Below, in pieces: positions 1 to 40,431 of a DNA stretch of 40,431 nucleotides. Source of the DNA: Acrocarpospora corrugata. GTDB lineage: Bacteria; Actinomycetota; Actinomycetes; Streptosporangiales; Streptosporangiaceae. The stretch's first letter is position 1. Every line of letters begins with the position of its first letter. The stretch is from NCBI RefSeq assembly GCF_009687845.1, contig NZ_BLAD01000042.1:1-40431 (forward strand), given 5' to 3'. The notes under the pieces are model-generated. The model made no database searches. It was not told the DNA's origin and saw only the letters and a list, made by a program, of their open reading frames with translations. The translations under genes and the position numbers were made by a program.

Positions 1-606
1 GGCCACCGTGACGTTCCAGGTCGAGCTGACCTTTGAAGGTCTGGTTGATCGATTCGATGGTCTGGCGCAGAGGTTTGAACAGCTGCGCTCCGGCCCGCTC
101 GGGTTAGCCCCGGCGGGCCGGTCGCAAGAGGGTCAAGTCGCGCTCGGTCAGAACGTGTTCGAAGATGCGACCGTAGTACTGCCGGTCGGCGATGATCGAC
201 TGGCCCGGATGGGCCGCCACCACCTCGGGGGCGGTGTCGAGCATGGCGATCAGGGTGTGGCGTTCGTCGGCCTTGGCGCCGGTCAGCGCGAACAGCACCG
301 GCAGCCCGCCCAGGGTGCACAGCAGGTGCAGCCGCAGCCCCCAGAAGTACCGGGAATGCGAGGCGCAGTACCCGTACTCGGCCCACCCGGCCAGATCGTT
401 GCGCCGGGCGGTCTCCCGGGAGCGGCCGCACTCCACCGGCGTTGAATCCACCACCCACACATCATCACTCCACAGGGAGGTATCGGCGGCCAGCATCCGG
501 ATCACGGCCACCACCAGCCCCGACGCCTTTCGTAGCCGCTTGCCGTACCCCGACTGTCCAGGCAGGTAAGGGAACATCCCGCTCAGTTCGGCATGGGCAT
601 AGCCCC
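1..606 (-). pseudogene. IS982-family transposase remnant (middle and C-terminal part)
   Basis: A DDE transposase for an insertion sequence, no longer able to act. Reading leftwards from about 606, the translation enters the IS982-type block around FPYLPGQSGYGKRLRK, then VDSTPVECGRSRET, YFWGLRLHLLCT and KADERH, with IIADRQYYG as the second acidic block. At 104-106 there is an in-frame TAA; reading on in the same frame gives AQLFKPLRQTIESIN and LDLERHGG, which is the family C-terminus, so the stop is a nonsense mutation and not the natural end. The gene runs off the left edge. The first 70 or so residues are missing and are replaced near 600-606 by Tn3-type sequence. Family assignment is from recalled family motifs; the internal stop and the chimeric joint are seen directly. 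Confidence 0.85.
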
Positions 607-1373
607 AGCTCGCCCATGCCCAGCCCCATGACCTCCGCGACCTGGTCCAGCGCTTTGATCATCGTCGGCCGGACCCGCGCGGGACCGGGCCCTTGCGCCA
701 GCGCTCCAAGTCCGAGATGCGCGACCCCGTCGGCACCTCCAACAGCTGGTCCAGCCCGTAGCGCTGGCCCACCGTCAACAATCCCTCCAGCACGCCCCAC
801 AACCGCCGGGTCGTCTCATCACGCACGTTGGTGATCAACCGTGCCAGCGTGGTCACCCCCGGCAGCAGCACATCGCGTTCCCGCAGCCATCTCACCGCAT
901 CGGTGAAGATGGCCTTGGGGCCGTCCCCTGATGTCCACGACCGGGCCGCCACCCACGTCCGCAGATCCGCCTCCACGGTCCCGAACTTCTTCAGGCCGTA
1001 CACCCGCTGGATCTCCCACTGATGGTCGAACCGCGTCTTGGTCCGCTCGGTGTACCTCTTCACACACGAGGGGTCGGCCGATGTCCAGCTGCTGCGCCAC
1101 GAAGTCGATGACCGCGGTCGGCACGTCTAGGGGATCTTCCAGGAACGTCCCCACCCACCGAACGGTGACGAGCTGGAGGCTGAAACCGAGCTTCATGTGC
1201 GCGCCGCGGCAGCGCTCGATCAGTTTCCGGTCCTCGTCATCGAGGAAGAACACCCGCTCCAGGTCTGCCCGCGACGGCACCTCCGCATACTGGCCAAACG
1301 TGGATGTCTCATCATGGTCAAGAACTCCACCACCGGCATAGGCCGCAAAGTAGGGCCAACCAGCATGTAACAA
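601..1373 (-). pseudogene. Tn3-family transposase remnant (DUF4158 N-terminal region), frameshifted
   Basis: This is the N-terminal DNA-binding region of a Tn3-type transposase, spread over three frames. The first part (1373 to about 1080) has YAEVPSRADLERVFFLDDED and LGFSLQLVTVRWVGTFLEDP, typical of DUF4158. One extra base near 1077-1080 moves the continuation VKRYTERTKTRFDHQWEIQ into another frame (to about 690). A one-base loss near 683-687 then moves TMIKALDQVAEVMGLGMGEL into a third frame, ending near 603, where IS982 sequence begins. The catalytic DDE half is absent. The first residues after the nominal start do not resemble the family, so the 5' end may also be damaged. No resolvase gene or terminal repeats were found nearby. 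Confidence 0.8.
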
Positions 1374-1418
1374 ACTGACAGTAGCCGAACCGATTACCCA
1401 ATCGCTTCACCGGCCGAT

Positions 1419-1445
1419 GCCACCCGCATCAGAGCGCTGGGTGGC
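1419..1445. repeat. Inverted repeat GCCACCC / GGGTGGC
   Basis: Seven-base perfect arms at 1419-1425 and 1439-1445 around a 13-base loop. It lies in the gene-free stretch between the Tn3 remnant and the chimeric SDR reading frame. There is no T-tract, so it is not a convincing terminator. It could be part of a transposon end. Nothing else is recognisable between 1374 and 1500. Confidence 0.35.
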
Positions 1446-1497
1446 GATAGCGCAGTAGGTGCTGGCTCGCTAACGCCACTGGCCGATTGGTTGCTGC

Positions 1498-2679
1498 TCA
1501 AGCCCCGAGAAAGCCCAGAGTTCCCGCGAACCCAAGAGTCGAGACCGGGCCGTTGGGGTGGTCTGTGAGGTTATGCACCCTTGGGTTCGCCGGAACCCAA
1601 GGCCGTCCGCGGTCAGCCGGTTCCGGAGCGACACCGGGCGGCGTCCAGGAACCCGGCGACGGCGGTCGGCCCGGCCCGGCGAGCGGCCGGGGTGCCTGAG
1701 CTGATGTACGGAGCCTCGCGGTCACCGCGCCGGTGGCGGTGTCGAGGACCGAGACGGTGTCGGAGTCGGAGTTGGCGACGTAGGCGGTGCGGCCGCTGGG
1801 GGTGAAGGCGACTCCGTAGGGGAACAGGCCGACGGGAATGGTCGCGGTCACTGTTCGGCGGCGCACGTCGATGACCGAGACGGTGTTGGAGCAGGAGTTG
1901 GCGACGTAGGCGTGATGCCAGCCGGGCGTGAAGGCGACACCGCGGGGGTTGAGACCGACGTCGATGGTGGCCAGCACCACCGGCTGGGCCGAGCCGGTGG
2001 TGCTGATGGCGGTCCCGCTGAGGAGCGCGGTGGACGCGGTGGAGGAGGCGGCCTCCGTGGTGATCGGCCGGCTCAGCTTGGCGCCGAGTGCCGCTTCGCG
2101 GGTGCCGACGACGTCGAAGAACTCGGTGTCGACCGGTCCGGGGGCGACAGCCAGGACCTTCACGCCGGTGCCGCGTAGCTCGCTCCACAGGGCGAGGCTG
2201 AAGTTCAGGACGAAAGTTTTGGATGAAGCATAGATGGCGAAGTAGGGCGCGATGGCGAAGCCGGCCGTGGATCCGATGTTCACCACCGCTCCCGAGCCGC
2301 GGGCCAGCATGGCGGGCAGGAGCGCATGGGTGAGGTCAACGAGTGCGACGACGTTGACCATGTGCTGGTCAGGCTCGCGTTCGGGCGAGATTTCGGCGAA
2401 CCGGCCCGCGGTGCCGAATCCGGCGCTGTTGACCAGTAGATCGATCGCGATCCCCCGTGTGGTCAGCTCGGCCACTATCCGCGGGGTGGCATCGGGTGCG
2501 GCCAGATCGGCAGGCAGCACCGTGACGGCTACCGGGTGGGTCTCCCGGATGTCGGCAGCGATCGCGTTGAGTCAATCCACCGAGCGTGCCACCAGGACCA
2601 GGTCGTGGCCGCAGGCGGCGAGCTGGCGGGCGAACTCGGCGCCGATCCCCGACGACGCGCCTGTAACGAGGGCAGTCAC
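1498..2679 (-). pseudogene. Short-chain dehydrogenase/reductase with nonsense codon, 3' end replaced by YVTN propeller blades
   Basis: The gene starts at GTG 2679 behind a good ribosome site (GGAGGAAAC). The protein begins [20 protein letters not shown], the Rossmann NAD(P)-binding motif of classical SDR enzymes. After 35 codons there is an in-frame TGA (2572-2574), most simply a CGA-to-TGA change within SVDRLNAIAADI. Beyond it the frame stays open, with NSAGFGTAG, the catalytic serine in NIGSTAGF and the YASSK catalytic Tyr/Lys pair. From about 2040 leftwards SDR similarity stops, and from 1980 to 1711 the same frame encodes two YVTN-type blades (VAFTPSGRTAYVANSDSDTV and its sister). The last 70 codons look non-coding. 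So this is both nonsense-mutated and chimeric. It is divergent from a TetR gene across a palindromic operator, suggesting it was that regulator's target. Confidence 0.8.
1526..1602. repeat. Cluster of AACCCAAG repeats with a perfect 9-bp palindrome
   Basis: At 1579-1602 CCTTGGGTT and AACCCAAGG form perfect 9-base arms around a 6-base loop. A further copy, GCGAACCCAAG, lies at 1526-1536 in the same sense as the right arm. The motif sits at the 3' end of the chimeric SDR/YVTN frame, where the translation no longer resembles a protein. It may be a recombination or transposon-end sequence. No T-run follows, so a Rho-independent terminator is unlikely. Confidence 0.45.
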
Positions 2680-2697
2680 GTTTCCTCCGATTCGATA

Positions 2698-2720
2698 AAC
2701 TGCAACTATTTGTAGCAGTT
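2698..2720. promoter_or_regulatory. Palindromic operator in the SDR/TetR divergent promoter region
   Basis: AACTGCAAC (2698-2706) and GTAGCAGTT (2712-2720) form 9-base arms with one mismatch around TATTT. It lies between the divergent SDR start (2679) and the TetR start, in a locally AT-rich stretch. Size and symmetry suit a TetR dimer, so autoregulation and control of the SDR gene are likely. Binding itself is inferred. Confidence 0.65.
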
Positions 2721-2754
2721 AACCGCAGAATTGCCAATCGATGTAGCATGTGGT

Positions 2755-3366
2755 GTGGGGACGACGGGACGACGGCTTCGGGCCGATGCCGAGCGCAGCA
2801 TCCGAGCGATCGTGGTCGCGGCGGAGGAGGTGTTCAGTCGCAATCCCGCCGCCACCATGGAGCAGATCGCTGAGGAGGCCGGGGTGGCGAGAACCACCAT
2901 CCACCGGCGGTTCGCCAGCCGGGAGGCCCTTCTGGAGGCCATGGAAGTCACCGCCTGGCAGGAGATTGGCGACGCGATCGACGCTGCCCGGCCGTACACC
3001 GCCCCGCCACAGGTGGCCCTGCACGAGGCCACCGCCAACGTGTTGCGCATCAAGTTCGGCTGGCGATTCACCCTCACCCGGCCGGTCCCGCTGAGCGAGC
3101 AGGCCCGCACGATCCAGGCCGAGGTCATGGCCAAATGCGCCGCCGCCTTCACCCGTGCTCGCGAGTCGGGCATGCTGCCGTCGACCACCGACCTGTCCTG
3201 GACTCAGCGGGCCTACCTGGCCCTGCTCAGCGAGGCCGCCCACGGTTCCACCGGCCAACCGGAATCCAACCCGGGGAAAGACCAAGAGACCAGCGACGAC
3301 CCTGACCTACTGGCCGCCCGGGTGCTTGGCACCCTGCTTCACGGCGTCACGGGCCTTCGCGACTGA
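2755..3366 (+). CDS. TetR-family transcriptional regulator
   Basis: A ligand-responsive DNA-binding repressor of about 203 residues, normal for the family. The N-terminal helix-turn-helix is clear: AERSIRAIVVAAEEVFSRN, then MEQIAEEAGVARTTIHRRF as the HTH proper, followed by FASREALLEAM. The C-terminal two-thirds is helical and variable, as expected of the ligand/dimer domain; the ligand cannot be predicted. I prefer GTG 2755, giving an N-terminus of usual length. TTG 2731 in the same frame would add 8 residues, and neither start has a Shine-Dalgarno sequence, so the mRNA may be leaderless. It is divergent from the broken SDR gene, with a palindrome between them. The regulator looks intact although its presumed target is dead. 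Confidence 0.88.
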   Translation: MGTTGRRLRADAERSIRAIVVAAEEVFSRNPAATMEQIAEEAGVARTTIHRRFASREALLEAMEVTAWQEIGDAIDAARPYTAPPQVALHEATANVLRIKFGWRFTLTRPVPLSEQARTIQAEVMAKCAAAFTRARESGMLPSTTDLSWTQRAYLALLSEAAHGSTGQPESNPGKDQETSDDPDLLAARVLGTLLHGVTGLRD

Positions 3367-3711
3367 ACCGCTCTCCGGCGCCACCGAGTTTCGCATCGGC
3401 CGGTGTCTCGCCGATCCGTTCTCTTCGGCCTGGGTGTCGGAGCGGCCACATTGGGTTGGCGACGGGTCCAAGGCTGTTCTCGCGTGTCAGCAGTGCCCGT
3501 CGTCAAGGTGTGTTGTGTCTCGCGCTCGTTCCTCGGTGACGGGTTGCGGCCCCCTTGGCCCAGTTGCGGACCACTGCTGGGAGAGTCACGTCATGCCAGG
3601 GCGCCGAACAGGGACTGTGCCAACTACGTGCGCAGACGCCGAGGCTCGCAGAACACATCAGGGCATTGGCGCAGGTCAAGAGCGCTTTCCGATCTTGGTG
3701 GAGCTTCCCCT
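3367..3711 (+). other. Gene-free stretch with possible decayed coiled-coil coding remnant
   Basis: No intact gene. On the plus strand a piece reading VSRSFL in one frame, followed one frame away by LAQLRTTAG and LCQLRAQTPRLAEHIRALAQ (about 3555-3680), resembles the small HTH/coiled-coil proteins (DUF6262 type) that accompany some actinobacterial tyrosine-recombinase sets. This would require a frameshift near 3545-3555. The likeness is weak and rests on memory of that family; it may be chance. The stretch ends abruptly at the tRNA-like sequence starting at 3712. Confidence 0.2.
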
Positions 3712-3751
3712 GCGGATCAGAAGGTTGGGGGTTCGAGTCCTCCCGGCCGCG
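3712..3751 (+). tRNA. 3' half of a tRNA-Arg-like gene (partial; probable attachment-site remnant)
   Basis: From 3712 the sequence fits tRNA geometry from position 34 onward: GCG at anticodon positions, GA, the 3' anticodon stem TCAGA (3717-3721), variable loop AGGTT, T-stem GGGGG (3727-3731), loop TTCGAGT, T-stem CCTCC, 3' acceptor strand CGGCCGC (3744-3750) and discriminator G (3751). CGGATCAGAAGG is as in actinobacterial tRNA-Arg(ACG). Upstream, no matching anticodon 5' stem, D-arm or 5' acceptor strand (expected GCGGCCG) exists, so this is not a working tRNA. Such 3' halves are left when a tyrosine-recombinase element integrates into a tRNA gene. Its own terminator follows. Confidence 0.65.
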
Positions 3752-3762
3752 CCCAGCTCAAA

Positions 3763-3794
3763 GGCCACTTCCGATCACCGGAGGTGGCCCTTTT
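3763..3794 (+). terminator. Rho-independent terminator after the tRNA remnant
   Basis: GGCCACTTCCG (3763-3773) pairs with CGGAGGTGGCC (3779-3789), with one G-U pair and a 5-base loop, followed by CTTTT. Position and form fit the terminator of a tRNA gene, which supports 3712-3751 being the genuine chromosomal 3' end of that gene. Confidence 0.8.
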
Positions 3795-3865
3795 GATCTT
3801 CGTACAGTTCAAGACGGATCAGCCGCGCTGTTCGGCGCGGCTGACGGCGGGCTTGGGCCAGTCGG

Positions 3866-4477
3866 CTATCTCGCGACGTGGAATCGCAGGTGCGTCACGT
3901 ACGGTGACTCGATCAACCTATTTCGTTCCAGCTCGATGTGATCGGTGCCCAGGCGGTCGAACAGCCGGGTGCCGGAGCCGAGCAGCACGGGCACCAGTTG
4001 AATCTGAATCTCGTCCACGAGTCCGGCCCTCACGAACTGTTGTGCGGTGTTTGCCCCACCCATGATGAGGACGTTCTTGCCGCGCGCCGCCGCTTGGGCC
4101 TGCCGGAGCGCGCTCTCGATGCCGTCAGTGACGAAGGTGAACGCTGCGCTTTTCATGACCAACTGTTCGCGGGCTTGATGGGTGAGCACGAAGCAGGGCA
4201 CGGGGAACGGGGTGTCCCCCCACAGTTCCACGCCCACGTCAAACGTGCGTCTGCCTACCACAACGGCTCCGGTCGAGGCGAGAAGCTCCTGCGCGACCTG
4301 GGCGTCCACTCCATTCGGTGATGTGCCGCCGGCGGGTACAGCCCGATCCGAACTGCTGTTGAACAGCCACTCGTGGAGCCGCTCGCCGCCTTCGCCCATG
4401 GGGTGCTCGACGGTCACATCGGGTCCGGCGCTGAAGCCGTCCACTGACACACTCATGTTCAGCACGACGTTTTCCAT
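3866..4477 (-). CDS. Dihydrofolate-reductase-like protein (RibD C-terminal domain family)
   Basis: A 203-residue cytosolic protein of the DHFR-like fold used by RibD reductases; members are presumed NAD(P)H-dependent reductases of unknown substrate. The N-terminus NVVLNMSVSVDGF is the usual first strand, followed by GAVVVGRRTFD (residues 70-80) and VLIMGGANTAQQFVRAGLVDEI (about 136-157), with LVPVLLGSGTRLF near the end. Start ATG 4477 has a good ribosome site (AAGGAGAACCTT). A much longer frame in register extends upstream, but that is only shadow coding over the MFS gene. It overlaps the 3' end of the MFS gene by 19 bases, so the two form one transcript and are probably co-translated. Confidence 0.88.
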   Translation of the reverse strand: MENVVLNMSVSVDGFSAGPDVTVEHPMGEGGERLHEWLFNSSSDRAVPAGGTSPNGVDAQVAQELLASTGAVVVGRRTFDVGVELWGDTPFPVPCFVLTHQAREQLVMKSAAFTFVTDGIESALRQAQAAARGKNVLIMGGANTAQQFVRAGLVDEIQIQLVPVLLGSGTRLFDRLGTDHIELERNRLIESPYVTHLRFHVAR

Positions 4478-5709
4478 AAGGTTCTCCTTTCGCTCGTTCC
4501 TTGCGGTATGTCGACCCTCCACGCAGCCCTGTAGTCGCGCCACGCGGGGGCCAGCGCGGTGAACAGCACGACGGCGGTGACTGCGAATCCCACGGGGTAG
4601 CCCATCGGCACGGTCAGGAGGCCGAACACGACTGCCCCGGCACCCATCCCGCCGTCGTAGGCGAGGTTCCACAGCGCGCTTACCCGACCGCAGTCGGACT
4701 CGGAGGCGCGCTCGAACATCAGTGCCAGCGTCACGTTCTGGGCCAGGCCGAATCCGAGCCCGAACAGCCCCATGCCTGCCATCACCGCGACCGGGCTGCC
4801 CACCCAGACGAGCACGGCCGTACCAACGGCGGCCGCGAGAACTGCGGGGACGAGTAAGTGGACAGCGCCATGACGGTCGCCGTACCAGCCCGCGCCCCAG
4901 CGTCCGAGCGGAGCAGCGCAGGACTGTACGAGCAGAGCCCCCGCCGCCACCTGATGCGATTCGGCCGGTACGGCCATGGGGAGGAAGGTCAGCAGAGCGC
5001 CGGCCGCCAGTGTCACGGTGGCGAAGATGACCGTCGGTCTGGCGAGCCCACGGATGCGAAGGGCACCGAGAACGCTGCCGTGCTCGATCCGAGCCGACCG
5101 GGCCGGCAGGCCAGGTACGGCGGCCAGCGTGAGCAACGACAGCGCCGCCCCGGTGATGAACACCGGCCCGTACCCGACGTTCCCGACCAGCCACAGACCC
5201 AACGGCAGGCACGCGATGGCCGGGATCCCGACGGCTGCGCCGTACAAACCCAGCCCCTCGCCGCGGCGATCGGTCGGCACGAGCTCGGCGACGAGGGCCG
5301 CGCCGGCCACGACGACAATGCCGAGGCCTGCGCCACGTACCAAGCAGACGCCCAGCACCAACGGCAGTGAGGAGGATGCCAAAAGTGCCAACGCAGGCGC
5401 CCCGAGCAGAAGCAGGCCCGCGGCCATCACGAGGCGGTAGCCGTACCTGTGCAGCAGGCCCGGCACTGCGAACTCCATCAGCACGGTCCCGAGCATCAGC
5501 GCGCCGGTGGACAGGCCCGCGCCCACGCCGCCCACCCCGGCCGTGGCCAGATACAGGGGGACGACCGGCATCAGCAGATAGAAGCTCCCGGGAGAACACA
5601 CCGACATGATCAGCAACAGAACCATCGGACGGGTCAGAAGCGGTTCCCGATTCACGACATCCCCGCCCGCCGAAGCTTCCCTACCGGCGGCGACCTCCTG
5701 GTGATCCAT
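4459..5709 (-). CDS. MFS transporter (drug-efflux type)
   Basis: A 416-residue integral membrane protein with about twelve hydrophobic segments, beginning after a short polar N-terminus with MVLLLIMSVCSPGSFYLLMP. The loop TDRRGEGLGLYG (about residues 155-166) follows transmembrane segment 5 and resembles the R-x-x-G pattern of drug exporters; a second such loop, ASESDCGRVSALWN, occurs in the C-terminal half. The substrate cannot be read from sequence. It is the first gene of a two-gene unit with the RibD-like reductase and is divergent from the MocR regulator with 47 bases between the start codons, so it is a natural target of that regulator. Confidence 0.9.
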   Translation of the reverse strand: MDHQEVAAGREASAGGDVVNREPLLTRPMVLLLIMSVCSPGSFYLLMPVVPLYLATAGVGGVGAGLSTGALMLGTVLMEFAVPGLLHRYGYRLVMAAGLLLLGAPALALLASSSLPLVLGVCLVRGAGLGIVVVAGAALVAELVPTDRRGEGLGLYGAAVGIPAIACLPLGLWLVGNVGYGPVFITGAALSLLTLAAVPGLPARSARIEHGSVLGALRIRGLARPTVIFATVTLAAGALLTFLPMAVPAESHQVAAGALLVQSCAAPLGRWGAGWYGDRHGAVHLLVPAVLAAAVGTAVLVWVGSPVAVMAGMGLFGLGFGLAQNVTLALMFERASESDCGRVSALWNLAYDGGMGAGAVVFGLLTVPMGYPVGFAVTAVVLFTALAPAWRDYRAAWRVDIPQGTSERRTLWKTSC

Positions 5710-5745
5710 AAGCCGACCGTAGGACGGGATGCGGTTCAGCAGTAA

Positions 5746-5774
5746 GGTCCAGTTTCATGCCGATTGACTGGACC
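5746..5774. promoter_or_regulatory. Perfect inverted repeat GGTCCAGT / ACTGGACC over the MocR start codon
   Basis: Arms at 5746-5753 and 5767-5774 are perfect 8-base inverted repeats with a 13-base spacer. Their centres are 21 bases, about two helical turns, apart. The spacer contains the ATG at 5757. The placement suggests autoregulation by the GntR/MocR protein and possibly control of the divergent MFS gene. Site function is inferred. Confidence 0.6.
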
Positions 5775-7181
5775 GGTTCGGGGCCACAACTCCTGTTGCA
5801 GGTCGACCGAAACCGACCTGAACCGCTGCGCGACCAACTCGAACGCGCATTGCGGGAGGCCATCCGCGCCGGTCGGCTCGCTGCCGGAGAGCGACTCCCC
5901 TCATCCCGCGCCCTGTCGCGCGATCTCGGCATCTCTCGCGGCCTGGTGACCGAGTGCTACGCCCAACTGCAGGCAGAGGGCTATCTGGTCAGCCGTGGCG
6001 GCTCGGCCACCCGGGTTGCCGCCACCGCGCGTCCGTACCCGGCCGCGCTGCCGCCACCCACAGCCATCGAGCCCGCCAGAATCGACTTCCGACCCGGCGT
6101 ACCCGACCTGTCGAGCTTCCCGCGCGAGTACTGGAGCGGCGCTCTTCGCCGTGCCTGCCGCGATGCGCCCAGCGAGCTGCTCGGCTGCCTCGACCCGCAC
6201 GGCGATCCGACACTGCGCGACGTGCTCGCCGCCTATCTACGGCGAGTCCGCGGCGCCGGCACCGACCCCGGCCACATCGTCATCTGCGCGGGCTACGCAC
6301 AAGGGCTCCAGCTCGTTCTGCGGTCCCTGGCTGGCCAGGGCGTACGCGTCGTGGCCTTCGAGGACCCCGGCGACCCCGAGCACCGCGCCATCGCCGCGAT
6401 GCTGGGCCTCGACGTCATCGCCGTCCCGGTCGACGAGCGCGGCATCGACACCGACGCACTCGCTGCCACCGACGCACGCGCCGTCGTGCTCACACCCGCC
6501 CACCAATCGCCCACCGGCGTCGTGCTCGCCCCTGACAGGCGACAAGCCCTGATCAACTGGGCCACGACCCGGACCTCGACGATCGTCGAGGACGACTACG
6601 ACGCCGAGTTCCGCTACGACCGCGAACCCGTCGGCGCGCTACAGGGCCTCGCCCCAGACCGGGTCGCGCTCCTCGGCTCCGTCAGCAAGTCACTCGCGCC
6701 GGCCCTGCGACTCGGCTGGATTCTCAGCCCTCCTCACCTGACTCCCGCTGTCGCCCGCTACAAGCAACTCGCCGACCGCGGCTCACCGGTCCTCGACCAA
6801 CTCGCGCTCGCCGACCTGCTGAAGTCCGGCCGCTACGACCGCCACCTGCGCCACATGCGGCAGCGCTACGCCGCCCGCCGCGCCGCCCTCCTCGAAGCGA
6901 TCCAACGACACGCACCCAGCATCGAACTGCGCGGGCTGGCCGCCGGGTTCCACACCGTCGCCCAGCTACCACCCGACGCCGACGAACGTGCCATCGTCGC
7001 GGCCGCCCGCCGCCGGTCCGTCGGACTGTACGGAATGAGCACCTACCGCATGGACCAGCACCCATGGCCCCCGCAGCTCGTCCTCGGATTCGGCAACCTG
7101 ACCACAGCCGCCATCTCCGACGGCATCGAGACCGTTGCCGACTTGCTGGAGCCACGCCGAGTGAGCCGGCGACCCGCCTGA
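5757..7181 (+). CDS. MocR/PdxR-type PLP-dependent transcriptional regulator
   Basis: A fusion of a GntR winged helix with a fold-type I aminotransferase-like domain, 474 residues, the usual size. Residues 21-90 hold the winged helix (RDQLERALREAIRAGRL, LPSSRALSRDLGISRGLV, AQLQAEGYLVSRGGS). The aminotransferase part has EDDYDAEFRY (residues 278-287; Asp280 should bind the PLP ring nitrogen), the PLP lysine Lys311 in GSVSKSLAP, and an arginine in LRLGW for the phosphate or carboxylate. All key residues are present, so it should bind PLP. Relatives regulate vitamin B6, GABA, taurine or efflux genes in response to PLP or amino compounds; the effector here is unknown. It is divergent from the MFS/reductase pair. 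Confidence 0.92.
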   Translation: MPIDWTGSGPQLLLQVDRNRPEPLRDQLERALREAIRAGRLAAGERLPSSRALSRDLGISRGLVTECYAQLQAEGYLVSRGGSATRVAATARPYPAALPPPTAIEPARIDFRPGVPDLSSFPREYWSGALRRACRDAPSELLGCLDPHGDPTLRDVLAAYLRRVRGAGTDPGHIVICAGYAQGLQLVLRSLAGQGVRVVAFEDPGDPEHRAIAAMLGLDVIAVPVDERGIDTDALAATDARAVVLTPAHQSPTGVVLAPDRRQALINWATTRTSTIVEDDYDAEFRYDREPVGALQGLAPDRVALLGSVSKSLAPALRLGWILSPPHLTPAVARYKQLADRGSPVLDQLALADLLKSGRYDRHLRHMRQRYAARRAALLEAIQRHAPSIELRGLAAGFHTVAQLPPDADERAIVAAARRRSVGLYGMSTYRMDQHPWPPQLVLGFGNLTTAAISDGIETVADLLEPRRVSRRPA

Positions 7182-7362
7182 GACCTCGATGCGCGGACTG
7201 GCGTCGACCTGGCCAGTAGCGGACAGACACCTTGACCGCGGCGGCGGAGCCACGGACATTGACATCTCGCGGGCAGGGGGTTCACGTGGGATGTGACGGG
7301 GAAGCGCGGGCGAGAATCCCGTGCCTGAATCCTGAAATCGCCGGCTTATGGCTGGCTGCGGC

Positions 7363-7390
7363 GTATGGTGCGTGGCGGCTCCGCCCATAC
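7363..7390 (+). promoter_or_regulatory. Leader hairpin just upstream of the seven-gene operon
   Basis: GTATGG (7363-7368) pairs with CCATAC (7385-7390), and inside them GGCGG-CT-CCGCC forms a tight inner stem. It ends four bases before the ribosome site of the DUF1326 gene. It could shape translation of the first cistron, or be chance in GC-rich DNA. The rest of 7182-7404 has no gene; TTGACA at 7259 is the only -35-like hexamer I see and it lacks a good -10 partner. Confidence 0.3.
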
Positions 7391-7404
7391 CAGGGGGAGC
7401 GCTC

Positions 7405-8028
7405 ATGAGCTTGCCCGCCTACCGGCTCGACGGCTTCTTCTTCGAGCTCTGCGACTGCTACACGATCTGTCCGTGCTGGATCGGCGGGGCGCCTGACGAC
7501 GGCCGATGCACAGGGGCGTTCTGCTGGTCGGTCGAGAACGGCACAATCGGCGACGTCGACGTGTCGGGCCGGTCTGTGGTCAGCGTCTCGTTCCACACCG
7601 GGCACCGCGACGACGGCGGGCAGGAGGTCACGCTCTTCGTCGGCGACGGCGCCGACGAGGCGCAGTTCGGCGCGCTCGTGACCACGTTCACCGGTGGCTA
7701 CGGCGGGCCGCTCGGCGAGCTCGGGCGGCTGATGGGCGTGCTGCGCGAGGCGCGCCTCGCGCCGATCAGTCTGACCACCCAGGACGATCACCTGTCGGTC
7801 ACCGTCGGGCGGATGGTCAGCGGCGCCGGGTCGGTCCTGCGCGGCGGCGACGGCGCGGTCACCGAGCTCCGCAGCGGGCGGCTGAGCGAGGTGCTCGGCC
7901 CGCGCGCGGAAGTGGGCAACACCTCGGCCTTCCGCATCGATCTGGGCGGGCAGTCCGCCTCGGTGCAGGTGAGCGGGCGGGCGGCGATGCGCGGCCCGTT
8001 CCGGTACGAGAGCGAGGGCGAACCGTGA
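7405..8028 (+). CDS. DUF1326 family protein with N-terminal cysteine cluster
   Basis: A 207-residue soluble protein. The hallmark is the cysteine cluster CDCYTICPC (Cys16, 18, 22, 24), with two more at Cys35 and Cys40 (GRCTGAFCW), which looks like a metal site; the family function is not established. The remainder is beta-rich. Start ATG 7405 has the ribosome site GGGGAG at 5-base spacing; a longer frame from 7348 has no such site. Its stop overlaps the start of the DUF2182 gene (GTGA), a pairing I recall seeing often. As first gene of an operon containing a copper-radical oxidase, a role in binding or passing copper is a reasonable guess. Confidence 0.88.
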   Translation: MSLPAYRLDGFFFELCDCYTICPCWIGGAPDDGRCTGAFCWSVENGTIGDVDVSGRSVVSVSFHTGHRDDGGQEVTLFVGDGADEAQFGALVTTFTGGYGGPLGELGRLMGVLREARLAPISLTTQDDHLSVTVGRMVSGAGSVLRGGDGAVTELRSGRLSEVLGPRAEVGNTSAFRIDLGGQSASVQVSGRAAMRGPFRYESEGEP

Positions 8029-8798
8029 CCGGCCCGGTGACGAATTCGCGCACCGCGGTCACCATGGTCACCACGGTCGCGATCATCACGCTCGCGGTAG
8101 CCGGGACGGCCGGTCTGCTGGCGTGGCAGCTCTCTCCCGCGCGGTCGCTGCTCGCCCACGACCTCGCCGCAGGCTGGACCGGGGTCGGCTGGTTCACCGC
8201 CAGCTGGCTGCTGATGACGGTCGCGACGATGTCGCCCACCTCGCTGCCCCTGCTCCGGGCGTTCACCCGGATGCTCGGCGACCGGCGCGACGCCGGCCGG
8301 CTGGTCGCCACCGTGGTCGCCGCCTACCTGGCCACCTGGACGGCCGCCGGGCTGGCGCTCGCCGCGCTCGACGCACTCGTGCACGCGCTCGTCCACGGCA
8401 CCTCCTTCGCGTGGGCCGTGCTGCCCCTCTCCCTGCTGCTCGCCGGCGGCTACCAGCTCTCCGGTACGGCCGCGCGGTGCCTGACCGCGTGCCGTACACC
8501 GTTCGGGATTCTCGCCCGGCGCTGGTCAGGGCGGCGTCCGGGTGCGGAGGCGGCCCTGATCGGCCTGGACCATGGGCTGTTCTGCCTGGGCTGCTGTGCG
8601 GGGCTGATGGTGGTGATGTTCGCGGTGGGGATGGCGAACCCGGTGTTGATGATCGCGCTTGGCGGCGTGGCGGCGCTGCACAAGCACGCGCCGTGGGGTG
8701 CCTTGCTGGCCCGGGTCACGGGCGTCGTGCTGATCGTCGCGGCGGTCGCGGCCGGCGCGGCGCACCTCGTCGGCGGCGTGGGACTGGGAGGTCACTGA
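8025..8798 (+). CDS. DUF2182 predicted metal-binding integral membrane protein
   Basis: A 257-residue membrane protein starting at GTG 8025 inside the preceding stop (GTGA overlap). Hydrophobic segments lie at about 13-34, 55-80, 94-125, 127-147, 186-215 and 228-250. Family motifs are visible: LLMTVATMSPTSLPLL (about 62-77), Cys152 and Cys156 before the cytosolic loop, and HGLFCLGCCAGLMVVMF (183-199), with three cysteines plus methionines at a membrane face. Such Cys/Met/His-rich membrane motifs suit soft-metal binding. DUF2182 has no proven function. Coupled between DUF1326 and a copper enzyme, it may import copper or hand it over; this is inference. It overlaps the next gene by one base (TGATG). 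Confidence 0.88.
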   Translation: MTGPVTNSRTAVTMVTTVAIITLAVAGTAGLLAWQLSPARSLLAHDLAAGWTGVGWFTASWLLMTVATMSPTSLPLLRAFTRMLGDRRDAGRLVATVVAAYLATWTAAGLALAALDALVHALVHGTSFAWAVLPLSLLLAGGYQLSGTAARCLTACRTPFGILARRWSGRRPGAEAALIGLDHGLFCLGCCAGLMVVMFAVGMANPVLMIALGGVAALHKHAPWGALLARVTGVVLIVAAVAAGAAHLVGGVGLGGH

Positions 8799-11098
8799 TG
8801 CCGAAGGACACCGACGGCCACTGGCTGCCGCCGCTGCCGGTGCCGCACCAGTCGGGCCAACTGCGCGACAAGCGTGGGCAGAACCCGGTTCTCGACGAGC
8901 GCGGCCTCTTCATCATCCACGCGGTGCTCATGCATACCGGAAAGGTGCTCTGGTTCTGCGGGCACGCGGAGACCCTCGACTACCCGCTCGAAGCGTACGT
9001 GTTCGATCCCCACCTTCCGGCCGGACCGGCGGTCCGCAAGCCGTTCCCCAACGGCGCGGATCTGTTCTGCTGCTTCTGCGTGCAGCTCCGCGACGGCAAG
9101 ATCCTGGTCGTCGGCGGCTCGCAACTCGACCACGTCGAACCCGGGACGACGTACGACCCGCGCACCGACTACCGGGGTAGCAGCGGATCTTCCACGATCC
9201 TCATCTTCGACCCGAGCAAGGGGAAGATGGGAGGAGAGTGGGAGAAGCCGGGGCGCAAGCTGCTCCAGGGCCGTTGGTATCCGACGGCGGTGGTGCTCGG
9301 CGACGGCAGCGTGATCGTCGTCTCGGGCCGGCGCGAGCTGGCGGACTTCAGGAATCCGCCGAACGGGTGGCCGACGTCCAAGCTGGTCGAGTGGGTCACC
9401 AACCGCGGCATCGCCCAGGTCGTCGAACATCTCAAGCCGCCGGACTACCTGCCGCAGCCGGTGACCGGCGCCAACCGCATGATTCCCATCTACCCGGGCA
9501 TTCACCTCGCCCCCGACGACCGGCTCTACACCACCCACACCAACTGGGGCCAGGAGATCGACGAGCCGCCGACTCTCTCGCTGACCATCCGGCCGACGGG
9601 CGCCGCCGTCACCGGGACCTGGACCGAGTACGTGCGCCCGACCGCCAGGGCCAGGCAGCCCCAGCGGGAGGAGGGCATGAGCGTGATGTTGCCGGTGGTG
9701 CTCGATCCGGCGACCAAGAAGCGCGACCCGAACTCGGTCGGCAAGTTCCTCGTGGTGGGTGGCGGATTCGCGGTCGACTCCACCGGCGTGTCGCTGGTGC
9801 GCCGTCCGGTCGCCACCCCGGCGCCGCCGTGGACGATCACTACGCCACAGGGGCTCGGGACGCTGGCCTACCACGAGCAGAAGATCGCCGTCCGGGAACC
9901 GGTCGAGATTCTCGACACCAGCCTCGCCGGGGCGCCGCGGTGGACTGCCGTGCCCGGGCTGCGCCGTCCGCCGCGGATCAACGGTCACTGCGTGCTGCTG
10001 CCGGACGCCACCGTGCTCATTCTCGGCGGCCACGACGCGTACAAATGGAATGCCAAGGTGAACAGCCCGGACGCCAACCTGAGACACGTGCCTCTCACCA
10101 CCCCGACGCTGGAGGTGGAGATCTACACGCCCGGCGGAGGGTTCCACCTCGGGGCGCCGATGCGCCACCCGCGGATGTACCACTCCATCGCGATGCTGCT
10201 CGCCGACGGCTCCGTGATCGTCGCGGGTGGCGCCGATCCCAACGAGCACGAACCTTCGCTCGTCTATCCGCGCACCTTCAACGGGCGCACCTACTTGGGC
10301 ACGTCGCGCCTGCTGGCCGCGGCACCCGCCGGTGCCACCGTTCTCGGCCTCGACATCAGCCCGTCGGTCTATGCTCGGGCTTTCCCCACGATGCCGCCCC
10401 AGACGGCAGTGGTCATCGATCCCGGCCCCAGCGAGATCAGGGCCGCCCTGGTCTCGCAGCACATGGCACCGCCACCGGCGCCGGTCAGTTCGGAGTTCTT
10501 CTTCCTCCGAATCGCCACCCCGCTTCCCCGCGCCATTCCCAACGGGACCCGCGTCGACTTCGAGCCGGCGCCCATCGGCCTCCCGGTCCCCCGGGTCAAC
10601 GAGTGGGTGTCGGCCACGGGGGTGAGCGAGCCCTTCGCCTTCTCGACGCCGCTCAACCGCAAGGACTACGAGATCTACCTGCCGCCGTACTTCTACAAGT
10701 CCGGCACCCGGCCGGTGCTCCCGCCGCTGAAACCCGGCGCTGTCCAGGTCAAGTACGGGGAGACGTTCACGGTCCTGACGCCCGACGCGGCCCGGATCAC
10801 CCGGGTGGCGATCATGCGTCCGGCCGCGGTGACCCATCACACCGACACCGAGCAGCGTTTCATCGAGCTGCCGTTCACCGCCAACGGCGCCACCTCCCTG
10901 TCGGTCACGATGGTGCCCACCACCGACAGCTCACTGGTGACACCCGGCTACTACATGTTGTGGATCCTCGCCGGGGCGCTGCCCTGCTTGGAGGCCCGCT
11001 TCATCCAGATCATCGGCTGGCCCGCATTGCGCTCACCGTCGGTGCCGGTCGAAGTGACACCGCCGGCCCCGCTGGCCCCGGGAGGCATCCATGGCTGA
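8798..11098 (+). CDS. Copper-radical oxidase (galactose/glyoxal oxidase-like; Kelch propeller plus DUF1929)
   Basis: 766 residues. A Kelch-type beta-propeller (about 30-480) is followed by a DUF1929 early-set immunoglobulin-like domain at the C-terminus. Cofactor residues line up with galactose and glyoxal oxidases: Cys91 in ADLFC and Tyr161 in GRWYPT for the Tyr-Cys crosslink, Tyr461-His462 in RMYHSIAMLLADGSV as copper ligands, and His680 in VTHHTDTEQR as the third ligand. The enzyme should oxidise an alcohol or aldehyde with oxygen, releasing hydrogen peroxide. An extra stretch at about 500-600 sits between propeller and DUF1929. Oddities: there is no signal peptide or anchor, although known relatives act outside the cell, and the crosslink cysteine lies in a cluster (Cys91, 92, 94). 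The start is coupled to DUF2182 by TGATG; a longer upstream frame is only shadow coding. Confidence 0.87.
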   Translation: MPKDTDGHWLPPLPVPHQSGQLRDKRGQNPVLDERGLFIIHAVLMHTGKVLWFCGHAETLDYPLEAYVFDPHLPAGPAVRKPFPNGADLFCCFCVQLRDGKILVVGGSQLDHVEPGTTYDPRTDYRGSSGSSTILIFDPSKGKMGGEWEKPGRKLLQGRWYPTAVVLGDGSVIVVSGRRELADFRNPPNGWPTSKLVEWVTNRGIAQVVEHLKPPDYLPQPVTGANRMIPIYPGIHLAPDDRLYTTHTNWGQEIDEPPTLSLTIRPTGAAVTGTWTEYVRPTARARQPQREEGMSVMLPVVLDPATKKRDPNSVGKFLVVGGGFAVDSTGVSLVRRPVATPAPPWTITTPQGLGTLAYHEQKIAVREPVEILDTSLAGAPRWTAVPGLRRPPRINGHCVLLPDATVLILGGHDAYKWNAKVNSPDANLRHVPLTTPTLEVEIYTPGGGFHLGAPMRHPRMYHSIAMLLADGSVIVAGGADPNEHEPSLVYPRTFNGRTYLGTSRLLAAAPAGATVLGLDISPSVYARAFPTMPPQTAVVIDPGPSEIRAALVSQHMAPPPAPVSSEFFFLRIATPLPRAIPNGTRVDFEPAPIGLPVPRVNEWVSATGVSEPFAFSTPLNRKDYEIYLPPYFYKSGTRPVLPPLKPGAVQVKYGETFTVLTPDAARITRVAIMRPAAVTHHTDTEQRFIELPFTANGATSLSVTMVPTTDSSLVTPGYYMLWILAGALPCLEARFIQIIGWPALRSPSVPVEVTPPAPLAPGGIHG

Positions 11099-14000
11099 GC
11101 CCGGCACGCTGGAACGCCTGGCGCTGATGCTCGGCTCGGCCCTCGGCGGCCTCGGCGACGAGTTCGCCGAGGACCCGCTTGCTGTGCTCACCGATCTCGG
11201 CCTGTGGATCCCGCCCGGCCTGGTGTCGCCGGCGTTGCGCAGCGCCATCGGATCCTGCGCGGCGTCCGCGCAGGAGCTTCCCGGCCTGGTCGTCGAACTG
11301 GCCGAGGCCATCGAGGCCGACGCGGGCGCTGTGGAGCTGGCCGCGAAGGCGGGACCGCTGGTCGTCGAACTGGCCGGGGTGATCGGCGCCTTCGACCCGA
11401 TCGCCCACGAGGTCGGCGCCCTCGACCTCGACGTGCCCGCCGGCGCCCTGCAGCAGTTCGTCGGCGAGCTGCCCAGACGGCTGCTGGATCGGGTCGTCTC
11501 CCGCCACCTGATCGACAACCAGCGGATCCTCTCCGGTGTGCTGACCGGGCTCGGCGTGCTGGGCACGACGGTGGTCAACGCCGGGTCCACCGATCCGGCG
11601 CTGCCGGAGACGACAGTGCGATTCGTCGATTTCGCCAGGATCGGCGAGTTCTTCTCCTCACCCGAGACGGCCTTCGGCTCGCTGTTCGGCTGGGGCACGC
11701 CGCAGTTCGACGGCCCTGCGCTCATCGATCTGCTCTACGAGCTGCTCACCTTCCTCGGCCTGCCGGTGGCCTGGGGCGTCGACCCCGGCCCGCCCGAGCG
11801 TCCTTTCATTGAGTTCTTCCTGGCGGCCCTGATCCCCACCGGCCCCTCGGTCACGCCCCCCGGCCTCGACATGATCGCCAAAACGGGCCTGGCCGACGGG
11901 ATCGATCTGGTGGTGCCCGTCGGCGGCGGCTTCGCGATCGGCCTCAGCGCCGCCGGGGGAGTCGAAGCCTCGACCGGCATCCGGATCCAGCCGCCGGCCG
12001 ACGTCTCGGTGATCCCGCCGCAGGGCACGGTACAGGGGACGCTCGCGGCCGGACTCGACAAGGTGCCGGGGCCCGACCGGGACAAGGTGGTCCTGCTGGG
12101 CGTGGCCGGTGGTACGGAGCTCAGCGCGAAGCGGATCAGGATCCGCCTGACCACCTCCTTCGCGTGGGACGTCGCCGCCGGACGGGCCGCGGGCGATTTC
12201 GGCCTTGAGGGGGCCGTGGAGGGTGGCCGGCTGGTCATCTCGCTCGCGGGCGCCGACGGGTTCGTCTCCGGCGTCATGTCGGGCTTCGCCCTGGCGGCCG
12301 ACTTCGACCTCGGCTTCGGCTGGCGGGCCGGCTCGGGGGTGTTCTTCACCGGCAGCGGCGGGCTCGACGTACAGATCCCGACGCACGTCCAGCTCGGTCC
12401 GATCGAGATCGACAGCCTCACGGTCCGGGCCGGCATCGAACCCGCCGGGTTCCCGATCGGGCTGATGGCCACGATCAAGGCCGCCCTCGGACCGCTCCGG
12501 GCCGTCGTGGAGAACATCGGGGCCGAGGCCCTCCTCGGCCTGCCAGCAGACGGCGACGGCAACCTGGGCCCGTTCGACCTCGAATTCCGGTTCAAGCCGC
12601 CCACCGGCGTCGGCCTCTCGCTCGACGTCGGCGTCGTCAAGGGCGGCGGCTACCTGTCCGTCGACGCCGCGCGGGGCGAGTACGCGGGCGCCCTGGAGTT
12701 CGTCATCGCCGACTTCCTGGCGGTGTCGGCGGTCGGCCTGATCACCACCCGCAACCCGGACGGTTCCCCCGGGTTCTCCCTGCTGATCGTCATCACCGCC
12801 GAGTTCCCCGGCGGTGTCCAGCTCGGCTTCGGCTTCGTCCTGCTCGGCGTCGGCGGTCTCCTCGGCATCGACAGGACGATGAACCTGCGGGCGCTGATGG
12901 AGGGCGTCCGTACGGGCGCGGTGGAGCGGGTGATGTTCCCCCGCGACGTCGTGGCCAACGCGCCGCGCATCCTCAGCGACCTGCGCGCCTTCTTCCCGGC
13001 CAAGCGCGACACGTTCCTGGTCGGACCGATGGTCAAGATCGGCTGGGGCACTCCGGCGTTGATCACGGCCTCCGTCGGGGTGATCATCGAGATCCCGGGC
13101 AACATCGCCATTGTCGGCGTGCTGAAGGTCACCCTGCCCACTCCCGACGAGCCGCTGATCCGGCTTCAGGTCAACTTCGCCGGCGCGATCGAGTTCGACC
13201 GCAAGCGGCTGTACTTCTTCGCCTCGCTGTTCGACTCCCGGATCCTGTTCCTGACCATCACGGGGGAGATGGGCCTGCTGGTGGCCTGGGGCGATGAGCC
13301 CGACTTCGTGGTCAGCGTCGGCGGCTTCCACCCCTCCTTCGAGCCGCCCCCGTTGCCGTTCCCGGTCCCGCGGCGGATCATGGTCAGCATCCTGGACGAG
13401 GACTGGGGCCGGATCCGGATCACCAACTACTTCGCCGTCACCAGCAACACGGCGCAGTTCGGCGCGGCAGCGGAGCTGTACTTCAAGTTCAGCGCGATCA
13501 GCATCCAGGGGCACATCGGCTTCGACGCGCTGTTCCGGTTCTCGCCGTTCTACTTCATCGTCGAGATCTCCGCGTCGGTGTCGCTGAAGGTCTTCGGCGT
13601 CGGCGTGTTCGGCATCCACCTGCAGTTCGAGCTGGAAGGGACCTCGCCGTGGCGGGCCCGCGGCCAGGGCTCCATCTCGTTCTTCTTCTTCGACGTGTCC
13701 GCCGACTTCGACGAGACCTGGGGCGAGGCGAAGCACACCGAGCTGGATCCGGTGAACGTGCTGCCGCTGCTCAAGGCCGAGCTGGAGAAACCCGAGTCGT
13801 GGCGGGCGCTCTCACCGGGCACCCACCTGTTCGTGTCACTGCGCGACCTGCCCGACTCGGGGCCGGGGGCCCTGGTGCTGCACCCGGCAGGCGCCCTTGA
13901 GGTACGGCAACGCGCCGTGCCACTGGACATCGGCATCGCCAAGGTCGGCGGCAACCGGGCGGGCGACGCGACCCGCTTCACTCTCTCGGTCCAGGGCACC

Positions 14001-14510
14001 GCGTTGCGCAGGAGCGCCGACGTCACCGAACCGTTCGCCATGGCCCAGTTCCTGGAGCTGGACGACGCGGAGAGACTCTCCCGTCCGTCGTTCGAGCGCC
14101 AGCACGCGGGGATCGAGCTGGTACCGACCGGTGCGGGCGCCCAGTCCGCGCGGATGGTCCAGCGGGCCGTGCGTTTCGAGGAGGTCGTCATCGACGACCA
14201 GTTCCGCCGCAGGCAGCGCCGCTTCCGGCCCATCGCCGGCGGGCTGTTCGGCCATCTCGTCGCGGGCGCGAGCATCACCGCCGCACCGGTCTCCGCCGCC
14301 GCCGCCCGGCAGCTCGACCCGCACCAGGACGGCGTCGCGATCGCCGGCGCCGGATTCGTGGTCGCCTCCACGGTCGACAACCGCCCCACGACACTGGTTT
14401 TCGGCAGCGAGTCGGCCGCGCGGGAGTGGCTGAACGGCCGGATCGCCGACAACCCCAACCAGGCCGGCATGATCCACGTCATTCCCGCGTACGAGGCGGC
14501 CATCATATGA
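11091..14510 (+). CDS. Giant beta-rich protein, DUF6603-like
   Basis: 1139 residues; its function is unknown. Residues 1-180 are mostly helical and hydrophobic without a signal peptide. The centre (about 270-900) is a long run of alternating polar/hydrophobic beta strands rich in Gly and Phe, for example SGFALAADFDLGFGWRAGSG, GPMVKIGWGTPALITASVGV and FFASLFDSRILFLTITGEMG. I recall this as the DUF6603 pattern, but could not check. The last 230 residues are a mixed domain with a second start-like helix-strand pattern. The strand pattern suggests a long sheet, groove or solenoid. It overlaps the oxidase gene by 8 bases and the next gene by 4 (ATGA), so production is coupled to both. Confidence 0.8.
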   Translation: MAEPGTLERLALMLGSALGGLGDEFAEDPLAVLTDLGLWIPPGLVSPALRSAIGSCAASAQELPGLVVELAEAIEADAGAVELAAKAGPLVVELAGVIGAFDPIAHEVGALDLDVPAGALQQFVGELPRRLLDRVVSRHLIDNQRILSGVLTGLGVLGTTVVNAGSTDPALPETTVRFVDFARIGEFFSSPETAFGSLFGWGTPQFDGPALIDLLYELLTFLGLPVAWGVDPGPPERPFIEFFLAALIPTGPSVTPPGLDMIAKTGLADGIDLVVPVGGGFAIGLSAAGGVEASTGIRIQPPADVSVIPPQGTVQGTLAAGLDKVPGPDRDKVVLLGVAGGTELSAKRIRIRLTTSFAWDVAAGRAAGDFGLEGAVEGGRLVISLAGADGFVSGVMSGFALAADFDLGFGWRAGSGVFFTGSGGLDVQIPTHVQLGPIEIDSLTVRAGIEPAGFPIGLMATIKAALGPLRAVVENIGAEALLGLPADGDGNLGPFDLEFRFKPPTGVGLSLDVGVVKGGGYLSVDAARGEYAGALEFVIADFLAVSAVGLITTRNPDGSPGFSLLIVITAEFPGGVQLGFGFVLLGVGGLLGIDRTMNLRALMEGVRTGAVERVMFPRDVVANAPRILSDLRAFFPAKRDTFLVGPMVKIGWGTPALITASVGVIIEIPGNIAIVGVLKVTLPTPDEPLIRLQVNFAGAIEFDRKRLYFFASLFDSRILFLTITGEMGLLVAWGDEPDFVVSVGGFHPSFEPPPLPFPVPRRIMVSILDEDWGRIRITNYFAVTSNTAQFGAAAELYFKFSAISIQGHIGFDALFRFSPFYFIVEISASVSLKVFGVGVFGIHLQFELEGTSPWRARGQGSISFFFFDVSADFDETWGEAKHTELDPVNVLPLLKAELEKPESWRALSPGTHLFVSLRDLPDSGPGALVLHPAGALEVRQRAVPLDIGIAKVGGNRAGDATRFTLSVQGTALRRSADVTEPFAMAQFLELDDAERLSRPSFERQHAGIELVPTGAGAQSARMVQRAVRFEEVVIDDQFRRRQRRFRPIAGGLFGHLVAGASITAAPVSAAAARQLDPHQDGVAIAGAGFVVASTVDNRPTTLVFGSESAAREWLNGRIADNPNQAGMIHVIPAYEAAII

Positions 14511-17500
14511 CCGATATCGGCACCTACTCGTTCCTGCCGTGGCTGCGGCGGGGAGTCGCCAATCTGATGTCCGCCGCGCCCGGCGGCACGACCCGGGCGC
14601 GCATCGGCGTCGACCTGAAGCTCACCGGCCAGGCGGTGGGCGGCGGCACGAGGTCCGCGCCGATCCACCGCGACGTCGAGCTGTACGGCCCCGGCGACGT
14701 GGCCGGCCTGGACGCCCGCTCGATCGTCCGCACCGAGCCGCGCGCCGGAATCACCAACTTTGAGCCGAACTACCTGCCGTTCGTCGAGTTCTACGACGAG
14801 GACCTGCCGTGGCGCTACACCCCGGCGCCGCCGGACGGGTCCAAGCGCCTGGCGCCCTGGCTGGCCCTGGTCGTGCTGGCCGGCGGCGAGTTCGTCGACG
14901 GCGCCGCGGGCGGGAAGCCCACGCCGTTCGTGCTCGTCGAGGATCCCGGCGTGTTCCCCGCCGCCGGCGAGCTGTGGGCATGGGCGCACGTGCACGTCAA
15001 CGGGGGCCTGGGCACGGCCGGCACCGTGGTGTCCGACAACATGGCCCAGGTGCTGCCGCGGTTCGACGCGGTCGTCGGGGCCAATCCGGACCACGGGCTG
15101 TCCCGGCTGCTCTGCCCGCGGCGTCTCAGCCCCGACACCGCCTACCATGCCTTCGTCATGCCCGTCTTCGAGAGCGGCCGGCTGGCCGGGCTCGGTCTCG
15201 ACCCGGGTGCGACGCCGTCGGCCACGCATTCGGCCTGGGGCGGCTACCCCGGCCGGGACGAGCCGGCGCACTACTGCTACTACCATCGCTGGAGTTTCCG
15301 TACCGGCGTGGTCGGCGACTTCGAGTATCTGGTCCGCCTGCTCAAGCCCCGCCGGATGGACCCGCGCGTCGGCCGGCGCGACATGGACGCCCGCGCGCCG
15401 CTGCCGGGTCTGCCCGGCATCGATGTTCCCGGGCTCGGCGGCGTGCTGCGCCTCGGCGGGGCGTTGCGGATCCCCGAGATCAACCTCGACCAGGCGGCGC
15501 GGGAGGAGGCCGAGCGGTACGAGCACTGGGACGTCCCGTTCCCGCACCCCTTCCAGACGGCCCTGGCCGACTTCATCGAACTGAGCGACGACTACGCGAG
15601 CGGCGACGCGGCGGACCCCGACCCGGTGGTCACCCCACCCCTGTACGGCCGCTGGCACGCCCGGACCAGCCGCCTGCTGGAGGCGACGGAGCCGCAGCTG
15701 CACGCCAACTGGGTGCACGAGCTCAACCTCGACCCCCGCTTCCGGGCCGCCGCCGGGTTCGGCACGACGATCGTGCAGGAGAACCAGGAGACGTACCTGG
15801 CCGCCGCCTGGCAGCAGGTCGGCGCGGTGCTGGAGGCCAACAGGCGGATCCGCCTCGGGCAGCTCACCCGGGAGGTGGCGGGCAGCCTGCACCGCCGCCA
15901 TCTCGTCGCGCAGGCGGCCGCCGACTCCGGCCGGGTGCTGGCGATCACCGCTCCGGTGCATCCCCGCATCGTCCACAGCGGGGTCACGGTGGCCCGCGGC
16001 CTCCTGGTGAGCCGGGTCGCCAGGGGCCCGCTGACCTCGGCGATGCGCCGGATCAGCCGCCCGGGTTCGACCGTGGTGCGGGCGCTGACCCGCCAGGGCG
16101 ACCCGCCCCGCCGCCTGCTGGCCGCCATCGCCGACGAGCGGGCCACCGCGGCCCGGCCGAAGGCGGCGCCGCCGGGCGTGCCCACCTCCGAGACGCTCGT
16201 GCAGCGCCTCGACCAGCACCGCGACCAGGTCTCCGTCCAGCTCGCCCGCGATGACCGCAAGCCCGAACTGGTCGCCCTGCTGCCGCGCTCCGACCAGTTC
16301 ACGCTCTGGGAACCCGGCAAGGAGTCCCCCCGTCTGGAGCAGACGCCGCACGACAGCCCGACCGGCGTCCGAATCAAGGACGGCGTCGAGGGCAACGCCG
16401 AAGTGATCCGCGCCTCGACGGAGGCCGGTGCAGAGCCGGTACGGCCCGGCGTCGACGTGGACGGCCTAGCCGAGGCCGCGCTGGACCTTCTCGACCCCGA
16501 GGTGACCGTGCCCCGCCGGGTGCTGTCCGGGGTGGACATCCCGCCCAGGCTCCAACCCGCCGCGTTCCGCGAGGTCATGGCTTACCCGGAGATCGACCTG
16601 CCGATGTACAGGCCGCTCGCGGAGAAGTCGTCGGAGCTGTTTCTGCCCAACCTCACCCTCATCCCGCCCGACAGCATCACCATGCTGGAGACCGACCAGC
16701 GCTTCATCGAGGCGTACCTGGTCGGTCTCAACCATGAGATGGCCCGCGAGCTGCTCTGGCGCGAGTACCCCACCGACCAGCGGGGCAGCTACTTCCGGCA
16801 GTTCTGGGACCCCGCGCACCAGCTCCCGGTCCCCGGCGAGACCGACGCCCAGCGCCGGGAGCGGGTGCGTGACATCCCGCCGCTCCACCAGTGGACGCTC
16901 GCCTCGCCGCTGGGCGCCCACGACCAGCACGACCAGGGCGAGGACCCCGGGGAGGACGAGGTGGTCCTGGTGATCAGGGGTGAGCTGCTCAAGCGCTACC
17001 CCACGGCGGTGATCTACGCCCAGCGGGCGAAGTGGCGGCGCACCGAGGAGGGCACCATCGATCCCAGCGCCGAACGGGAGCTCGACGACCTCACCCCGGC
17101 CGAGCAGCAGAATCCGCCGCCGGGCAAGCTGCGCATGCCGCTGTTCGGCGCCAAGGTCGACCCGGACATCGCCTTTCTCGGCTTCGACCTCACCGTCGAA
17201 GAGGCCCTCGGCCAGGACCCCTCGGTGCCCGACGCCGACCCCGGCTGGTTCTTCGTGCTGCGCGAGCGGCCGGGGGAACCCCGCTTCGGCCTCGACATCG
17301 CCCGTACGGGCAACCTCAACGTCTGGAACGACCTCGCTTGGGACGACATCGCGCCGGGGTCGCCGTTCATCCCGGTCGGCCCGGCCGCGCCGGTCCATCA
17401 CCTGACCGAGCCGACCGGTGCTGACACGGAGAAACACGACCAGTGGGCCGAGGACCGCTTCCTGCACTGGGGCGCGGACCTCAACTCCTCCGAGGTGGCC

Positions 17501-17566
17501 TACATCCTCTACCAGGCGCCGGTCCTGGTGGCCGTACACGCGGGGGAGTTGCTCGGCGATGTCTGA
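14507..17566 (+). CDS. Conserved-looking giant protein of unknown function (1019 aa)
   Basis: I do not recognise a named domain. The N-terminus is YSFLPWLRRGVANL followed by the block RTEPRAGITNFEPNYLPFVE and DLPWRY, then LAPWLALVVLAGGEF at 116-130. These have the dense aromatic and Pro/Asn signature of a conserved structural core, not low-complexity filler. The middle (about 450-620) is Arg/Ala-rich and partly helical. The C-terminal part again has conserved-looking blocks (FGAKVDPDIAFLGFDLT, DPGWFFVLRERPGEPRFGLD). No signal peptide, membrane segment or catalytic motif is visible. It starts within the stop of the DUF6603-like gene (ATGA) and ends 8 bases inside the next gene, so it is locked into the coupled series. 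It may be a structural subunit of a large assembly; that is inference only. Confidence 0.85.
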   Translation: MTDIGTYSFLPWLRRGVANLMSAAPGGTTRARIGVDLKLTGQAVGGGTRSAPIHRDVELYGPGDVAGLDARSIVRTEPRAGITNFEPNYLPFVEFYDEDLPWRYTPAPPDGSKRLAPWLALVVLAGGEFVDGAAGGKPTPFVLVEDPGVFPAAGELWAWAHVHVNGGLGTAGTVVSDNMAQVLPRFDAVVGANPDHGLSRLLCPRRLSPDTAYHAFVMPVFESGRLAGLGLDPGATPSATHSAWGGYPGRDEPAHYCYYHRWSFRTGVVGDFEYLVRLLKPRRMDPRVGRRDMDARAPLPGLPGIDVPGLGGVLRLGGALRIPEINLDQAAREEAERYEHWDVPFPHPFQTALADFIELSDDYASGDAADPDPVVTPPLYGRWHARTSRLLEATEPQLHANWVHELNLDPRFRAAAGFGTTIVQENQETYLAAAWQQVGAVLEANRRIRLGQLTREVAGSLHRRHLVAQAAADSGRVLAITAPVHPRIVHSGVTVARGLLVSRVARGPLTSAMRRISRPGSTVVRALTRQGDPPRRLLAAIADERATAARPKAAPPGVPTSETLVQRLDQHRDQVSVQLARDDRKPELVALLPRSDQFTLWEPGKESPRLEQTPHDSPTGVRIKDGVEGNAEVIRASTEAGAEPVRPGVDVDGLAEAALDLLDPEVTVPRRVLSGVDIPPRLQPAAFREVMAYPEIDLPMYRPLAEKSSELFLPNLTLIPPDSITMLETDQRFIEAYLVGLNHEMARELLWREYPTDQRGSYFRQFWDPAHQLPVPGETDAQRRERVRDIPPLHQWTLASPLGAHDQHDQGEDPGEDEVVLVIRGELLKRYPTAVIYAQRAKWRRTEEGTIDPSAERELDDLTPAEQQNPPPGKLRMPLFGAKVDPDIAFLGFDLTVEEALGQDPSVPDADPGWFFVLRERPGEPRFGLDIARTGNLNVWNDLAWDDIAPGSPFIPVGPAAPVHHLTEPTGADTEKHDQWAEDRFLHWGADLNSSEVAYILYQAPVLVAVHAGELLGDV

Positions 17567-20500
17567 CGTCCGCTCGGCGCACCGGCGCGTGCGCGAACAC
17601 GCCGCGGAGGCCGCCGGCCTGCGCGCCGACATCGCCGCGGCCGACGCCCGGCTGACCCGCCTGCGGCGCGCCCGCGACGCCGCCGCCCGGCGGGCAGACC
17701 CGAGGCTGATCCGGCCGCCGCGCCCGCTGGCCGATCTCGGCGACGATCTCGCCGCCGCCGAGCTCGCGCTGGCCCAGCTGCGGGAGAAGCTCCGGCAGGC
17801 GGAGCGCCGGCTGGCCGAGGAGCTCCGTGGCCTGGCCGGACTGTCCGATCCCCGCGACGACATCGCCCACCTTGACGGCGGGACGCCGCTGCTGCTGATG
17901 CCGCTGCGGATCGAGACCCGCTTCATCGGCGCCGAACTGTGGGTGCGGATCTATCCGGACCAGTGGGCGGTCGACGGGTTCGAAGAGCGGCTCAGCGACA
18001 CCGAAGTGGTCAACGCCACCCGGTTCTGGGCCTCGTACTTCCGGGCCGGGGGCGACGAGGGCATGCGTCGCGCCGCGTGGCGGACCCTGGTGACCTCGGG
18101 CGGCAGCGGCCGCGCGGGCTGGATCGTGGGCCGGTTCGCCCCGCTGAACCTGTCAGAAGAGCCGGTACGGACCTCGCCCGACGAGGTGATCCTGGTCGTC
18201 GCCGGCGACCTGACCCTGACCTCGCAGGAGCGCGGCGCCGCCAGGGCGTACTGGGAGAAGGTGTGGCGCGCGAACGGCGACCCCGACGGCGTCTTCGCGG
18301 CCGAACTGCGCGGGGAGGTGGGCGACGCCCGGGCCAAGGTCCTGCTCGGCGCGCCGCCGCACGCGTTCGACGAGCGGCCCGGGGACGTGGACCCGGAGCA
18401 GGTGAACGTCACGATCGGCTTCTGCGAGCTGCCGTCGCTCACCGACGACGACACCAAGCCGTCCGCCTGGACGCAGGCGGCGCGGGCCGGCCTGCTGCCG
18501 GACCAGATCATGCTGATCGGCCGCGAGTCCGGGCGCACGGTTCTGGAGTTCGCCGGCAAGCCGATCCCGCCGACGCTGGCGGTCGGCCCCGATCCGGCGG
18601 CCGGGCCAGGCGACCAGTTCCGGATCGAGAACGGCGAGCTGGTGGTGCCCGACGACCTGCGCTGGATGGTCGACTTCGACGCGGCGGTCGAGGTGGGCAT
18701 GGCGATGCGGGTGCCGTTGGGGCCGGGCCTGGACAGAGGGTTCGACCGGCTCTTCGCGGTCGGTATCCGGGCGGGCGCGACCCCCGGCGAAGACCAGGCG
18801 GACCTGGAGGAACTGCTCACGCATCATCATCGCGCCCGATCCGGGATGTCGATCCTGGCGCAGGGCACGCCGACCAACAACACCGAGGGAGTGCCGTCCG
18901 GGTTCAGCCGGCTCGACGACCCCGAGCTCAGCTTTCACCGCTACCTCGGGACCGGGTCGCCGCTGGTGGATGAGCCCCGCTGGGCGGTCAAACAGGACGG
19001 CCAGTGGCTGGCCGAGTGCCTCGGCGTCGCCCCGGAGGTGTTCGGCGCGGTCGCCGGGGCCACCGACGCCGACCAGGCCGAGGCGTTCGCGATGAACACC
19101 GCGCTGTGGCCGGCCACCTGGGGCTACTTCCTTGAGTCGATGATGCATCCCCTGCTCGGCGACGACGAAGTGCAGCGCACCAGGAACTTCTTCCTCGGCT
19201 ACGTCAGCGGCCGGGGGCGGGTGCCGGCGCTGCGCCTGGGACGCCAGCCGTACGGCATCGTGCCCGCCACCGCGTACGCGCGGCTGAAGTTCGGCACCGG
19301 CGGCCCCGGTGACCCGGCGGACCCGGGTGACCTGCCGATGCTGAACGTGCTCGGGGAGCTGCTCGCCGTGGTCACCGCCGACCTGGCCAAGCTCACCGAC
19401 GCGGTGCCGCACGCGTACGCCGCCTCCGGCGATCCGCACCAGACGCTACTGGACATCGTGGCGCTGCACCCGGCCTCGGTCGAGTTCCATCAGCGTTACG
19501 CCGAGTCGATCAATGACCTGTTCAACCGGTTCCGCTTCGACAACCTCGGCCAGGACTTTTTCAACACCTGGACCGCGCTCGGCCACCTCGTCACCGGCCG
19601 CCGGTTGCTGGCCAGTCTGGGGTACCGCGGCAACGCCACCCCGGACGTTCTCGGCAAGCTCCTCCACACCGCGCAACACCGGCTGAAGGGGCCGATCGTC
19701 GACGACCGCCCGTTGTCGGAGGAGGCGGCGGTCCGCCCCTACTGCGACGACGGGCGTAACTACCTGCAGTGGCTGGCCGACGCGGCCCGGTCGTCGCTGG
19801 AGGAGGTGCGTCAGGAGATCGGCTTCACCGGCGACCGCGAACCGAACGCCCTGCTCTACATTCTGCTCCGGCACGCCGTACTGCTGTCCTGGTGGGACGC
19901 GGCGGTCCGGCTCCGGCTGGAATTCGGGCTGATCACCCCAGCCGAGCTGCTGGCGGCCCGGCGGGAACCGCCGTTCGTGCACGTGGCCGCCGGCCAGACC
20001 ACGGAGAGCCGCTGGAACGCCCTGTACGGCGCCGCGCCGGCCATCACCGGCGACCCCTTCCGCGCCCTGCACGAGATCATCCCCGAGCTGCTCGACAAAC
20101 CGGCCGCCGACCACCTCCGCGAGCTCGTCGCCGCGATCAAGGCGCTGGCGGGCCTGCCGACCGCACGGCTGGAACGGCTCCTGGCCGAGCACCTCGACTG
20201 CGCCAGCCACCGGGTGGACGCCTGGCGGCTCGGCCTGGTGACCCGCCGCCTGCTCGACATGCGCGGCCTGGCCCCCGGTGACGGCCTCGGCGGCGCGAGC
20301 CCGCAGCCGCGGCGCGGCATCCACGTCGGCGCCTACGGGTGGCTGCACGACGTACGCCCGGAATCCCGGGAGCTCGAACCGGTGGAGCTGCCCGACGAGC
20401 TCAAGCCCGCGTTCGAGAACGGGCCCGCGCCGGTGCGGGACAGCGCCAACGGCGGCTTCGTCCACGCGCCGTCGCTGAACCACGCCGCGACGGCGGCGAT

Positions 20501-22994
20501 CCTGCGCAGCGGCTTCCTGGGCAACGCCACCCCCGACCACCCTGACACGATGGCGCTCAATCTCAGCTCAGGGCGCATGCGGCTGGCCACGTCGGTGCTC
20601 CAGGGCCTGCGCGAGGGGCAGCCGCTGGGCGCCCTGCTCGGCTACCGGTTCGAACGCGGACTGCACGACCGGCACGGGCTGGCGGAGGTGGACGCGTTCA
20701 TTCACCCGCTGCGGCTGGCGTTCCCGCTGGCCGGAGACAGGGACGGCCGGATGTGCGTCGACGGCCTGGAGCTGATCCGGCACGTACGCGAGGCGGGCGC
20801 GCCGTCCTACCCGTTCGGGCGCACCGACCTTCCGGCCGCCTCGGCGGCGCAGCGGCAGGCCATCGACCTGGAGGTGGAACGCCTGCTGGACGTGCACGAC
20901 GCGATCGGCGACCTGATACTGGCCGAGAGCGTGCACCAGGCGGTGCTCGGCAACGCCGACCGGACGGCGTCCTCGCTCGACTCCGTCGGGCGTGGCGGGT
21001 TCCCGCCCGAGCCCGCGATTCTGGAGACCCCCGGGCGGACTCACACGCTGACCCACCGGGTGGCGGTCCATCTGCGGGCCGGGCTGGACCATCGCGCCTC
21101 CCCGGTGAGCGGGATCGCGATGACGCCAAGGGCGATGGCGGAGCCGGGGGTCAACGAGCTGGCAGCGGCGATGCTGCCGCCGCCCGCCGACGTGGTGGTC
21201 CGGGTCCGCTGGAACGACCAGAATATGCTCGTCAGCCAGGCGGACCTGGGTCTCCAGCCGATTGACCTGCTCTACCTGGTCCGGCTGGAGTCACAGGCCG
21301 CGCTCGGCGAGCTGGACGAGCGGATCCTCCGGCACGTGGCCGTCACGGCGGGGCTTCGGCCCGACGCGGCGCCGGTCGTGCACCTCACCGAGCGGGTGCC
21401 GGGGAAGACGACGTTCTTCGAGATCGCGCCGCTGGTCGGTCAGCTGCGCGCGATGGCGACCACCAGCCGACCCCTGCGGGCCACCGACATGCTCCGCGCC
21501 GGTGAGGCGCGGGCCACCGCGGACGCGCTCGTGCACGCCGACCGGGACCGCGTCGCGGCCGTGGCCACCGAGCTGGACGGTCATCTCAGCGAGCTGGCGA
21601 CCCTCCGTACCAGGCTCGACGCGGTGGAGGGCCCGGAGGCTCTCGACCTCCTGGTCGGCCAGGCCGGTGCGGTACTGGTCGAATCCGGCAGATTCGGCCT
21701 GCCGAGCGGAGGGGCGGGCCGGCTGGCCGCGACCAGAGCCGTCCTCTTCGGCGATCTCCTGCAAGCCGTGGCGGCCCTGACCGGACGCTGGCGGGCCCGG
21801 CTGGACCGCGCCGACGCCGCGCTCGCCTATGACAGCGCGCTGCCGTCCACGGCCACCGACCCCGAGCGCGTCGCCGTGCTGCTCCGGGCCGACCGCGAGC
21901 TCCACGCCACGCCGACCAGGCCGGTGCCGACCGACGCCGAGGCGTTCCGCGCGGCGATCGAGACGGCGCGGTCGTCCTTCGCCGCCAGGCTCGCCGGATT
22001 CGAGGCGGTGGCAGAAGCGGCGACCGGTGTCGCCGACGCGCTGAGCCGGGTTGCCGTGCTGCTGCCGGTGGACGCCTTCGACGCCGAGCCGTTTCCTGTC
22101 GGCGGATTCACGGAACGGGCGATCGCGCTCTGCGGGGACGCGTCGCAGGCGCTCGGCTTCATGATCGCGGAGGTGCAGGCCAGGAGTGACGCCGCGGCCG
22201 GCCACCTCGCCGCGCATGACTCCGCCACGGCCGGCCGGCCGAAGGCCGAGGCGCTGACGGCGGCGGTGACCGCGCTGCTCGGCCCGGACGCGGTGTTCGT
22301 GCCGGAGTTCGACCTCCCCGAGGAACTGGCCGGTGAATGGGAGGCGGCGCTGCAGTGGAGCCGCTCGGGCGGGCTGCTGGCCGGGCTGGCGTCCCGGCCC
22401 TTCCCGGTCGACGACTGGCTGCACGGCGCCGCCCGCGTGCGCGGCCCCATGCGTGCCTGGGAGGAGACGACCCTGCTGGCGGGCGCGTTCGGCCGGCCCG
22501 AGCCGGAGCTGACGCCGGTTCAGTTCCCGCACGCCGCCGAACCCTGGCTGGCGCTCGAATGGCCCCCCGGCACCGACGTGGCCGGCGATCGCCTGCTCTA
22601 CACCGCCCACTACCCGGCCGCGTTCGACCGGAAGGCGCCGCAAGCCGGGCTGCTGCTGGACGAATGGGTCGAGGTCGTGCCCGACGACATGGCGACCACC
22701 GGCATCGTGTTCCATCACGACAGCCCGGACTCCGAGCCGCCGCAGGCGATGCTGCTCGTCGTGCCGCCCGACGCGAGCTCGGGCTGGCGCTGGGACGACC
22801 TCGTCGACGCCCTGGACGACACCTTCGACCTGGCGCGCCAGCGGGCCCTGGAACCGGAGGCCATCGCCCAGACCGCGTACGCCTCCTTCCTGCCGGCCAC
22901 CCTCACCGAGGCGACGGTACGCGGCCTGGGCATCTCCGCCAACCTCGCCGTCAACAACGGCCTGTACGGGATCATGCGAGCCGACCATGCCTAA
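17559..22994 (+). CDS. Conserved-looking giant protein of unknown function (1811 aa)
   Basis: The largest gene of the window. Start ATG 17559 gives an 8-base overlap with the previous gene; the frame is open further upstream, but only across that gene. Residues 1-95 are a charged helical region with strong coiled-coil character (DARLTRLRRARDAAARRAD, AQLREKLRQAERRLAEELR). Directly after comes a compact block LLLMPLRIETRF and LWVRIYPDQWAVD (111-139), then long alternating alpha/beta sequence with many Arg/Asp salt-bridge patterns and the block RLGRQPYGIVPA (about 560-572). A second helical, Ala-rich region spans about 1320-1560. No signal peptide, transmembrane segment or known catalytic motif is seen. 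Size, coiled coil and coupling to three other giants suggest a scaffold or filament-like component. Function unknown. Confidence 0.85.
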   Translation: MSDVRSAHRRVREHAAEAAGLRADIAAADARLTRLRRARDAAARRADPRLIRPPRPLADLGDDLAAAELALAQLREKLRQAERRLAEELRGLAGLSDPRDDIAHLDGGTPLLLMPLRIETRFIGAELWVRIYPDQWAVDGFEERLSDTEVVNATRFWASYFRAGGDEGMRRAAWRTLVTSGGSGRAGWIVGRFAPLNLSEEPVRTSPDEVILVVAGDLTLTSQERGAARAYWEKVWRANGDPDGVFAAELRGEVGDARAKVLLGAPPHAFDERPGDVDPEQVNVTIGFCELPSLTDDDTKPSAWTQAARAGLLPDQIMLIGRESGRTVLEFAGKPIPPTLAVGPDPAAGPGDQFRIENGELVVPDDLRWMVDFDAAVEVGMAMRVPLGPGLDRGFDRLFAVGIRAGATPGEDQADLEELLTHHHRARSGMSILAQGTPTNNTEGVPSGFSRLDDPELSFHRYLGTGSPLVDEPRWAVKQDGQWLAECLGVAPEVFGAVAGATDADQAEAFAMNTALWPATWGYFLESMMHPLLGDDEVQRTRNFFLGYVSGRGRVPALRLGRQPYGIVPATAYARLKFGTGGPGDPADPGDLPMLNVLGELLAVVTADLAKLTDAVPHAYAASGDPHQTLLDIVALHPASVEFHQRYAESINDLFNRFRFDNLGQDFFNTWTALGHLVTGRRLLASLGYRGNATPDVLGKLLHTAQHRLKGPIVDDRPLSEEAAVRPYCDDGRNYLQWLADAARSSLEEVRQEIGFTGDREPNALLYILLRHAVLLSWWDAAVRLRLEFGLITPAELLAARREPPFVHVAAGQTTESRWNALYGAAPAITGDPFRALHEIIPELLDKPAADHLRELVAAIKALAGLPTARLERLLAEHLDCASHRVDAWRLGLVTRRLLDMRGLAPGDGLGGASPQPRRGIHVGAYGWLHDVRPESRELEPVELPDELKPAFENGPAPVRDSANGGFVHAPSLNHAATAAILRSGFLGNATPDHPDTMALNLSSGRMRLATSVLQGLREGQPLGALLGYRFERGLHDRHGLAEVDAFIHPLRLAFPLAGDRDGRMCVDGLELIRHVREAGAPSYPFGRTDLPAASAAQRQAIDLEVERLLDVHDAIGDLILAESVHQAVLGNADRTASSLDSVGRGGFPPEPAILETPGRTHTLTHRVAVHLRAGLDHRASPVSGIAMTPRAMAEPGVNELAAAMLPPPADVVVRVRWNDQNMLVSQADLGLQPIDLLYLVRLESQAALGELDERILRHVAVTAGLRPDAAPVVHLTERVPGKTTFFEIAPLVGQLRAMATTSRPLRATDMLRAGEARATADALVHADRDRVAAVATELDGHLSELATLRTRLDAVEGPEALDLLVGQAGAVLVESGRFGLPSGGAGRLAATRAVLFGDLLQAVAALTGRWRARLDRADAALAYDSALPSTATDPERVAVLLRADRELHATPTRPVPTDAEAFRAAIETARSSFAARLAGFEAVAEAATGVADALSRVAVLLPVDAFDAEPFPVGGFTERAIALCGDASQALGFMIAEVQARSDAAAGHLAAHDSATAGRPKAEALTAAVTALLGPDAVFVPEFDLPEELAGEWEAALQWSRSGGLLAGLASRPFPVDDWLHGAARVRGPMRAWEETTLLAGAFGRPEPELTPVQFPHAAEPWLALEWPPGTDVAGDRLLYTAHYPAAFDRKAPQAGLLLDEWVEVVPDDMATTGIVFHHDSPDSEPPQAMLLVVPPDASSGWRWDDLVDALDDTFDLARQRALEPEAIAQTAYASFLPATLTEATVRGLGISANLAVNNGLYGIMRADHA

Positions 22995-24798
22995 TCCGCT
23001 GTTGATCCATAACCTCCGTGCCGAGCTCTCCGAGCGTGGCCGGCCCTCGGTGACGATGTGGAACCGGGTCGAGGGCCGGCCACGGTCGCCCGACTTCGAC
23101 CGGGCGCTCCGCGCCGAGATCCGCGACGGGCTGTGGATGCTGACCCGCCAGTGGCAGATGGGCGAGTTCCACGGCGACGACGCCGGATCGCCCGTCCTGG
23201 CCAAGGTGCAGGTGGCGCAGGCCCCGCTGGCCACGTTTCAGGCCCGCGACGCGATCCCGGCCGCCTACGACGGAAGCCGGCCGCTGGAGGCGGTGGCCGA
23301 GCGCCGGGCGCTGGACCACCTCACCGCCGGCGCCCTCGACCTGCGGATGATGCTCGGGCGCCGTTTCCTCAAGCTGATCCCGCCGGTCTACCGGCACTTC
23401 TTCATCGAGCGCTACTCCTTCGACGCGCCCGACCCCGGCGACGAGAACGACACCGAACGCGTCGCCCACCTGGAGGTGTACGCGCTGCTCCAGTCGCTGG
23501 CCGGCCGGGCGATGGACGGCTACCGCCTCTACCGGCACCTGACCGCCAGCCCCTCGAACACCCCGATCACGGGCATCCCGGTGGCGGACATCGACAAGCC
23601 GGCCATCATCGAGGCCGGTTCTGCGCTGGTCGCCTGGTTCGAGGCGATGATCGAGCGCCCGGACTGGCAGGCGGCCTGGGACCCGGCTCATCTGGAGCAC
23701 CGGTTCGCCGTCACCGCGAACGTCGCGGACGGCGCTAAACGCCTGGTCGCCGAGGAGTACCCGGGCGGGCGGCTGGACTGGACCGCGTTCTCCGTCGACC
23801 CGGCGGGCGGGCGCGGATCCGGTCCTCTCGCCGAAGCGTCGACCACGATTCCGACGGCGACCCGCTTCAACGGGATGCCCGACAGGCGCTGGTGGGCGTT
23901 CGAGGACGGGCGCACCAACCTCGGTGACGTCGGCGTGGACACCACCGACCTGGCCCGGCTGCTGTTCCTGGAGTTCGCGCTCGCCTACGGCAACGACTGG
24001 TTCACCATCCCGTACGAGCTGCCGGTCGGCACCCTGGCCACGGTGGCCGGGCTCGCCGTGACCAACGTCTTCGGCGAGCGGCTGTGGATCGAGCCGGCCG
24101 GGCGGGGCGTCGACGACGACTGGCGGCGCTGGTCGATGTTCACCCTGGACGTCGCGGGAACCGGCGCCGAGCCCGCCGACACGTCGTTGTTCCTGCCGCC
24201 GGCGCTGCCGCAGTCGAACGGCGGGCCGCCGCTGGAGGACGTCGTCTTCATGCGCGACGAGGTGGCCAACCTCGTCTGGGCGGTCGAGCGGGTGGTGCCG
24301 CTCGCCTCAGGGACGGGCAAGCGGGGGTCGGAGGCCGCCGAGGAGACCCTGGCCCACCGGCGGAGGCTCGCGGGCCTGCCGCCGGACGGCCCGGTCACCG
24401 GCGACGCCGCGGCGCCGATCTCCTACCGGGCCATGACCACGGTGCCGGAGAACTGGATCCCGTTCGTCGTCATGCACGTGCCGGGCGACGTACGGGAGAC
24501 GCAGCTCCAGCGGGGGGCGATGGTGCGGGTGATGGAGGGCGTGCCGCCCGGCGACCGGATCCGGCCGCGTACCACACTGCTGCGGGTCGGGCTCGACCAG
24601 ACGCCGGCGGCGCCGTACCACGTCTTCGAGGAGGAGGTGCCGCGGGCCGGTACTCAGGTTTCGCTGGCCTACCAGCGCGCCCGGTGGCGGGACGGCCGGG
24701 TGCTGCTCTGGCTCGCCGCGACCCGCGTGAGCGGTTCCGGCGAGGCGTCCAGCGGGCTGGCCTTCGACCACCTCCTGCCCACCCCTCCCGCCTCCTAG
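22987..24798 (+). CDS. Conserved-looking protein of unknown function (603 aa), last intact gene of the coupled operon
   Basis: Start ATG 22987 overlaps the previous stop by 8 bases (ATGCCTAA). The N-terminus carries a striking block, MWNRVEGRPRSPDFDRALR then DGLWMLTRQWQMGEFHGDDAG (48-67), rich in Trp and Arg and typical of a conserved core; I cannot attach a family name. It continues as alpha/beta sequence with blocks RRFLKLIPPVYRHFFIERYS and YGNDWFTIPYELPVGTLATV. Toward the C-terminus are NWIPFVVMHVPGD and LAYQRARWRDGRVLLWLAAT. No secretion signal or membrane segment. It closes the run of overlapping genes, and the next gene, a truncated lipoprotein, is 40 bases downstream. Confidence 0.85.
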   Translation: MPNPLLIHNLRAELSERGRPSVTMWNRVEGRPRSPDFDRALRAEIRDGLWMLTRQWQMGEFHGDDAGSPVLAKVQVAQAPLATFQARDAIPAAYDGSRPLEAVAERRALDHLTAGALDLRMMLGRRFLKLIPPVYRHFFIERYSFDAPDPGDENDTERVAHLEVYALLQSLAGRAMDGYRLYRHLTASPSNTPITGIPVADIDKPAIIEAGSALVAWFEAMIERPDWQAAWDPAHLEHRFAVTANVADGAKRLVAEEYPGGRLDWTAFSVDPAGGRGSGPLAEASTTIPTATRFNGMPDRRWWAFEDGRTNLGDVGVDTTDLARLLFLEFALAYGNDWFTIPYELPVGTLATVAGLAVTNVFGERLWIEPAGRGVDDDWRRWSMFTLDVAGTGAEPADTSLFLPPALPQSNGGPPLEDVVFMRDEVANLVWAVERVVPLASGTGKRGSEAAEETLAHRRRLAGLPPDGPVTGDAAAPISYRAMTTVPENWIPFVVMHVPGDVRETQLQRGAMVRVMEGVPPGDRIRPRTTLLRVGLDQTPAAPYHVFEEEVPRAGTQVSLAYQRARWRDGRVLLWLAATRVSGSGEASSGLAFDHLLPTPPAS

Positions 24799-24838
24799 GG
24801 TCCTGCTTGAGGCTTGGACCGATGGCAAGGGGGAATCT

Positions 24839-25135
24839 GTGGTTCGCCGTCATGTCACCACGCTGTTGGCAGTGCTCGTCGCGCTGTCCGCATGCTCGGG
24901 CCGGGATTGGTCGCCCGCCGACTCCGACGCGCCGGCCGGCCGGGTGATCGAGGTACCGGATGTGCTCAAGTTGGGCGAGTCGGCGGATATCACCGGGGAG
25001 AAGGGGCAGCCGCTCACGGGGGGTGCCGGGGGTCCTGGCCGAAAATCCAACAGATATAGGTCTGACCTGCCGTTACGTGGGGCGTTGAGTGCTGTCTCAA
25101 CGGCCCTCGGCTCGGGCCGTGTTCACCAGCCCTAA
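24839..25135 (+). pseudogene. Lipoprotein gene truncated by a mobile-element scar
   Basis: Starts at GTG 24839 after an AAGGGGGA ribosome site. The first 19 residues form a lipoprotein signal with lipobox LSAC (VRRHVTTLLAVLVALSAC). The mature part begins normally: GRVIEVPDVLKLGESADITG and GQPLT, a beta-strand opening like DUF4352-type surface lipoproteins. After about 25017 the translation turns into unstructured Gly/Arg/Ser sequence and runs to a chance stop at 25133-25135. The natural 3' part is missing, and recombinase debris begins just downstream, so the gene was probably cut by an insertion. Being 40 bases after the coupled operon, it may once have been its eighth gene. Confidence 0.6.
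25100..25120. repeat. Hairpin ACGGCCC / GGGCCGT
   Basis: Perfect 7-base arms with a 7-base loop, in the non-coding scar between the lipoprotein fragment and the recombinase fragment. No T-run follows on either strand, so its role is unclear. Confidence 0.35.
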
Positions 25136-25205
25136 AGTAGCTCTGCAGGCCCGCTCAGATGCGCCGGTCCGCTCGTGACTGCCGGATCTCCATTTCCGGG
25201 ACCGG

Positions 25206-25538
25206 TCATAGTTCTTCCACGTAGCTGGCGGCGATGTCGTCGGGCGGGTTGGTGTACAGCCGTAGGTAGCGGTCGTTGGCGTGGCCGAGGCGGCGTTCCA
25301 GTTCGGCCCGGTTGTGGCCGGAGGCCTGCGACAGCTGGTAGGCGAAAGTGTGGCGCAGGTCGTGCGGGCGCAGGCCGCCGAGCTGCCGATCGGCGTCGCT
25401 GGTCTGCAGGTCGTGGATACGGCCGACCTCGCCGACGATGGTGTTGATCGAGCGGGCCGACAGCCGCCCGCCAGGCCGCCGGGCGGCGATCGAGGACGCC
25501 GACAGGAACAACGCCTGCGAGATGCCGTCGGCAGGCAC
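25206..25538 (-). pseudogene. Tyrosine recombinase C-terminal fragment
   Basis: About 110 residues from the catalytic domain of a phage-type integrase. Visible are LRPHDLRHTFAYQLSQ (the His-x-x-Arg box), RLGHAN (second His) and the nucleophile region YLRLYTNP (Tyr), then the natural C-terminus ASYVEEL. The N-terminal DNA-binding part and the first catalytic Arg/Lys region are missing. The 5' boundary lies at about 25530-25538, where sequence of a LanC gene on the opposite strand begins. GTG 25538 is a chance start. It cannot be active. Confidence 0.8.
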
Positions 25539-25792
25539 TCACCGACCCGCACAACCACGACGGCGCCAACACCGGACTGGCCCACGGGATCGCCGGACCG
25601 CTGGCCGCCCTCGCGGCTTGCCAGCATGCCGGATGGGAAGCCGCCGCACAGGCCACCGCGATCGGCGCCGCCGCGCGATGGCTCCTGGACTGGCGAACCG
25701 CAGACGGGTGGGCACCCCAGATCACCGCCGCCGACCTGGACAGCACCAGCACCGCGCCCAGCACCCGGGGCCGCCGCGACGCGTGGTGCTAC
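25535..25792 (+). pseudogene. LanC-type lanthipeptide cyclase, internal fragment
   Basis: No start codon is present in this frame. The open translation reads ANTGLAHGIAGPLAALAAC, then AARWLLDWRTADGWAPQ, and RRDAWCY, where it breaks into unrelated sequence (KLTELN). LanC cyclases have exactly this order: the G-x-x-HGIAG helix, a WLL...W.P segment and the zinc-binding cysteine in the WCYG motif. About 86 of some 400 residues remain, so this is debris from a class I lanthipeptide cluster. It lies between two recombinase fragments, and both borders are sharp (about 25535 and 25792). Family recognition is by motif and order only. Confidence 0.7.
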
Positions 25793-25799
25793 AAGTTAA

Positions 25800-25830
25800 C
25801 TGAACTAAATCATGAGTTTTCGCAGTTCAG
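25800..25830. repeat. Inverted repeat CTGAACT / AGTTCAG at the recombinase junction
   Basis: Perfect 7-base arms at 25800-25806 and 25824-25830 with a 17-base spacer, within an AT-rich patch directly after the LanC fragment and before the recombinase start at 25867. The AT-rich patch may hold the recombinase promoter, and the repeat may be a binding or crossover site. No matching copy was found at the other end of the recombinase block. Confidence 0.4.
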
Positions 25831-25866
25831 GGCATGTTGGCGGTGTCTCTGTTAGCGTCCCGCCTC

Positions 25867-27170
25867 ATGGTCGGTGGGAATGATCAGCGGGATCTGGCGA
25901 GGGTGGTCGTACTCGATTTGGGACGGCTGGCCGAGACCGGGAATGCATGGGGCCGTTCCAGCTGCTGGATGCTGACGGTGTACTGGTGGAGCCGGTGGCT
26001 GTTTTCTTCGCCGGGCTCCAGGCGGAGGAAAAGTCGGTTTCGACGCTGAGAGCCTACGGCAACGACTTGTTGCTGTGGTGGCGGTGGCTGGCTGCTGTCG
26101 GGGTTGCGTGGAACCACGTGACCACGATAGAGGGCCGGGATTTCCTGCGGTGGATGCGGATCGCGGACAAGCCGACTCGAGTTCATTGGCGTTATCGGGA
26201 TGGGGCTTCGCCACCAGCCTCAGATGAGAAGCCCGGAACGGTGAAGCGTGCGTCGGCGGGGGCGAACCCGGTGACGGGAAGGCAGGGCCTGGCCTCAAGT
26301 ACGCGCCCGCGACCAGGGCGCGCGCCGAGTCGACCTTGCGCACCTTCTATGACGTCCACCTGGAGACTGGCCAGGGTCCCATCATCAACCCGTTCCCGCT
26401 GGACCGGTCGCGGCGTGCGGGCCGGGCCAACGCCCACCACAATCCGATGGACCAGTTCAAGCGTGGGCGGAAGGGTCGTTACCGGCCCAAAGTTTCGAAG
26501 CGGATCTGCGACGAGCAGTTCAACGAGATCTTCGCCGGGTTGAAATACCACCGGGACCGGGCTCTGCTGGCGTTCTGGGTGTCGACCGGTGCCCGTGCCG
26601 AGGAGTTGCTGGACTCCTTCCAGGGTGACGTGTATCCGGGTGACCAGTTGATCTCGGTGACCCGTAAGGGCAGCCGGGATATCCAGCAGATCCCGGCCTC
26701 GCCGGACGCGTTCGTCTGGCTGCGGCTCTACCAGGAAGAGATCTGGAAGCGGGGAGCTCCCCGGGGCCGCGACCAGCCGTTGTGGTTCACGCTCCGGCGG
26801 CCGTTTCGGCCGCTCACCTACGCGGCGGCCCGCGCCATGTTCCAGCGCGCCAACGAGTTGCTCGGCTCAAACTGGGGCATCCACGACCTGCGGCACACGG
26901 CCGCTTGGCGGATGGCCCAGGACCCAGAAATGTCCATCACCGATGTCCAGTGGATCCTCGCGCACGCCTCGCTGGAGACCACCCAGCTCTACACCGCTCC
27001 CGACCAGCACGAAGTCATCGTCAACACCCGGGCCTACCACCAGCGGCGGGCCAGCAAGCCCGCCCAGACGCCTGCGCCGCCGGCTCCGGGCTACAACCCC
27101 GAGTCTCTGCGCACCCTGTTCGGGGACCCCTCACGACCATCCGGACTCAACCTCCTGAGCAGGAGACCCG
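25867..27170 (+). pseudogene. Tyrosine recombinase/integrase with two frameshifts
   Basis: From ATG 25867 the protein starts with VVVLDLGRLAETGNAW. One base is lost near 25952 and the next frame continues PFQLLDADGVLVEPVAVFF, STLRAYGNDLLLWWRWL, the N-terminal SAM-like core-binding domain. Another base is lost near 26277, and the third frame carries LKYAPATRARAESTLRTFYD and the whole catalytic domain: Arg in STGARAEELL, Lys in TRKGSRD, HDLRHTAAW, and LAHASLETTQLYT with the nucleophilic Tyr. All catalytic residues survive, but the two frameshifts should stop production of the whole protein. The frame stays open past 27170, though recognisable sequence ends about there. Confidence 0.8.
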
Positions 27171-27466
27171 ATCTCAGGCCGGCGGTCATTGGCAAGGTGC
27201 CGCCTCCGCCGCCGGCGAGGCGCTCAGGCAACTCTGGGCCAAGTTCCCGCCCCGTTCGATACCTGAGGCATGGCCGGCCACCTGCGCCAGTACGGAGCAG
27301 ATCGTGGAGCGCCTGGACCGCCCTCCGTTGCGAAGCGCCAACAAGCACACACACTATTCGCGGCGGACTGGGGCGCTCAGGTTGTTGGCGTGGTTGGAGA
27401 CGATGCCCGGGACTACCTGGCGGCGACGGTGGCTGGCTTCCGGTGCCCAGGAGTCGGGCCCGGTGA
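27130..27466 (+). pseudogene. Second tyrosine recombinase, N-terminal fragment
   Basis: In a different frame just after the preceding recombinase, the translation reads EALRQLWAKFPPRSIPEAW, RSANKHTHYSRRTGALRLLA and WLETMPGTTWRRRWLASGAQ. This matches, from memory, the N-terminus of the second enzyme in actinobacterial tandem-recombinase sets. It breaks off at about 27466, where IS982 sequence on the other strand begins, and its catalytic domain is absent. It overlaps the end of the first recombinase, as tandem recombinase genes normally do. Confidence 0.55.
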
Positions 27467-27539
27467 AGCCTTCAGCAGATCATCGACCTTCACGTACAGT
27501 GCGGTTGCGAGGGTGTCTAACTTGGTCGTCACAAACTGA
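27467..27539 (-). pseudogene. IS982-family transposase, N-terminal fragment (about 31 codons)
   Basis: Reading leftwards from GTG 27539 the translation begins TTKLDTLATALYVKVDDLL followed by KASP, the standard N-terminus of actinobacterial IS982 transposases, and stops making sense at about 27467, where recombinase sequence begins. The fragment is on the same strand as the IS982 remnant at 1-606, which lacks exactly this end. The insertion-sequence tip should lie within about 100 bases to the right of 27539, but I cannot define its inverted repeat. Confidence 0.7.
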
Positions 27540-27605
27540 GCGTGGGCATCCTCGCCCTATCTCCGCAGCTACGCCTTGGACTCATTCATCTAGCCGCTCG
27601 TTTTA

Positions 27606-27643
27606 GAACGCCCGTCCCGGTTGGGGCGGGCGTTCCGCTTTTC
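27606..27643 (+). terminator. Strong Rho-independent terminator
   Basis: GAACGCCCGTCCC pairs with GGGGCGGGCGTTC across a short loop (27606-27635), followed by CGCTTTTCT. It marks the right edge of the mobile scar and would stop transcription coming from the left before the sodC gene. Confidence 0.8.
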
Positions 27644-27755
27644 TCCCCCGGAGAAGTTGGAACCCTGAGCAGGGGATCCCGCCGTGGCGCGCGAACCGAT
27701 GCCGCCCCCGTGTGCGACAGAGGAGACATCAGCGCATACGGAGGAGAACACAGCA

Positions 27756-28385
27756 ATGACCCAGCGCGTCATGAACACCGCCCTGGCGGCGACCATCGGC
27801 ATCGGCCTGGCCGTCGCCGGAGTGGCCACCATCGCGGAGGCGTCCCAGCATGACAAGCCGGTGCGGGCCGCCATCCGGGACGCGAAAGGCGCCCGCCTCG
27901 GCACACTCACCGTGAAGAGCAGGGATCACGGCAGATCCCTGGTCACGGTCCACGTCCGGAACCTCGCGCCCGGATACCACGGTTTCCACGTCCACACCGT
28001 CGGCAAGTGCGAGCCGAAGGCGATCGACCCGGCGACCAAGCTCGCATCGCCATTCTTCACCGCGGGCGCGCATCTCGACCTCGCCCCCGGCGGGCACAAC
28101 CACGCCGACCACTCCGGCGACCTGCCGCCCCTGCTGGTCGGCAAGGACGGCAAGGGCACGGCCTCGTTCAGCACCGACCGCTTCCGAGTGGCCCAGCTCA
28201 CCGACGCCGACGGCAGCGCGATCATCGTGCACGGCCTGCGGGACAACCTGGCCTACATCCCCGAGCGGTACGCGCCGAACGGCCCGGACGAGGTCACCCT
28301 CAAGACCGGCGACGCGGGACCGCGAATCGGCTGCGGGGTCATTCAGAAGATCAATGCCGCTAAAGGTGCGAAGGGCCCCAAGTAG
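27756..28385 (+). CDS. sodC: Cu/Zn superoxide dismutase, exported
   Basis: A 209-residue secreted enzyme that converts superoxide to hydrogen peroxide and oxygen outside the cytoplasm. The start at ATG 27756 has the ribosome site GGAGGAGA; the frame also opens at 27684, but without a ribosome site. Residues 1-33 are a signal peptide (hydrophobic core ALAATIGIGLAVAGVATIA). Metal ligands are in place: HGFHVH (copper), AGAHLDL and GGHNHADHSGD (bridging His, zinc His and Asp), and IIVHG (copper). The disulfide cysteines are in GKCE and IGCGV. It stands alone after a strong terminator. Confidence 0.93.
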   Translation: MTQRVMNTALAATIGIGLAVAGVATIAEASQHDKPVRAAIRDAKGARLGTLTVKSRDHGRSLVTVHVRNLAPGYHGFHVHTVGKCEPKAIDPATKLASPFFTAGAHLDLAPGGHNHADHSGDLPPLLVGKDGKGTASFSTDRFRVAQLTDADGSAIIVHGLRDNLAYIPERYAPNGPDEVTLKTGDAGPRIGCGVIQKINAAKGAKGPK

Positions 28386-28445
28386 GACTCAAGCCAATTG
28401 CAATCCCCATACCGCACGCTCAATGGCAGAGGAAGGGGGCTTCCG

Positions 28446-28541
28446 ATGAGAATCGTGAGTGGAAGTTTCTATGCGGCGCTGTTCGGCGCCTGGGCGATCA
28501 TCGCTCTCGTCGCTGTCGTGTTTCAGTATGTGCTGAACTGA
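28446..28541 (+). CDS. 31-aa single-pass membrane peptide
   Basis: Encodes MRIVSGSFYAALFGAWAIIA followed by LVAVVFQYVLN, essentially one transmembrane helix with a short basic N-terminus. A strong ribosome site (GGAAGGGGG) lies 7-9 bases before ATG 28446, which argues for real translation. It is 60 bases after sodC on the same strand and may share its transcript. The family is unknown; small hydrophobic peptides of this kind often act as partners of membrane proteins, but nothing here shows which. Confidence 0.55.
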   Translation: MRIVSGSFYAALFGAWAIIALVAVVFQYVLN

Positions 28542-28590
28542 TCGTCAGTGTGGGTACGGCTTGCGCGGTGGGGACGCGGGCCGTACCGGG

Positions 28591-29214
28591 TCAGCTCAGT
28601 CTGACCCGCAACCAGTCGACCAGCGGGGTCAGGGTCCGCCAGGTGTCGCGGACCCGGTCCAGCGCCTCGGGGGTGTGCACCCAGAGTTCCGGCTCGTACT
28701 GGCGAGCCGCGTAAAGGGACTTGTGGCGGAGCAGATCCAGCCGGGGATGGTCTTCCGGTGCGCCACGGGGGCGGGTTTTCAGCCGCTCTCCGGAGATCCG
28801 GAACTCGGAACGCAAGCCGTCGACGATCTTTTCCAGTTCCGACCCGATGGCGTCATCGTCCAGGGCGGTCCGGAAACGGTTCGTCATTTCGCCGGGCGAC
28901 CACCAGCCGGCGGCGACGTAGAGGCCATCCGCGCCGATATGCAGGTAATACCCCACACCATCGAGAATCTGGATATATCCGCCCTGATGGTCCTTATACG
29001 GCGTTTTATCCTTGGAAAAACGGACGTCGCGATAAGGGCGGAACAGGTGCGGCGTGCCGAACTCGTCCGCCAGGTCGTCCAGCAGGGCCGCCACCGGGGC
29101 TTTGACCATGCTGTCGTACACGTGCTTGTTGGCGTTCCAGTAGGACTTGGAGTTGTCCGCCTCCAAGCCCTCGTAGAACATGAACGCCTCGTCCGGAATC
29201 CCGCTGAACGCCAT
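28591..29214 (-). CDS. DUF2461 family protein
   Basis: A 207-residue cytosolic protein of a widespread family without settled function. Family signatures are FSGIPDEAFMFYEGLEADNS at the N-terminus, then KSYWNANKHVYDSMVK, LFRPYRDVRFSKDKTPYKDH (about 60-80) and GYYLHIGADGLYVAAGWW. Start ATG 29214 gives the usual N-terminus; GTG 29223, three codons upstream, is an alternative, and neither has a clear ribosome site. It follows the polysaccharide deacetylase gene on the same strand with a gap of only 17 bases, so co-transcription is likely. Confidence 0.9.
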   Translation of the reverse strand: MAFSGIPDEAFMFYEGLEADNSKSYWNANKHVYDSMVKAPVAALLDDLADEFGTPHLFRPYRDVRFSKDKTPYKDHQGGYIQILDGVGYYLHIGADGLYVAAGWWSPGEMTNRFRTALDDDAIGSELEKIVDGLRSEFRISGERLKTRPRGAPEDHPRLDLLRHKSLYAARQYEPELWVHTPEALDRVRDTWRTLTPLVDWLRVRLS

Positions 29215-29231
29215 AGGCCACACCGTATCCG

Positions 29232-30062
29232 CTACGCGGTCCGCTCCTTACGCGCGTGGAAGTACTCCTGGCCCGGGGTCAGCCGGCCGAACAGCTCGGT
29301 GACGGTGACGTAGGTGAAGCCCTTCGCGTCCAGCATGTCGAGCAGCATCGGCACCGCCCGCACGGTGGACGCGTGGATGTCGTGCATCAGGATGACATCG
29401 CCCTCCTTGGCCTTCTGGCAGCGTTTGGCCACCAGATCGGAGTTCCGGTCCCGCCAATCCAGAGTGTCCAGCCCCCACATGATCTGCGCCATGCCGTACC
29501 GGCGGGTCATCGCCGCCACCGACCGGTTGGTCGCCCCGTACGGCGGGCGCATCGTCCGCATCCGCACCCCGGTGACCTGCCCCACCGCGTGCTGGGTCCG
29601 GACCAGCTGGCTCTTGAGCCCATCGGAGGACAGCGAGGGCAACGACGGGTGGTCCCAGGAGTGGTTGCCCAGTTCGTGACCCTCGGTCACCATCCGGCGC
29701 AGCAGCCCGGCGGTCTTCTCGGTCACCATCTTGCCGACGATGTAGAAGGTCGCCTTGGCGCCGTGCTGGGCCAGCGCGTCCAGCACCTGGCCGGTCTCGT
29801 CGCCGGGGCCGTCGTCGAAGGTGAGGGCGACGCACTTGAGCCGGCGGCAGTCGATCTCCCTGGCGTGCGGCGCCACGGGATAGCGCGGCCGGGGCCAGCC
29901 CGGCTGGATCGCGGACAGCCGCTGCGCCAGCGTCGCCGGATCGACGGCCGGGGGCGGTAGGGCCGGGATCGACCGCGGCGCGGGCGCGCCCGGGGCGGCC
30001 GTGCCGGTAATCGCCGTGCTACAGCCCGTGACCGCCATGAGCAACACGAGTCCCAGACGCAT
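29232..30062 (-). CDS. Polysaccharide deacetylase (NodB domain), lipoprotein
   Basis: 276 residues. The N-terminus MRLGLVLLMAVTGC is a lipoprotein signal with the lipid-bearing Cys14, so the enzyme is tethered outside the membrane. The NodB domain (about 75-265) has all five motifs: TFDDGP (81-86, catalytic and metal Asp), the metal histidines in NHSWDHPS (His134, His138), RPPYG, LDTLDWRD, and ILMHDIH with the last catalytic His. It should remove acetyl groups from a cell-wall or surface sugar, such as peptidoglycan or a chitin-like polymer. The start has the ribosome site GGGGGGATGA before ATG. Confidence 0.93.
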   Translation of the reverse strand: MRLGLVLLMAVTGCSTAITGTAAPGAPAPRSIPALPPPAVDPATLAQRLSAIQPGWPRPRYPVAPHAREIDCRRLKCVALTFDDGPGDETGQVLDALAQHGAKATFYIVGKMVTEKTAGLLRRMVTEGHELGNHSWDHPSLPSLSSDGLKSQLVRTQHAVGQVTGVRMRTMRPPYGATNRSVAAMTRRYGMAQIMWGLDTLDWRDRNSDLVAKRCQKAKEGDVILMHDIHASTVRAVPMLLDMLDAKGFTYVTVTELFGRLTPGQEYFHARKERTA

Positions 30063-30086
30063 TCATCCCCCCGAGGCAGGCGGGGA

Positions 30087-30392
30087 CTAGGGATAGTCCT
30101 CGGCCGCGTCCCCCCGTAAGACCTTGGCCAAGTCCTCCCACCAGGGCGGCACGTCGGCCTGCAACTCGGCATACCGTCGGGCCACTCGGATGGCGCATCC
30201 AACCGGATCCGTACCCAGGTGGCGGCGTTTCACCGCGCCTTCCTGCCAGCGGAAGAAGCCGTCACGGTAGCTCACGACAAGGCCGATCCAAACGGAGAGC
30301 GTAGCGTCATCGCCGATCTCGTACGCGTCGTCCACTCCGACGTTGGCCAGTTCGGCACGGAGTTTCTCCACGGTGGCACGAGACTCACTCAC
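30087..30392 (-). CDS. Small protein of unknown function (101 aa)
   Basis: Starts at GTG 30392 (SESRATVEKLRAELANVGVD). It continues with an alpha/beta pattern: AYEIGDDATLSVWIGLVVSY, RWQEGAVKRRHLGTDPVGC, then a helical tail with WWEDLAKVLRGDAAEDYP. I do not recognise the family; similar small proteins in this order of actinomycetes often sit beside helix-turn-helix regulators, but none is next to it here. The frame is open further upstream to 30458, without a ribosome site. It lies 24 bases upstream of the deacetylase and could be the first gene of a three-gene unit ending with DUF2461. Confidence 0.65.
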   Translation of the reverse strand: MSESRATVEKLRAELANVGVDDAYEIGDDATLSVWIGLVVSYRDGFFRWQEGAVKRRHLGTDPVGCAIRVARRYAELQADVPPWWEDLAKVLRGDAAEDYP

Positions 30393-30613
30393 CGGCCACC
30401 CCCAGCTGACGTATCGATGCGCACAGTGGATGCGCGCAGTGAGGGATGTACCCAGCATCGGGCAACCCCTCGCATGTTCATGGGGTAATCATGGGACTCC
30501 ATCCCGTGACTCCGCAGGGTTATCACGCTTCTGGAGGCGCGCCCGCGAGGTCCGCGAACTTTCGATCTCTTTGTAAGGTATTGGGGTTCGCTTCACAATT
30601 ACGGGGGGTTAGC

Positions 30614-31447
30614 GTGACAGCAGTGGCGCTCGCGACGGCGTGTGCGGTCATCTTCGGCACCGCCGACTTCTTCGGCGGGCTGGCCACGCGCAGGTCCCGG
30701 GTGCTCGCCGTCGTGGTCTGCTCCCAGCTGGGCGGGATGGTGCTGGTGCTGGCGCTGCTGCCGTTCCTGCCGGGGGTCGCCAGCACCGGCGCGCTGCTGT
30801 GGGGCATGGCCGCCGGGGTGGCCGGCGGGCTGGGCATCGTGCTGTTCTACCGCGGCCTGGCGGCGGGCAAGATGTCGGTGGTGGCGCCGATCACGGCCAC
30901 CACGGCGATGGCCGTACCGGTGCTGTTCGGGCTGATCGTGGGCGAACGTCCGTCGGCGCCGGCGATGAGCGGCGTGGCGCTCGGGCTGCTCGCGGTGCTG
31001 CTGGTGAGCCGGGAGCCCGGCGGCACCGGGCGGATCACCCTGGGCCCGGTGCTGAACGCGCTCGCCTCCGGGGCCGGCTTCGGCGGGTTCTTCATCCTGC
31101 TCAAGCTGGCGCCCGCGGACGCGGGGCTGTGGCCGCTGGTGGGGGCGCGGATCGCGTCGATCGGGCTGGTCGCGCTGCTGGCGCTGGCGACGCGGCGGAG
31201 CATGCGCCCGGCCCCCGGGACGTGGCGGGTGACCATCGCGGCCGGGGTGCTGGACATGGCGGCCAACGTGCTGTTCCTGCTGGCCGCCCAGCGCGGAATG
31301 CTGATCCTGGTGACCGTGCTGGTGTCGCTTTACCCGGCCAGCACGCTACTGCTGGCCCGATATGTGCTGGGGGAACGGCTGAGCTCCCTGCAGATCGCCG
31401 GGGTGGTCAGCGCATTAGGGGCGATCGCGTTGATCGCGGCCTCCTAG
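30614..31447 (+). CDS. EamA-family (DMT) transporter
   Basis: A 277-residue membrane protein with ten hydrophobic helices in two related halves, the layout of drug/metabolite transporters. The N-terminal repeat begins VALATACAVIFGTADFFGG and ends near VLLVSRE; the second half begins at about GPVLNALASGAGFGGFFILL and ends YVLGERLSSLQIAGVV, the EamA signature. Start GTG 30614 follows GGGGGGTT; the same frame is open upstream to 30446, but the translation there is not membrane-like. The substrate is unknown. It converges on the sigma-factor gene, with only 4 bases between the two stop codons. Confidence 0.9.
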   Translation: MTAVALATACAVIFGTADFFGGLATRRSRVLAVVVCSQLGGMVLVLALLPFLPGVASTGALLWGMAAGVAGGLGIVLFYRGLAAGKMSVVAPITATTAMAVPVLFGLIVGERPSAPAMSGVALGLLAVLLVSREPGGTGRITLGPVLNALASGAGFGGFFILLKLAPADAGLWPLVGARIASIGLVALLALATRRSMRPAPGTWRVTIAAGVLDMAANVLFLLAAQRGMLILVTVLVSLYPASTLLLARYVLGERLSSLQIAGVVSALGAIALIAAS

Positions 31448-31451
31448 GGGT

Positions 31452-32045
31452 TCAGGCCGCGACGCGTTCCCCCTCCCGGACGACGCCCTCCTCGCGGGCG
31501 TAGCCCTCCAGCATGCCGCGCAGCTGCCGCCGGCCCCGGTGCAGACGGGACATCACCGTCCCGATCGGCGTGCCCATCCGGTCCGCGATCTCCTTGTAGG
31601 CGAAGCCCTCCACGTCGGCCAGGTAGACCGCGACCCGGAAGTCCTCCGGCAGCGAGCGGAGCGCGTTCATCACCACGTTGTCCGGCAGCGACTCCAGCGC
31701 CTCGGTCTCGGCCGACTTCAGCCCGGTCGACATGTGCGACTCGGCCGCGGCCAGCTGCCAGTCCTCGATCTCCTCGGCGGCCGACAGCTTCGGCGAGCGC
31801 TGCTTCTTCCGGTAGTCGTTGATGAAGTTGTTGGTGAGAATGCGGTGCAGCCACGCCTTCAGGTTGGTGCCCTCCCGAAACTGGTGGTAGGAGGTGAACG
31901 CCTTCGTCACCGTCTCCTGGACCAGATCCTCCGCGTCGGCGGGGTTGCGGGTGAGACGCATGGCCGAGGCGTACAACTGGCTGGTCACGGGCACCACGTC
32001 GCGCTCGAACCAGGCCTGACGCTGCTCGTCACTCATCGAGATCAT
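31452..32045 (-). CDS. sigR: SigR-type ECF RNA polymerase sigma factor
   Basis: 197 residues. Region 2 is [17 protein letters not shown] and [20 protein letters not shown]; region 4 is [40 protein letters not shown] and [12 protein letters not shown]. These match, as I recall, Streptomyces SigR and mycobacterial SigH, which direct the response to thiol-oxidative stress and are held by the zinc anti-sigma factor RsrA. Start ATG 32045 has the ribosome site AGGGGGGATGAC; longer starts exist upstream. No rsrA follows: the next gene is a convergent transporter 4 bases away. The only divergent neighbour is a PLP enzyme of cysteine metabolism. Confidence 0.9.
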
Positions 32046-32299
32046 GTCATCCCCCCTGGAACTTTCTCCCCCGTTACCCCTCCGGAACGGACCCATGCGG
32101 ATACGGCGAACCGTCGTGGACATCGTTATAGTGCCAGGTGACCCGTAAGCGGGGTGTTAGCCGGCGAAAGGGGTTCGGACGGGAGCACCAGGAGCCCGGG
32201 AGTTTGATCACTCACCCGCCGGACAAGTCTCATTATCATAACACTATCGCCTCGATTTGGAAGGAAGTGTGGCGTACGGCACTCGTTACAGTTAGCGGC

Positions 32300-33370
32300 A
32301 TGAAGCACTTGGACCGGCACGATCCGGCGACGCGCGCGTGGGCCGCCGAGGCCATCCGGGCCGTGGAGGCCGACTCCAACCGCAGCTGCGACACCCACCT
32401 GCACGTCTTCCCCCTCCCCCCGCACTGGGGCGTGGACCTCTACCTGAAAGACGAATCGGTGCACCCAACCGGTTCACTCAAACATCGCCTCGCCCGCTCC
32501 CTCTTCCTGTACGGCCTGGCCAACGGCTGGATCGGCCCCGCCACCACGGTCATCGAAGCCTCCAGCGGCTCCACCGCCGTCAGCGAGGCCTACTTCGCCC
32601 GCCTGCTCGGACTCCCGTTCATCGCGGTCATCCCGGCCACCACCTCACCGGAGAAACGCGACATCATCGAGTTCTACGGCGGCAAGTGCCACCTGGTGGA
32701 CGACCCCGGGAAGATCTACGAGGAGTCGGCCCGGCTGGCGGCCGAGACCGGCGGCCACTACATGGACCAGTTCACCTACGCCGAGCGGGCCACCGACTGG
32801 CGCGGCAACAACAACATCGCCGAATCGATCTTCGACCAGCTGGCGCTGGAACGGCACCCCACCCCCGCCTGGATCGTGGTCGGCGCCGGCACCGGCGGCA
32901 CCTCGGCCACCATCGGCCGCTACATCCGCTACCGCCGCCACCAGACCCGCCTGTGCGTGGCCGACCCCGAGGGCTCGGCCTTCTACCCGTCCTGGGTCTC
33001 CGGCCAGGACGGCACCGCCGCCGGCTCCCGGATCGAGGGCATCGGCCGCCCCCGGGTGGAGCCGTCGTTCCTGCCGACGGTGATCGACCGGATGACCCAG
33101 GTGCCGGACGCGGTGTCCATCGCGGCCATGCGCTGGACCCGCGAGGTCACCCATCGGGACGTGGGCGGCTCCACCGGGACCAACATGGCGGCCGTGGTGC
33201 AGATCATCAGGGAGATGCGGGCGGCCGGGGAGCACGGCAGCGTGGTGACGTTGATCTGCGACGGCGGCGAACGTTACCGGGGGACCTACGGCAGCGACGA
33301 CTGGCTGGCCGGCAGGCGGATCGACATAGCACCGCACCTGGCCGAGTTCAGGGCGTTTCTGGCGTCCTGA
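32300..33370 (+). CDS. PLP-dependent cysteine synthase/desulfhydrase family enzyme (Cds1-like)
   Basis: A 356-residue fold-type II PLP enzyme. The PLP lysine is Lys61 in [25 protein letters not shown] is the substrate-binding loop; [18 protein letters not shown] is the phosphate-binding glycine loop; and [13 protein letters not shown] is near the C-terminus. Length and the GSLKHR motif resemble mycobacterial Cds1, an L-cysteine desulfhydrase that makes H2S, pyruvate and ammonia, better than a housekeeping CysK, but a synthase role cannot be excluded. ATG 32300 is the first convincing start; the frame is open from 32138. It is divergent from the SigR-type gene, so thiol-stress control is plausible. 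Its 3' end overlaps the convergent TPR gene by 23 bases. Confidence 0.85.
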
Positions 33371-35150
33371 GGGCCGCCCGCACGTCCTCGTCGGCGGGGT
33401 CCAGCTCGGCCGCCCTGACCAGGTCGGCCTGGGCCAGGTCGTGTTTGCCCACCGATCGCAGCGCGAGCGCCCGGTTGAACCGCAGCGCCGCGTCGTCGGC
33501 GAGTTCGATCGCCCGGCTGAGATCGGCGATCGCCCCCTCCGGATCGCCCAGCTCGAAGGCCAGCTCACCCCGGCTGGCCCAGACCGCCGCCAGCTCAGGA
33601 TCGTGGAACACCGCGGCGTCGTAGGCCTTGCGCGCCTCCGCGTACCGCGCCACCGCCGCCTCCGCCTGGCCGAGCGCGCACAGCAGGTACGCGTTGCGCG
33701 GATTCAGCGCGAGCCCCAGCCGCGCGTCCGACCTGGCCCGGTCGTACTCGCCGATCGCGACCAGCAGCCCGGCCCGGTTGGCGTACGCGTCCACGAAGTC
33801 GGGATCCAGCTCGATCGCGTAGTCCAGATCGGCCAGCGCGCCCGCGTGGTCGCCTTCGGCGAACCGGATCTCGGCCCGGTTGTAGTACGCCTCGGGGAAC
33901 GGCGGCCCGACCCGCATCGCGGTCTCGTAGTCGGCGACCGCGTCCGCGGCCCGGCCCAGCCGGTAACGCAGGTTGCCCCGATCGATGTAGTAGTCGGGGT
34001 AGCCCGGGTCGGCGTCGATCACCGCGTCCAGGTCGGCCAGGGCGGCGGCCGGGTCGCCGAGCCGCATGGTCAGCTGGGCCCGGTTGGCACGCAGGACCAG
34101 CCGGTGGATCGGGTGCTCGCCCGGCTCCAGGTCCCCCTCGGCCAGCGCGATCGCCTCCTCGACCAGCCGCAGCGCCACCCGGGGGCGGCCCAGCCTGGTC
34201 TCGATCAGCGCCTTGCCGTTCAGGTCGAAGCCCAGGTGGAAGGCGCGGACCCGGGGGTCAGGCAGCAGCCCGGTGATCGTGATGGCCTCGTTGATCCAGG
34301 CCCTGGCCTCCTCGATGTCCCGTTTCTCCGGGTCGTGGTGGCGGGTCAGCAGCATCGCGGTGGCGTACGCGGCCGTGGCCCGGTTGACCGGGTCGGTGCT
34401 CTCCCTGCGGGCCAGGTCGAACAGCGCCCGCGCCGCGTCCTCGCGGTCGGTGGCCGCCAGCGCGCCCGCGGTGCGGTGGATCAGGGCCCACCAGTCCTCG
34501 GTGTCCGCCTGGGCGCGTTCCAGTGCCCGGGCGCCGGCTTCGGCGGCGGCGTGGTGGAAGCCTTCCGCGACGTAGCGCCGTACCAGGTCGGGGGTGGCGA
34601 CCGGCCAGGCGTGCGTGGACGCCCCGGGTGCGCCGGGGACCGTCTCCACGTTCCGGGGCAGGGCGGCGGCCAGCGGTGGCTCGGCCACCGGCGTGCACAG
34701 CACCACGGTCAGCACGGCCGGGTCGATCCGGCGGAGCAGCACGCCGAGCAGTTCCGCGTCGGTGTGGTCGGCCTCGTGCGCGTTCTCCACGACCAGCGCG
34801 ACCCGGCCGGCCTCGGCCAGGTGGTCGCGGACGAACTCGGCGATCCCGTTCGCCAGCCGGAGCGTGCGCCGGGGCGCGGGCACCAGGACGCGCTCCGCCT
34901 CCGGCACCTGGTCGGCCAGGGCGCGCCGCCGGGCCGGGACGGAGTCCCTGAGTCCGGGCGCGGCGGCCCTGATCTCGATGTCGTGCATCGCCACCAGTTC
35001 CGGCCGCGCCGCGGGGACCAGGGCCGCCAGCAGCGCCGCCGCCACCGTGTAGGGGCCGCCGGAACGATGCGCGTCGATGGGCGCGACGAGGAGACGCGGC
35101 AGGTCTCTTTCCCCGTTCCAGCGAGCCCCGCGCACCCACAGATGGCGCAT
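33348..35150 (-). CDS. TPR-repeat protein with degenerate ATPase-like N-terminal domain
   Basis: 600 residues from ATG 35150 (ribosome site GAGGGGAG); the frame is open to 35372, but the extra part is not protein-like. Residues 1-240 resemble a signal-transduction NTPase core: [14 protein letters not shown] (116-129) looks like a Walker B strand, and [15 protein letters not shown] follows it, but the expected P-loop is replaced by [14 protein letters not shown], so ATP binding is doubtful. Residues from about 345 to the end are seven or so tetratricopeptide repeats (for example [40 protein letters not shown]). Such proteins serve as interaction platforms; the partner is unknown. It lies downstream of ftsY on the same strand, but after a 294-base gap with its own AT-rich promoter region. 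Confidence 0.85.
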
Positions 35151-35444
35151 CGGCCGGCTCCCCTCACCGGTGAGGACCGGAACCCCTCGGCTCCGGTCCC
35201 ACTGATCGATCAAGGAAGGTGCTTGGCGCTGGCATTGCCGGACAGCTTGACCGGACCGGGTTTGTGAACGATGACCTTCTTCATCAGCGAGGCCTTCCAG
35301 ATGGCTTTCGGGACCCGCCAATGTCAACACAACAGCCAACGAATTAACAATACTTTGGCCGGTAATAGACATTTCCCGATAATTGCACTTAATTAGCTAT
35401 TCAGTCACCCAGAAGCTTCAGTCAGCCAGATGTACGGCAGCAAG
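35151..35444 (-). promoter_or_regulatory. AT-rich promoter region of the TPR gene
   Basis: No gene. It is much richer in A/T than its surroundings, mainly 35325-35400. On the minus strand TTGACA occurs at about 35324 in the context GTGTTGACATTGG, a perfect -35 hexamer, but no good -10 lies 17 bases on. The region separates the TPR gene from ftsY, so the TPR gene is likely transcribed on its own. Confidence 0.35.
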
Positions 35445-35460
35445 TCACTCGCCCAGAAGC
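35402..35460. repeat. Short direct repeats at the 3' end of ftsY
   Basis: AGTCACCCAGAAGC (35403-35416), AGTCAGCCAGA (35420-35430) and AGTCACTCGCCCAGAAGC (35443-35460) are three related copies. The last contains the ftsY stop and its final codons (LLGE-stop); the first, read on the same strand, gives LLGD-stop. It looks like a small tandem duplication of the gene's tail. Confidence 0.5.
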
Positions 35461-36590
35461 GCGTCCACGAAGACCTCGGGATCGAATGGGGCCAGGTCGT
35501 CCGGCCCTTCCCCGAGACCCACCAGCTTGACCGGAACACCCAGTTCGCGCTGAACCGAGATGACGATTCCGCCCTTCGCGGTGCCGTCCAATTTGGTGAG
35601 CGCGATACCGGTGATGTTCACCACCTCCGCGAACACCTGCGCCTGGCGCATGCCGTTCTGTCCCGTGGTCGCGTCCAGCACCAGCAGCACCTCGTCGACC
35701 TGGGCGCGTTTCTCGATGACCCGCTTTACCTTGCCGAGCTCGTCCATCAGGCCGGTCTTGGTGTGCAGCCGCCCGGCGGTGTCCACGATCACCACGTCCA
35801 CCTTGTCGGCGATGCCGCGGGCCACCGCGTCGAATGCCACCGAGGCCGGATCGCCAGCCTCCGGGCCGCGGACCACGGTCGCGCCCACCCGGTCGCCCCA
35901 GGTCTGCAACTGGTCGGCGGCGGCGGCCCGGAACGTGTCTGCCGCGCCGAGCACCACGGTCTTGCCGTCGCCGATCAGGGAACGGGCCAGCTTGCCGGTG
36001 GTGGTGGTCTTGCCGGTGCCGTTCACGCCGACCACCAGCAGCACGGCCGGGCGATCCCCCGGCGCGGAGGTGTGCAGGGTGCGGTCCAGCTCCGGGTTGA
36101 TCTGGGCGAGCAGCTGCTCGCGGAGCAGCCCGCGCGCCTCGGCCGGGGTACGGCTGCCCAGCACCTTCACCCTGGTCCGCAGCTCCTCGACCATGGCCCG
36201 GGTGGGCCCGACGCCCACGTCCGCGGTGATCAGGGTCTCCTCGATCTCGTCCCAGGCCTCGTCGTCCAGCCGGTCCCGGGACAGCAGCTCCAGCAGGCCC
36301 CTGCCGAGCGTGCTCTGCGAGCGGGCCAGCCGGGCGCGCAGCCGGACCATCCGGCCCGCCGACGGCGGCGGGACCTCCAGCTCCGGCGGCCTGACCAGTT
36401 CCTCGGCCGGCGGCGGCAGCGTCGCGGTGGTGGTTCCGCCGCCCTCTTCCTCCTCGGCGCCCCCACCGACCAGCGGCGTGTCCACCGGCGGAAGGTTCCG
36501 GGCCTTCGGCCGATACATGAAGAACAGACCACCGGCCGCCAGCAGGGCGGCCAGAATCACGACAATGGTGATGACGAGGTAACCATCCAC
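35445..36590 (-). CDS. ftsY: Signal recognition particle receptor FtsY
   Basis: A 381-residue SRP-family GTPase that docks the SRP-ribosome complex at the membrane for co-translational insertion. Residues 4-26 form a transmembrane helix (VITIVVILAALLAAGGLFF), followed by a Pro/Glu-rich linker (31-78), as in actinobacterial FtsY. The N domain is about 80-175. The G domain has G1 GVNGTGKTTT (188-197), DTFRAAAADQL (218-228), G3 DTAGR (270-274), G4 TKLD (332-335) and the closing GLGEGPDDLAPFD (358-370). All are intact. It lies 36 bases after smc on the same strand, the common actinobacterial order, so the two are probably one operon. Confidence 0.97.
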   Translation of the reverse strand: MDGYLVITIVVILAALLAAGGLFFMYRPKARNLPPVDTPLVGGGAEEEEGGGTTTATLPPPAEELVRPPELEVPPPSAGRMVRLRARLARSQSTLGRGLLELLSRDRLDDEAWDEIEETLITADVGVGPTRAMVEELRTRVKVLGSRTPAEARGLLREQLLAQINPELDRTLHTSAPGDRPAVLLVVGVNGTGKTTTTGKLARSLIGDGKTVVLGAADTFRAAAADQLQTWGDRVGATVVRGPEAGDPASVAFDAVARGIADKVDVVIVDTAGRLHTKTGLMDELGKVKRVIEKRAQVDEVLLVLDATTGQNGMRQAQVFAEVVNITGIALTKLDGTAKGGIVISVQRELGVPVKLVGLGEGPDDLAPFDPEVFVDALLGE

Positions 36591-36626
36591 ACCGGTCAGT
36601 TTTCCAGATAACGACCGGGGACGTGG

Positions 36627-39600
36627 TCAGGCGTGCTCGCGCAACCGCTGGCTGACCACCTGGGTCACGCCGTCGCCGCGCATCGACACCCCGTACAGCG
36701 CGTCGGCGATCTCCATGGTGCGCTTCTGGTGGGTGATCACGATCAGCTGGGAGCTCTGCCTGAGCTCCTCGAACAGGGTCAGCAGCCGCTGCGTGTTGGT
36801 GTCGTCCAGGGCGGCCTCCACCTCGTCCATCACGTAGAACGGGGACGGGCGGGCCTTGAAGATGGAGATCAGGAAGGCCACCGCGGTCAGCGAGCGCTCG
36901 CCGCCGGACAGCAGCGACAGCCGCTTCACCTTCTTGCCTGGCGGGCGCGCCTCCACCTCGACGCCGGTGGTCAGCATGTCGTTCGGGTCGGTCAGCAGCA
37001 GCCGGCCCTCGCCGCCGGGGAAGACCCGCTCGAAGATCTGCGAGAACTCGCGCTGCACGTCGTCGTAGGCGGCCGTGAACACCTGCTCGACCCGGTCGTC
37101 CACCTCCTTGACCACCAGCAGCAGGTCACGGCGGGTCTTCTTGAGGTCCTCCAGCTGCGAGGTCAGGAAGGTGTGCCGCTCCTCCAGGGCCGCGAACTCC
37201 TCCAGCGCGAGCGGGTTGACCTTGCCCAGCTGGGTCATCTGCTTGTCGGCGAAGCGGGCGCGCTTCTCCTGTTCGGCCCGGACGTAGGGGATCGGCGGTT
37301 CGCCCGGGACCATCGCGGTCGGGCCGTACTCGGCGATCAGGGTGTCGGTCTCCACGCCGTACTCGTCCATGGCCCGCTCCAGCAGCTGCTCCAGCCGCAG
37401 GCGCTGCTCGGTTCTGGCCATCTCGCTGCCGTGCACCCGGTTGACCAGCTTGTCCAGCTCGACCCCGAGCTCCCTGACCCGGACCCGGACCGTCTTCAGC
37501 TCGGCATCCACCGCCTCGCGGACCGTCTCGGCCGCGTCCCGCTCGGTGGCCGCCCTGGTCAGCGAGGTCTCCAGGGCCCGCAGCGCCGTCTGGGCGCCCT
37601 TGACCACGGCCGAGGCCACCTTCGCCTGCACCCGGCGGCGCTCCCGCTGGGCCGCCGCCCTGGCCCGGTCCTCCCGCTCCCGCTGGGCCGCGCGCAGCAG
37701 GCTTTCCGCCCGGCCCGCGATCCCCCGGGCCCGCTCCTCGGCGGTCCGCACCGTCAGCCTGGCCTCCATCTCGGCCTGCCGGGTGACCCCGCAGGCCAGG
37801 GCCAGCTCGTCGCGCGCCTCGGTGGTCGGCTCGGCCTCCAACTCGCCCGCGTACTCCTCCTCGGCCAGCCGCTCCTCCAGCTCCACGATCCCGGCCCGCG
37901 CCACCTCCCGGGCCTCCTCCGCCCCCTGTACGGCAAGCGCCAGCCGCGCGCCCTCGTCCCGGGCGGCCTTCACCGCGGCCTCCAGCCGGGCCAGCTGCTT
38001 GGCCGCGTCCGCCAGCCGCTGGTCGGCGGCCCGCTGCCGCCCCCGGACCCGGTCAAGCCCCGCCTGCGCCACGTCCAGCCCGCTCCGCGCCGAGTTGACG
38101 CCGTTCTGGGCGACCGAAACCCCGGTCTGGGCCTCGTTGACCCGGCTCTGCGCGACCTCCACGGCCTCCCGGGCGCCGGCCTCGGCGTCGACGGCCTCTT
38201 CCAGGACGGACGCCTGCTCGGCCGCGGTGTCACCGGCCGCCCGCAGGTCGGCGATGGCCTGCTCCAGGGCGGCCCTGACCTGCCAGGTCGAGTTGTCGGC
38301 CGAGCCGGTGCCGGTGAGCGCGCCGAACGCCGCGCCAGGGCCGATCACGGCGGCCAGGTCCGGGCGGTCGGCCAGCAGGCGCTCGGCGGTGGGGACGTCC
38401 TTGGCCAGCAGGACCGCGCGGGGCGGTCCGGTCAGTTCGCCGGTCACCCATTCCAGTTCGCCGTCGCCGGAGAGGCTGAGCTCCAGGGCGTCCCTGCGGG
38501 CGGTCAGGGCGCTGACGGCGCGTTGCGCGTCCTGGTCGGCGGCCCGTGCCGTACCGACCTGGGCGGAGGCCGCCACCAGTGCGGCGCGCGGCGCCGCGAC
38601 GGCGGCTTTGGCCTCCTCGACCAGGCCCTTCGCCTGTTCCACGATCTCGCGGGCGGCCTCGACCTGGGCCCTGGCCAGCTCCACGCCCTCCTGGGCGGCG
38701 GCCAGTTCGGCCATCAGCTCAGGGTCGGTGGCGGGCTCGCTCTGCTCCTGGTCGTCGTGCTCGGCCTGGGCCCGCTCGGCCCTGGTGTTGGCGTCGTCGA
38801 GGGCCTTGGCGAGCCGGCCGATCTCCTCCTCGGCGGCCCGCGCCCGGCTCCTGGCCGAATCCACCTGCCCGCGCAGCCGGGCCAGCGCCTCCCGGCGGTC
38901 GGCGGCGGCCCTGGCCATGGCGGCCAGCTTGCGCTCCTCGGCCGCCAGCGCCTCCTCGGCCTCGCTCCGGGTCTCCACCGCCACCGCGAGCCGCTCCTGC
39001 GCCTCCGCCAGCGCCTCCTGCAGCTCCCGCTCCTGCTCCCTGACCTCGGCGGCCTCCCGCTCCAGTTCCTCCGGCTCCCGGCCCCGCCGCTCGATCGCCG
39101 CCGCGTCCGCCGCGTTGCGCTCCCGCTCGGCCGCCAGGCTCTCCACTCCGCGCAGCCGCTCCCGCAGCGCCGACAGCCGGTAGAAGGTCTCCTGCGCGGC
39201 CGTCAGCCTCGGCTGCGCCTCGTTGGCCGCGCCCTCCAGCGCGGCCTCCCGCTCCTGGCCCTCCGCGTGCTCCCGCTCGACCTGCGCCCGCCTGCTCTGT
39301 ACGGCGGCCTCGTCCTGGGCCTCCCGCTGGAGCGTGTCCCGCAACGTCACCACATCGTCGGCGAGCAGCCGCATCCGGGCGTCCCGCAGGTCGGCCTGGA
39401 TCACCGCCGCCTTACGGGCGATCTCCGCCTGCCGCCCCAGCGGCTTCAACTGCCGGCGCAGCTCGGTGGCGAGGTCCTGGACCCGGGTCAGGTTGGCCTG
39501 CATGGCGTCCAGCTTGCGGAGCGCCTTCTCCTTGCGTTTGCGGTGTTTGAGCACGCCGGCGGCCTCTTCGATGAACGCTCTGCGCTCCTCGGGGCCCGCG

Positions 39601-40052
39601 TGCAGGACCTGGTCCAGCTGGCCCTGGCCGACGATGACGTGCATCTCCCGGCCGATGCCGGAGTCGGAGAGCAGCTCCTGAATGTCCAGCAGGCGGCAGG
39701 TGTCGCCGTTGATCGCATACTCGCTCTGGCCCGACCGGAACATCAGCCGGCTGATCGTCACCTCGGTGTAGTCGATCGGCAGCGCGCCGTCGGTGTTGTC
39801 GATGGTCAGCGTGACCTCGGCCCGCCCGAGCGGAGGACGGGAGGACGTCCCCGCGAAGATCACGTCCTCCATCTTGCCGCCACGCAGCGACTTCGCGCTG
39901 TGCTCACCCATGACCCAGGCCAGCGCGTCCACGACATTGGACTTGCCGGAGCCGTTGGGCCCGACCACACAGGTGATCCCGGGCTCGAACCGAAGCGCGG
40001 TGGCGGAGGCGAACGACTTGAACCCACGCAGGGTGAGGGTCTTCAGATACAC
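36627..40052 (-). CDS. smc: Chromosome segregation protein SMC
   Basis: 1141 residues, at the short end for bacterial SMC. GTG 40052 gives the standard N-terminus YLKTLTLRGFKSFASATALR with a GGAGGGG ribosome site. The head has Walker A GPNGSGKSNVVDALAWVMGE (about 33-52) and the Q-loop GQGQLDQVL. Two long Ala/Glu/Arg-rich coiled coils flank a hinge at about 500-590 (LEWVTGELTGPPRAVLLAKD, then VIGPGAAFGALTGTG). The C-terminal head has the ABC signature LSGGERSLTAVAFL and Walker B PFYVMDEVEAALDD. It works as a homodimer with ScpA/ScpB to compact and separate chromosomes. The frame is open to 40376, but that part is repeat DNA and not protein-like. Confidence 0.97.
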   Translation of the reverse strand: MYLKTLTLRGFKSFASATALRFEPGITCVVGPNGSGKSNVVDALAWVMGEHSAKSLRGGKMEDVIFAGTSSRPPLGRAEVTLTIDNTDGALPIDYTEVTISRLMFRSGQSEYAINGDTCRLLDIQELLSDSGIGREMHVIVGQGQLDQVLHAGPEERRAFIEEAAGVLKHRKRKEKALRKLDAMQANLTRVQDLATELRRQLKPLGRQAEIARKAAVIQADLRDARMRLLADDVVTLRDTLQREAQDEAAVQSRRAQVEREHAEGQEREAALEGAANEAQPRLTAAQETFYRLSALRERLRGVESLAAERERNAADAAAIERRGREPEELEREAAEVREQERELQEALAEAQERLAVAVETRSEAEEALAAEERKLAAMARAAADRREALARLRGQVDSARSRARAAEEEIGRLAKALDDANTRAERAQAEHDDQEQSEPATDPELMAELAAAQEGVELARAQVEAAREIVEQAKGLVEEAKAAVAAPRAALVAASAQVGTARAADQDAQRAVSALTARRDALELSLSGDGELEWVTGELTGPPRAVLLAKDVPTAERLLADRPDLAAVIGPGAAFGALTGTGSADNSTWQVRAALEQAIADLRAAGDTAAEQASVLEEAVDAEAGAREAVEVAQSRVNEAQTGVSVAQNGVNSARSGLDVAQAGLDRVRGRQRAADQRLADAAKQLARLEAAVKAARDEGARLALAVQGAEEAREVARAGIVELEERLAEEEYAGELEAEPTTEARDELALACGVTRQAEMEARLTVRTAEERARGIAGRAESLLRAAQREREDRARAAAQRERRRVQAKVASAVVKGAQTALRALETSLTRAATERDAAETVREAVDAELKTVRVRVRELGVELDKLVNRVHGSEMARTEQRLRLEQLLERAMDEYGVETDTLIAEYGPTAMVPGEPPIPYVRAEQEKRARFADKQMTQLGKVNPLALEEFAALEERHTFLTSQLEDLKKTRRDLLLVVKEVDDRVEQVFTAAYDDVQREFSQIFERVFPGGEGRLLLTDPNDMLTTGVEVEARPPGKKVKRLSLLSGGERSLTAVAFLISIFKARPSPFYVMDEVEAALDDTNTQRLLTLFEELRQSSQLIVITHQKRTMEIADALYGVSMRGDGVTQVVSQRLREHA

Positions 40053-40186
40053 TTCGCGACCCCCTCCCGGCCACCCCGTTCCCGGAGGGAAGACTACCGT
40101 TCTCCCTGCGCCCATGGCCGCGCCTTCAACAGGGCCGTCCCACTTCCCCCACCGGACCACGCCAAACGCTGTTTCTGCGCGGGGAC

Positions 40187-40431
40187 GTGGTTCTCCCTTT
40201 GGATCGCTGCGGGCCTCCGCCCGCCCCCGTCGGCCGCCCTGGTGGCCACGTCGGCTTCGCCGGGCAGGCGTAGTTCTCCCACCCATCTGCCCTTTGTTTG
40301 GTTGCGTGCTTCCACCCGCCCCGTCGGTAGCCCTGGCGACGATGTCAGCTCCGCCGGGTAGACGTGGATCTCCCACCCGCCCACCCCTTGTTTGATTGCG
40401 GGCCTCCGCCCGCCCCCGACCCTCGCCACAG
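40187..40431. repeat. Degenerate tandem repeat (about 94 bp unit, 2.5-3 copies) upstream of smc
   Basis: Units start at GTGGTTCTCCC (40187), GTAGTTCTCCC (40270) and GTGGATCTCCC (40364); the first is about 11 bases shorter. Each contains TTTG.TTG/ATTGCGGGCCTCCGCCC-like sequence; the hairpin GCGGGC-CTCC-GCCCGC is perfect at 40209-40224 and 40398-40413 and degraded at 40304-40319. Each unit also carries a CGCCGGG-type block near its end. The array continues past the window edge. It is non-coding, and 40053-40186 holds no other feature I can support. Confidence 0.7.

What the first reader, a model, noticed from the sequence alone, without database searches (positions are those of the whole stretch)
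7405..24798. Seven-gene, fully overlapping operon: metal-handling pair, copper-radical oxidase and four giant proteins
Every junction overlaps: GTGA at 8025, TGATG at 8796, ATGGCTGA at 11091, ATGA at 14507, ATGTCTGA at 17559, ATGCCTAA at 22987. Strict coupling over 17 kb is unusual and implies the products are needed together and in ratio. Known parts are a cysteine-motif protein (DUF1326), a DUF2182 membrane protein and a copper-radical oxidase; the rest is 4,572 residues of DUF6603-like or unassigned protein. I know of no described system of this make-up. Inference: a large complex that houses or delivers a peroxide-producing copper oxidase.
Basis: partly seen in the sequence, partly recalled or inferred. 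Interest (0 to 1): 0.88.

Follow-up and report, generated by a model that had tools for sequence, protein, structure and literature searches.

The report
Giant protein quartet with swappable enzyme
A soil actinobacterium carries four giant proteins of unknown kind that recur together across bacteria and archaea, usually next to one of several unrelated enzymes (proteases, lipid-cutting enzymes, or here a copper oxidase), which suggests an undescribed modular weapon or delivery machine.

Summary
The seven-gene overlapping operon is real: all six junctions are exact and every frame is open. Comparison splits it. D (DUF6603), E, F and G (4,572 aa) form a fixed-order core in Actinomycetota, Chloroflexota, Bacteroidota, Cyanobacteria, Myxococcota, Pseudomonadota, Gemmatimonadota and haloarchaea. 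E, F and G match no Pfam, NCBIfam, PADLOC or PHROG family above cut-off. The gene just upstream of D varies: trypsin-like, subtilase, M64 or M14 protease, PhoD-like phosphatase, phospholipase D, tyrosinase, a distant relative of pore-forming toxins, or (window and two relatives, one an alphaproteobacterium) a copper-radical oxidase with two copper-handling genes. On a D tree of 50 loci this slot changed class at least 16 times. Trypsin-like and some subtilase slot proteins share a ~125-residue C-terminal domain; I found no copy outside the slot in 46 genomes, though candidates were capped. The oxidase is thus one interchangeable module of a general system. I infer that D-G form a large complex that carries or unleashes the enzyme; whether it acts on other cells, on the cell itself or on environmental polymers is untested. 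Known effector systems work similarly, but none tested here matches it.

The parts
7405..8028 (+). A: DUF1326 cysteine-motif protein, 207 aa, putative metal-handling partner of B
   Evidence: PF07040 E 2.3e-34; orthologues beside the oxidase in L144 (89%) and L145 (60%)
8025..8798 (+). B: PpoB2/DUF2182 membrane protein, 257 aa, probable copper donor to the oxidase
   Evidence: PF09948 E 1.6e-46; a PpoB2 is reported to transfer copper to tyrosinase in Marinomonas (PMC2855505, passages)
8798..11098 (+). C: copper-radical (galactose oxidase/GlxA-like) oxidase, 766 aa, no signal peptide seen; occupant of the variable slot
   Evidence: PF09118 E 5.5e-16, PF07250 E 1.4e-9; NF052501 134.5 bits, cut-off 800; PDB 4unm E 3.7e-24; DLFC, RWYPT, MYHS, THHTD conserved in 3 of 3 orthologues
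11091..14510 (+). D: DUF6603 giant, 1139 aa: helical N-terminus, then about 40 consecutive beta strands
   Evidence: PF20248 E 6.2e-127; AlphaFold2 pLDDT 80.1, pTM 0.49
14507..17566 (+). E: core protein of unassigned family, 1019 aa
   Evidence: no Pfam/NCBIfam/PADLOC/PHROG match; conserved in 47-row alignment A2
17559..22994 (+). F: core protein of unassigned family, 1811 aa
   Evidence: no family above cut-off; alignment A4, 40 rows
22987..24798 (+). G: core protein of unassigned family, 603 aa, signature RQWQ..EF
   Evidence: no family above cut-off; pLDDT 79.2, no PDB fold match at E<=0.001; 477 matching stretches in genome contigs

Best explanation
A modular effector system. D, E, F and G are made together inside the cell (no signal peptide seen) and assemble into one large complex. 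The gene placed directly upstream of D supplies one exchangeable catalytic or toxic protein that the complex carries, restrains or delivers. In this genome that cargo is a copper-radical oxidase, loaded with copper by B (PpoB2-type) and A (DUF1326) and making H2O2 plus aldehydes. D, a giant amphipathic beta-rich protein, is the best candidate for the membrane- or lipid-facing part. Shown: the conserved core, the swapped slot, the C-terminal domain shared by two protease folds in the slot. Inferred: complex formation, cargo loading, attack on other cells or on the producing cell in a conflict.
For: Core order D-E-F-G recurs in bacteria and archaea with close spacing; 45 of 45 genomes tested carry DUF6603. 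The slot holds unrelated proteins: trypsin/NAL1-like, S8, M64, PhoD, PLD, tyrosinase, lipase in a divergent branch, M14. 39 of 54 slot-D gaps are -8..+22 nt, counted from the last sense codon. At least 16 changes of slot class on a quick 50-row D tree (12 is the least possible for 13 classes); the three oxidase loci form a supported 8-row clade with five trypsin-like loci. Catalytic motifs by regex: HExxH in 12 of 12 M64, two HxK(4)D in 2 of 2 PLD, G[DNS]SG in 10 of 11 trypsin-like, G[TS]S in 8 of 8 S8. A ~125-residue C-terminal domain joins 11 of 11 trypsin-like and 5 of 8 S8 slots (hhalign 99.4%); no copy was found outside the slot in 46 genomes. Haloarchaeal slots L023 and L030 partly match the T6SS effector family BTH_I2691, whose member Tke5 is a pore-forming toxin (PMC12909789, abstract and passages). 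A CFI-box C-terminal domain occurs on both an M14 and an oxidase slot protein.
Against: No interaction, export or killing is shown. No conserved immunity, export or lysis gene lies downstream (commonest neighbour clusters in 8 of 80 loci). 6 of 65 loci have no recognisable slot gene. Some slots are WD40 or unknown, and most trypsin-like assignments are below Pfam cut-off. 19 of the 20 hits of the shared domain are the model's own source sequences, and at most 90 candidates per genome were scored, so its confinement to the slot is only moderately supported; it is absent from M64, PhoD, PLD, tyrosinase and oxidase slots and from 3 of 8 S8 slots. The BTH_I2691 match is partial and below cut-off. 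D's Foldseek matches to barrels have TM under 0.2.
Confidence: 0.45

Rival explanations
1. Intracellular immune or programmed-death system: the giants sense invasion and switch on a self-directed enzyme, like the effector/constant-component conflict systems of multicellular prokaryotes.
For: Slot repertoire overlaps those systems (trypsin-like; trypsin with S8 in one; PMC7159879 and PMC8195603, passages); no signal peptide seen on slot or core proteins; the 45 genomes reached, a set biased to the best hits, are large, median 9.2 Mb.
Against: No NTPase, STAND, caspase or EAD domain in the core; PADLOC negative for D-G; the words tyrosinase and galactose oxidase do not occur in the main text of either paper.
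Confidence: 0.2
2. Scavenging or surface-chemistry machine: the core displays or exports whatever hydrolase or oxidase is useful for attacking environmental polymers.
For: Most enzyme classes in the slot are typical exo-enzymes (general knowledge); many hosts are soil or water genera (record titles, habitats recalled); GlxA and CslA of Streptomyces make a surface glucan (PMC11022532, search listing).
Against: No signal peptide seen, and a hydropathy scan flags a membrane-like segment in only 7 of 54 slot proteins; no substrate-binding, cell-wall or S-layer domain in the window core; partial matches to a pore-forming-toxin family in haloarchaeal slots.
Confidence: 0.15
3. Horizontally moving gene cassette whose core has its own function unrelated to the upstream enzyme; enzymes accumulate at the site by insertion.
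For: Patchy distribution (7 of 296 phylum genomes); plasmid copies; transposase and integrase genes near the window's operon; 6 of 65 loci lack a slot gene.
Against: Close spacing to D in most loci, slot classes largely retained within clades, and a C-terminal domain shared by two folds and not found elsewhere (candidates capped) are not expected of random insertions.
Confidence: 0.15

Closest known systems
Effector/constant-component conflict systems (EAD, EACC1/2, VMAP/iSTAND ternary systems; Kaur et al. 2020, 2021)
   Same: Invariant components with a replaceable effector; small domains shared by unrelated effectors; trypsin-like effectors (passages)
   Different: No NTPase or caspase in the core; four giant proteins, three of unnamed families; other slot proteins such as copper-radical oxidase, tyrosinase, M64, M14, PhoD
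Effector-delivery machines (T6SS, eCIS, Tc toxins)
   Same: Large proteins plus exchangeable toxic enzymes such as proteases and phospholipases (general knowledge); haloarchaeal slots partly resemble the T6SS effector family BTH_I2691
   Different: No tail or injection family detected in the core by PHROGs or Pfam; G's predicted fold has no PDB match at E<=0.001; folds of E and F not predicted
GlxA / AA5 copper-radical oxidases
   Same: C is a member by domain and active-site motifs
   Different: No signal or anchor segment seen (GlxA's own anchor is recalled); beside PpoB2 and DUF1326 genes; embedded in the D-G operon
PpoB1-PpoB2 tyrosinase operon of Marinomonas
   Same: A PpoB2 gene beside a copper oxidase gene
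   Different: Accompanies a copper-radical oxidase here; extra DUF1326; attached to the giant core

Membership tests
DUF6603 (PF20248) | profile match over the curated cut-off | tested here: met
   D 424.7 bits, cut-off 27
Copper-radical oxidase (AA5/GlxA-like) | Kelch/glyoxal-oxidase N-domain and E-set domain | tested here: met
   PF09118 59.1 bits (cut-off 25), PF07250 38.0 (37.5)
Copper-radical oxidase (AA5/GlxA-like) | Cys of the Cys-Tyr cofactor, stacking Trp, Tyr-His and His copper ligands (residue roles recalled) | tested here: met
   DLFC, RWYPT, MYHS and THHTD in 3 of 3 orthologues
Copper-radical oxidase (AA5/GlxA-like) | cross-linked Tyr | tested here: inconclusive
   the region aligns poorly between window and L145
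GlxA equivalog (NF052501) | score over the equivalog cut-off | tested here: not met
   134.5 bits against 800
PpoB2 copper chaperone (PF09948) | profile match over the cut-off | tested here: met
   159 bits, cut-off 28.7
PpoB2 copper chaperone (PF09948) | copper transfer to its oxidase | not testable with these tools
   seen in print only for Marinomonas PpoB1/PpoB2 (passages)
NTP-dependent conflict systems | NTPase or caspase activating component | tested here: not met
   none in D-G by Pfam
NTP-dependent conflict systems | replaceable effector beside constant components | tested here: met
Known anti-phage defence systems (PADLOC 2.0.0) | core proteins match a PADLOC model | tested here: not met
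   no hit for D, E, F, G at E<=0.1
Contractile or phage-tail-like injection system | tail, sheath or baseplate families | tested here: not met
   no PHROG match for D-G at E<=0.1; structures of E and F not predicted
Tc toxin complex | TcA/TcB/TcC domains | tested here: not met
   none listed by Pfam for D-G; folds of E and F not tested
BTH_I2691 T6SS effectors (haloarchaeal slot proteins) | score over the family cut-off | tested here: not met
   39.5 and 28.7 bits against 150, partial coverage; 2 of the 3 clustered proteins scanned

The most novel reading that the evidence does not exclude
D-E-F-G are the chassis of an undescribed, domain-crossing effector machine (bacteria and haloarchaea) that accepts interchangeable enzymatic warheads, some through C-terminal address domains, and uses the giant beta-rich protein D to reach or breach membranes; here its warhead is a self-contained copper-radical H2O2 generator with its own metallation genes.
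Probability: 0.3. Interest if true: 0.95.

Novelty: categorically new. Interest (0 to 1): 0.86.

Why it matters
If right, many species (477 matching stretches for G in a scan of one genome for each of 84,980 species) carry a machine of several giant proteins that I found described nowhere in what I could search. It comes with a natural library of interchangeable enzymes and at least one portable C-terminal domain that may load them. It would give function to DUF6603 and three unnamed families of 600-1,800-residue proteins, explain copper-radical oxidases and tyrosinases without a visible signal peptide, and could be a programmable protein-delivery chassis. The idea is directly testable by expressing one operon.

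Tried and rejected
Rejected: (1) a seven-gene unit: A-B-C is found in 3 of 65 loci. (2) Homology between F and G: hhalign 97.4% fell to 9.5% and 0.7% when the F-G fusion row L013 was dropped. (3) An enzyme fused to D in L155: the extension is a wrong-frame read (GC by codon position 0.95/0.65/0.51) with no Pfam hit; the real slot gene there is an S8 relative. (4) First gene calls missed slots: of 11 loci without one, five do have one (L155, L192, L146, L157, L027); L024, L025, L029, L154, L162 and L188 remain without (L188 was not re-read). (5) Phage origin: a first viral scan found nothing; in a second, 1 of 49 pattern-matching stretches encoded a relative; PHROGs negative; one unverified 75% GC faecal 'phage' record carries D-G and is probably host DNA. 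Foldseek of D against viral models gave 5 matches at E<=0.001, one a putative tail fibre, all with TM under 0.2. (6) Profile hits of D and F in the PDB (best E 7e-4 and 2e-4) are mostly designed helical bundles and coiled coils, taken as noise. (7) A docking domain common to all slots: only trypsin-like and some S8 share one. The phylum-wide search for it found none in 296 genomes but scored only 14 candidates per genome and has no positive control. (8) E. coli: no match to E's DNA. (9) Consensus promoters and terminators around the operon: no more than weakly above shuffles, not used.

Papers: DUF6603 and DUF2182/DUF1326 gave no paper in the held library, nor did CFI-box or a term set for a variable-effector cluster. 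PMC2855505, PMC7159879, PMC8195603 and PMC12909789 were seen as passages only; GlxA papers as search listing.

On re-checking I weakened the claim about the shared C-terminal domain (19 of 20 hits are the model's own sources) and marked selection effects in the spacing figures; I left the odds as they were because they rest mainly on the conserved core and the changing slot.
Full report
OBSERVATION. The operon is as described. The six junction strings are at the stated places; A, B, D, E, F and G translate without internal stops and C reads from 8798 to 11098. The window lies in a 9.27-Mb genome (G000, contig C42) with one copy of G and one DUF6603 match. The nearest relative in the species scan is Herbidospora yilanensis (G 87% identical). 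A crude gene caller on 200 kb of the same contig found 82 same-strand neighbour pairs, 13 with a candidate 1-8 nt overlap, and no other run of three or more.

FAMILIES. A is DUF1326, B PpoB2/DUF2182, C a galactose-oxidase-like protein, D DUF6603. E, F and G have no family above cut-off in Pfam, NCBIfam, PADLOC or PHROGs. Profiles of E and G find nothing convincing in the PDB; hits of D and F (best E 7e-4 and 2e-4) are mostly designed bundles and coiled coils.

THE CORE. In plasmid records tblastn of G found 15 records and of E 13; all 13 E records are among the 15. The two others are a lone G in Streptomyces anthocyanicus and a 19% match in Natrinema caseinilyticum. I fetched 12 of the 15; 11 of the 12 have D, E, F, G in that order, with E or F split in some; they include Streptomyces, Nocardia, Gemmatirosa, Rhizobium, Paraburkholderia and haloarchaea. 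A scan of one genome for each of 84,980 species gave 477 stretches that encode a relative of G, of which the best 80 were kept: actinobacteria, Chloroflexota, Cyanobacteria, Bacteroidota, Myxococcota, Alphaproteobacteria, Acidobacteriota and Aminicenantes (my reading of the record titles). In those 80 loci 72 E-F and 79 F-G pairs could be measured; 69 and 75 are spaced no more than 30 nt apart or overlap by up to 23, taking the start nearest a 4-nt overlap. I then searched 45 of the 80 genomes: 45 of 45 carry DUF6603. In an even draw of 296 genomes of the window's phylum D was found in 9, E in 7, G (single-sequence query) in 7. All 7 E genomes have D, one of them (G261) with a weak, partial E. 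Six G genomes have D; the seventh (G269) is a 3.2-kb contig. The two D genomes without a called E (G204, G246) have a weak E relative directly after D, so they belong to a divergent branch in which I could not recognise F or G. In a draw of 201 genomes of the phylum of G302 (Thermoflexus) 6 match DUF6603, 5 over the cut-off; their neighbours were not read. In one genome F and G are a single open frame (L013).

THE SLOT. I examined the upstream side of D in 65 loci: the window, 51 regions (from 42 of the 45 genomes, some with two or three D loci) and 13 others (11 plasmid loci, L013, L017). Two further D loci already fetched (L012, L016) and later ones (L195-L200) are not in the count. 54 had a same-strand gene within 250 bp and re-reading added five, so 59 of 65. 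Of the 54 first gaps, 39 are -8 to +22 nt, counted from the last sense codon to the longest-frame start of D. These genes are not one family: trypsin/NAL1-like (mostly below cut-off), subtilase, M64, PhoD-like, PLD, tyrosinase, WD40 and, in a divergent-branch locus, class-3 lipase, further subtilases and trypsin-like, M14 carboxypeptidase, and several unknowns. Labels of loci not scanned themselves rest on phmmer clustering. Haloarchaeal slot proteins L023 and L030 partly match the BTH_I2691 T6SS effector family, below its cut-off; its member Tke5 is a pore-forming toxin (PMC12909789, abstract and passages). A-B-C fill the slot in the window, Herbidospora (L144) and the alphaproteobacterium Microvirga massiliensis (L145; A 60%, B 44-48%, C 43-50% identical), which implies transfer of the unit. 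On a quick maximum-likelihood tree of 50 D proteins the slot class changes at least 16 times (13 classes, so at least 12 needed); for the 41 loci with named enzymes at least 10 times (7 classes, 6 needed), so some classes were gained repeatedly. The tree program warns that two long rows (L017, L032) may be falsely joined, which could shift these counts slightly. The oxidase loci group with five trypsin-like loci (SH-aLRT 98).

C-TERMINAL DOMAINS. Trypsin-like slot proteins (11 of 11) and 5 of 8 subtilases, unrelated folds, share a C-terminal domain of about 125 residues (hhalign 99.4%). A search of 46 genomes with its 19-row model found it 20 times in 15 genomes, every time in a slot gene or the gene tandem to it. 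19 of the 20 are the model's own rows, so the information is that no copy turned up elsewhere, with at most 90 candidates scored per genome. Among ORFs of the fetched loci it occurs 24 times, 22 of them model sources and two new ones in the slot of Gemmatirosa. It is not in the other slot classes. A CFI-box C-terminal domain occurs on the M14 slot protein (56.3 bits, cut-off 40) and on the Microvirga oxidase (38.8, just under); my model of it did not hit the window's oxidase. In actinobacterial loci a separate kelch gene lies between D and E (3 of 3 scanned), and the long D proteins of L146, L155 and L192 end in a stretch similar to that gene, so beta-propellers recur in the system.

STRUCTURE. 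D is predicted (pLDDT 80.1, pTM 0.49) as a helical N-terminus and about 40 consecutive strands, by my reading an antiparallel meander. Foldseek's best PDB matches are large outer-membrane barrels (FimD usher, SlpA, LptD), with ApoB100 at rank 26, but TM normalised to D is 0.15 or less, so only the strand pattern matches. Viral models give equally weak matches, one a putative tail fibre. 28 strands of 8 or more residues alternate in hydrophobicity far beyond shuffles (z 8.8), which soluble sheets can also show. G (pLDDT 79.2) has no PDB fold match at E<=0.001. No slot or core protein shows an obvious signal peptide by a hydropathy scan; the scan flags a membrane-like segment in 7 of 54 slot proteins, two in D and three in B, and some slot starts in it are over-extended ORFs.

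MECHANISM. The best reading is a chassis of four giants that handles one exchangeable catalytic or toxic protein. Steps shown: conserved core, closely placed and swapped slot, motif-intact enzymes, a C-terminal domain shared by two folds. Steps inferred: assembly, loading, site and purpose of action. For the window, PpoB2 is reported from Marinomonas to give copper to a tyrosinase (PMC2855505, passages), so B and probably A should metallate C. H2O2 production by C follows from the AA5 class (general knowledge) and its conserved motifs. Antagonism is favoured by the protease, phospholipase and pore-former-like slots; defence or self-killing and scavenging stay open.

NOVELTY. It resembles effector/constant-component conflict systems in organisation but lacks their NTPase or caspase, and resembles delivery systems in its cargo but shares no detected component. 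No paper naming DUF6603, DUF2182 or DUF1326 is in the held library; most subscription journals and preprints were not searchable.

Noticed in passing
27684-28382: Cu/Zn superoxide dismutase gene (PF00080) 2.9 kb after G; a copper and peroxide enzyme near the oxidase operon, possibly coincidental.
   Followed up: no
107-1063 and 26336-27463: Transposase pieces (DDE_Tnp_1, DUF4158) left of the operon and a phage-integrase-family gene right of it: the operon sits between mobile-element genes.
   Followed up: no
L021:20001-21806: Streptomyces anthocyanicus plasmid with a lone G and no D, E or F hit in the fetched 42 kb, close to IS5 transposases: a likely remnant.
   Followed up: partly
L201:30088-40041: Unverified 'Bacteriophage sp.' record MT835531 from human faeces, 75% GC, carrying G, F, E and part of D at one end; probably contaminating bacterial DNA, though particle packaging is not excluded.
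   Followed up: partly
L154, L162, L180, L185, L188, L189, L191, L195, L197, L199: Divergent DUF6603 branch (about 40-100 bits to the core profile), followed in 9 of these 10 loci by a weak E relative, with other upstream genes, for example a class-3 lipase in L191.
   Followed up: partly
L013:13192-19494: F and G in one 2,101-aa open frame in genome G193, consistent with the two working together.
   Followed up: partly
L022:10302-15422; L023:10615-22571: Annotation names VCBS repeats in E (Streptomyces longwoodensis) and BGTF or lamin-tail domains in F and G (Halalkalicoccus): adhesive or surface-type insertions in core proteins.
   Followed up: no
1501-2520: Minus-strand frame that matches a short-chain dehydrogenase at its start and beta-propeller families at its end; an odd fusion or a frame artefact.
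   Followed up: no
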